DNA of 64,000 bases, taken from contig OU744450.1 of the NCBI GenBank assembly GCA_916610825.1, forward strand, positions 17,848,814 to 17,912,813, given 5' to 3'. Shown one piece after another: positions 1 through 64,000 of the stretch. The stretch is from Haliclystus octoradiatus (Eukaryota; Cnidaria; Staurozoa; Stauromedusae; Haliclystidae). Made by a program: the position numbers and the translations under genes. The notes under the pieces were generated by a model that worked only from the letters and a program-made list of their open reading frames with translations, did no database searches and had not been told where the DNA came from. Numbering within the stretch: position 1 is the first letter of the stretch; each line of letters starts with the position of its first letter.

Positions 1-265
1 TCATGAACATTTCATGAAATCAAAAAAAAATTGTTCCATTTTGCGACTTAATACCACAACTTAATGTCTCCATTTTGTTTTGAACTCACATTATTGACTT
101 TTGCCAATATGTGTTACTGTTACTGTGATAATATTATTCCCATCGGCAAACTTTTAATTTCAATATTGTTTTGGACAGCCTAATACGAGTTTATAGAGTA
201 TTTTTATGAACATCCTGCTGTGAATCTCGATTTGCCCAGAGAAACCTACCATTTCACATCTGTCC

Positions 266-419
266 ATGCAAAAAAAATTCAGCAGTTCATGAACAGTTCA
301 TGAACAGTTCCTGAACCTTTATGAACAGTTCATGAACAATTCATGAAAAATTCCATGAAAAGTGGGTCATTTGACGTTCATGAACTGTTCATGAACTCCT
401 GATCTGTTTTTCGCAGGGA
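266..419. repeat. GTTCATGAAC-family element, copy 1
   Basis: The segment opens with a run TGCAAAAAAAATTCAGCAG, continues with several GTTCATGAAC palindromes and ends CTGTTTTTCGCAGGGA. The two ends are inverted versions of each other, as in the cleaner copy at 1745-1868. A degenerate fragment of the same family occupies the first 20 bases of the window. No coding potential is seen. The family is named here only for its internal palindrome; its transposon superfamily is unknown. Confidence 0.7.
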
Positions 420-430
420 TGTGGGTGTGG

Positions 431-1428
431 CTATCAGCCTAGTGTTGAAAAATGGAAATATAAGTTAACATATGAGAATAACTGAACTAGAGTTTGCACT
501 ACAATAATGATCACAACAAAATTGAAGGAAATTATGACTCAATCTAAACTATCGTTAATTTGTCCGAGGTCTTTCTTATGTTTATTCAATGAATTTAATC
601 ACGTTGTATTTTCAGTTTGTCTACAGAAATATAACAAGTAACATAACGTTACATTTAGTAACAATTAATTAGCAAAAATTACAATATCAAAACAATAATA
701 TTCTGAAAGATTTTTCTTTATTCTAATCCGTTGTTTCGTTATCTTCGCTGTCGCTAATTCTCAAATATATAATCATATTATTCTAAACTATCTAATGAAC
801 ACAATAGGAAGTATTGTGTTTATCTATTCGATCAGAACACAATACTTTCCTTCGTAACTTTAATATATATTTAATCAACCATGATAAACAAAGGGATATT
901 GTTAAATCAAATAATAGACATGTTAATTGTAAGGGCATTAGAATCAAATAACAGGTGAAATATTAAAACAAGACTTGCAGAGAAAAGTTGCAAATTGAAA
1001 CACTTTCTTCAAGAATCAAATATCTAGTGACTCTAGTACATGCTACGCATTTTGTAGTAAAGCATCAACTCGAACCGAAACAATCTACACCCAGAAACTG
1101 TAGGAACTCATTGCTGGTTATTATAATCTACTATGAGCAGTTTGTATAAAAAGTCATGTGGCATTAAGGAATTTTCAGCATACACGATAAAGGATGATTT
1201 GACATATTATGTGTTGTTGTGTTGATTAGGAGAAACAAATCAAACTATTGGATGACGCCCTCAAAGAAGTTAGTTCTGCTACTAATTGTTTTGCCCAGCA
1301 ACAATGGTCACAGATAGGTATGTTTGTTACTTAACAATCAAACAATAAGATCTCTTTTTATAACAGTTGATGCTAGTATGCGAATGCTCTACCTGAAATT
1401 GTGTATGTTTCTTTATTAGCGATACAAG
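431..1428. other. Intergenic DNA, nothing recognised
   Basis: AT-rich DNA with no open frame that resembles a known protein, no tRNA-like fold noticed and no clear repeat. Confidence 0.6.
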
Positions 1429-1743
1429 TAGCCTGCATACCAGCCCGTTTATATGTTTCCAAAACCATAGGGTCTGTGAACTAATGTGAACCATAGGGTC
1501 TGTGAACTAATTTGTGATTTTCAGCCCATCGAACATAGCACCTAAATAAATTTGGTAAATTTTCACACCCCAATTCATACACTATCACAAAACATCAATT
1601 GTCATAAAATCACAACTCTTCGTGTTAATACGACATAACGCATAAATTATATCAAACTCATGGGAACTTGTTGGACTGAAAGTCACAAATTACTTCACAG
1701 GCCCTATGGTTTCAAAAAAACTTTGGGGCTAGTACGCAGGCTA
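1429..1743. mobile_element. MITE with TAGCCTGC terminal inverted repeats
   Basis: The left end reads TAGCCTGCATACCAGCCC and the right end, reverse-complemented, reads TAGCCTGCGTACTAGCCC. The pairing runs inward through the block CCATAGGGTCTGTGAA on the left and its counterpart CCATAGGGCCTGTGAA on the right, so the whole 315 bp can fold back. The left arm holds a short tandem duplication of CCATAGGGTCTGTGAACTAAT. There is no transposase frame. A related 313-bp element lies at 43604-43916. No target-site duplication is visible here; a GTTCATGAAC-family element abuts the right end. Confidence 0.75.
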
Positions 1744-1744
1744 T

Positions 1745-1868
1745 CCCCTGCAAAAAACAGTTCAGGAGTTCATGAACAGTTCATGAACATTAAATGGCTC
1801 CAATTTTCCTGAACTGTTCATGAACCCTCACAGACAGTTCATGAACTCCTGAACTGTTTTCGCAGGGG
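1745..1868. repeat. GTTCATGAAC-family element, copy 2 (cleanest copy)
   Basis: A 124-bp inverted repeat bounded by CCCCTGCAAAAAACAGTTCA on the left and its inverse ending TGTTTTCGCAGGGG on the right. Inside are the palindrome GTTCATGAAC, the block CAGGAGTTCATGAAC and a short unique centre TTAAATGGCTCC. It serves as the reference copy because both termini are complete. It directly follows the MITE at 1429-1743. Confidence 0.8.
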
Positions 1869-2775
1869 ACTATACAAGGTGCTAAGTTTTATTATGCAGG
1901 TGAACCTCTCTATGTAGCGACCACGTGGGTTTATTGGATGTGTGAGTCACAGGGGGCAGGGTAAGTTTAGGAACTTCAGGTCTTTTGTAAAATTTCTCCA
2001 GCTGGAGTAATTACCGTACTAAAATAGTGTTGGTGAATTATTTTTCCATTGTCACAAAAGATCACAAGTCCACAACTGTTCATTAACACGTCATAGCTAT
2101 GATTTGAAGAAGAGTTTATACCTAAAAACTGTTAGGTCGTTAAGGCATACCCTGTACTAATTGATAGCATTTAATTACTATTTTGTTTTAAACTTCAGAG
2201 ACCATGTTCTCACAGGAAAGTGGAACGATTAAAACACCAAGAAGAAATATTCGAGCTGTACTGGAGCAACAATGGTAGGTGTTCTCAATTCTTTCTTGTT
2301 AAAAATATGATTTGAAACTGAAACTCGATACAGCAGTATATTGATGATCTATAATATTTAATAGACTCTGCAAATATTCTTTTGAATTGACTTTGAAGCT
2401 CATTACTGTGTGTGTGCATGATGCAGTTCCTCTTTCCTTCTTTTGACTGTAAAAAAAATTTGACAGGGAGGTGCCTCTTTAAGAAAATTGCGGTCCCCAT
2501 GAGCCATGAAGTACTGAAGTGAAGACAAATAAAGCCCATGGAATACCTATGTAAACCTCTGTATGATGACAATTAGATCACCGTTTTCTATCATTTTTCT
2601 GTTTTCAATTCATCTCTAGCAAACTGTGTAACAAAATGTTTTATACTCAAGATTTATTGCATCAAAATTTCATTTTCAAACAACTTGCTACTTATAGAGT
2701 TCAACCAATCTGAAAATATGTCATATGCATTATGCAGTTACACCCCCCTCCTGGTATAGCAGCAACATTTATAAG
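1869..2775. other. Intergenic DNA, nothing recognised
   Basis: Open frames here are short and resemble nothing recognised. No exon with plausible splice sites was identified. Confidence 0.5.
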
Positions 2776-2777
2776 TA

Positions 2778-3084
<307 letters not shown>

Positions 3085-3086
3085 TA

Positions 3087-4243
3087 CGTCTAATCAGATT
3101 TCCTATACTAATAGCTGAGCAACTGTTTTTAAACTATTTTCTATTGAAGTAACCCTGTATATAGAGACCACTTGCATATAGTGGTTAATTTTTCTACCTT
3201 TCAAAGCTGGCTGTTTTATACGACTTTCACTCTATCATATTTGACAAGACATGTGTTATTTTCCTAGATGTATTTGGAATTGGCTATGGAATTGAATAAT
3301 CATCACCTTCAGATGATACTGCACTCATACCGCAAGTAATCAATCTCTGAACAATAACGATTATGTGCTATCAGATGCATTATAGGATTGACCTACTAAC
3401 TTTGACATAATTTTCTGATGTATATATATCATAATGTAAATTTAATTATGTTAAATATAGATATAGTGCTAACCTTAAACAGATTATTTTCTCAGCGACC
3501 GTTTCATTTCAATTGATATTTTTCCCACATCCCTTTGTAGTTACATGATTATGTGATCTATATCAATATCGATTGTGCGGTGCACACTGGACCGGGCACT
3601 GGGCACACAGTGTAGACTATTCACATGGTTGTCAAACCATTGGTCAAACTTAATTTGAGATGTATTTTACCTTTTTTAATGGTTCTCATCATTTCTTAAT
3701 AAATAAAAACATCCTTATTAAATATGTATTATTGTAACTATTCAGATTACCTAAAGACAGGTTAATTAATACATGTATGAATACTTCTGTATGAATTATA
3801 ACTTTGATAAGGATTCCGCCATTTTGCGAAATGAGATATGTGAACTTGATATAGGTTTTATGAAATTGAAGTTTAAAATTTTATAAACTGCTGACTTGAA
3901 AATTGAAAATGTTGTAATCCGCTTTAAAACTGACTGTTTTTGTCCAAGAGTATGTATAGTTGCCTCTGTAGTCCTCGATATTGTCTTACTACTATCACTC
4001 TACCCATATCTAGCTATAGGCAGTACCATCTTCGACAGTACAATGTAGTACAGTAGTATTATCCTAGTTCCGGTTAAGCGATGGCGTATTGTAATGTTTG
4101 CGTTCGTTACGTTGTCGTGGCGTTCTGGCGAGGATCTTGGTTGTGCTAAGCTGAATAAATATCAACAAAGCATGCTGCCGTAAATGAAACCATGACAAAC
4201 GGATGTCGATTCACATTTATGCATCGTCGCAATAAAACATTGG
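3087..4243. other. Upstream region of the SDF4-like gene
   Basis: No repeat or coding segment recognised. The stretch around 4060-4140 is richer in CpG (for example TTCCGGTTAAGCGATGGCG) than its surroundings and is the likeliest place for the SDF4-like promoter, but no TATA box or initiator could be assigned. Confidence 0.35.
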
Positions 4244-4679
4244 ATGTTTATCATTCACTTCATTTTTAATATGAATTGCTTCAATTTATTAATGACATTT
4301 AACTGGCTTTTTCTAATTCTTTATGATTTCATAGCATGCAACGTTGATATCAGTGGAAATGGGATAAATATAGAAATTAATCATTTTGCAGACGACCAGA
4401 GATATTTCTTAGGTGATAAATTGAAGTATGTATATGATAAGTTACCAGTAGAAGAATCGATCAGACGATTAAAGTAAGTACAATATAAAATATAATATAA
4501 TCATACTTAAATCTCAAGTGATTACAAATTGAAGAAAATAATGGAATGGATATCAACAAATAAATTTTGCCAATTTTCTATTCTAAAATTTTTAAAATAA
4601 TGTTGATTTAATTGAATCTTTCTCAGTGTTAAATTTTCTTCAATTTGTAATTAATGCATAAGTAATTTTATGTAGTATA

Positions 4680-4726
<47 letters not shown>

Positions 4727-7700
4727 TATTTTTTCAATAAATCCATGACTTGAGAATGGGGCCTGATACCCGAAACGTTGTCAAATAAATATAAAAGCAT
4801 CATCTATGCTTTGATATTTATTGTTAAATCAGTCAAATTAAACACGTGCTTTAAATTTTAACTGCAGCCTTTTAAACCAAAACATTAAATGAATTTCATT
4901 TGAGCTAGATTCATCTGATTATGATGATGATTTCGAAAAAGTGATCACAATTTTCATCCATATAATAGAATCTCTCAATCGGATTTAGCTGAGGCTATTA
5001 TCGACGGCTATATATAGGCCTACCTGAAAAGTATAATTCAATACGCTGCTTGCTTGTGAATGCTGTACAAGCTACACATATGTAAGCTATAACCTAACTA
5101 TAGGCTACATTATGCCTACATATATTCCATCGGTGTGTCTTTATTTCATTTTGTCTTCAGATTATTGGTACCTGATATTGATGCTGATAAAGATGGATTT
5201 GTGGAAAAGAATGAGTTGAAAATTTGGATCGAGCACAAGATGTCACGTTTTTATTCTGACGAAGAAGATGTCGGTAGAGATTTCAGAGATGCTGATTATA
5301 ATTTTGATGAAAAAGTGACGTGGAATGAATATGTTGTCGATCATTACAAATTGAGTGCATCAGGTATCACAATTCATATTTAATTATATTAAATATCCTT
5401 GTACAAGAATACACCCTCGCTAGCACATATTTCCGCAAGCGGTTAATTCCAATCTTAAGAAACCAGTCACATGAGCAGTTTGACGAAATATCCCGTGAAT
5501 TTGCAGTTACTTTCCAGTGTCATCTACTCTAGTACTGGCATAGAATAATGCATTGGATTTCTGTACAGCAGTTTGTGTCCGTTTTTATGTTCATAAGAAG
5601 ACTACTTATAAATATCACAACCCCCTATTTTTGTTTGCCTCATCACACACGAATCGAAGTTATTCCGTCGAAACCTTTGTTCTTATGTCCTAATCCAGGA
5701 GATGGGGCGATGTATAGGTGATGTAATTGACTCATGTATTACGATAACAATTTCATTAGTCTTTTATAAAAGTTATCATTAGCTAATTAATAAATATTGC
5801 GTTTACAGATTTAGTCAAAGTGTGTGACGAGAAGAAGAAACTTTTTGGTAAACTGATGATTCGGGATAAGCGACGTTGGATGTACGCTGATATTGACCAA
5901 GATAATGTTTTGAACATTACCGAGTTCGAATATTTTAAGCATCCATTAGAACACGAAGCTATGATGAGAATTGTTGCTTTGGTATGTATGTTATATATCC
6001 CATAATGCACGACACAATCCAAAAATAAGGACATTTTTGCACCGCATGCTCCTGATTGCAATTATCAAGCAGCAAAATATCCAAAAAGTCATCGAGAATG
6101 CACTTTCATAAGCTTGATATTACTTTAGACATAAAATCGATAGGTGGTCTTTGTGCTCGTTCTTCTAATATGGTGTGTGATACACTCTATTCGTGCCGAC
6201 AAAATCGATTTCTGTAATTTCTGATCTCCTTACAAACTCTCATATCCTATAATATTTAATATCCAATGTCGTTTAATGTCCCATTTTTTTATCTGTAACA
6301 TAAAGGGGTTATAATTATGCAAGTTCGACTATAAATTATTATTGTGCATAATCACATTTCAGGAGTTTATCGACCAAGAGGACACGGATGATGATGGATA
6401 TATATCTTTGAAAGAATACATAGGTATATACCATAGACTATGATCATTATATGCATGGGGAGGTGCAATGATCGGATCACAGGAAAAATATTTCAAAATG
6501 ATGTCAAAATCGTCCAATTCCTGTTCGTAGAAATCACTTGTTTAATTACATGACACCGTCATTTTTGAGGCTAAGGAAAATACAGAAGAAACTTGTATTT
6601 GATTAACCTATCTTTAGATAACCTGAATAGTAAGAATAAGACTTATTTAATTAATAATTAATGTTTTTATTTATCAATGAATGATGACAACTCATTTCAT
6701 AGCAAAAGCATTTATCAAAATATTTCTTTCGTATTTTTACCAATTTTGCACAGAAAAAGTGATTTTTCAAAAAGTGAATATTTTATTAATTTAAATTTTG
6801 AAATTACAAATTTATAGTAAAAAAATGTTTTTCTCCTTTGGGAGAATATGCATGAAATAGTAAATAAAATACTGAATATTGAAGGAAATAAAATCAAAGG
6901 TATATTACATACAAAACTAATACAAGATATTTAACTAATTAAGTTTTAAATATGTTAAAGTCCATGTAAGGGGAAATTTAAAAAAAACTATGAAAACTTC
7001 AACTATAAAATTATCTTACTAAGAAAAGTTGAAATTGTCTAAAGATAACTCTAGCTTTATAATTGAATCGCCTTGAACATTTAATGTTGGTTTGAGCTCA
7101 CGAATGGTCAACATTTCATGAACTATAAACAGTCCAATTTGTTTTTACATTTCTTTACAATTGTAAAATATTGTTCAAAATCTTCAAGTGAAGTAAGATG
7201 TTCCTGCCGAAGAAGTTTACCAATATTACTTTTACTGTGTTCTTCTATGCGTTCGTATAAATGACAGCACGTGTTCTCTTGAAACGATGTGACAAACTTG
7301 TTGTATTGATATTCTGTGTTAAACTTATCAAAAAGAAGACTGTTATAGATTTGTTACTAATATGGCCTTTATTATTGTCATAGCGTCCATTAGTATGCCG
7401 GATATGCGACCATTAGATGAAAAAGAATTCCATGAGCAGATTGACAAAGATCACAACGGAAAATTGGATGTTGTAAGTTTTATATAAATGTTCCTTAATG
7501 TGAGACAAAGATGAAGCAGAAGCATTTTTACTTTACTCAGAATTTCGCGCTTTAATTGCGATTACCGTCTGAAAATCGCAATTAATTGCATGAAACTCTG
7601 AGTAAAGAAAGACTGCTTTTTCCTCATCTTTGTCTCTTATTATATGATGCTCTGTTTTACCCAACATTGAGCAATTTCGTATTCATATGTGTATATCTGA

Positions 7701-8921
7701 TTTTACACTCATTATAATTTTTTTGTTTTAATTTATTGTTATATAAATGTTGATTATATATTGACAATGACTTTTATTACAGAAGAAATTAAATTAGGCA
7801 GAAAAGCTATTAAGTTTCAATTCATGATAAGGATGTTATATATTGCCTGATGATCGCTTAAGTAGTATAAACGAATACATGTATCAGGTATGTATTGACT
7901 ATTTGCCATTCTTCAACGATTTAATATGCATCGTTTTTGTTCTCTTCTACTCGGAATAAATTATCTCTGAACGAAAATGCATGAACAGTATACAGTATAT
8001 GCTATACTCGTTAGCGACGTTATACTTATACAGACAAGATATGAAATGTCATAGGTTGACTAACTATTATTTTATATCGTTGAGATCAACCATTTCCTCT
8101 GCTGTCTTTCAGCTTGAAGTTGAGCTGTGGAAAACACCAACAGAATTCGATAAAGCACAACGGGAAGCAACTCATTTGATTGAAATAGCAGATCACAACA
8201 AGGTAATTAGTCAATTTTATAATCCATTTAAAGAATACGCTATACCTTCGATGATTTCATTATTGTATGGAAGGGTATACTACAACACTACACAGATTTG
8301 CATTTCAGTTGCGTGTCTGAGCCTTTTAGTGGAGACTCATTATTCTTGGCACGCCACAACTTATCCGATGTGTTCCGAAAACGACGCAATCATGTTATCA
8401 CAAGTTGTATAGGCTATCAGAACGATAATACCATTGTGCTTCAATCTAATCCCAACGTTTTCGTTTTACTTAAATAAAATTGCTCTCTTCATATCCAGCC
8501 CTAGCCGTGCAAGTGGATTTCTGTAGCGTCTGCGCACTTCTACACCTAAAGTGGACGCTGGGAATCTTTTCGAACCCTGAACGTTTACAGCTTATATACA
8601 TCGAGATATAGATGCTTGTCGGTCGAGGCTCGATCATTCCTCCATCATTGAGTTTTCATCTCTATTTTTTTAATTATGCTTCAATGTCTTCAATGAAGAT
8701 TCTCAGTCATGGAAGTTATATGTTAAAGATTTAGGATGGAACAATCAACCGATTCGACCTAGTCTGATTTATTCCTCCTGCTTTATTCACTTCTTGAAGA
8801 TAGTTGCTTTGTTTTATTTCAGGATGGAAAATTAACATTAGATGAAATTGTTGTCTCTCATCATGTTTTCGTCAGCAGCAAAGCAACTCAATATGGTCAA
8901 GTTATACACGATGAGTTTTAA
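4244..8921 (+). CDS. SDF4: Cab45/SDF4-like six-EF-hand secretory-pathway protein (7 exons)
   Basis: Exons read as 4244-4473, 5161-5363, 5809-5981, 6363-6423, 7384-7472, 8113-8202 and 8823-8921. Every junction has GT-AG and keeps the frame, giving 314 residues. Residues about 1-30 are a hydrophobic signal peptide. EF-hand loops sit near 84-95 (DADKDGFVEKNE), 122-133 (degenerate, Glu replacing the usual Gly), 172-183, 209-220 (DTDDDGYISLKE), 243-254 and 279-290. The C terminus is HDEF. Six EF-hands, the block RRWMYADID and the HDEF/HEEF-type end fit the CREC family, closest in my reading to Cab45/SDF4, a calcium-binding protein of the Golgi/ER lumen involved in cargo sorting. Human Cab45 is about 360 residues; this one is shorter at the N terminus. 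Reticulocalbin or calumenin are the alternatives. AATAAA at 8920-8925 overlaps the stop codon. Confidence 0.85.
4681..4724. repeat. (TA)n microsatellite
   Basis: About 21 TA units in intron 1 of the SDF4-like gene, just upstream of a hammerhead-like motif at 4749-4782. Confidence 0.9.
4749..4782 (+). ncRNA. Degenerate hammerhead-like motif, Penelope-type
   Basis: The order CTTGAGAA, a GGG...CCC stem, then CGAAACGTTGTC is what remains of a hammerhead core (CUGANGA, stem II, GAAA, stem III, NUH). After GAAAC a GTT loop and GTC could form the very short stem III and cleavage triplet. Hammerheads with tiny stem III occur in Penelope-like elements and retrozymes. The first core strand is mutated, so activity is unlikely. 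It lies in intron 1 of the SDF4-like gene and an AATAAA follows at once. No Penelope reverse transcriptase is seen nearby. Confidence 0.35.
7502..7636. mobile_element. Fold-back (hairpin) element in SDF4 intron 5
   Basis: The left arm begins GAGACAAAGATGA and the right arm ends TCATCTTTGTCTC. The arms continue to pair through the CTTTACTCAGA / TCTGAGTAAAG and AATTGCGATT / AATCGCAATT blocks. Total length is about 135 bp with a centre of a few bases, so nearly the whole element is a hairpin. No coding content. The superfamily is unknown. Confidence 0.75.
7843..7860 (+). repeat. Truncated hammerhead-like repeat
   Basis: TTGCCTGATGATCGCTTA matches the 5' part of the hammerhead-like repeats at 9474 and 51332 (TTGC, CTGATGA, TCGC), but the expected GCG...GAAAC partner is not retained. 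It lies in intron 5 of the SDF4-like gene. Confidence 0.4.
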
Positions 8922-8925
8922 TAAA

Positions 8926-9473
8926 TGTCATATGCAACACTGCTGTATTACGTAATTGTAATTGTATTGTATGAAATTGATATATTTACTCCCAAATGCA
9001 GAAATCTATACACCCTCGGGAGCACACATTGATGAACTTCAAATTGGCAATGTCATCGTGTGAAACAAACAACGAAAGACTCACATAAACTTAATTATTG
9101 ATTAAACTTGTAAAAAGGTTGTGTTTTATCAAGGAATTGTGGAGGATAGAATCAGATTTGAAAATCCATAGTACATAAGAAGTAACTAGTTACGATCATA
9201 GATATTATTGTATTATAAAAACGCCTTAATAAACTGCCAATGGTTGATAATATGTTCTAACAAATTATTTTTAGTTCTAAGTAATTACAAATACAGGCAG
9301 CCGTTTGCGCAACGCATTATGAAAAGCACGGCGTTCTCAGCTCCTTTTTCCTCTCTTAATTGTACTTCCCAGTTCAATTTTTTCTAACTCCGTTGCAGCT
9401 GTCCCATGATGTGATTCTGGTATTATGTTTTTGATATTTCTCCTCTCCCTGCTCCCCAAGGACACATAAATAA
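8926..9473. other. Intergenic DNA downstream of SDF4
   Basis: AT-rich DNA with no feature recognised apart from the overlapping poly(A) signal at 8920-8925. Confidence 0.5.
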
Positions 9474-9508
9474 TTGCCTGATGATCGCCACAAAAGCGTG
9501 AAACTATT
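9474..9508 (+). ncRNA. Hammerhead-like motif, 5' half, interrupted by a transposon
   Basis: TTGC, CTGATGA, TCGC-CACAAAA-GCGT, then GAAACTATT: the catalytic strand CTGATGA and the GAAA strand are intact and stem II can form CGC/GCG with a U-U mismatch at its base. The motif stops at the transposon boundary. Its 3' continuation (AGCAATATGAATGTCTGAT) resumes at 10714, where the same wording occurs as in the uninterrupted copy at 51332. The interrupted copy also lacks the GTA cleavage triplet of that copy. Confidence 0.5.
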
Positions 9509-10709
9509 ATGCACTAGCCAATCGATAGCCTGGCCCCCCCAACTCCGGGGATTACTAGGCGTTAGCAGGCACATTGCCGGGCTAAAAACGCTTCGTAACA
9601 GGCCTGTTGTCCCGGTGTGCCGGGCCAGCAACACTTTGAATAAAGGGCTGGTATTTCGTTAGTATTTCGTACAAGGGATTTGACAATTACAAACAATTTT
9701 ATACGGGGAGGCTACGGGGATGTAACAAATTTCTACCACTAAAATGAAACAGCAGTTTCCTTCTTTTAAATCGTCTTGGAACTTCACTCCTGTTTGCCTT
9801 TCGCACTGATTATTGCTATATAAGCCAGTCACATAAATTTCGTCATGTTGAACCTGAAAAGCACGAGAAGTAGTAGCTGTACACGAAGGATCATACCCAA
9901 CACATCGGAACTGGAAATGTTAGAAGGGAAGCTCTCTGTTCCGCTTACAAGTTGTCACTGTTTAACTATGTGACAAGCCCATTGATTGTATAAGAGTTGA
10001 TGGTGCAGGCGGTGTAGGACCTCGTGACTTTGAAGTACAGTTTTTATGGACAGAAAGATCCATGTAAATGGGAAAGATGTGTAATATTGTTTCAACCAGA
10101 CACAGTGATGGATCGTATCTGAATGAAGTCGAGTGGATGAATCATGAATGGCACAATATAGGCAAGAGCCTCTATCCTGTGTTCCGCTCCATGATACTGA
10201 GAATCGTATGAAATGGAGTTCTGACGTAATGCACACTTGACTAGTACAATATAGGCACAATAAAAAAATAGCCCAGGCTCACAGCAGCTTATTCATACCA
10301 TCATTAATTTAACTGATAGCAACATGGAAACAAAGACCTTTTCAAACATCCATCATGCAGAAGCAATGAAAACTTACGTTACATGCTGATATGCTCTTTC
10401 ATTTACTTTCAGGCAAACATAATTCAGAAACCTAAAGATGATTATATCGGTCGTACATTATATTTTGAAGTATTCATGTATTTTTTGTTTTTCACAATAT
10501 ATTTTAATTTACAAACACATTTTCTTCAATTTGCAGAAAATGATTCAGTTTCAATAATTTGTGCTGGGGATGTAACTTGAAGATCTACTCGAGGAGCGGG
10601 CCAGGGAGCGAGGAACGCAATAATGTAACAAAAATAACATGTTACAACTCCCGCTAATTCCCGGTTTGCCGACGCGGGGAAGGGGGCGGCTATCATTTGA
10701 CTAGTGCAT
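9509..10709. mobile_element. 1.2-kb inverted-repeat DNA transposon of unassigned superfamily
   Basis: The left end is ATGCACTAGCCAATCGATAG. The right end, reverse-complemented, is ATGCACTAGTCAAATGATAG. The similarity continues into a C-rich block on the left (GCCTGGCCCCCCCC) and its G-rich inverse on the right. TATT occurs on both sides (9505-9508 and 10710-10713) and is the probable target-site duplication. The flanks are the two halves of a hammerhead-like repeat known whole at 51332, which supports the boundaries. Inside is a coding-like remnant at 9987-10220. GC content is well above that of the surrounding DNA near both ends. Confidence 0.7.
9987..10220 (+). pseudogene. Broken coding remnant inside the 9509-10709 transposon
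   Basis: One frame reads CIRVDGAGGVGPRDFEVQFL, WTERSM, a stop codon, then MGKMCNIVSTRHSDGSYLNE and VEWMN. The wording VDGA..G...EVQF.WTER and STRHS.GSYLN.VE is one I associate with uncharacterised transposon-linked proteins of marine invertebrate genomes; this is recollection, not a database result. The in-frame stop and lack of start or splice context mark it as decayed. It sits centrally between the terminal repeats of the 1.2-kb element and is probably derived from its original protein. A 101-residue opposite-strand frame over it (9955-10260) looks like a shadow. Confidence 0.4.
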
Positions 10710-10731
10710 TATTAGCAATATGAATGTCTGA

Positions 10732-11409
10732 TTTTTTTTTCATAAATAGCTCCTGCATAATCTGCATTTATCGCATCGAGGACTATCGAAACAACAGCAC
10801 AGCATAGCACAGCACAATACGTTTGTATAATAACTTAACTATATATATATATTGTTTCCATATACAGAGAGATGATGGCTCAGCGACCATTAGACCATAG
10901 TCTCCCACATTACAAATTACAACACTATTACATAAATCCCAATCAGCAATCAGCGGTAACTCCGCAAAAAGTAATATCTCCTCTCTCTTTTTCGAAGGAT
11001 TAATATAATAGAATAAATGTCATTAAAATTACTGCACGATGTTTTAGTATATTTTCGTTTAAACAAAGCATAGAACAAAGTTACATTGTCTGTTCTGTTT
11101 GATCGTGTTTCGATTGACATTGACAATGGATTTCTGTATCAATAAATCTCATTGTCTACCGGCCGGTGTCTGATTTGTTTGTTATCCTATACAACGGTCT
11201 ACTGCTTGTCGTCTGTAACAATCCCCACGTGACACATCCCAGCCAATTGGTTGGCCTAGTATAAGTGGCCTAGTATAAGACAATCAATCGCTCACAGTTG
11301 TCTCCTGGTGGGTACCAGAATGATGATCACTATAAGTTCACAACACCATGCATCCTGCAAATTTGTAGCAAATGGCAAATGCTGAAGGTGCAAGCAAGCC
11401 AAACGTATA
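10732..11409. other. Upstream region of FOXRED1
   Basis: No coding segment or repeat recognised beyond a short TA run near 10840. An in-frame TGA at 11383-11385 closes the FOXRED1 frame upstream of the chosen start. The promoter is presumably in 11160-11409, but no element could be assigned. Confidence 0.4.
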
Positions 11410-14400
11410 ATGCTGCTTCATACGACAATGAATGCTGAATATGTAGCAGGGAGACTGTCATCGTTTTGCAGTAGTTTAGTAAGATGTCGCCGTTGTTATT
11501 CGTCGAATGTTCCAAACCACGTGGATGTCGTGATTGTTGGCGGTGCTATCATGGGCTCATCTGTGGCATATCATTTGAAGAAAAGAAAGCCAAACCTGAG
11601 CGTAGCTGTCGTTGAAAGAGACTTGAATGTAAGAGCCTAAAAGAATACAGAAAAGAGATAAGAATACAGTTTACTAGTAGTGCTATATCCATAGAATTGG
11701 GTCCACCATCAACATCAGCCCAGTGCTGCCAGGATCTTTTTACCTCCTGCTCAAACCAATCAGAAATACATACATACATACACCGGCCTACATGCTACAG
11801 TATTCTAGGTCATGCCATCCATTCAATAGTCTCTACTTTGTAACTGAACTGCATGTCAGTGGTAGTCACCTCACTCAAATGGTATTTCCGTGTATTTTGA
11901 AAGCAGAATACTTTTAGCCAGTCATTATTTATATAGGGGCAATTGTAAGGGGATAGATATGTACATGTCCCATAGAAAGGTGTCCCCTATAATTTTCTCT
12001 GAATTTTGCCCCACTACGTAACAAAGTAAGCAACAAATGTCTTCATTAAAACACTATCCAATTTCAGTGACTTCAACTAAGACAGAAACTTTAACGTTTT
12101 TGATGCAGTATCCCATCCTCAAATTAGACATCAGTACAGAATTACCATGGCATTGTTCATTTCCAATTCCGAAAGTCTTGAACTTCAAAACGCTGAATCC
12201 TACTAAATTTGCTTTAATAAAAATATCACAAACTTCTGATTTTTAGTCAATTTAGCGCAGACTTCCAGGATCCTGGATGTCCCGACTTTTCTCATCACTG
12301 GGAGTGTGTGTGTCCATTTCTATTAACATTGGTTCTGTGCTAACCGAAAGCTTATCCTTTAAATTTGGTGCTAGGCTACTATTTGGCTCGGAAATTATTT
12401 ATCCTGTGTAGTGTGTACCCAACTACCAATAGCCGCTAGTTGCTACTGTGCATATACTTTTTTGAATGTCCTTGCGTTATCCTACAGGTCATATGGTTTT
12501 ACATCAAAAAGTATTCGATCTTCTAAATCGACCAGGTTATTAATAATCGTGTACATCATAATAATATCAGCTTTTGATGTGCGAAACTCTAATGAATCGA
12601 TATTAAACATGTCCAGTCAGTCTTTGTGACATTAATGTTTATTTTTAAAGCAGAATTAGACAATTTGACAAGTATATTCTTGCTGTACTGATTCTAAAAA
12701 TTATATGTCTTTAATTAAATGAGGGTACCAAGCTACAGAGTCATCATCATCACACCATCATCATCGTCATTTATTCAGAAACCTGATAAGTTTTACAATA
12801 ACTTTCTTTCACAGAACTGATTTACGTAATAAATTAGGGAATAAACATAAAATAACTGATTACAATAGTACATATAGATATGTATACAACTACAGGGTTA
12901 ATTAAATACGAACTTAACAGTTAAGATGCTGTAATTTAACTGATATTTAAATGATCTCAAGGAGTCTGTTTCAAGTCTAGGGCATACGTATATGGTAGGC
13001 CTGTTAGCATGCAATACAATCTCAATAAGTGTTCAGGATATAGTCTGAAGATAATCGTAACATGAATAGTCATTCAAGTAATTGGGCTGGCAACTACCAT
13101 GGTGTGTTTTGCAATGACTTTTGGTTTGGTAACAATGCTGCAAATTATTTTTGCAAAGCTATTTTAGTTATATTACCTCTGGATAGAAAACTAGAAAACG
13201 ATTCGCCAGGGTGTAACAAAAGTTTTGATCTTCCAGGAACTGTGTTGTTCGATTGTAAACCTTCTGGGGTTGAATTTATAATACTTCGTAATTTGTCTTA
13301 AAATTTCAGAAATTTGACTTACTTTGAAGCAAGATGCATGGATTTCAAAACATAAAAAATATGAAATCCAAAATAATAAATTTTGAATAAAAAAATAATC
13401 ATGATAAGATTGGAAACCTTCTGATTTTGTGCTGGACTTCCGGGAACCAGGTTCCCAGGATCCCGCACTTTGTGACGGCCTGCCATTCGCTCATTCACAG
13501 ACTTTATGATTTCCTGTAAGTTTCTCCATTTCTTTCAGTGCTTCATTGATAACAGTGATTCTATTTAGAATTGAAATCAATTAAAATAAATAATGCTTCA
13601 CCAAGGACTCAAGCTATGACTCCTCAGTGTTAGTTTATAGAAACCATTGTAGCGAATGTGTCATGCTCAGTTTAGAAAAATAGTTATAAATTGGCAGAAT
13701 AATAAACGCAATGAAACACATCACTTGTAGGAAACGCAAGAGCAAATTATTGTCCCAACACAATTTGACGACTTCAGCAAGGATTTGACTATGATCTAAT
13801 ACCAGCCCTCAACCAACCCCGCTATTCAATTTCAAAAGAAGTATGACACACTAGTGATGAAGGATAAATCATCCGCATTCAAGATTTCACAATGTTTTGG
13901 GTAGATTGTTCAGAGAGCCTGTTATATAACTTATATTGATTAAAAAATGGAGTGAAATGTAGACAAATATATAGCCTATTTTCAGACCAAAACTATGGGC
14001 TTCTCTGAGGGGGCAACACTGAACTTGTAGTAATACGTTGAAGCAATTGCTCAGATCTCTATTTCAACAATCTGGAGATCTCAATATTAAATTCCCCCTT
14101 GGATTATAATATGAAAATTGCAATTCCTGTCGACTGCTTTATCTCTACTTATTTTTACATTTCAGTATTCTAGATGTTCTACGTCACTTTCTGTTGCGTC
14201 GATAAGACAACAGTTTTCCCTTAAAGAGAACATACAGTTGTCGTCTTGGAGTTATAAATTCATTTCTAAAATCGCCAAACATTTAAAACTCAAGAATGAA
14301 GATCCCCCTGATATTCAATTCCATAAACGTGGTTATCTCTTTCTTTGTACTTCCGCTGGTCTGCCAATCTTGGAAGAAAATGTTGCAACGCAAAGGTGAA

Positions 14401-17400
14401 TCATTCGTACTAGTGCCATCATTGTTAGGCCTACCCCTGTGAAAACAGCTCACGAATGTTGAAATGGTCCAATTTTGAAAAGTTGATGGAAATTTCATAC
14501 ATATAGTTCATGAACTTTCCTATGAACTGTTCATGAAGGGTTTATAACTGCTTATAAGGGGTTCATGTGCAGTTGAAGACATTTTATTTTATAAAGCTTA
14601 TGAATAGTGGTGTATGATATTCATGAACGTAGATGAACTACAAATCAGGATATACTCATTTTATTTGGGCAATGCAAACACTTCCAGTAGATAACCCATA
14701 CATTTCCAGTGATTGTCAAAGTTTACTTCTAGTGTCTGAAACTATACTGAAAACCACCAAGACGAGAAACAAAATATTTCCATTTATAATTGGTAGTTAT
14801 CAATCAAAACTTCCATTAATGAAACACTGTAAACTAAGTTTACTTCTAGTGTCTGAAACTATACTGAAAACCACCAAGACGAAACACAAAATATTTCCAT
14901 TTATAATTTGTAGTTATCAATTAAGACTTCCATTAATGAAACACTGTAAACTAAGTTTACTTCTAGTGTTTGAACTATACTGAAAACCACCAAGACGAGA
15001 AACAAAATATTTCCATTTATAATTTGTAGTTATCAATTAAGACTTCCATTAATGAAACACTGTAAACTAAGTTTACTTCTAGTGTTTGAACTATACTGAA
15101 AACCACCAAGACGAGAAACAAAATATTTCCATTTATAATTTGTAGTTATCAATTAAGACTTCCATTAATGAAACACTGTAAACTAAGTTTACTTCTAGTG
15201 TTTGAACTATACTGAAAACCACCAAGACGAGAAACAAAATATTTCCATTTATAATTTGTAGTTATCAATTAAGACTTCCATTAATGAAACACTGTAAACT
15301 AAGTTTACTTCTAGTGTTTGAACTATACTGAAAACCACCAAGACGAGAAACAAAATATTTCCATTTATAATTTGTAGTTATCAATTAAGACTTCCATTAA
15401 TGAAACACTGTAAACTAAGTTTACTTCTAGTGTTTGAACTATACTGAATACCACCAAGACGAAACACAAAATATTTCCATTTATAATTTGTAGTTATCAA
15501 TTAAGACTTCCATTAATGAAACACTGTAAACTAAGTTTACTTCTAGTGTTTGAACTATACTGAAAACCACCAAGACGAGAAACAAAATATTTCCATTTAT
15601 AATTTGTAGTTATCAATTAAGACTTCCATTAATGAAACACTGTAAACTAAGTTTACTTCTAGTGTTTGAACTATACTGAAAACCACCAAGACGAGAAACA
15701 AAATATTTCCATTTATAATTTGTAGTTATCAATTAAGACTTCCATTAATGAAACACTGTAAACTAAGTTTACTTCTAGTGTTTGAACTATACTGAAAACC
15801 ACCAAGACGAGAAACAAAATATTTCCATTTATAATTTGTAGTTATCAATTAAGACTTCCATTAATGAAACACTGTAAACTAAGTTTACGTCTAGTGTTTG
15901 AACTATACTGAAAACCACCAAGACGAGAAACAAAATATTTCCATTTATAATTTGTAGTTATCAATTAAGACTTCCATTAATGAAACACTGTAAACTAAGT
16001 TTACTTCTAGTGTCTGAAACTATACTGAAAACCACCAAGACGAAACACAAAATATTTCCATTTATAATTTGTAGTTATCAATTAAGACTTCCATTAATGA
16101 AACACTGTAAACTAAGTTTACTTCTAGTGTTTGAACTATACTGAAAACCACCAAGACGAGAAACAAAATATTTCCATTTATAATTTGTAGTTATCAATTA
16201 AGACTTCCATTAATGAAACACTGTAAACTAAGTTTACTTCTAGTGTTTGAACTATACTGAAAACCACCAAGACGAGAAACAAAATATTTCCATTTATAAT
16301 TTGTAGTTATCAATTAAGACTTCCATTAATGAAACACTGTAAACTAAGTTTACTTCTAGTGTTTGAACTATACTGAATACCACCAAGACGAAACACAAAA
16401 TATTTCCATTTATAATTTGTAGTTATCAATTAAGACTTCCATTAATGAAACACTGTAAACTAAGTTTACTTCTAGTGTTTGAACTATACTGAAAACCACC
16501 AAGACGAGAAACAAAATATTTCCATTTATAATTTGTAGTTATCAATTAAGACTTCCATTAATGAAACACTGTAAACTAAGTTTACTTCTAGTGTTTGAAC
16601 TATACTGAAAACCACCAAGACGAGAAACAAAATATTTCCATTTATAATTTGTAGTTATCAATTGAGACTTCCATTAATGAAACACTGTAAACTAAGTTTA
16701 CTTCTAGTGTTTGAACTATACTGAAAACCACCAAGACGAGAAACAAAATATTTCCATTTATAATTTGTAGTTATCAATTAAGACTTCCATTAATGAAACA
16801 CTGTAAACTAAGTTTACTTCTAGTGTTTGAACTATACTGAAAACCACCAAGACGAAACACAAAATATTTCCATTTATAATTTGTAGTTATCAATTAAGAC
16901 TTCCATTAATGAAACACTGTAAACTAAGTTTACTTCTAGTGTCTGAAACTGTACTGAAAACCACCAAGACGAGACACAAAATATTTCCATTTGTAATTTG
17001 TAGTTATCAATTAAGACTTCCATTAATGAAACACTGTAAACTAAGTTTACTTCTAGTGTTTGAACTATACTGAAAACCACCAAGACGAGAAACAAAATAT
17101 TTCCATTTATAATTTGTAGTTATCAATTAAGACTTCCATTAATGAAACACTGTAAACTAAGTTTACTTCTAGTGTCTGAAACTATACTGAAAACCACCAA
17201 GACGAGAAACAAAATATTTCCATTTATAATTTGTAGTTATCAATTAAGACTTCCATTAATGAAACACTGTAAACTAAGTTTACTTCTAGTGTCTAAAACT
17301 GTACTGAAAACCACCAAGACGAGACACAAAATATTTCCATTTATAATTTGTAATTATCAATTAAGACTTCCATTAATGAAACACTGTAAACTAAGTTTAC

Positions 17401-20400
17401 TTCTAGTGTCTGAAACTGTACTGAAAACCACCAAGACGAGAAACAAAATATTTCCATTTATAATTTGTAGTTATCAATTAAGACTTCCATTAATGAAACA
17501 CTGTAAACTAAGTTTACTTCTAGTGTCTGAAACTGTACTGAAAACCACCAAGACGAGAAACAAAATATTTCCATTTATAATTTGTAGTTATCAATTAAGA
17601 CTTCCATTAATGAAACACTGTAAACTAAGTTTACTTCTAGTGTCTGAAACTGTACTGAAAACCACCAAGACGAGAAACAAAATATTTCCATTTATAATTT
17701 GTAGTTATCAATTAAGACTTCCATTAATGAAACACTGTAAACTAAGTTTACTTCTAGTGTCTGAAACTGTACTGAAAACCACCAAGACGAGAAACAAAAT
17801 ATTTCCATTTATAATTTGTAGTTATCAATTAAGACTTCCATTAATGAAACACTGTAAACTAAGTTTACTTCTAGTGTCTGAAACTGTACTGAAAACCACC
17901 AAGACGAGACACAAAATATTTCCATTTATAATTTGTAATTATCAATCAAGACTTCCATTAATGAAACACTGTAAACTAAGTTTACTTCTAGTGTCTGAAA
18001 CTGTACTGAAAACAACCAAGACGAGACACAAAATATTTCCATTTATAATTTGTAATTATCAATCAAGACTTCCATTAATGAAACACTGTAAACTAAGTTT
18101 ACTTCTAGTGTCTGAAACTGTACTGAAAACCACCAAGACGAGAAACAAAATATTTCCATTTATAATTTGTAATTATCAATCAAGACTTCCATTAATGAAA
18201 CACTGTAAACTAAGTTTACTTCTAGTGTCTGAAACTGTACTGAAAACCACCAAGACGAGAAACAAAATATTTCCATTTATAATTTGTAATTATCAATCAA
18301 GACTTCCATTAATGAAACACTGTAAACTAAGTTTACTTCTAGTGTCTGAAACTGTACTGAAAACCACCAAGACGAGACACAAAATATTTCCATTTATAAT
18401 TTGTAATTATCAATCAAGACTTCCATTAATGAAACACTGTAAACTAAGTTTACTTCTAGTGTCTGAAACTGTACTGAAAACCACCAAGACGAGAAACAAA
18501 ATATTTCCATTTATAATTTGTAATTATCAATCAAGACTTCCATTAATGAAACACTGTAAACTAAGTTTACTTCTAGTGTCTGAAACTGTACTGAAAACCA
18601 CCAAGACGAGACACAAAATATTTCCATTTATAATTTGTAATTATCAATCAAGACTTCCATTAATGAAACACTGTAAACTAAGTTTACTTCTAGTGTCTGA
18701 AACTGTACTGAAAACCACCAAGACGAGACACAAAATATTTCCATTTATAATTTGTAATTATCAATCAAGACTTCCATTAATGAAACACTGTAAACTAAGT
18801 TTACTTCTAGTGTCTGAAACTGTACTGAAAACCACCAAGACGAGACACAAAATATTTCCATTTATAATTTGTAATTATCAATCAAGACTTCCATTAATGA
18901 AACACTGTAAACTAAGTTTACTTCTAGTGTCTGAAACTGTACTGAAAACCACCAAGACGAGACACAAAATATTTCCATTTATAATTTGTAATTATCAATT
19001 AAGACTTCCATTAATGAAACACTGTAAACTTAGTTTACTTCTAGTGTCTGAAACTGTACTGAAAACCACCAAGACGAGACACAAAATATTTCCATTTATA
19101 ATTTGTAATTATCAATCAAGACTTCCATTAATGAAACACTGTAAACTAAGTTTACTTCTAGTGTCTGAAACTGTACTGAAAACCACCAAGACGAGACACA
19201 AAATATTTCCATTTATAATTTGTAATTATCAATCAAGACTTCCATTAATGAAACACTGTAAACTAAGTTTACTTCTAGTGTCTGAAACTGTACTGAAAAC
19301 CACCACGACGAGACACAAAATATTTCCATTTATAATTTGTAATTATCAATCAAGACTTCCATTAATGAAACACTGTAAACTAAGTTTACTTCTAGTGTCT
19401 GAAACTGTACTGAAAACCACCAAGACGAGACACAAAATATTTCCATTTATAATTTGTAGTTATCAATTAAGACTTCCATTAATGAAACACTGTAAACTAA
19501 GTTTACTTTTAGTGTCTGAAACTGTACTGAAAACCACCAAGACGAGACACAAAATATTTCCATTTATAATTTTTAATTATCAATCAAGACTTCCATTAAT
19601 GAAACACTGTAAACTAAGTTTACTTCTAGTGTCTGAAACTGTACTGAAAACCACCAAGACGAGACACAAAATATTTCCATTTATAATTTGTAGTTATCAA
19701 TTAAGACTTCCATTAATGAAACACTGTAAACTAAGTTTACTTCTAGTGTCTGAAACTGTACTGAAAACCACCAAGACGAGACACAAAATATTTCCATTTA
19801 TAATTTGTAATTATCAATCAAGACTTCCATTAATGAAACACTGTAAACTAAGTTTACTTCTAGTGTCTGAAACTATACTGAAAACCACCAAGACGAGACA
19901 CAAAATATTCCCATTTATAATTTGTAATTATCAATCAAGACTTCCATTAATGAAACACTGTAAACCAAGTTTACTTCTAGTGTCTGAAACTATACTGAAA
20001 ACCACCAAGACGAGACACAAAATATTTCCATTTATAATTTGTAATTATCAATCAAGACTTCCATTAATGAAACACTGTAAACTAAGTTTACTTCTAGTGT
20101 TTGAACTATACTGAAAACCACCAAGACGAGACACAAAATATTCCCATTTATAATTTGTAATTATCAATCAAGACTTCCATTAATGAAACACTGTAAACTA
20201 AGTTTACTTCTAGTGTTTGAACTATACTGAAAACCACCAAGACGAGACACAAAATATTTCCATTTATAATTTGTAATTATCAATTAAGACTTCCATTAAT
20301 GAAACACTGTAAACTAAGTTTACTTCTAGTGTTTGAACTATACTGAAAACCACCAAGACGAGACACAAAATATTTCCATTTATAATTTGTAATTATCAAT

Positions 20401-23400
20401 CAAGACTTCCATTAATGAAACACTGTAAACTAAGTTTACTTCTAGTGTTTGAACTATACTGAATACCACCAAGACGAGACACAAAACATTTCCATTTATA
20501 ATTTGTAGTTATCAATCAAGACTTCCATTAATGAAACACTGTAAACTAAGTTTACTTCTAGTGTTTGAACTATACTGAAAACCACCAAGACGAGACACAA
20601 AATATTTCCATTTATAATTTGTAGTTATCAATCAAGACTTCCATTAATGAAACACTGTAAACTAAGTTTACTTCTAGTGTTTGAACTATACTGAAAACCA
20701 CCAAGACGAGACACAAAATATTTCCATTTATAATTTGTAATTATCAATCAAGACTTCCATTAATGAAACACTGTAAACTAAGTTTACTTCTAGTGTTTGA
20801 ACTATACTGAAAACCACCAAGACGAGACACAAAATATTTCCATTTATAATTTGTAGTTATCAATCAAGACTTCCATTAATGAAACACTGTAAACTAAGTT
20901 TACTTCTAGTGTTTGAACTATACTGAAAACCACCAAGACGAGACACAAAATATTTCCATTTATAATTTGTAATTATCAATTAAGACTTCCATTAATGAAA
21001 CACTGTAAACTAAGTTTACTTCTAGTGTCTGAAACTGTACTGAAAACCACCAAGACGAGACACAAAATATATCCATTTATAATTTGTAATTATCAATCAA
21101 GACTTCCATTAATGAAACACTGTAAACTAAGTTTACTTCTAGTGTTTGAACTATACTGAAAACCACCAAGACGAGACACAAAATATTTCCATTTATAATT
21201 TGTAGTTATCAATTAAGACTTCCATTAATGAAACACTGTAAACTAAGTTTACTTCTAGTGTCAGAAACTGTACTGAAAACCACCAAGACGAGACACAAAA
21301 TATTTCCATTTATAATTTGTAGTTATCAATCAAGACTTCCATTAATGAAACACTGTAAACTAAGTTTACTTCTAGTGTCTGAAACTGTACTGAAAACCAC
21401 CAAGACGAGAAACAAAATATTTCCATTTATAATTTGTAGTTATCAATCAAGACTTCCATTAATGAAACACTGTAAACTAAGTTTACTTCTAGTGTCTGAA
21501 ACTGTACTGAAAACCACCAAGACGAGACACAAAATATATCCATTTATAATTTGTAATTATCAATCAAGACTTCCATTAATGAAACACTGTAAACTAAGTT
21601 TACTTCTAGTGTTTGAACTATACTGAAAACCACCAAGACGAGACACAAAATATTTCCATTTATAATTTGTAGTTATCAATTAAGACTTCCATTAATGAAA
21701 CACTGTAAACTAAGTTTACTTCTAGTGTCTGAAACTGTACTGAAAACCACCAAGACGAGACACAAAATATTTCCATTTATAATTTGTAGTTATCAATCAA
21801 GACTTCCATTAATGAAACAGTGTAAACTAAGTTTACTTCTAGTGTCTGAAACTGTACTGAAAACCACCAAGACGAGAAACAAAATATTTCCATTTATAAT
21901 TTGAAGTTATCAATCAAGACTTCCATTAATGAAACACTGTAAACTAAGTTTACTTCTAGTGTCTGAAACTATACTGAAAACCACCAAGACGAGACACAAA
22001 ATATTTCCATTTATAATTTGTAGTTATTAATTAAGACTTCCATTAATGAAACACTGTAAACTAAGTTTACTTCTAGTGTTTGAACTATACTGAAAACCAC
22101 CAAGACGAGACACAAAATATTTCCATTTATAATTTGTAATTATCAATTTAGACTTCCATTACTGAAACACTGTAAACTAAGTTTACTTCTAGTGTTTGAA
22201 CTATACTGAATACCACCAAGACGAGACACAAAACATTTCCATTTATAATTTGTAGTTATCAATCAAGACTTCCATTAATGAAACACTGTAAACTAAGTTT
22301 ACTTCTAGTGTCTGAAACTGTACTGAAAACCACCAAGACGAGACACAAAATATTTCCATTTATAATTTGTAGTTATCAATCAAGACTTCCATTAATGAAA
22401 CACTGTAAACTAAGTTTACTTCTAGTGTCTGAAACTATACTGAAAACCACCAAGACGAGACACAAAATATTTCCATTTATAATTTGTAGTTATCAATCAA
22501 GACTTCCATTAATGAAACACTGTAAACTAAGTTTACTTCTAGTGTCTGAAACTATACTGAATACCACCAAGACGAGACACAAAACATTTCCATTTATAAT
22601 TTGTAGTTATCAATCAAGACTTCCATTAATGAAACACTGTAAACTAAGTTTACTTCTAGTGTTTGAACTATACTGAAAACCACCAAGACGAGACACAAAA
22701 TATTTCCATTTATAATTTGTAGTTATCAATCAAGACTTCCATTAATGAAACACTGTAAACTAAGTTTACTTCTAGTGTTTGAACTATACTGAAAACCACC
22801 AAGACGAGACACAAAATATTTCCATTTATAATTTGTAATTATCAATCAAGACTTCCATTAATGAAACACTGTAAACTAAGTTTACTTCTAGTGTTTGAAC
22901 TATACTGAAAACCACCAAGACGAGACACAAAATATTTCCATTTATAATTTGTAGTTATCAATCAAGACTTCCATTAATGAAACACTGTAAACTAAGTTTA
23001 CTTCTAGTGTTTGAACTATACTGAAAACCACCAAGACGAGACACAAAATATTTCCATTTATAATTTGTAATTATCAATTAAGACTTCCATTAATGAAACA
23101 CTGTAAACTAAGTTTACTTCTAGTGTCTGAAACTGTACTGAAAACCACCAAGACGAGACACAAAATATATCCATTTATAATTTGTAATTATCAATCAATA
23201 CTTCCATTAATGAAACACTGTAAACTAAGTTTACTTCTAGTGTTTGAACTATACTGAAAACCACCAAGACGAGACACAAAATATTTCCATTTATAATTTG
23301 TAGTTATCAATTAAGACTTCCATTAATGAAACACTGTAAACTAAGTTTACTTCTAGTGTCAGAAACTGTACTGAAAACCACCAAGACGAGACACAAAATA

Positions 23401-26400
23401 TTTCCATTTATAATTTGTAGTTATCAATCAAGACTTCCATTAATGAAACAGTGTAAACTAAGTTTACTTCTAGTGTCTGAAACTGTACTGAAAACCACCA
23501 AGACGAGAAACAAAATATTTCCATTTATAATTTGTAGTTATCAATCAAGACTTCCATTAATGAAACACTGTAAACTAAGTTTACTTCTAGTGTCTGAAAC
23601 TATACTGAAAACCACCAAGACGAGACACAAAATATATCCATTTATAATTTGTAATTATCAATCAAGACTTCCATTAATGAAACACTGTAAACTAAGTTTA
23701 CTTCTAGTGTTTGAACTATACTGAAAACCACCAAGACGAGACACAAAATATTTCCATTTATAATTTGTAGTTATCAATCAAGACTTCCATTAATGAAACA
23801 CTGTAAACTAAGTTTACTTCTAGTGTCTGAAACTGTACTGAAAACCACCAAGACGAGACACAAAATATTTCCATTTATAATTTGTAGTTATCAATCAAGA
23901 CTTCCATTAATGAAACAGTGTAAACTAAGTTTACTTCTAGTGTCTGAAACTGTACTGAAAACCACCAAGACGAGAAACAAAATATTTCCATTTATAATTT
24001 GTAGTTATCAATCAAGACTTCCATTAATGAAACACTGTAAACTAAGTTAACTTCTAGTGTCTGAAACTATACTGAAAACCACCAAGACGAGACACAAAAT
24101 ATTTCCATTTATAATTTGTAGTTATTAATTAAGACTTCCATTAATGAAACACTGTAAACTAAGTTTACTTCTAGTGTTTGAACTATACTGAAAACCACCA
24201 AGACGAGACACAAAATATTTCCATTTATAATTTGTAATTATCAATTTAGACTTCCATTACTGAAACACTGTAAACTAAGTTTACTTCTAGTGTTTGAACT
24301 ATACTGAAAACCACCAAGACGAGACACAAAACATTTCCATTTATAATTTGTAGTTATCAATCAAGACTTCCATTAATGAAACACTGTAAACTAAGTTTAC
24401 TTCTAGTGTCTGAAACTATACTGAAAACCACCAAGACGAGACACAAAATATTTCCATTTATAATTTGTAGTTATCAATCAAGACTTCCATTAATGAAACA
24501 CTGTAAACTAAGTTTACTTCTAGTGTCTGAAACTATACTGAAAACCACCAAGACGAGACACAAAATATTTCCATTTATAATTTGTAGTTATCAATCAAGA
24601 CTTCCATTAATGAAACACTGTAAACTAAGTTTACTTCTAGTGTCTGAAACTATACTGAAAACCACCAAGACGAGACACAAAATATTTCCATTTATAATTT
24701 GTAATTATCAATTAAGACTTCCATTAATGAAACACTGTAAACTAAGTTTACTTCTAGTGTTTGAACTATACTGAATACCACCAAGACGAGACACAAAACA
24801 TTTCCATTTATAATTTGTAGTTATCAATCAAGACTTCCATTAATGAAACACTGTAAACTAAGTTTACTTCTAGTGTCTGAAACTGTACTGAAAACCACCA
24901 AGACGAGACACAAAATATTTCCATTTATAATTTGTAGTTATCAATCAAGACTTCCATTAATGAAACACTGTAAACTAAGTTTACTTCTAGTGTTTGAACT
25001 ATACTGAAAACCACCAAGACGAGACACAAAATATTTCCATTTATAATTTGTAATTATCAATTAAGACTTCCATTAATGAAACACTGTAAACTAAGTTTAC
25101 TTCTAGTGTTTGAACTATACTGAAAACCACCAAGACGAGACACAAAATATTTCCATTTATAATTTGTAATTATCAATTAAGACTTCCATTAATGAAACAC
25201 TGTAAACTAAGTTTACTTCTAGTGTTTGAACTATACTGAAAACCACCAAGACGAGACACAAAATATTTCCATTTATAATTTGTAATTATCAATTAAGACT
25301 TCCATTAATGAAACACTGTAAACTAAGTTTACTTCTAGTGTTTGAACTATACTGAAAACCACCAAGACGAGACACAAAATATTTCCATTTATAATTTGTA
25401 ATTATCAATTAAGACTTCCATTAATGAAACACTGTAAACTAAGTTTACTTCTAGTGTTTGAACTATACTGAAAACCACCAAGACGAGACACAAAATATTC
25501 CCATTTATAATTTGCAGTTATCAATCAAGACTTCCATTAATGAAACACTGTAAACTAAGTTTACTTCTAGTGTTTGAACTATACTGAAAACCACCAAGAC
25601 GAGACACAAAATATTTCCATTTATAATTTGTAGTTATCAATCAAGACTTCCATTAATGAAACACTGTAAACTAAGTTTACTTCTAGTGTTTGAACTATAC
25701 TGAAAACCACCAAGACGAGACACAAAATATTTCCATTTATAATTTGTAGTTATCAATCAAGACTTCCATTAATGAAACACTGTAAACTAAGTTTACTTCT
25801 AGTGTTTGAACTATACTGAAAACCACCAAGACGAGACACAAAATATTTCCATTTGTAATTTGTAGTTATCAATTAAGACTTCCATTAATGAAACACTGTA
25901 AACTAAGTTTACTTCTAGTGTCTGAAACTGTACTGAAAACCACCAAGACGAGACACAAAATATATCCATTTATAATTTGTAATTATCAATCAAGACTTCC
26001 ATTAATGAAACACTGTAAACTAAGTTTACTTCTAGTGTTTGAACTATACTGAAAACCACCAAGACGAGACACAAAATATTTCCATTTATAATTTGTAGTT
26101 ATCAATTAAGACTTCCATTAATGAAACACTGTAAACTAAGTTTACTTCTAGTGTCTGAAACTGTACTGAAAACCACCAAGACGAGACACAAAATATTTCC
26201 ATTTATAATTTGTAGTTATCAATCAAGACTTCCATTAATGAAACAGTGTAAACTAAGTTTACTTCTAGTGTCTGAAACTGTACTGAAAACCACCAAGACG
26301 AGAAACAAAATATTTCCATTTATAATTTGTAGTTATCAATCAAGACTTCCATTAATGAAACACTGTAAACTAAGTTTACTTCTAGTGTCTGAAACTATAC

Positions 26401-29400
26401 TGAAAACCACCAAGACGAGACACAAAATATTTCCATTTATAATTTGTAGTTATTAATTAAGACTTCCATTAATGAAACACTGTAAACTAAGTTTACTTCT
26501 AGTGTTTGAAACTATACTGAAAACCACCAAGACGAGACACAAAATATTTCCATTTATAATTTGTAGTTATCAATCAAGACTTCCATTAATGAAACACTGT
26601 AAACTAAGTTTACTTCTAGTGTCTGAAACTGTACTGAAAACCACCAAGACGAGACACAAAATATTTCCATTTATAATTTGCAGTTATCAATCAAGACTTC
26701 CATTAATGAAACACTGTAAACTAAGTTTACTTCTAGTGTTTGAACTATACTGAAAACCACCAAGACGAGACACAAAATATATCCATTTATAATTTGTAAT
26801 TATCAATCAAGACTTCCATTAATGAAACACTGTAAACTAAGTTTACTTCTAGTGTTTGAACTATACTGAAAACCACCAAGACGAGACACAAAATATTTCC
26901 ATTTATAATTTGTAGTTATCAATTAAGACTTCCATTAATGAAACACTGTAAACTAAGTTTACTTCTAGTGTCAGAAACTGTACTGAAAACCACCAAGACG
27001 AGACACAAAATATTTCCATTTATAATTTGTAGTTATCAATCAAGACTTCCATTAATGAAACAGTGTAAACTAAGTTTACTTCTAGTGTCTGAAACTGTAC
27101 TGAAAACCACCAAGACGAGAAACAAAATATTTCCATTTATAATTTGTAATTATCAATCAAGACTTCCATTAATGAAACACTGTAAACTAAGTTTACTTCT
27201 AGTGTCTGAAACTGTACTGAAAACCACCAAGACGAGACACAAAATATATCCATTTATAATTTGTAATTATCAATCAAGACTTCCATTAATGAAACACTGT
27301 AAACTAAGTTTACTTCTAGTGTTTGAACTATACTGAAAACCACCAAGACGAGACACAAAATATTTCCATTTATAATTTGTAGTTATCAATTAAGACTTCC
27401 ATTAATGAAACACTGTAAACTAAGTTTACTTCTAGTGTCAGAAACTGTACTGAAAACCACCAAGACGAGAAACAAAATATTTCCATTTATAATTTGTAGT
27501 TATCAATCAAGACTTCCATTAATGAAACACTGTAAACTAAGTTTACTTCTAGTGTCTGAAACTGTACTGAAAACCACCAAGACGAGACACAAAATATATC
27601 CATTTATAATTTGTAATTATCAATCAAGACTTCCATTAATGAAACACTGTAAACTAAGTTTACTTCTAGTGTTTGAACTATACTGAAAACCACCAAGACG
27701 AGACACAAAATATTTCCATTTATAATTTGTAGTTATCAATTAAGACTTCCATTAATGAAACACTGTAAACTAAGTTTACTTCTAGTGTCTGAAACTGTAC
27801 TGAAAACCACCAAGACGAGACACAAAATATTTCCATTTATAATTTGTAGTTATCAATCAAGACTTCCATTAATGAAACAGTGTAAACTAAGTTTACTTCT
27901 AGTGTCTGAAACTGTACTGAAAACCACCAAGACGAGAAACAAAATATTTCCATTTATAATTTGTAGTTATCAATCAAGACTTCCATTAATGAAACACTGT
28001 AAACTAAGTTAACTTCTAGTGTCTGAAACTATACTGAAAACCACCAAGACGAGACACAAAATATTTCCATTTATAATTTGTAGTTATTAATTAAGACTTC
28101 CATTAATGAAACACTGTAAACTAAGTTTACTTCTAGTGTTTGAACTATACTGAAAACCACCAAGACGAGACACAAAATATTTCCATTTATAATTTGTAAT
28201 TATCAATTTAGACTTCCATTACTGAAACACTGTAAACTAAGTTTACTTCTAGTGTTTGAACTATACTGAATACCACCAAGACGAGACACAAAACATTTCC
28301 ATTTATAATTTGTAGTTATCAATCAAGACTTCCATTAATGAAACACTGTAAACTAAGTTTACTTCTAGTGTCTGAAACTGTACTGAAAACTACCAAGACG
28401 AGACACAAAATATTTCCATTTATAATTTGTAGTTATCAATCAAGACTTCCATTAATGAAACACTGTAAACTAAGTTTACTTCTAGTGTCTGAAACTATAC
28501 TGAAAACCACCAAGACGAGACACAAAATATTTCCATTTATAATTTGTAGTTATCAATCAAGACTTCCATTAATGAAACACTGTAAACTAAGTTTACTTCT
28601 AGTGTCTGAAACTATACTGAAAACCACCAAGACGAGACACAAAATATTTCCATTTATAATTTGTAATTATCAATTAAGACTTCCATTAATGAAACACTGT
28701 AAACTAAGTTTACTTCTAGTGTTTGAACTATACTGAATACCACCAAGACGAGACACAAAACATTTCCATTTATAATTTGTAGTTATCAATCAAGACTTCC
28801 ATTAATGAAACACTGTAAACTAAGTTTACTTCTAGTGTCTGAAACTGTACTGAAAACCACCAAGACGAGACACAAAATATTTCCATTTATAATTTGTAGT
28901 TATCAATCAAGACTTCCATTAATGAAACACTGTAAACTAAGTTTACTTCTAGTGTTTGAACTATACTGAAAACCACCAAGACGAGACACAAAATATTTCC
29001 ATTTATAATTTGTAATTATCAATTAAGACTTCCATTAATGAAACACTGTAAACTAAGTTTACTTCTAGTGTTTGAACTATACTGAAAACCACCAAGACGA
29101 GACACAAAATATTTCCATTTATAATTTGTAATTATCAATTAAGACTTCCATTAATGAAACACTGTAAACTAAGTTTACTTCTAGTGTTTGAACTATACTG
29201 AAAACCACCAAGACGAGACACAAAATATTTCCATTTATAATTTGTAATTATCAATTAAGACTTCCATTAATGAAACACTGTAAACTAAGTTTACTTCTAG
29301 TGTTTGAACTATACTGAAAACCACCAAGACGAGACACAAAATATTTCCATTTATAATTTGTAATTATCAATTAAGACTTCCATTAATGAAACACTGTAAA

Positions 29401-32400
29401 CTAAGTTTACTTCTAGTGTTTGAACTATACTGAAAACCACCAAGACGAGACACAAAATATTCCCATTTATAATTTGCAGTTATCAATCAAGACTTCCATT
29501 AATGAAACACTGTAAACTAAGTTTACTTCTAGTGTTTGAACTATACTGAAAACCACCAAGACGAGACACAAAATATTTCCATTTATAATTTGTAGTTATC
29601 AATCAAGACTTCCATTAATGAAACACTGTAAACTAAGTTTACTTCTAGTGTTTGAACTATACTGAAAACCACCAAGACGAGACACAAAATATTTCCATTT
29701 ATAATTTGTAGTTATCAATCAAGACTTCCATTAATGAAACACTGTAAACTAAGTTTACTTCTAGTGTTTGAACTATACTGAAAACCACCAAGACGAGACA
29801 CAAAATATTTCCATTTGTAATTTGTAGTTATCAATTAAGACTTCCATTAATGAAACACTGTAAACTAAGTTTACTTCTAGTGTCTGAAACTGTACTGAAA
29901 ACCACCAAGACGAGACACAAAATATATCCATTTATAATTTGTAATTATCAATCAAGACTTCCATTAATGAAACACTGTAAACTAAGTTTACTTCTAGTGT
30001 TTGAACTATACTGAAAACCACCAAGACGAGACACAAAATATTTCCATTTATAATTTGTAGTTATCAATTAAGACTTCCATTAATGAAACACTGTAAACTA
30101 AGTTTACTTCTAGTGTCTGAAACTGTACTGAAAACCACCAAGACGAGACACAAAATATTTCCATTTATAATTTGTAGTTATCAATCAAGACTTCCATTAA
30201 TGAAACAGTGTAAACTAAGTTTACTTCTAGTGTCTGAAACTGTACTGAAAACCACCAAGACGAGAAACAAAATATTTCCATTTATAATTTGTAGTTATCA
30301 ATCAAGACTTCCATTAATGAAACACTGTAAACTAAGTTTACTTCTAGTGTCTGAAACTATACTGAAAACCACCAAGACGAGACACAAAATATTTCCATTT
30401 ATAATTTGTAGTTATTAATTAAGACTTCCATTAATGAAACACTGTAAACTAAGTTTACTTCTAGTGTTTGAAACTATACTGAAAACCACCAAGACGAGAC
30501 ACAAAATATTTCCATTTATAATTTGTAGTTATCAATCAAGACTTCCATTAATGAAACACTGTAAACTAAGTTTACTTCTAGTGTCTGAAACTGTACTGAA
30601 AACCACCAAGACGAGACACAAAATATATCCATTTATAATTTGTAATTATCAATCAAGACTTCCATTAATGAAACACTGTAAACTAAGTTTACTTCTAGTG
30701 TTTGAACTATACTGAAAACCACCAAGACGAGACACAAAATATTTCCATTTATAATTTGTAGTTATCAATTAAGACTTCCATTAATGAAACACTGTAAACT
30801 AAGTTTACTTCTAGTGTCTGAAACTGTACTGAAAACCACCAAGACGAGACACAAAATATTTCCATTTATAATTTGTAGTTATCAATCAAGACTTCCATTA
30901 ATGAAACAGTGTAAACTAAGTTTACTTCTAGTGTCTGAAACTGTACTGAAAACCACCAAGACGAGAAACAAAATATTTCCATTTATAATTTGAAGTTATC
31001 AATCAAGACTTCCATTAATGAAACACTGTAAACTAAGTTTACTTCTAGTGTCTGAAACTATACTGAAAACCACCAAGACGAGACACAAAATATTTCCATT
31101 TATAATTTGTAGTTATTAATTAAGACTTCCATTAATGAAACACTGTAAACTAAGTTTACTTCTAGTGTTTGAACTATACTGAAAACCACCAAGACGAGAC
31201 ACAAAATATTTCCATTTATAATTTGTAATTATCAATTTAGACTTCCATTACTGAAACACTGTAAACTAAGTTTACTTCTAGTGTTTGAACTATACTGAAT
31301 ACCACCAAGACGAGACACAAAACATTTCCATTTATAATTTGTAGTTATCAATCAAGACTTCCATTAATGAAACACTGTAAACTAAGTTTACTTCTAGTGT
31401 CTGAAACTGTACTGAAAACCACCAAGACGAGACACAAAATATTTCCATTTATAATTTGTAGTTATCAATCAAGACTTCCATTAATGAAACACTGTAAACT
31501 AAGTTTACTTCTAGTGTCTGAAACTATACTGAAAACCACCAAGACGAGACACAAAATATTTCCATTTATAATTTGTAGTTATCAATCAAGACTTCCATTA
31601 ATGAAACACTGTAAACTAAGTTTACTTCTAGTGTCTGAAACTATACTGAATACCACCAAGACGAGACACAAAACATTTCCATTTATAATTTGTAGTTATC
31701 AATCAAGACTTCCATTAATGAAACACTGTAAACTAAGTTTACTTCTAGTGTTTGAACTATACTGAAAACCACCAAGACGAGACACAAAATATTTCCATTT
31801 ATAATTTGTAGTTATCAATCAAGACTTCCATTAATGAAACACTGTAAACTAAGTTTACTTCTAGTGTTTGAACTATACTGAAAACCACCAAGACGAGACA
31901 CAAAATATTTCCATTTATAATTTGTAATTATCAATCAAGACTTCCATTAATGAAACACTGTAAACTAAGTTTACTTCTAGTGTTTGAACTATACTGAAAA
32001 CCACCAAGACGAGACACAAAATATTTCCATTTATAATTTGTAGTTATCAATCAAGACTTCCATTAATGAAACACTGTAAACTAAGTTTACTTCTAGTGTT
32101 TGAACTATACTGAAAACCACCAAGACGAGACACAAAATATTTCCATTTATAATTTGTAATTATCAATTAAGACTTCCATTAATGAAACACTGTAAACTAA
32201 GTTTACTTCTAGTGTCTGAAACTGTACTGAAAACCACCAAGACGAGACACAAAATATATCCATTTATAATTTGTAATTATCAATCAATACTTCCATTAAT
32301 GAAACACTGTAAACTAAGTTTACTTCTAGTGTTTGAACTATACTGAAAACCACCAAGACGAGACACAAAATATTTCCATTTATAATTTGTAGTTATCAAT

Positions 32401-35400
32401 TAAGACTTCCATTAATGAAACACTGTAAACTAAGTTTACTTCTAGTGTCAGAAACTGTACTGAAAACCACCAAGACGAGACACAAAATATTTCCATTTAT
32501 AATTTGTAGTTATCAATCAAGACTTCCATTAATGAAACACTGTAAACTAAGTTTACTTCTAGTGTCTGAAACTGTACTGAAAACCACCAAGACGAGAAAC
32601 AAAATATTTCCATTTATAATTTGTAGTTATCAATCAAGACTTCCATTAATGAAACACTGTAAACTAAGTTTACTTCTAGTGTCTGAAACTGTACTGAAAA
32701 CCACCAAGACGAGACACAAAATATATCCATTTATAATTTGTAATTATCAATCAAGACTTCCATTAATGAAACACTGTAAACTAAGTTTACTTCTAGTGTT
32801 TGAACTATACTGAAAACCACCAAGACGAGACACAAAATATTTCCATTTATAATTTGTAGTTATCAATCAAGACTTCCATTAATGAAACACTGTAAACTAA
32901 GTTTACTTCTAGTGTCTGAAACTGTACTGAAAACCACCAAGACGAGACACAAAATATTTCCATTTATAATTTGTAGTTATCAATCAAGACTTCCATTAAT
33001 GAAACAGTGTAAACTAAGTTTACTTCTAGTGTCTGAAACTGTACTGAAAACCACCAAGACGAGAAACAAAATATTTCCATTTATAATTTGTAGTTATCAA
33101 TCAAGACTTCCATTAATGAAACACTGTAAACTAAGTTAACTTCTAGTGTCTGAAACTATACTGAAAACCACCAAGACGAGACACAAAATATTTCCATTTA
33201 TAATTTGTAGTTATTAATTAAGACTTCCATTAATGAAACACTGTAAACTAAGTTTACTTCTAGTGTTTGAACTATACTGAAAACCACCAAGACGAGACAC
33301 AAAATATTTCCATTTATAATTTGTAATTATCAATTTAGACTTCCATTACTGAAACACTGTAAACTAAGTTTACTTCTAGTGTTTGAACTATACTGAATAC
33401 CACCAAGACGAGACACAAAACATTTCCATTTATAATTTGTAGTTATCAATTAAGACTTCCATTAATGAAACACTGTAAACTAAGTTTACTTCTAGTGTCA
33501 GAAACTGTACTGAAAACCACCAAGACGAGACACAAAATATTTCCATTTATAATTTGTAGTTATCAATCAAGACTTCCATTAATGAAACACTGTAAACTAA
33601 GTTTACTTCTAGTGTCTGAAACTATACTGAAAACCACCAAGACGAGACACAAAATATTTCCATTTATAATTTGTAGTTATCAATCAAGACTTCCATTAAT
33701 GAAACACTGTAAACTAAGTTTACTTCTAGTGTCTGAAACTATACTGAAAACCACCAAGACGAGACACAAAATATTTCCATTTATAATTTGTAATTATCAA
33801 TTAAGACTTCCATTAATGAAACACTGTAAACTAAGTTTACTTCTAGTGTTTGAACTATACTGAATACCACCAAGACGAGACACAAAACATTTCCATTTAT
33901 AATTTGTAGTTATCAATCAAGACTTCCATTAATGAAACACTGTAAACTAAGTTTACTTCTAGTGTCTGAAACTGTACTGAAAACCACCAAGACGAGACAC
34001 AAAATATTTCCATTTATAATTTGTAGTTATCAATCAAGACTTCCATTAATGAAACACTGTAAACTAAGTTTACTTCTAGTGTTTGAACTATACTGAAAAC
34101 CACCAAGACGAGACACAAAATATTTCCATTTATAATTTGTAATTATCAATTAAGACTTCCATTAATGAAACACTGTAAACTAAGTTTACTTCTAGTGTTT
34201 GAACTATACTGAAAACCACCAAGACGAGACACAAAATATTTCCATTTATAATTTGTAATTATCAATTAAGACTTCCATTAATGAAACACTGTAAACTAAG
34301 TTTACTTCTAGTGTTTGAACTATACTGAAAACCACCAAGACGAGACACAAAATATTTCCATTTATAATTTGTAATTATCAATTAAGACTTCCATTAATGA
34401 AACACTGTAAACTAAGTTTACTTCTAGTGTTTGAACTATACTGAAAACCACCAAGACGAGACACAAAATATTTCCATTTATAATTTGTAATTATCAATTA
34501 AGACTTCCATTAATGAAACACTGTAAACTAAGTTTACTTCTAGTGTTTGAACTATACTGAAAACCACCAAGACGAGACACAAAATATTCCCATTTATAAT
34601 TTGCAGTTATCAATCAAGACTTCCATTAATGAAACACTGTAAACTAAGTTTACTTCTAGTGTTTGAACTATACTGAAAACCACCAAGACGAGACACAAAA
34701 TATTTCCATTTATAATTTGTAGTTATCAATCAAGACTTCCATTAATGAAACACTGTAAACTAAGTTTACTTCTAGTGTTTGAACTATACTGAAAACCACC
34801 AAGACGAGACACAAAATATTTCCATTTATAATTTGTAGTTATCAATCAAGACTTCCATTAATGAAACACTGTAAACTAAGTTTACTTCTAGTGTTTGAAC
34901 TATACTGAAAACCACCAAGACGAGACACAAAATATTTCCATTTGTAATTTGTAGTTATCAATTAAGACTTCCATTAATGAAACACTGTAAACTAAGTTTA
35001 CTTCTAGTGTCTGAAACTGTACTGAAAACCACCAAGACGAGACACAAAATATATCCATTTATAATTTGTAATTATCAATCAAGACTTCCATTAATGAAAC
35101 ACTGTAAACTAAGTTTACTTCTAGTGTTTGAACTATACTGAAAACCACCAAGACGAGACACAAAATATTTCCATTTATAATTTGTAGTTATCAATTAAGA
35201 CTTCCATTAATGAAACACTGTAAACTAAGTTTACTTCTAGTGTCTGAAACTGTACTGAAAACCACCAAGACGAGACACAAAATATTTCCATTTATAATTT
35301 GTAGTTATCAATCAAGACTTCCATTAATGAAACAGTGTAAACTAAGTTTACTTCTAGTGTCTGAAACTGTACTGAAAACCACCAAGACGAGAAACAAAAT

Positions 35401-38400
35401 ATTTCCATTTATAATTTGTAGTTATCAATCAAGACTTCCATTAATGAAACACTGTAAACTAAGTTTACTTCTAGTGTCTGAAACTATACTGAAAACCACC
35501 AAGACGAGACACAAAATATTTCCATTTATAATTTGTAGTTATTAATTAAGACTTCCATTAATGAAACACTGTAAACTAAGTTTACTTCTAGTGTTTGAAA
35601 CTATACTGAAAACCACCAAGACGAGACACAAAATATTTCCATTTATAATTTGTAGTTATCAATCAAGACTTCCATTAATGAAACACTGTAAACTAAGTTT
35701 ACTTCTAGTGTCTGAAACTGTACTGAAAACCACCAAGACGAGACACAAAATATTTCCATTTATAATTTGCAGTTATCAATCAAGACTTCCATTAATGAAA
35801 CACTGTAAACTAAGTTTACTTCTAGTGTTTGAACTATACTGAAAACCACCAAGACGAGACACAAAATATATCCATTTATAATTTGTAATTATCAATCAAG
35901 ACTTCCATTAATGAAACACTGTAAACTAAGTTTACTTCTAGTGTTTGAACTATACTGAAAACCACCAAGACGAGACACAAAATATTTCCATTTATAATTT
36001 GTAGTTATCAATTAAGACTTCCATTAATGAAACACTGTAAACTAAGTTTACTTCTAGTGTCAGAAACTGTACTGAAAACCACCAAGACGAGACACAAAAT
36101 ATTTCCATTTATAATTTGTAGTTATCAATCAAGACTTCCATTAATGAAACAGTGTAAACTAAGTTTACTTCTAGTGTCTGAAACTGTACTGAAAACCACC
36201 AAGACGAGAAACAAAATATTTCCATTTATAATTTGTAGTTATCAATCAAGACTTCCATTAATGAAACACTGTAAACTAAGTTTACTTCTAGTGTCTGAAA
36301 CTGTACTGAAAACCACCAAGACGAGACACAAAATATATCCATTTATAATTTGTAATTATCAATCAAGACTTCCATTAATGAAACACTGTAAACTAAGTTT
36401 ACTTCTAGTGTTTGAACTATACTGAAAACCACCAAGACGAGACACAAAATATTTCCATTTATAATTTGTAGTTATCAATTAAGACTTCCATTAATGAAAC
36501 ACTGTAAACTAAGTTTACTTCTAGTGTCAGAAACTGTACTGAAAACCACCAAGACGAGAAACAAAATATTTCCATTTATAATTTGTAGTTATCAATCAAG
36601 ACTTCCATTAATGAAACACTGTAAACTAAGTTTACTTCTAGTGTCTGAAACTGTACTGAAAACCACCAAGACGAGACACAAAATATTTCCATTTATAATT
36701 TGCAGTTATCAATCAAGACTTCCATTAATGAAACACTGTAAACTAAGTTTACTTCTAGTGTTTGAACTATACTGAAAACCACCAAGACGAGACACAAAAT
36801 ATTTCCATTTATAATTTGTAGTTATCAATCAAGACTTCCATTAATGAAACACTGTAAACTAAGTTTACTTCTAGTGTTTGAACTATACTGAAAACCACCA
36901 AGACGAGACACAAAATATTTCCATTTATAATTTGTAGTTATCAATCAAGACTTCCATTAATGAAACACTGTAAACTAAGTTTACTTCTAGTGTTTGAACT
37001 ATACTGAAAACCACCAAGACGAGACACAAAATATTTCCATTTGTAATTTGTAGTTATCAATTAAGACTTCCATTAATGAAACACTGTAAACTAAGTTTAC
37101 TTCTAGTGTCTGAAACTGTACTGAAAACCACCAAGACGAGACACAAAATATATCCATTTATAATTTGTAATTATCAATCAAGACTTCCATTAATGAAACA
37201 CTGTAAACTAAGTTTACTTCTAGTGTTTGAACTATACTGAAAACCACCAAGACGAGACACAAAATATTTCCATTTATAATTTGTAGTTATCAATCAAGAC
37301 TTCCATTAATGAAACACTGTAAACTAAGTTTACTTCTAGTGTCTGAAACTGTACTGAAAACCACCAAGACGAGACACAAAATATTTCCATTTATAATTTG
37401 TAGTTATCAATCAAGACTTCCATTAATGAAACAGTGTAAACTAAGTTTACTTCTAGTGTCTGAAACTGTACTGAAAACCACCAAGACGAGAAACAAAATA
37501 TTTCCATTTATAATTTGTAGTTATCAATCAAGACTTCCATTAATGAAACACTGTAAACTAAGTTAACTTCTAGTGTCTGAAACTATACTGAAAACCACCA
37601 AGACGAGACACAAAATATTTCCATTTATAATTTGTAGTTATTAATTAAGACTTCCATTAATGAAACACTGTAAACTAAGTTTACTTCTAGTGTTTGAACT
37701 ATACTGAAAACCACCAAGACGAGACACAAAATATTTCCATTTATAATTTGTAATTATCAATTAAGACTTCCATTACTGAAACACTGTAAACTAAGTTTAC
37801 TTCTAGTGTTTGAACTATACTGAATACCACCAAGACGAGACACAAAACATTTCCATTTATAATTTGTAGTTATCAATCAAGACTTCCATTAATGAAACAC
37901 TGTAAACTAAGTTTACTTCTAGTGTCTGAAACTGTACTGAAAACCACCAAGACGAGACACAAAATATTTCCATTTATAATTTGTAGTTATCAATCAAGAC
38001 TTCCATTAATGAAACACTGTAAACTAAGTTTACTTCTAGTGTCTGAAACTATACTGAAAACCACCAAGACGAGACACAAAATATTTCCATTTATAATTTG
38101 TAGTTATCAATCAAGACTTCCATTAATGAAACACTGTAAACTAAGTTTACTTCTAGTGTCTGAAACTATACTGAAAACCACCAAGACGAGACACAAAATA
38201 TTTCCATTTATAATTTGTAATTATCAATTAAGACTTCCATTAATGAAACACTGTAAACTAAGTTTACTTCTAGTGTTTGAACTATACTGAATACCACCAA
38301 GACGAGACACAAAACATTTCCATTTATAATTTGTAGTTATCAATCAAGACTTCCATTAATGAAACACTGTAAACTAAGTTTACTTCTAGTGTCTGAAACT

Positions 38401-41400
38401 GTACTGAAAACCACCAAGACGAGACACAAAATATTTCCATTTATAATTTGTAGTTATCAATCAAGACTTCCATTAATGAAACACTGTAAACTAAGTTTAC
38501 TTCTAGTGTTTGAACTATACTGAAAACCACCAAGACGAGACACAAAATATTTCCATTTATAATTTGTAATTATCAATTAAGACTTCCATTAATGAAACAC
38601 TGTAAACTAAGTTTACTTCTAGTGTTTGAACTATACTGAAAACCACCAAGACGAGACACAAAATATTTCCATTTATAATTTGTAATTATCAATTAAGACT
38701 TCCATTAATGAAACACTGTAAACTAAGTTTACTTCTAGTGTTTGAACTATACTGAAAACCACCAAGACGAGACACAAAATATTTCCATTTATAATTTGTA
38801 GTTATCAATTAAGACTTCCATTAATGAAACACTGTAAACTAAGTTTACTTCTAGTGTTTGAACTATACTGAAAACCACCAAGACGAGACACAAAATATTT
38901 CCATTTATAATTTGTAATTATCAATTAAGACTTCCATTAATGAAACACTGTAAACTAAGTTTACTTCTAGTGTTTGAACTATACTGAAAACCACCAAGAC
39001 GAGACACAAAATATTCCCATTTATAATTTGCAGTTATCAATCAAGACTTCCATTAATGAAACACTGTAAACTAAGTTTACTTCTAGTGTTTGAACTATAC
39101 TGAAAACCACCAAGACGAGACACAAAATATTTCCATTTATAATTTGTAGTTATCAATCAAGACTTCCATTAATGAAACACTGTAAACTAAGTTTACTTCT
39201 AGTGTTTGAACTATACTGAAAACCACCAAGACGAGACACAAAATATTTCCATTTATAATTTGTAGTTATCAATCAAGACTTCCATTAATGAAACACTGTA
39301 AACTAAGTTTACTTCTAGTGTTTGAACTATACTGAAAACCACCAAGACGAGACACAAAATATTTCCATTTGTAATTTGTAGTTATCAATTAAGACTTCCA
39401 TTAATGAAACACTGTAAACTAAGTTTACTTCTAGTGTCTGAAACTGTACTGAAAACCACCAAGACGAGACACAAAATATATCCATTTATAATTTGTAATT
39501 ATCAATCAAGACTTCCATTAATGAAACACTGTAAACTAAGTTTACTTCTAGTGTTTGAACTATACTGAAAACCACCAAGACGAGACACAAAATATTTCCA
39601 TTTATAATTTGTAGTTATCAATTAAGACTTCCATTAATGAAACACTGTAAACTAAGTTTACTTCTAGTGTCTGAAACTGTACTGAAAACCACCAAGACGA
39701 GACACAAAATATTTCCATTTATAATTTGTAGTTATCAATCAAGACTTCCATTAATGAAACAGTGTAAACTAAGTTTACTTCTAGTGTCTGAAACTGTACT
39801 GAAAACCACCAAGACGAGAAACAAAATATTTCCATTTATAATTTGTAGTTATCAATCAAGACTTCCATTAATGAAACACTGTAAACTAAGTTTACTTCTA
39901 GTGTCTGAAACTATACTGAAAACCACCAAGACGAGACACAAAATATTTCCATTTATAATTTGTAGTTATTAATTAAGACTTCCATTAATGAAACACTGTA
40001 AACTAAGTTTACTTCTAGTGTTTGAAACTATACTGAAAACCACCAAGACGAGACACAAAATATTTCCATTTATAATTTGTAGTTATCAATCAAGACTTCC
40101 ATTAATGAAACACTGTAAACTAAGTTTACTTCTAGTGTCTGAAACTGTACTGAAAACCACCAAGACGAGACACAAAATATTTCCATTTATAATTTGCAGT
40201 TATCAATCAAGACTTCCATTAATGAAACACTGTAAACTAAGTTTACTTCTAGTGTTTGAACTATACTGAAAACCACCAAGACGAGACACAAAATATTTCC
40301 ATTTATAATTTGTAGTTATCAATCAAGACTTCCATTAATGAAACACTGTAAACTAAGTTTACTTCTAGTGTTTGAACTATACTGAAAACCACCAAGACGA
40401 GACACAAAATATTTCCATTTATAATTTGTAGTTATCAATCAAGACTTCCATTAATGAAACACTGTAAACTAAGTTTACTTCTAGTGTTTGAACTATACTG
40501 AAAACCACCAAGACGAGACACAAAATATTTCCATTTGTAATTTGTAGTTATCAATTAAGACTTCCATTAATGAAACACTGTAAACTAAGTTTACTTCTAG
40601 TGTCTGAAACTGTACTGAAAACCACCAAGACGAGACACAAAATATATCCATTTATAATTTGTAATTATCAATCAAGACTTCCATTAATGAAACACTGTAA
40701 ACTAAGTTTACTTCTAGTGTTTGAACTATACTGAAAACCACCAAGACGAGACACAAAATATTTCCATTTATAATTTGTAGTTATCAATTAAGACTTCCAT
40801 TAATGAAACACTGTAAACTAAGTTTACTTCTAGTGTCTGAAACTGTACTGAAAACCACCAAGACGAGACACAAAATATTTCCATTTATAATTTGTAGTTA
40901 TCAATCAAGACTTCCATTAATGAAACAGTGTAAACTAAGTTTACTTCTAGTGTCTGAAACTGTACTGAAAACCACCAAGACGAGAAACAAAATATTTCCA
41001 TTTATAATTTGTAGTTATCAATCAAGACTTCCATTAATGAAACACTGTAAACTAAGTTTACTTCTAGTGTCTGAAACTATACTGAAAACCACCAAGACGA
41101 GACACAAAATATTTCCATTTATAATTTGTAGTTATTAATTAAGACTTCCATTAATGAAACACTGTAAACTAAGTTTACTTCTAGTGTTTGAAACTATACT
41201 GAAAACCACCAAGACGAGACACAAAATATTTCCATTTATAATTTGTAGTTATCAATCAAGACTTCCATTAATGAAACACTGTAAACTAAGTTTACTTCTA
41301 GTGTCTGAAACTGTACTGAAAACCACCAAGACGAGACACAAAATATTTCCATTTATAATTTGTAGTTATCAATTAAGACTTCCATTAATGAAACACTGTA

Positions 41401-44400
41401 AACTAAGTTTACTTCTAGTGTTTGAACTATACTGAAAACCACCAAGACGAGACACAAAACATTTCCATTTATAATTTGTAGTTATCAATCAAGACTTCCA
41501 TTAATGAAACACTGTAGACTAATGAATTACTGTCCTTAGATAATAGCTATTACAATGAAACCCTGTTAATATCACCTCGGTTGATATCATGACCCGCCTA
41601 ATATCACAGTTTTTCAGAAACCGGTTGCCGCTCTTTATGAAATTCAACTAACTAGATAATATCACAATTCCTATTTATATCACAATTTCTAGGCAGCATT
41701 TTGATTGAAAACCCACTTTGCGTCTTTAGATCCAATCAATGCATGACTTATATCATTGGATTCGTCTTAACCCGAAGGCGTCCTTCCAATGCTTTATTTC
41801 TTCGATTGGCCAAGTTTTGACGGAAAAATAACCAAAAACTGTTTTTTTATTTGTTCGCAATGCCGCGCTATTCAATAGAGCTGCTTAATCAAGCAGTTCC
41901 ATACATGATAAACATTCTATGGTCTAGAAACATTGGAGCAGAACACCCTTTTGTTATTTCTCTAAACCGGCACTTCCACATTATAATGATAGCTGGGTGT
42001 GTAACAAAAGCAGCAGTGAAAACGCAATAATATAAAAATAAATGCAAACAAACTCTTCATTCTTCAGTTACAAATATCATCAATTCAGAAATCAATCTAT
42101 GAAATTCGTTCCGACAATTAAATAAGGCCTACAGCCTGCTGCAATGAAGATGTGTTTCCAGTCAACCACATAAAAAGTTGATGAAAACGCAGTCTGCATC
42201 ACAAATAAGAATTGAACTAGTTGAAACTTGAAAATCTAAACAAGTCCGGCAATTTATTACTTCCTCGGTCTCAACAGTGAAACGAAATATAATATTGAAG
42301 TGTTGAATTACAGTATTCAAAATTGTGATCTAATTGTTAATGATAATTCACAAGATTACAAATTAATCGTACAATATAGCCTACATAGCATAAATTTGAA
42401 GTACAAGCCCCAAAGTGTATCTCTGGTTCTACATCGACGGGGAGGGCGGGGTGTCACTTCGAAAAAAGTGAAGTATCCAAAGAGTTCTGAAAACTTGAAA
42501 AAGCTACCCCAAAATTCTAAAAATCTAGAAACATTATTTCAACTTTTTTCTTTTTCTTTCAATGTTCTTCAGACAGATTCCAAATTCACTTTTTTAAAAA
42601 TCTATGGCATTTTAAAAAAGAGACCCAAAAAGTATCCAAAAATCTGAAACTTTCTATAAATTACTTTCATCAGCTGGGATATGGACTCCCAAAAATTGGC
42701 ACGTCTCAAAATTCCCTTCATATGAGAGTTACCCCCCGGGTTACAAGGAACTATAGAGAGCGTGTAGCAAATTACAGACGGAACATTGAAAGTCCTAATA
42801 CAAGAACAAGTAGATTAAACGCTAACAGAGAGACTGTCGCAGCTACAAAAGATAGTTAAACACCACGTAGTAGAGAGAGCAAATTGCAAGTGACTCATAC
42901 AGTTATTTTGGCAACTATAAGAGACAGTGAAACACCAAATACGAGGGAAAGAAGATTACAAGCAAATGGCAATCTGGTAGCAAATATACAGGACTCTCAA
43001 ACGTCAAATACGAGGGATCCATCCAAGCAGATCCATCCATTTTCCATCAATTTTCTGGTCTGCTCGAAAGTCTTTGGGAAGGCAAATATGCTTATTTGTA
43101 AGGGTATAAATACGACATTATTTTGCTGAAATTACACTCATTGAGTGTAACTTGGTGACTAGTTTGTCAAATTTTTCCTTATATTTTTAGCGGTCCAACT
43201 AAACTGGGAAGATCGCGCATAATATTTTGCATGAAAAAGTACTTTTTAGAAATTTTTTACTCGAGCAGTATAATTTACATTTATGTATTCAAAATGCTGT
43301 AAAAAATTCAAAAATGTTATCAACAACATTTCCATTGTACAATATCGTAAATATCCATACTTATATATCCTACTTAGACTTCATCATACATCATATAAAT
43401 TTCAAAACTTTTTTCTTTTGGACCACCCTAATGAGCAGTTAATGAACAATGGACTCAGTAAATTGCTTTGCATTGATATACCTCAAATCACTGTGGTGAA
43501 AAAGCTGTAATAAACTTCTTTTAGTGACCAAATACTGATTAGTAGGCCTAGATATAACAATAATGATAAATTATTTTTGTTTGTCTTAGAGCTACCCCAT
43601 ATGTAGCCTGCACGCAGACCCAAATCTGTTTCCACGATTAGTAGGGTCTGCGTAATATCGACAGAAAGCTTGCGCTGGACTGAATTAGGGGAGTGGCTAA
43701 ACGTGATAAAATCTATTGTTCGTTGATTGTTCGTCAGCCAATCGCTAGCGATTTCTGAAAAACTAGAACCAGATCATGATTGGCTGTTGGACAATAGACG
43801 GACAATAGATTTCTCACGTTCAGCCACTCCCCTAATTCAGTCCAGCGGAAGATTTCTGTTGTTACTACGCAGACCCTACTAATCATAAAAAAAGATTTGG
43901 GTCTGTGCGCAGGCTACCCCACATGATGTTTATCATCTTTTTAAGAAATTGCATTAGCCTACAGAAAGTTAGACTTTTACCCAGGATGATATGCCTAGCC
44001 CAACATGATAATTCTTATCAAGTAAATTGAAACATTGAGTGTTCTGCCAAACAGCAGTCTACAAAATATCCCCTGTGAAACAAATTAATTAAGTCATGCA
44101 CGGTTCATAAACTTTATGAACAGCTCATACACAGTTTATGAGCGAATCATGAATCGGTTCATGAACATGAAATAGCCCCAGATTTTCATGAACACTTCAT
44201 AAATATTTGGAAAAATTTCACGTTAATGAACTTATGAACTTACTTTATAGATCGCTTGGTGTAAAAACTGCAATGCTTAGTTGTGATGATCTTAATAAAC
44301 ATTATCCGTGGATGAATACTGATGGTATTGAAGCTGGATCAATTGGTAAGTTTTAGAGGGGCAAACGTCACAAGAATGATCAATCAGTAAGTAATGATTT

Positions 44401-47400
44401 TTAAAGGCAAACCTCCTCTGCTTGTTTAAAACTGGTTTACAATATCAGCTTTCAGTTTTGTCTGTAGGAAACGCTCTGTGTTCGATCTAAAATTATATTT
44501 CAAATGAATTGATGCTCTTAGCTCTTTTGATCATTTTTAATGGCGCCAACTACCAACCAATTTTACATACTGGTGTGATTTGCGTTTTTAACATGCATTG
44601 TCTTACGGTATGTATTATCCATTGTACATAGATGCAATAGTCATAAATTGAATAAGAGATTGTACAATTATATATATATTTTTAGTTTATTTTTCTGATG
44701 ATTGCGTAAGCATGAAACTATTAGTAACTATTACAAATGTGTAGTCTTTGACTTCTTATTATTATAGATAGGTATAGATAGATATTTCAATCATTGAAAA
44801 TTTAGTGATACATACTAGGTAAAAATTAAAGTTTATAGTTTGATGACAATGATTGTGGTCATCCCTTAAGCATAAATGCCTGTTTGTTGGGAGACACATG
44901 CTAATTTACAGGATTTATAACTTGATGTTTAATCAATGTGAATGATAGATGCACAGAGTAGGTTTGTAGGAGATTAAATAACGACACAATCCATATAATG
45001 TCAATACTCTTTATTGATAATGATAATGGTAGGCCGTGTCTGCTGACATTACAGGGAGAGATGCTACCCCTGCGAAACAAGTTCATGAAAGTTCATAAAA
45101 GTTCATGAACGTTCATGAACTTTTATGAACGTTCATGAACTTTGATGAACAGTTCATGAACTTTGATGAACAGTTCATGAAGTGTAAGGAATGGTTCATA
45201 AAAATATGGTTCACTAACTCTTACAGTTCATGAACGTTCATGAACTTTGATGAACTCAAAGTCACAATTCATGAACTACACTCAAAGTTTATGAACTAGT
45301 TGTCCAAGTTCATAAAAGTTCATGAACGTTCATGAACTAGTTTTCCAAATTCATCAAAGTTCATGAAAGTTCATGAACGTTCTTGAACTTTTATTCAAGT
45401 TCATGAATGTTCATGAACTAATCATAGCAGTTTGTAAACAAATAGTTCATGGACCCACAGAGTTTATGAAGGTTCATGAACTTTGATGAACTAAAAGTCA
45501 TCATTCAACAACCACATTCCAAGTTTATTAACCAGTATTCAAAGTCCATGAACTATATTCCAAGTTCATGAACGTTCATAAACTTCAATCAATGTTCATT
45601 CTTTGCAGTCATTTCTCGTAAACCCTACCAGTAGTAGAAGTTCATGGACATTAATTCTGAATTAATGAAACAGAAATCCTAGCTTATGAAACTTCATGAT
45701 AAAAACATTCTGATCAAAATACATAATAAAGCTCAACTAGATACAGTAAGTGTGAAACTGTATTAACACACAATTGTAAGGGCTATTTTAGCAGGAAAAC
45801 ATAAATCAATGCAGGTCTAATTGGCAGCATTTCTGGTACCATGTCAACAATTTTGGAGCTTATTGCCTAGTAATTAGGGCAGTATATAAGTAATGCCAAT
45901 AAAATCTAGCAGCATATTATTGATCTCAACTAATGACAAATAGACAATGCCTCAGGGGCAGGGTGTCACAAAATGTTTGCATTACTGGAATCAGAAATTC
46001 CAGATAAGATAGGAAACTTTCCACTTTTAGGGTTTTCAAAATATTTATACAAAATGAATGTGAAGCCTATGAATAATAATGTTGAAAAGTAAATCTTATA
46101 TTTGAAAACCTACTGATTTTGTGCTGGCCTTCAATGAACCAGGTTCCCAGGACCCCCTCCTTCTGATAGATTGTTTAGGAGAAGACAGAAGACACACATG
46201 TGTCTTCATTTGTCAAGACAATGTATGTACTTAAGTTAATTAATTACAATGTCTATAAGTTAATTAGTTGTAAAATCTACAGCTAACGTTTTTCTGAGTT
46301 TTATCCATCAGAAATGATAATGTTCTTGTTCAAGTTTGTTGTTTCATGTCTGATGCATTAATGTGTTAGTTTGATTGTACGTTTATTATAATGTTAACAT
46401 TGTGTTGAATATATCCTAAAACATCCTGTGCTGTGACTAGGCTATCTAAATTTTAATGGAATAAATAGTTTAATTGATTAAAATTCAATTTATTTTTAAT
46501 TATACACACAATAGAGAGCAATTGTGTGTTGATTATCCTGTATATTTAAATAAATTGATAACCTGAGCTAAAATATCAAAACAAACAAACTGAAGCATCA
46601 ATAGCCAATGTGTGAAGAAGTAAGTTTTTGATGACAAATCTCACAAACAGGAAGTGCTAAGTGGGTGTCTAAGTGAGAAGCTAATAAATTCATGCTGAGC
46701 TCATGCTGTCATCTCATGCTGATAGTAAGGTGATAAGCTGTCTATATGTAGACTAGGTGCTTGGACCTGGGTACTAGCTATTGTTATTCAAAAGAAAACT
46801 GGCTTATGAAGTCAGTTAGTAATTATATCATTCCTTACTTTTGCTGCTTGTTTACTTGAGCCAGAGAAAGATAGCAATCTTGAAAAATGAGTTTAATTCA
46901 GTAATATAAAGAATTTAGCTGATGGATAGATATTCTACAAAGTTTTACATAAAAATATATGGCTTCAACAGGATTGAAAAGATGATTTCCAAGTGAAACT
47001 AAAGCTTGATTTTGGAATACTAATTAGATGAAACTGTGGTTTTCAAAACTCAAACAGAATTTACTACAGTAGACCTACTCCCCACATGGTTGTTTGGTTG
47101 CTCATATCTGGTGTTGGTGTATACATTGAATACCATGCAAAGAATGTGAGGCCAGATTTTATATTTCCTTTTAATTATTCACAAAAAGATAAATCAGAAA
47201 TGCAAAGCTTTGCAAGACTTTTATTTACCCCCACAACAAAACTACATAAAGAAGTTCAATGTATAATTATTTGTGTTGCTTGCTATTTTCAATTCAAACA
47301 CTGGACATGTCACAACTTCAAGCTCTTGAACATATACAATCCAAAGGTTGATATTAATATTAATTATCATTATTATTAAAAGCACTTCTTAAAGTAGGTG

Positions 47401-50400
47401 CAAATATCATTACATGATAAAATAAGTTTTGAAATGAATCATGGCAAGAAAAGAATATCCCAACAGAGAACCAATTTACCCTTAATATAGTAAGATACTC
47501 ATACAACTATACATTTAAAAGGTAAGACTTCACGTTATGATTTGAAGACTTAGAGAGATATGTACACAGAATAGAAAGTTAAATCATGCTCCATAACTGG
47601 AAAAATCCGTTCAAAGCAAAAGATATTCAAGGACAGCACACTTTGAGAAGTTGATATGCTTTAGGCTTCAATGAGCAGAATTGATTTGACTTTAGACATA
47701 TTTAAAGTATCAATCGGCTTCAAACAATCTTTGATATTTTAACAAGCTATACTAATTCCTACATTTCTATATCATATATTTTATTTGTTTGAATGTATTC
47801 ATTTCCTCTTACTATATCACATTTTACAATTTTTTGTGAATTAAATGTTCAAACATTCAAAGTTGCTTTTTCCTATTCTTTTTTTTATCTGTTATTTACT
47901 ATACAGTTCATGAACGTTCATGAACTTTGATGAACCTTGATGGACTGATTTCATGAACTTTGATGAACTGCTTCATGAACTTTGATGAACTTGTTCATGA
48001 ACTTTGATGAACTTGTTCATGAACGTTAATGAACTTTGATGAACTAGTTTATGAACTTTGATGAACTAATTCATGAACTTTGCTGAACTAGTTCATGAAC
48101 TTTGATGAACTAGTTCATTAACTTTGTTGAACTTTCATGAACTTGAGTTCATGAACGTTCATGAACTCTGTGCCATTTAACGTTGATGAACTAGTTCATG
48201 AACGTTCATGAACTCAGTTCATGAAAGTTCATGAACGTTCATGAACTTTTTCGCAGGGGTAAGGGCTACTATGGCCGTTAGTCAGAGCTCTTTGATACAA
48301 CAGACACGACCGTACAGTAAGACAACAAGGGGTAAAAGAGGACATTTACGTGATACAGTTTACACACATATAGATTTACAGGAAATGATTAACAATAGAC
48401 AAATATGCGATGACGTGAATACAATATAAAACCACTCCAGGTTCTCTGGTGTCAAAGAAAGTGAAATGTGAATTGTTGTTTAATCTGCTAAAACTGTGGC
48501 CTAAGATACAATTCCAATAACTGAAATTCCTGTCTATCTGTAGGTCGCAATTGCCCCTCCTACACTTGTACCTTTGAGGAAGGGGCGAGCGGGGGCAAGA
48601 AATGCCTTTCAGAAAAAAATTATATACATATATCGCTTCAAGTATTAATAATCCATCCTCATCTTTTCAAATACATAATAGGTTATTGTGATCATATGGT
48701 TCGATAATAACATAAATATGATACCAGTGTCTCTATATTCTGCATAACCATCGTTGTATGTCAGGTAATCGAATGGAAAATTCTAAAATCTATTTTGTAA
48801 TCAAATATTTGTTTCACAATTTCGGATAAGTGCAATAAAAACTACAATGGAATACAATTAAGATTGCTATGAGAAAGTATCAAAGGACTGAGAATAAATA
48901 ATCTTTATTGTAGGCATGGAGTGTGAAGGACATTTTGATCCATGGTTACTTCTACAGTCATTCAAGAAGAAAGCAAGATCATTAGGTGTTGATTACATTG
49001 ATGGAAATGTCACAAAATTATCGTGCAGTGGAAAGACACAGGTGACTGGTGCGACGGTAAGAATCAAATAGAAATGAATGTAGAACAACGTGAAGTTTTT
49101 TTTCTTAGTCAGAAACAGTGAACATGTTTTCCATTCAGTTTTAGTTGTAGAATATTCGTAGCTAATTATCTTTATAAAAATGACCTAAAAAACCTTGTTC
49201 CATTAATTTCAAAAAGAAATCGTAATCATCATAAATCACATAAAGCTCTCTTTATGGTTTGAACAGAGGCTACATTTAGCTTTGAAACTTGGAATGAATT
49301 TGGTATACAATCTATAATTTGAATTTCCCACAAAATAATTATGCTGCCGCCATTCGGTCATAGCAATGAACAATGAGCAATGGAGCAATGAACCGTGAAA
49401 GTGCTCAAGACAATGATGATGAAAAAATACTGTATTCATTAGTGTTTGAAATAATAAAGATAGATTTATCTATTGTCAGATGTGGTAGAGTGCTCAATAC
49501 GGATTAGACATTGGCAGAGCTGTAATATATTAACGATGGTGACTGAGTCAAAGAAAACACATTCTTAATTTCTGTTAATCAAGTTTCACGCAGTGTGCGA
49601 TCATCAGACAGTTGTTATTTAATCTATATTTATATTATATATCTATTATCTATATCTATATTTACTCAATCTACATTCTCTCAGTTTATAAATGTTTCAA
49701 ATATGTTCATCGTCTTCTCAGGTTAAAAAAAGAAATATTAAATTGAAATATTTCTTAGCATTGTTTAATCTGAATCTGATCCATCATCCAAATGCATTAA
49801 TTAATCAGAAAAAAATCCAAGATATTTGGATTCTGTTTTCAGAATCCTATTAGATCCGGCAGAAGATGGATCCGAGTAATGTATAATATTTTACTCTATT
49901 TCTGATCATAATGGTATCAAAAACAATAGTTAGCAACTGTTCACAAAAATAGCCAATTAACTCAGCATTCATTAATATCAAGGATATTGAAAATTCAATC
50001 CGATCCAAATACATTCCTGGAAAATTCTGATCTGAATCCAAAAGAAATCCAGTTCAATCGGATTCGTTCGCAGACCTCTATTTAAATCGGATTTTGTTAG
50101 AGTAAAACCGAAACCAGTGAAAGTCTAATACTGTTGTACAATTTTTTTAGCAGATTTTGATTATTCAAGTGCCCTAATCAAAACATCAAACTGTTACAGA
50201 CAAAGCACTTTAAAATCTTCCAAACTGTAACATATTATAGCATTCAAAACTTGCCAATTTTCAAGCTTAAAGATGTGTTTCCTTGATCACTGTAGGCCTA
50301 AAGGTTCAATATTCCCCTTTGTGCAAAACTACACAAACAATTCATGAACATTTTAGAACCGTTGATTAGCTTTATGAACTTTTTATGAACAGTTTTGGAA

Positions 50401-52001
50401 CAGAATGACCAAAAGTTGATAAAGATTTATTTGAATTATATTCCTGCAATATCTGCTATCTGTGAGTACTTAAATGTTTCTGCTATTGCAATTTAAGGTA
50501 GAAACAAACAATGGCACACATAAAATTGAATGTGGCGCTTTGGTCAATACAGGTGGCCCATGGGCGGATGATGTTACAAAATGCCTAGGTGTGAACTTAC
50601 CAGTAAAACCAAGGAAGAGATATGTGTATGTTTTCAAAGCGCCTAATGGTCCTCACCATAATGAAATGCCAATGCTAATTGATAGCACTGGGGCTTACTG
50701 TCGTCCAGAGGGGACTGGTAACATCTATATATGCGGCCGTAGTCCTGTTGAGGTAAATATCTATCAGTGTATTCAATGCATCCATTCCAGCCTCCATGCA
50801 TTTCCCCTTGTTATCACCGCCCTGTGAGAAAAGCTTGTAGCTTACCAGGTTTCTGGATAAATAATGATGATGATCATGATGATGATGATGATGATCCTTT
50901 AATCCTTTTAATATTTAAATTAATCCTACCCATGTATTCATACTACAGTATTACAGAAAAGTATCTTAATTTAATAGGCTAGTAACTGATAAGCTGGAGA
51001 TTGTTTTAAAATGCTTTATTTTCTTTAAAATTGTGTATGAAAATATCCAAGCATAATGACATAATCAGTTATTTTGATCCAATGTAGTATGATTACAATC
51101 TATTTTTATCTATTTATTAGAGTGAACCTGATTGTGCTGATTTACTCGTGGATTACAATTTCTTTGATGAATTTGTTTGGCCTTGCTTGGCAGAAAGAGT
51201 ACCCTCATTTAATGAACTCAAGGTTTGTAAACTATCATACATTATGTTATTATACAAAGGTACTGTGTTGTATTTGTTGTTTCAATAGTGCTCAATGCCA
51301 TAAATGCAGAGCTATTTAAAATAATCATAAATTGCCTGATGGTCGCCACAAAGGCGTGAAACTATTAGTAGCAAATATGAATGTCTGATCATTATTGTGT
51401 TGATTTATCATTACAACCATTACGTTACAGTATCTCAAATGTTGATGTGGTATTGTGTTCAACATACATATAAACTGCTGCTCTATGGTAGTTGTAAATA
51501 GTAATTCAGACGCTATTGTCATATTGAAGGTGACCGTACCCTTCTATTTCGAGAGGAGTGGCTCTATTCACTAACAACAAGGATGATAAATCAATGAGCT
51601 CTGACACAGCATTGCAGAATTGCTGCATGATGATTGTGTAGTTCATGGGATTCTTTGACATGTTACGACTGCATCTCATCATGTATGAACCCTTTATTAA
51701 AGGCTGAGATGACAGAAATATGATTTACGTTCATTTTATTTTTCAGGTTCAACACTCATGGGCTGGTTATTATGAATACAATACCATGGACCAGAACGCT
51801 ATCATTGGTGCTCATCGAAATATTAATAATTTATATTTTGCTACTGGATTTAGTGGCCATGGTATACAGCAATCTCCAGCAGTGGGCAATGCAATCTCAG
51901 AATTGATTGTCGAAGGCAAATACATTGATATAGACCTAACGAGATTTTCATTTGACAGGGTACTCAATAAACAACCACTCCCAGAACGGAATATAATATA
52001 A
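11410..52001 (+). CDS. FOXRED1: FOXRED1-like FAD-dependent oxidoreductase, complex I assembly (7 exons)
   Basis: Exons read as 11410-11628, 14166-14395, 44251-44345, 48914-49056, 50498-50752, 51121-51222 and 51747-52001. All introns are GT-AG and the frame is kept, giving 432 residues (human about 486). ATG 11410 is the first Met after an upstream in-frame TGA; the first 33 residues are Arg/Ser-rich with one acid, as in a mitochondrial presequence. The Rossmann strand [19 protein letters not shown] (residues 39-57) starts the FAD fold and VVERD follows at 67-71. Conserved blocks include [50 protein letters not shown] and [14 protein letters not shown], ending ERNII. FOXRED1 is needed for NADH dehydrogenase (complex I) assembly. 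Intron 2 is about 29.9 kb and holds the satellite array. Oddities: the central Gly of GxGxxG is Ala, and AATAAA overlaps the stop by one base. Confidence 0.92.
12741..12772. repeat. Imperfect (TCA)n run, possible LINE tail on the minus strand
   Basis: TCATCATCATCACACCATCA followed by TCATCGTCATTTATTCAG. Read on the minus strand it is CTGAATAAATGACGATGATG, like the AATAA-(TGA)n tails of the LINE remnants at 56521-56770 and 62111. No reverse transcriptase motif was found beside it. It is in FOXRED1 intron 1. Confidence 0.35.
13411..13476 (+). repeat. Dispersed repeat, copy A (CCAGGTTCCCAGGA block)
   Basis: CTTCTGATTTTGTGCTGGAC and GGAACCAGGTTCCCAGGATC recur almost unchanged at 46105-46170, and a weaker version lies near 12233-12285. 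The surrounding 100 bases are AT-rich in all copies. No terminal repeats or coding content recognised. Confidence 0.6.
14434..14640. repeat. GTTCATGAAC-family element, copy 3
   Basis: It begins CCCCTGTGAAAACAGCTCAC and contains degenerate GTTCATGAAC palindromes and an AAATGGTCC centre. It starts 38 bp after FOXRED1 exon 2 and ends close to the start of the satellite array. Confidence 0.65.
14721..17141. repeat. Array segment I: mostly 116-bp monomers
   Basis: Apart from a few 117-bp units (the first two, one near 16012 and one near 16940), monomers are the 116-bp GTTTGAACTATAC class with GAGAAAC and GTAGTTATCAATTAAG. They are nearly identical to each other. Because 116 is not a multiple of three, no frame stays open across units. 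Confidence 0.85.
17142..20114. repeat. Array segment II: 25 consecutive 117-bp monomers (990-codon open frame)
   Basis: All units are 117 bp, so one frame remains open for 990 codons as a 39-residue repeat starting [14 protein letters not shown]. The frame has the array's own first Met and ends when a 116-bp unit shifts it. Unit-to-unit differences fall at replacement sites (Val/Ile, Asn/His, Ser/Asn, Ser/Leu), with no excess of silent changes apparent by eye. I treat it as a fortuitous open frame in satellite DNA, not a gene; splice sites and a promoter are not evident. Confidence 0.85.
21460..27590. repeat. Large array duplication, copy 1 (offset 9,089 bp)
   Basis: Landmarks at 21695, 22278, 23326, 23793, 24376, 26121, 26472 and 26938 each recur exactly 9,089 bp later. 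Edges are approximate, set where monomer variants stop agreeing. Confidence 0.8.
30550..36680. repeat. Large array duplication, copy 2 (offset 9,089 bp)
   Basis: Partner of 21460-27590. The 9,089-bp offset equals 78 monomers (37 of 116 bp and 41 of 117 bp) and is the sum of the smaller offsets 3,962 and 5,127. Confidence 0.8.
41553..41700. mobile_element. Possible pogo/Tc1-like transposon end
   Basis: TA-CAATGAAACCCTGTTAATATC resembles the TA-flanked CAGTGAAACCTGTATATAAC end of the MITE at 60876-61052. AATATCAC recurs several times in the next 140 bp. No matching right end was found, so the boundary at 41700 is arbitrary. Confidence 0.3.
41701..42721. other. Intron DNA, nothing firmly recognised
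   Basis: Part of FOXRED1 intron 2 beyond the satellite. A 115-codon open frame at 42300-42647 has low-complexity Lys/Ser/Asn composition and no recognisable motif; I do not call it a gene. Confidence 0.4.
42722..43129 (+). pseudogene. Repeat-protein remnant, possibly Helitron-derived
   Basis: One frame runs from ATG 42722 to TGA 43127 with a single TAA at 42857. It encodes three to four imperfect units of about 23-25 residues, for example [20 protein letters not shown] and [15 protein letters not shown], of pattern (S/T)P.(T/S)R...RL..N. Basic repeats of this sort precede the helicase-like region of some Helitron and PIF1-type proteins in invertebrates; that link is from memory and weak. No Rep or helicase motif is seen nearby. 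It lies in FOXRED1 intron 2, so it is unlikely to be a host gene. Confidence 0.35.
43604..43916. mobile_element. MITE with TAGCCTGC terminal inverted repeats, second copy
   Basis: The left end TAGCCTGCACGCAGACCCAA pairs with the right end, which reverse-complements to TAGCCTGCGCACAGACCCAA. Pairing extends inward through GTAGGGTCTGCG and GGACTGAATTAGGGGAGTGG. Flanks CCCCATATG and CCCCACATG could be a 9-bp target-site duplication with one difference, the size seen in Mutator-like elements. No coding capacity. It is related to 1429-1743 in ends and length. Confidence 0.8.
44070..44250. repeat. GTTCATGAAC-family element, copy 4, abutting FOXRED1 exon 3
   Basis: It starts CCCCTGTGAAACAAATTAAT and carries degenerate TTCATGAAC palindromes and an AAATAGCCCC centre. 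Repeat-like wording (TTAATGAACTTATGAAC) continues to within about 10 bases of the AG acceptor at 44249-44250, so the 3' splice region of exon 3 seems to be built from repeat sequence. Confidence 0.6.
44695..44726 (+). ncRNA. Hammerhead-like motif
   Basis: CTGATGA, a TGC-GTAA-GCA stem, GAAACT, loop ATT, AGT, A. The core strands CTGATGA and GAAA are both intact, stem III can form ACT/AGT, and a GTA triplet stands where cleavage would occur. Stem II has a U-U mismatch next to the core and no convincing stem I is seen in the flanks. It lies in FOXRED1 intron 3, sense strand. Confidence 0.5.
45067..48259. mobile_element. Possible 3.2-kb GTTCATGAAC-family element with expanded ends
   Basis: The left end begins CCCCTGCGAAACAAGTTCAT and the right end finishes GAACTTTTTCGCAGGGG, its inverse. 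Both are flanked by TA (CTA before, TAAG after). About 550 bp at the left (to about 45620) and 350 bp at the right (from about 47905) are tandem-like TTCATGAAC and ACTTTGATGAACT blocks. The 2.3-kb centre has no recognised protein; a 97-codon frame at 47086-47379 matches nothing I know. Two separate elements flanking unrelated DNA is the alternative. It lies in FOXRED1 intron 3. Confidence 0.45.
46105..46170 (+). repeat. Dispersed repeat, copy B (CCAGGTTCCCAGGA block)
   Basis: CTACTGATTTTGTGCTGGCC and GAACCAGGTTCCCAGGACCC match the copy at 13411-13476. Confidence 0.6.
49572..49611 (-). ncRNA. Hammerhead-like motif, antisense to FOXRED1
   Basis: Read on the minus strand: CTGT, CTGATGA, TCGC-ACACT-GCGT, GAAACTTGATTA, ACAG. 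Stem I can pair CTGT with ACAG directly beside the core, stem II pairs CGC with GCG, and both core strands are intact. Stem III is poor (one of three pairs mismatched) and the cleavage triplet would be TTA. This is one of the two best folds in the window. Confidence 0.5.
50314..50405. repeat. GTTCATGAAC-family element, copy 5
   Basis: CCCCTTTGTGCAAAACTACA followed by TTCATGAAC and TTATGAAC blocks; degenerate. It lies 93 bp upstream of FOXRED1 exon 5. Confidence 0.5.
50853..50896. repeat. (GAT)n run, possible LINE tail
   Basis: GGATAAATAATGATGATGAT followed by further GAT units. The AATAA-(TGA)n layout matches the ends of the LINE remnants near 56770 and 62111. It lies in FOXRED1 intron 5. 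Confidence 0.35.
51332..51374 (+). ncRNA. Hammerhead-like motif with all three stems
   Basis: TTGC, CTGATGG, T-CGCC-ACAAA-GGCG-T, GAAACT, ATT, AGTA, GCAA. Stem I pairs TTGC with GCAA next to the core, stem II pairs CGCC with GGCG, and stem III pairs ACT with AGT, giving a GTA cleavage triplet. Two departures from consensus are A9 changed to G in the first core strand and a U-U mismatch at the base of stem II. The same wording occurs at 9474 and 44695. It lies in FOXRED1 intron 6. Confidence 0.55.
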
Positions 52002-52006
52002 ATAAA
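52001..52006 (+). terminator. FOXRED1 poly(A) signal overlapping the stop codon
   Basis: AATAAA shares its first base with the TAA stop at 51999-52001, so the 3' UTR would be very short if this signal is used. Confidence 0.55.
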
Positions 52007-52044
52007 TACCTAATTGTGTATAATAATATAAAATATTTCATATT

Positions 52045-52050
52045 TTTATT
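52045..52050 (-). terminator. CIAO1 poly(A) signal
   Basis: AATAAA on the minus strand about 80 bases after the CIAO1 stop, in the 130-bp gap between the two convergent stop codons. Confidence 0.5.
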
Positions 52051-52131
52051 TTAAATGAGCAAAGATATTGATGTTGGTTTTATATATTTTCTAAATTAAT
52101 TATACAATAATTTCAAATGAATGTCCTACTT

Positions 52132-55100
52132 TCATGTTTCATTTATTTGCCATAATTTAATAGTTGCATCGTCAGAACATGTTGCCATTAGTCCTTTGTA
52201 TTTTGGATTCCATGTGACACAGTTAACGTCCTGGCTATGTGCCTAAAACAATGGTAATACAGAAAAAGTAAATATATCAGCGCTTCAGATCACAAAGTAC
52301 GGCATTAGCAAACTGAAGGGTTTGACATCGATCACATTTATCTAGGGGCTCAAATAGTAAGTCAACTCTGTGATGATGTTCCATACATTTTCTTTGACTG
52401 GTCAAGATTTTGAGATTTTACACTCAGCCTTGTAATTGATCGAAATCAAGGAATTAAAATTGGAATCAAAAGTACTGGAGACGTAATAGAGAAAAATTTC
52501 TATTCGTACATGATAAAAACACTAAACATTTTACTTATGTGTCTCTAAATAAAAAACGGCTGAATAAAATGACAATCTGCTTTCGGAATGAAGTTTTCAA
52601 CTTTCAGCTAAAGATTTAGAGCTATATTTGATCGATATACGGGAGCCAGGAAAAGATATAATAAGCCTCTAAAGTCGAAAGTTTTTAGTTTTGGATTTTT
52701 CTCACTCAAGTGCTCACACGATTAACACCTCTTTACGGCTTCGTCTAAGCAGGTTGTCGCTACTGGTTATTGAAGGTGTGTGACTATTTTTAATTCGCTT
52801 TGACTATTTCTTGTCAACTTTGCTGCTACAATCAACCAAATCTCCTTCTTCCAACAAACCATTTTGGCAAGTTTAAATATTATTAAATATTTTGTATAGA
52901 AACCTCAACGAGTTACTTAAAACGGTATATAAAAATGTTTATTTTTTAAGACATTTGGTTGCTACGCAGTTAGGACACAGTGTGCAAGACAGACCTTTTG
53001 TATATCATGAACTAGTTGGAATTCTTGCATGACATCTCCACCAGATCTAGATGTATCCTATTGACAATATAATCACACAATGAACTAAAATACAATCATA
53101 TAATCTGTAAAGGTCATTCATGGGACATTGATACTATACATGTTACAATTCTGATCTCCCCTGCAAAAAAGTTCATGAGTTCATGAAGTTGATTCATGAG
53201 TTCATGAAATTGAAATTTCAGGCAATTTCACATTTATGAACCAGTTCATGAAGTGCCTACGAACTCTTAGTGACTGTTCATGAACCACCAAAAAAATGTT
53301 AATGAACTGTTCGTGAATTTCACATCTCATGAAGTTCATCAATTGTTCATGAACTGTGTATGAACTGCTCATGAATGTTGATGAACTGTTCATGACATTG
53401 TGGACATTTTTCAATACCCTGTCTAAATAATAATATAGTCAACATTTGGTAAAAGGTATTATCAATCAATACTCGGCAAACATGAAAAGACCCAGCATAG
53501 ATTGCATTGCAAAGTTTGAAATATTTGTGCGAGTTAAATCAATTCAAAGTGTTTCATTCTACAACACCTCTGCGAAAAAAAGTCCATGAACGTTAAATGG
53601 CCCATGAACAGTTCATGAAAAAGTCCATGCGAATTAGGCCATTAAACGTTGATGAGCTGTTTCTAATGGGTTCATGAACAGTTCAGGAGTTCATGAACTC
53701 AACACATTTCTTGTAGGGGTATTTTCAGTAACCTTTGTGTTCCTTTGATAGGACAGGTTTCTCATATCACAATACTTCTACACAGAATCTAAATTTTGCA
53801 CTCCTCGCAGTATATAAGAGGAATAATGTCTAGGGATGCACCGAATCTTCTGTTGGCCGGAAAAAGTGATTCCGGGATGCCATTTTACTGAATCACCGAA
53901 CCAGCAGGAACCATTTCCTTAGATTCAGCCAATTCGGTGGTTAGGCCAATATACATTCTAGCATTAAAATAAGAAAGATAATTGAAAAATAAATGTCTTA
54001 ATCAATGGAGCACATCTTCTATTATTAAATAACCAACATCGTCGCATGTTTTTTGTCCTCCGAGATTGATGTTTATGAAAGAGAACTTATTGAATCTCGA
54101 AACGATCCAATACCCAAAAGGCGCCATTTTGGATTTGTCACACCATTATTGTCACGTGTTCCATGGTCACGCGTGTTCTATGATAATATTTCAACCCGAA
54201 ACTTTAGATTTAGCGAAGGATATTGCGTTTTAAACTTTGATTTAAAGTTTTGCTTCATTACCATATTTGGGAGATAATATTTGTATAAAATTATAATAAT
54301 TTACAGAAGTATTGTAGTTGGCATGACAATTAAATATTGTAAAATTGTGAAGAGTTATACAACAAAGAGAAATCTTTCTAAGCAATAAAAAACAATCGTA
54401 ACCTTATGTCAACGATATCTCGCTATTTTATTACACATCTATTTATGCCATGGACAGTCTAAAACCTATTATAAAGTACTTGACGAGGAGAAACACAGAG
54501 AAGACAACAGGAATCAGGACCGAGTGGCGTGACAACTTGCCGCGAGAAACAGATTTCAAAGGAGGCTGAATTACGTAAAATTTCTGAAATATAAACAATG
54601 GGGCACGCATGCACGCATGTTGACAACACCGATGTTTAAAGTTCTGCAGAATACTCGGCCGGAACTCCGGCAAACTTCACTGAACCTTTTGGATCCGGCA
54701 AGTGGCCCGAACATGGGTTCGGTACATCCATAATAATTTCAACACTCAAGCAAGTGATTATCCAACAGTGTAAGGCCTTGTAACACTCTCTGTGGAAAAG
54801 ATGTGCAAAGCCATGTTGGAAACCAATCCTGTTCAATTGGTTTGGATTAGATTAGGTTGGTGCATGATGACAAATCACACCAATTAAATGCTTGTTTCTT
54901 TAGCAGTGTGCTAAAGAACACCAACAGTAAATACTAAATAAAGCATTTATCTCACCTCATGAAAAATGTTTATTTTATTATCTCCACCGCCAGTTGCCAG
55001 TAAACCTGTGAATGGACACCTAAAACAAACCAATGAAATCATGTTATAATGAGACATTCAAAACCGAAGGAAATTTGTCTCACATTATGCAAGGGGGAAA

Positions 55101-58100
55101 TTTGAATTCAAAATAATGTTAATCTTATTGCTGTTTGTTACTATGTTTTTTTATTTGACAAAAAGCAGGAAAAGCACTGGATGCATTAATTGAGGTTTGA
55201 ATCAACTGATCTGATAAAGTATTTAAACTGTAGTGATAACTCTAGCGGACCGACTCGAGGTTCAAAACAACGTCATAAATTGGTCACCCGCAGTTCATAA
55301 ACCTCAAAGTAAGTTGAATCACAAGAGAATCACTCAGTGCAGATGGCAGTCAAATCCTTTCAAACATCAACAACTGTTTCAATTTTGGCTCTCATTAACA
55401 TTGTCTTGTGAGTAATATATGGAGATTTAAGTTAATGGAATTGTGTCCATATGGATTTTATTCATTAACATTTACAAAATAACATTGTGAATCAAAAAGC
55501 ATGATTTCCATCACACTTGAAAGAGGACAACGGCAAATCAGCTTTAATTTAAGTTAATTATTTTGAAATAATTTTCAACAAAACGGTGATAACTACGCTT
55601 GAGACAATTAGGTCACTCAAAGATCATCATATTCGAATTGCCAATTTGTTTTCAAATCAAATCTTAAATGACTAATTATCATAATATTTAAACTATTTCA
55701 ATGACAATTTTTCATTTTTTTGCCAAACAAGAGGTGAATTGTGATTGGACGTATCATTTTTCCCACAAGAGAGAAACATCATATGTGGCATTTGGTTGGA
55801 GTAACGTTTTCTTCACAGGCGAGGAAGTGACACGTGTCACTAATTGGGTATGATAATAAACAAAAATATTGCAGCAACTAAACAATGGGAAATTTTGCTT
55901 GGTATTAAATAAAACAGAATTAAGAACTTTTATTCCAGTCACATGCAGACATAATAATATTTACAGATCTAGGATTTAGGGAAAACTTAGTGGCTGACTT
56001 CATCAAATAAACAATGTTTGTTTGTTTTTCGAGATATGCATACATGATAAAGCATACAGTTACAAACAGTATACAAAATCTTCAAAAATAGGTCACCCAA
56101 TCCATTCTGACTTTGGCAGGATACTTTTTGACAAAGTTGCCCGGTTCACAGATGTGAAAATTGTAGTTTCACATAAACAGTTAAAACACACAGACGATCA
56201 CAAACCATTGAACAACTATGACATTTCAAGTCATTTTATATCAATTTCATGGATTTTTCATTACAGTAGGTGTTCATGAAATGTTTGTAACATCTCTGTG
56301 TATTGTTCATCAGCTGCCACTGTGAAAAATAGTTCAGGAGTTCATGAAAAGCTCATGAACGTTGAATGGCCCGATTTCAACAAACTGTGCATGAACTCTC
56401 CATGAAACTTCACGAACAGTTCAGTTCATGAACCTTTATGAATAGCTAATAGCTTATGATTAGTTCAGAAAAAAGTCTATGAAAATTGGGCCATTTAATG
56501 TTCCTGGACTGTTCAAGTAGTATAAAGCCTTTTGTGTAAACCTTGTAGCCATAATGTAATCCCTTTTAAATATCTAGGTGTGAAAATTGATCAGTGTCTA
56601 TCATTTGATGACCATATCAATGCTATGAATAAGCAAGATAAATAGTGGTAGGCCTACGGTGCGTTGATATACATTTTATATATGGATGTTGTAATGTATT
56701 GCTTAATCAGTCCATTGCAATAAGTTTGATGTAAACTCAAAAGCTTTTCTAAATAAATTATGATAATGATGGTTCTGTTCATGAACTCCTGAACTGTTTT
56801 CTGCATGGATGTGAATGAATGTTTGGGAGTTTATAATAAAACTCACATCGTTCCGCATGGGCTACTATAATATATTGATATATTCATAAGGGCATCTAAA
56901 TATCTTGTTTCCTTCAATGTATTAGATATGTGATAAAGAAAGAAGACACCTGATCTCTTACCATGATATATCATATATACTTCTTGTGTGAAATCCTGAC
57001 AGAGTACAGACACATTTCCAATATTGCTCATTATCTTGTGTTGAAATGCCTGAAAACAATTATCAACAAAAATAAAAATTTCAAGCGAAGGAAAGATTAG
57101 CGAATTAAGCAATAACCCATAATAAAGAAATGGGGATACTTTATCTGTAATATGGGTTAACAAGTGGTGCATCATGAGTCATGGGGAAGGTTTGAAAAAC
57201 ACAAATTGTTGAGCAAGTTGAGGTTTGAGGCATCTATGGACATTTCATAATCATTTGGGCATCTCTCAGATATTGACCTGGAAAGGTGTAGTATCGATAC
57301 ATGAACTCAAAATTTACTTGAATGCATACATTGTTGACAAACATATACGCCGCTAAAGGTGAAGTGAACATTAATACGTCTCCAAATAAGTAAGAGCTCT
57401 TTGACAGTTTCTGACGATAGCTCTAAAGAAGGAAACTGAAGTCAGGAACACAGTTTTGTGATTATCATATGATATCCAACCTATTCATAATTTATTTGTA
57501 ATTATTTGTGATTATCTGATAATTGATAGTCATGCAAAATTTAGTTGTACCTTCATTATTTCCAGGAAGAAACCTGCGCCAGATTTTAGCAGTACAGTCA
57601 TCACTACATGATGCTAAAAGAGAAAACATTATGAACACACTGAATTAATCAATTAAACTGATTGGTTTCATGTGAAACTAAACCAATCTTATATTCATTA
57701 AATGAATAAGGTAAAAATTGTGCTTCTTTGTGTTCAATGTGCTACATAGTCTTGAGAAGGCCTGTTAACAAAAGACCGGAAATACCCACTTTACCATTAA
57801 TTTTTCACAAACAGTTCATACAGTTTATGGATGAAACTATTTTGAAAATGTGAGCAATTATAAGATCATGAAGCTTATGAACTTATATTTCTTGCAGGTA
57901 GCCTTGAATCATCGAGTTAAGAAATACACTATCGCACCGATCATACATAGTTAAACTTGAAATTCAATGTCCAATAGTTCCAGTATCAACCAGCTAGTAT
58001 TATCACTTTAAGCTCTACTTCATGAATAGCTAATAATAAGATTATGCACATAGGAAATGGTGGCAGGAATAGCTGGTCAACTATAGTGTGTCAACTATCG

Positions 58101-59216
58101 CATTCTAAAATGTGACACAGTCTATACTACTACTAAAGTATCAACCAGCCATTTGAAGCTGAGCCACCCCTGTGATAAAATATCATAAGTTCATGAACAT
58201 TGAATTTCCCAACTCTACATGAACTTTCATGAACTATACTTTCACAGACTGTTCATGAACAATCCAGGAAATTCATAAAGTTTATTGAACTGATCATGAG
58301 TGTCCATGAATTGTTCATGAACTTGAAAACTTTTTCCACATTGACTTAAAGATTTGAAGAAATTCAACAGGCAAACTCCAACATTTCAAAAGATATGTCA
58401 ACATCAAAGGATATATGAGATGGTTTTTAAACATGGGCATCACAAAAACTTGAGAGAAGTCCTGAAAATTCTATTGAATTAAATTATATACAATAGCTAT
58501 CACCTCATTATATTAATAATTATATTTGTATAACTAAGTCTATTCCAGCAATCTGATTGATTTAGAGATTTAGACCGTATTACCGAATTTGATTGGAAAA
58601 TTTTACTACATTAACACGTTTTAGCCAAGTTTCGAATTAGCGTGGCATTACGAATGATCAGAACGACGGCTCTATTGTCTACAGAAGCCATAATGGAGTT
58701 CCAAATCTTGATTGATATAATTATCCCCTTTAAGGAGTTATTATAACACAGGCTATTTTTATGCTATATGAAGATTTGAATGCAATTTGTTCAAAACTGC
58801 TGTACGTATGGGAGTTCCCATTTTCAAATTAAATATCAGATGTATGAGTGTGTGTGCTCGTCTACAGATAAATTCCACAAATACAGCTAATCAATCAAGC
58901 TTTGAAGTATATTATGCAGTTGCATATAATATAAAAAGATACCAGTATGTGATTGAACAAGTCATTGGACAGATATTGCAAATTCTGTTTCAATTCTTAA
59001 AAATGAGATGCAGAGAAGGATAGTGAACAAAAATTTTTTAATTTTGTAAGGAATTAATACTTCAGTAAGATGATATCGTTCTTATTCAATAATATCAGGG
59101 ATGCAAAGTGTATGTATATTTGTATAGAATTTTACAAACCTAATCTATTTCCAGTTTTATCAAACGTCAATGACCACACTGTTGATTCATGTCCCCTTAG
59201 ACTGGCAAATGCAAAC
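52132..59216 (-). CDS. CIAO1: CIAO1-like WD40 protein, C-terminal part (5 exons; 5' exons not in view)
   Basis: Minus-strand exons in transcript order: 59216-59140, 57613-57551, 57049-56962, 55019-54956 and 52242-52132. All junctions are GT-AG and phases agree, giving 133 residues ending in TGA. The joined protein reads [70 protein letters not shown] and [13 protein letters not shown], ending IKLWQINET. These match the last three WD40 blades of CIAO1, the cytosolic iron-sulfur assembly adaptor that helps deliver clusters to apoproteins. The full protein is about 340 residues, so roughly 200 N-terminal residues are missing; they were not found up to 64000 and probably lie beyond it. The last intron holds a hAT-like element and others hold GTTCATGAAC-family copies. 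Confidence 0.9.
53158..53420. repeat. GTTCATGAAC-family element, copy 6
   Basis: Starts CCCCTGCAAAAAAGTTCATG and contains many TTCATGAA palindromes. The right end is degenerate (ACATTTTTCAATACC). In the last intron of CIAO1. Confidence 0.65.
53567..53719. repeat. GTTCATGAAC-family element, copy 7
   Basis: Starts CCTCTGCGAAAAAAAGTCCA, includes GTTAAATGGCCCATGAAC, and ends TTCTTGTAGGGG, the degenerate inverse of the start. In the last intron of CIAO1. Confidence 0.65.
53831..54732. mobile_element. hAT-like element, 902 bp, with transposase remnant
   Basis: The left end TAGGGATGCACCGAATCTTC and the reverse-complemented right end TATGGATGTACCGAACCCAT are terminal inverted repeats of hAT type. 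The flanks ATAATGTC (53823-53830) and ATAATTTC (54733-54740) agree at 7 of 8 bases, the target-site length of hAT. Inside, a plus-strand frame at 54053-54277 reads [20 protein letters not shown], like the C-terminal dimerisation region of hAT transposases (E(I/V)..Y......R..DP). The rest of the transposase is missing, so the copy is not autonomous. In the last intron of CIAO1. Confidence 0.75.
55020..56316. other. CIAO1 intron, nothing recognised
   Basis: AT-rich sequence without a conserved exon, repeat end or RNA fold that I could identify. Short open frames at 55233 and 56022 are unremarkable. Confidence 0.5.
56317..56806. repeat. GTTCATGAAC-family element split by a LINE fragment
   Basis: The left part 56317-56520 begins CCACTGTGAAAAATAGTTCA and carries the AATGGCCC centre. 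The right part 56771-56806 ends CTGAACTGTTTTCTGCATGG, the inverse terminus. The intervening 250 bp are a LINE 3' fragment, so the LINE landed in an existing element. Confidence 0.6.
56521..56770 (+). mobile_element. 5'-truncated LINE fragment (reverse transcriptase tail)
   Basis: Frame 56550-56645 reads [20 protein letters not shown] then DHINAMNKQ and a stop. YLGV.ID..L.F..HI is the conserved wording just after the palm of non-LTR reverse transcriptases (jockey/CR1/L2 types). The 3' end AAATAAATTATGATAATGAT is a typical short-repeat tail. The short length is as expected of 5' truncation at insertion. Confidence 0.65.
57790..57898. repeat. GTTCATGAAC-family element, degenerate copy
   Basis: Contains CACAAACAGTTCATACAG, ATCATGAAGCTTATGAAC and ends TATTTCTTGCAGGTAG. 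Left terminus not clear. Confidence 0.45.
58167..58340. repeat. GTTCATGAAC-family element, copy 9
   Basis: Starts CCCCTGTGATAAAATATCAT, contains GTTCATGAAC blocks, ends AACTTGAAAACTTTTTCC. In a CIAO1 intron. Confidence 0.6.
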
Positions 59217-59384
59217 CTACAAATAAATAACAATATGAAAAATGTAAACATAAACAATAACTGTCAATCATTATCATATTCATAATAGTGAAATAGTAAT
59301 AATGACAATGAATATTGTCAATTAGTTTGCTCCTTTGAAAAACATAAGAGGGAGCGCACTCCAGAGGCTAAATTATTTAGGTGA

Positions 59385-62111
59385 CCATACCAATATTAGG
59401 AATGAGCTCACAAATTATTTCAGACAATTTAAAAAAAAATTATCATAAAAACATAATTGAAAATAAAGATAATCCTAAACAAATAAGGAACATTTCAAAG
59501 AGATACTACAAAATGAGTATAAAAACTAAGATATTAACAACCTCAGCATAGATCACAAATTAATCACTGATAAATTACCAATAGCCAATCAATTTAATAA
59601 TTATGTTTAGATATAGCAAATGAATACTTTGATAATTCATATAGACCTGTGAACAATTAAATAAAATCCTAATTAACATCCGATAAATTTTGAATAAATT
59701 TCAGGGCTGTTCTATACATTATCAATGAGAAAAACGTATCCAAGCAAGGAGAAAGTCAAAATGTGGGATATGATAAGCAGCGGGAAAGCTGTCCATTAAT
59801 TGACTTGCACGTAAGATATGAAACCTTTTAACGCATTTTCATGGACACTTCACAAGTTGTATTTATTATTTGCATGCATATAATATTTCTATTTGTTTAA
59901 TACAAAGTTGTATACGGCATGACTTGATGTATTTAGTAAGAGAAAGAAGAATTTCTGTGGTGGACAAAGAAGTTGAAGTTAAAAGATACAAGAGAATCAA
60001 ACAACGACCGTATAAAAATGAGAAAACGGAAAAAATACCCCAAAAAGTAATAGACCTGTAATTTATGTTAATGTTCAAATATATTATATATTATTAAAAA
60101 AATATCATATTATGTAAATTCTTTAACATCAATTCAATGGGTTGTCTCTTAATTTCTTCTTATTGATATTGTGTCTCAAAAAGGCAAGACAATTATTTAT
60201 AAGAGGAACACATGATATCCTCTATTGGGTTGAATGGTTGAGAGAAATGCCATCAAGAATTATGAATAAATTTACACGATATACAATCTATAATCAATAA
60301 GAGTTTTTAAATTACAGACCAATTTCATTACTGGCTGCATTTGAAATTCTTTTTCTACTCATTATCATTTGTTTTTTTTAAATTGAAGAATAGAAACGAA
60401 GAGTTGTTTGATAAAAAATATGCAGCTGAAAAAGTAGGCACATGACGAAAAAGAGGCAATATCAGTATTATTACTTCTTCTGAACCTTTAACAGCCATCA
60501 TAATGGTATTCCATGATGTTGTTGTTGTTGTTGATATGTATGATGATGTCCACCATACATATACATTAATGAGCAAGATGTATGGGATGCCTTTATTAGC
60601 AGATTTATTTTTAAAAAAAGAGAAAACCAAGGCGTGAAAAAGAACAAAAAAGCAAAAATAGAAAGAAAAGAGCTACTCATACCAACAGAAAGAGTAACAA
60701 TGGTAAGGAACGCAATGATGGCGAATCATCTTAATCTCAAGGTTATGGTTCTTCAGATGATTCCTCATCCAGTAAAGATAATGAATGATGAATATTATAT
60801 CAACATTAGATTTTCTGTTTTTAAGCCTTTATTTTGTAAAAAAGATGTTAATTTTCAATCATAAATACAATAATACAGTGAAACCTGTATATAACGACCA
60901 ACTAAGAGAGGTAGATAAATTGACCACTATAGACAGGTGGCCTTTACATAGAGGTTTGATTCAATAAAGTATACTATTTTAGACATTAAAAGAGTGACCA
61001 CTATAGACAGGTGGCCGCTGTATAGAGGCGACCGTTATAACAGGTTTGACTGTAATTAACTTTTGCTAATACAACTTTCTCAAATAATTGATCTCAAAAA
61101 AACTTACCCAACCCTTTGACTGGTAAATATTGACATACCAGTACCTGATCTCGATCTCTTCGGTACAACCCCCCTCGAAATATAAATAATGAACGGTCCC
61201 TTAGAAGCTTAAAAATTTCCACAACAATAAGTTCAAAACTCCTGCTGATAATTATCATATTGCCATTTTCTGGACCTCAAAAAAGCATCCAACTCAGTTT
61301 TTCATGATATTCCTGAGTCAAAATTCTCGCATTACAGAATTTAAGGTAAATAACTTGACTGGATAAAAAGTGATTTATTTAATAGAAAACAGGTGGTTGT
61401 CTATGATGGACAAGACAATGGACATATATGAACTAGGTACCATTTTAGGTTCATCATTATTTTCAATATTTCCAGAATGGCAAATCAATGGAAGAATCTG
61501 TCAAAAACATGGATAATGAGTTGAGAAAGTATAGATAATCATATTGACATGTTTCAAATCAAAGGAATAGAGATTGCGTTTCATCAGCCACAGGATGCAA
61601 CAGAGTGTATTCCTTTTTATTGTAAGAAAAAAAAATTGTTATTGATTTCGTACCTGATGCTATACATGCCCTATCAAATACTATCAAAACTCTAATGAAG
61701 CATTTAACAGGAAATTACCAATTTTCAAAACAAGCCTTAGATCTCGAAGATGAAAAAGTTAAAGAAAAGTTCAATCATTCAAACATTTCTATCAAGCACA
61801 GATTTAACAAAGATAGCTGAACAATACCTATTTTAAATATTTGTCAGTGGACTCAGATATAAATTATTCAACGACTTAGAGTGTTAACGTCACATTTTTG
61901 TATTTGTATATAAATATTTCTTAGCGTGAACTTTTAAACCAATTTAATTATTTTTCTAACAATTCTATTTATTATTATTACTAATTATCAATTTTAATTT
62001 TCAACTTGCCATTCTGTAAAACGTACCCATAGTTGCAACTTCATTGTTTCTAGACTATGTAGTTGAATGCGTGATATGTTTTTTGAAAAAAATAAATAAC
62101 CATCATCATCA
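59385..62111 (+). mobile_element. Decayed LINE (CR1/L2/jockey-like)
   Basis: Fragments occur in the right order on the plus strand. About 59390-59620: RNELTNYFRQFK ... LITDKLPIANQFNNYV, the linker before the reverse transcriptase. 60310-60355: NYRPISLLAAFEI, the start of the RT domain. 61267-61497: FLDLKKASNSVFHDIP (motif A with its Asp), LDWIKSDLFNRKQVVVY and ELGTILGSSLFSIF (decayed PQGS.LGP.LF), with in-frame stops. About 61626-61819: an open stretch ending EKFNHSNISIKHRFN, resembling the C-terminal F.NS.IP..IR.FN of such proteins. The element ends AAAATAAATAACCATCATCA. No YxDD motif was found. A 177-bp MITE sits inside. It lies upstream of the first visible CIAO1 exon, antisense to that gene. 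The left boundary is uncertain. Confidence 0.6.
60876..61052. mobile_element. TA-flanked MITE (Tc1/pogo-like), nested in the LINE
   Basis: Left end CAGTGAAACCTGTATATAAC; right end reverse-complements to CAGTCAAACCTGTTATAACG. TA lies on both sides (60874-60875, 61053-61054). The element contains the direct repeat GACCACTATAGACAGGTGGC twice, about 59 bp apart. No transposase. It lies between the RT fragments of the LINE, so it inserted after the LINE. Confidence 0.75.
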
Positions 62112-64000
62112 ACGTTGCCTTACAAGTATAATCAAACAAATTAGATAACGGATCGTCATAAGAACCTCTATTTCTATCATAATAATTTTAAAGACACTAA
62201 AATGACCAGCAGCCTTTGCATATTTTTGTCTTTGAAATCTGGACCCTGATTTCAATCACTCGTTTTCATGATACACGGCCCGCCTTTGTGCACACGCGCG
62301 ATTTTGCAAAACATTTCGTAAAACGAACATGAAAGCATTCTGCCAAGTTATTTATCAACGAACTGGTTTGGAAAGTTACAAGAGCAATAGCTGGACGTCG
62401 CAAGGGCTTTCGACGCTTGAATAAATGTGTACCACGAAAATCAATTCACTTGTTACTAGCGTCATACGAATTGAGGAAGGAAGACAGAGTTGAAAGCTGC
62501 AACTGAACTCGACTGATTCAAAATTTCATGTTGGTGTTTATTTGATATAAGAATATTAGGGATTGAAATAACGGGAAGAGATTTGTTAGCATTCAAAATC
62601 GAAATTTATCGCCAAAACAAAATGAAATTATAACATCAGGTGAATTCGATTTTTAATGCGGATACTTTGATCATTGACTCCAAATTATGTTTGTAAACAT
62701 GTAGGCTTTGTCTAGAAATAGTTAGCTACATACCTATGTATGTTTTATATTGCATTGTTTTTCTGAAGTATATATGCACGTAAATTGTAAAATTTAGAAT
62801 CATATGAATTTATTTAGTGTTGATTTGAAAGTAAATTTTATCCAAGTTGTTTTGATTTGCGACAAACTTCTCAAACATGATCAAACTGTGACTCCCATTC
62901 CGCTATTTATTTTGAGCCGTACACATTTTGTTGGCTATCTATAGCCATAGACTTTGCGTTTCGACAAGTAAGAATTGAGATTTATCCAAAACTGAAATTG
63001 ATAAACCAGACTATTTTCTCAAGCTTTCTGTTGTGTCTTTCCGTAGCAACAGCCACGAGGACAATCCCCTGACGTGGGCGCTGACCTCACTTTCCAGAGG
63101 ATTAGCCTCGTTTATTGTGATCAGGACAACAAAACAAAGCAAAGGCTGCTGGTCATTCGAAACTCTTTAAGAGATTGCAATAGCAAACAAACGAGTTGAT
63201 CTGATTGTGAAATGTCCAAAAGATATTGGAATTTGTCAGCGCATTTGTCTCCTCCAATGGAACATATATGAATTCTCATTATTGGATTGAAGTAATTAAA
63301 ATGAAAATGTTTAGTTATTTGATATTTTAGGAGATCCAAAACAACATCCAAAACAACAACCAGAAAGAGAAAAGTTCTCAAACTTCAAGACCTGTTCATT
63401 CTTAACCATCGGAAATGTTACCAAAATCTGTGTAGCAAATTTTTAAGCTTAAAAGAGCACAGCGGAAATATTAAACGAAAGTAGATTTAGAATTCGTTGA
63501 AAAATGAGCATAGTTTTTGATGAAAATAGATATGTTTTTGTCAAAGCGACAGCAATGAAATAGCAGAGAGTGATTTGCACAAGGTTTTGACATCAGTAAT
63601 GGGGAAGAAGTTCTTAGAGTTTAAGGTCTATAATACTGATGTAAATGTGCGTGCAAGATTGGCTCTACTTTATGAAGCTTAATAGATGCTTTTTCACAAA
63701 ACATGAAGTATCATATAAATTTTCTGAGAAAGGAGACAAGAAAATAGAAACTTTATTTAAAAACAAATCAGAATTAGAAAGTTTTCAGCATTTTCAAGGC
63801 AAATTTCAAGCTTCATAAAAGTATATATATATTGACTTTGTCAAGAGGGGACCAAAACCAGAATTAGTAACGTCATCGATTACAAAAGCATCTGTTATAA
63901 AATCGTTCCAAATTGCAAAATAGAAGATGTTTTTGCTCTGTTTGAAGGAAGGTGATCAAATGGTTTTGCTGCATGCTTTTGATGCAAAATCGAAAGGTTA
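62112..64000. other. Nothing firmly recognised
   Basis: No WD40 exon, repeat terminus or RNA gene was identified on either strand. It is either the next CIAO1 intron or the CIAO1 upstream region. An 86-codon minus-strand frame at 63121-63381 is hydrophobic at its start but resembles nothing known to me. Confidence 0.45.

What the first reader, a model, noticed from the sequence alone, without database searches (positions are those of the whole stretch)
14721..41524. A 26.8-kb satellite array lies inside an intron of a conserved gene
About 230 tandem 116/117-bp monomers sit between FOXRED1 exon 2 (ends 14395) and exon 3 (starts 44251). Both exons are intact and in phase, so the gene appears to splice across a 29.9-kb intron made almost wholly of satellite. 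Satellites of this size are usually centromeric or heterochromatic; having one transcribed in a housekeeping gene is unusual. It raises questions about satellite RNA, intron retention and copy-number variation affecting complex I assembly.
Basis: seen in the sequence. Interest (0 to 1): 0.75.

Follow-up and report, generated by a model that had tools for sequence, protein, structure and literature searches.

The report
Single-locus satellite array in FOXRED1 intron
In a stalked jellyfish genome, one intron of a probable mitochondrial gene holds a 27-kb run of 230 near-identical 117-base repeats found in that assembly only there, most likely a local and still-shifting repeat expansion that the gene simply splices out.

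Summary
TRF gives 14719-41522: 230 head-to-tail monomers (122 of 117 bp, 108 of 116 bp), mean 97.6% to consensus. They fill 89.8% of a 29,855-bp phase-2 intron (14396-44250). The gene's seven exons give one open 426-aa FAD-dependent oxidoreductase, with no other close copy found in the genome. The name FOXRED1 rests on recall, not on a tool. Contig lengths identify Haliclystus octoradiatus jrHalOcto1.1, chromosome 5. A shared, genome-wide satellite is not supported: all 223 genome matches of a monomer 17-mer lie in this array. One diverged relative was found, a single unit plus the array's left flank (71% over 192 bp), beside a hedgehog-domain exon. Best explanation: one unit of a low-copy sequence was amplified in place, then homogenised by unequal exchange and conversion. 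Support: overlapping internal duplications of 2.8-6.1 kb at 99.87-99.89%, and four-gamete failures that rise with distance. On the transcribed strand the array has no AATAAA/ATTAAA and no strong 5' splice site, so it can plausibly be spliced over. Transcription, splicing, copy-number variation and effects on complex I could not be tested. A known kind; a good example.

The parts
14719..41522 (+). Tandem array: 230 head-to-tail monomers of 117 bp (122) or 116 bp (108), 26.8 kb
   Evidence: TRF; monomer alignment
14396..44250 (+). FOXRED1-like intron 2, 29,855 bp, phase 2, donor GTGAAT, acceptor AG
11428..11628 (+). Exon 1 (coding part)
   Evidence: spliced frame open; genome tblastn match
14166..14395 (+). 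Exon 2, upstream of the array
44251..44345 (+). Exon 3, downstream of the array
48914..49056 (+). Exon 4
50498..50752 (+). Exon 5
51121..51222 (+). Exon 6
51747..52001 (+). Exon 7 to about the stop codon (coding part; exact stop read from the printed sequence)
14626..14817 (+). Left flank plus most of the first monomer: the stretch that is 71% identical to C10:20333720-20333897, beside a hedgehog-domain exon; marks the ancestral single unit
   Evidence: local alignment score 132 against shuffles with mean 22.5, sd 2.6, max 31.5 of 200
21479..36627 (+). Zone of internal segmental duplication; for example 21479-27538 repeated at 30568-36627 (6,060 bp, 7 differences, offset 78 monomers)
41721..43175 (.). 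Dispersed element of about 1.45 kb in the same intron, right of the array; 3' end approximate
   Evidence: 39 scored genome matches of 184 candidates, 87-95% identity over its first 376 bases; extent from alignments to 20 fetched copies

Best explanation
A single-locus, private satellite (a very large intronic VNTR). An old low-copy sequence of about 190 bp lay in intron 2 of a FOXRED1-like gene. A 117-bp segment at its right part was duplicated in tandem, grew to 230 copies, and is kept homogeneous and rearranged by unequal sister or homologous exchange and gene conversion. It persists because it lies inside an intron on a strand without common poly(A) signals or strong 5' splice sites, so the transcript can be spliced across it. 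Shown: array, uniqueness of the 17-mer, single diverged relative, internal duplications, recombinant monomers. Inferred: the exchange mechanism, splicing across it, tolerance (near-neutrality), and copy-number polymorphism between animals.
For: Array and monomer statistics. Confined to this locus: 223 of 223 genome matches of a 17-mer; 26.8 kb is 0.010% of the assembly. A diverged single-unit relative that also carries the array's left flank, which suggests one unit was there before expansion. It carries CTGAAAC, G78 and C87, so the 117-bp form looks ancestral; the 116-bp form has C18T plus loss of A21 in 108 of 230 monomers, with 5 monomers that have C18T but keep A21, a stepwise origin followed by spread. 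Overlapping internal duplications: offsets of 34, 38, 44, 78 and 116 monomers, 2,796-6,060 bp, 3-7 differences (99.87-99.89%), against 96.7% mean identity between monomers. Four-gamete test: 37 of 153 column pairs fail, 18 of 153 with every class at 3 or more; by distance 1 of 27 (1-10 bp), 12 of 51 (11-30), 20 of 53 (31-60), 4 of 22 (61-100, where the circular distance is short again). Transcribed strand: 0 AATAAA and 0 ATTAAA (Markov means 45.5 and 42.9), best 5' splice-site score 1.6 against 4.7-8.9 at the gene's own six donors.
Against: No reads, RNA or second individual were available. The monomer DNA search is weak for common words: one search did not even return the array itself, so other diverged copies may exist. 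The left 46 monomers are not clearly more diverged than the rest (within 96.8%, within rest 96.8%, between 96.5%), so the classic pattern of diverged array edges is weak. Absence of poly(A) and splice signals in one 117-mer is not itself significant, because all copies descend from one unit. Weak acceptor-like sites (TTTACTTCTAG) recur in 221 copies. Four-gamete failure can also come from recurrent mutation.
Confidence: 0.8

Rival explanations
1. Assembly effect on copy number: the array is real but its length, or some of its internal duplications, come from joining two haplotypes or from mis-assembly of near-identical repeats.
For: Internal duplications are 99.87-99.89% identical, close to what two alleles could show. 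The genome note reports that curation removed 33 haplotypic duplications and fixed 260 missing or mis-joins.
Against: Several different offsets (18, 34, 38, 44, 78, 116 monomers) overlap, not one. The longest exact repeat is 2,730 bp, shorter than usual HiFi reads (read length recalled, not seen). No gap in the window. Assembly QV 56.6.
Confidence: 0.12
2. Mobile origin: the tandem unit came as part of a transposable element (many elements carry internal tandem repeats) and expanded after insertion.
For: The relative beside the hedgehog-domain exon shows the ~190-bp stretch is duplicated between chromosomes. Transposon-like termini lie near the array in the same intron (14434 and 44070), and a dispersed element starts at 41721. 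The monomer ends form a 15-bp palindrome at the junctions, GTAAACT-A-AGTTTAC, 223 times, which could be remains of terminal inverted repeats.
Against: Only one other copy was found. The unit and its left flank do not match the complete 3.2-kb element at 45067-48259, the right flank or the left region above shuffles, nor the 40-odd-copy family next to the hedgehog copy (score 21 against shuffle mean 22.7). No target-site duplication was found or sought around the 190-bp stretch.
Confidence: 0.15
3. Functional array: it acts as a chromosome-specific centromere or heterochromatin nucleator, or its length sets timing or output of FOXRED1 transcription.
For: Size and homogeneity resemble centromeric arrays. 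In Drosophila, satellite-filled introns impose a special expression programme (PMC6508621, abstract seen). All monomers share one orientation and a stable strand skew (GC skew about -0.20 to -0.26).
Against: Monomer not found on the other chromosomes. No conserved RNA family; RNA folding no better than shuffles (z 0.28 sense, -1.13 antisense). It sits inside a gene.
Confidence: 0.05

Closest known systems
Satellite-containing gigantic introns of Drosophila kl-3 and kl-5 (PMC6508621, abstract seen)
   Same: Tandem satellite fills most of an intron of a protein-coding gene and must be transcribed and spliced out.
   Different: Those are megabases of simple satellite in male-fertility genes on the Y (Y recalled); this is 26.8 kb of a 117-bp complex unit on an autosome-like chromosome, in a probable housekeeping gene.
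Euchromatic complex satellites of Drosophila, such as 1.688 and Rsp-like (PMC7919458, passages seen)
   Same: Complex monomers of 100 bp or more in gene-rich DNA, also inside introns, with fast turnover.
   Different: Those are families at many loci; here the family is private to one locus.
TCAST-like satellite elements near and in genes of Tribolium (PMC3411249, start of abstract seen in the listing)
   Same: Satellite-type sequence within genes in euchromatin.
   Different: Related to a major pericentromeric satellite; no such major satellite was found for this monomer.
Large intronic VNTRs / macrosatellites of vertebrates (recalled)
   Same: Single-locus tandem arrays of tens of kilobases, expected to vary in copy number.
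   Different: Copy-number variation not tested here.

Membership tests
Satellite DNA (complex, long-array) | Head-to-tail tandem monomers over about 100 bp in arrays of tens of kb | tested here: met
   230 monomers, 26.8 kb
Satellite DNA (complex, long-array) | Homogenised by concerted evolution | tested here: met
   96.7% mean pairwise identity, 53 distinct monomers of 230, block duplications at 99.87-99.89%
Satellite DNA (complex, long-array) | Many loci or an appreciable genome fraction | tested here: not met
   One locus, 0.010% of the assembly; reads outside the assembly not searched
Satellite DNA (complex, long-array) | Heterochromatic packaging | not testable with these tools
   no chromatin data
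Centromeric satellite of this species | Monomer shared among chromosomes | tested here: not met
   223 of 223 17-mer matches in this array; one diverged single copy on C10. A chromosome-specific centromere is not excluded
Intronic VNTR / intronic satellite | Lies wholly inside an intron with intact, in-phase flanking exons | tested here: met
   Intron 14396-44250, open 426-aa frame
Intronic VNTR / intronic satellite | Copy number varies between alleles | not testable with these tools
   Alternate haplotype GCA_916610655.1 exists but is not held
Intronic VNTR / intronic satellite | Host transcript is spliced across it | not testable with these tools
   RNA-seq run ERR9434978 is named in the genome note but is not held
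FOXRED1 (complex I assembly factor) | FAD-dependent oxidoreductase (DAO) fold family over the full length | tested here: met
   PF01266, E 4e-57, profile positions 1-353 of 353
FOXRED1 (complex I assembly factor) | Closer to FOXRED1 than to sarcosine oxidase, DMGDH and other DAO members | tested here: inconclusive
   No FOXRED1 chain among the 35 PDB sequences listed (best 1y56_B, sarcosine oxidase, E 1.2e-33). Likeness to human FOXRED1 is recalled. The spacing of the human R352 and N430 (from PMC7887287) was set against a guessed RKR motif (90-92 residues) and did not match, so no residue was assigned
Transposon-derived satellite | Monomer corresponds to part of a dispersed mobile element | tested here: inconclusive
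   One other diverged copy only; no match to two nearby element families above shuffles

The most novel reading that the evidence does not exclude
A gene-resident satellite caught at birth that does something: its length or chromatin sets the timing or amount of a complex I assembly factor, or it serves as a private, chromosome-specific centromere or heterochromatin seed in a cnidarian.
Probability: 0.05. Interest if true: 0.75.

Novelty: new member of a known kind. Interest (0 to 1): 0.32.

Why it matters
It is a clean, complete and gap-free example of how a long array can arise at one place from one unit, with a single-unit relative still present to give direction to the changes. It shows what splicing can apparently tolerate in a gene likely to be essential. 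It is also a ready natural test: if array length varies between animals, one can ask directly whether tens of kilobases of satellite in an intron change expression of a mitochondrial gene. The genome note suggests that unusual gene structures may lower its BUSCO score; introns like this one are a concrete case.

Tried and rejected
Centromere or genome-wide satellite: rejected as the leading idea because the 17-mer is confined to this locus. RNA gene or ribozyme unit: Rfam at gathering threshold gave 0 matches for the window; the relaxed search of 14400-15100 gave 3 matches far below gathering scores, none a hammerhead; folding is ordinary. Protein-coding repeat: one sense frame is open for 1,016 codons at 17064-20111, but 108 of 230 monomers are 116 bp and shift the frame, so chance is preferred. 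Unit as part of the 3.2-kb element with GTTCATGAAC repeats, or of the intron's other flanks: no similarity above shuffles. Unit as a member of the dispersed family (48 matches from 68 candidates, 40 scored) found next to the hedgehog copy: not supported. The seven offsets were chosen by me; the shorter ones gave 99.60% (18 monomers, 1,981 bp) and 100% (10 monomers, 1,049 bp). The 5' splice-site matrix is a human-like one written from recall. Paper searches (listings) showed no description of this array; one search found 4 papers with Haliclystus and satellite, of which I saw passages of one (PMC9112765) and part 1 of 2 of the genome note (PMC9975415). A first gene model with a wrong start coordinate failed and was corrected. 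An early protein query held a few non-exonic residues; the later ones did not.
Full report
What is there. A tandem array occupies 14719-41522. Aligned one by one, it is 230 consecutive monomers in one orientation, 122 of 117 bp and 108 of 116 bp, with no inserted base and no other sequence inside; mean identity to the consensus is 97.6%, lowest 94.9%, and 53 distinct sequences occur. Mean pairwise identity is 96.7%. The window contains no ambiguous base. Chance is not an issue at this score (49,065 in TRF).

Where it is. The largest contigs (39,977,743; 28,991,210; 20,733,292 bases) equal the longest, N50 and N90 lengths printed for Haliclystus octoradiatus jrHalOcto1.1; both have 33 scaffolds and nine large ones hold 98.3%. 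The window is C6:17848814-17912813, whose 27.81 Mb match chromosome 5. The array lies 64% along it. The species name is thus inferred from lengths, not from a marker gene.

The gene. Seven exons at 11428-11628, 14166-14395, 44251-44345, 48914-49056, 50498-50752, 51121-51222 and from 51747 join to one open 426-aa chain with GT-AG ends at all six introns. Intron lengths are 2,537, 29,855, 4,568, 1,449, 368 and 524 bp. The chain matches PF01266 over its whole length (E 4e-57). In the genome, 17 tblastn matches were scored: 7 are these exons at 87-99%, the other 10 are 24-45% identical, so no second close copy was found. The best solved relatives are sarcosine oxidase and dimethylglycine dehydrogenase. 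The name FOXRED1 agrees with my recall of the human protein but was not proved. FOXRED1 is a complex I assembly factor (PMC7887287, passages seen).

Private to one locus. A 17-base stretch of the monomer occurs 223 times on one strand and 0 on the other in the genome, and all 223 are in the window's array. The 15-base junction palindrome occurs 223 times forward, all in the window, and once in reverse elsewhere; its backward-read control occurred 8 and 4 times. A 117-base search returned one match, C10:20333801-20333897, 75%; this tool skips very common words and did not return the array, so it can miss copies.

A single-unit relative. With the left flank included, the match grows to window 14626-14817 against C10:20333720-20333897, 71%. 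The local alignment scores 132, while 200 shuffles average 22.5 and reach at most 31.5. It lies about 230 bp after an exon that encodes part of a hedgehog signalling domain (PF01085, E 7.8e-13) and ends at a GT. Beyond the unit's base 99 the two differ; there the C10 copy runs into a piece of another dispersed family. This suggests one unit plus its left flank existed before the array, and it gives direction: the relative has the C18, A21, G78 and C87 states.

How it grew. The 116-bp form carries C18T and loss of A21 in 108 monomers; 5 have C18T only; none has the loss with C18. The array carries overlapping internal duplications. Of the seven offsets I examined, five (34, 38, 44, 78, 116 monomers) give 2,796-6,060 bp with 3-7 differences, 99.87-99.89%; offset 18 gives 99.60% over 1,981 bp and offset 10 gives 100% over 1,049 bp. 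The longest exact repeat is 2,730 bp. Among 153 pairs of variable columns, 37 show all four combinations, rarely within 10 bp (1 of 27) and most often at 31-60 bp (20 of 53); pairs 61-100 bp apart, which are close on the circular unit, show 4 of 22. That is the pattern of exchange or conversion between monomers. Against the classic model, the left 46 monomers are hardly more diverged than the rest.

Can the gene live with it. On the transcribed strand the array has no AATAAA or ATTAAA; its best 5' splice-site score is 1.6, while the gene's six donors score 4.7-8.9. Weak variants exist: AATATA 18 times in sense; AGTAAA 225 and TATAAA 223 times in antisense; a weak acceptor-like site in 221 copies. 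As all copies descend from one unit, this is not evidence of selection, only of compatibility with splicing. The sense strand is poor in G (GC skew about -0.20 to -0.26), which from general knowledge disfavours R-loops behind polymerase. No RNA family or unusual folding was found.

Verdict. The most likely account is a private intronic satellite born in place and still rearranging. Mobile origin, assembly effects on length, and function remain rivals at lower odds. The kind is known; the single-locus status, the relative that shows the ancestral unit and the absence of any gap make it a useful case.

Noticed in passing
45067-48259: Element of about 3.2 kb in the next intron with inverted ends CCCCTGCGAAA and clusters of the palindrome GTTCATGAAC near both ends; looks like a non-autonomous DNA transposon.
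   Followed up: partly
whole window, e.g. 285-396, 1768-1846, 53276-53698, 58189-58322: GTTCATGAAC occurs 43 times against 0.13 expected; its doubled form occurs at 564 places genome-wide, among the places listed often as paired clusters about 2.5-2.9 kb apart.
   Followed up: partly
41721-43175: Dispersed element of about 1.45 kb with many copies at roughly 85-95% identity, starting about 200 bp right of the array.
   Followed up: partly
14434 and 44070: Termini-like CCCCTGTGAAA sequences with nearby degenerate GTTCATGAAC repeats close to both ends of the array intron, both in the same orientation.
   Followed up: partly
43640-43880: Fold-back sequence seen by eye: a stretch near 43640 recurs inverted near 43880, MITE-like.
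   Followed up: no
2855-3069: Perfect run of about 72 TAT triplets.
   Followed up: no
17064-20111: Sense frame open for 1,016 codons inside the array, where 117-bp monomers run together.
   Followed up: partly
L056:560-1090 (C2:29764359-29764889): Dispersed family of about 0.5 kb, 48 matches found in the genome; a 56-bp piece lies beside the single-unit copy on C10.
   Followed up: partly
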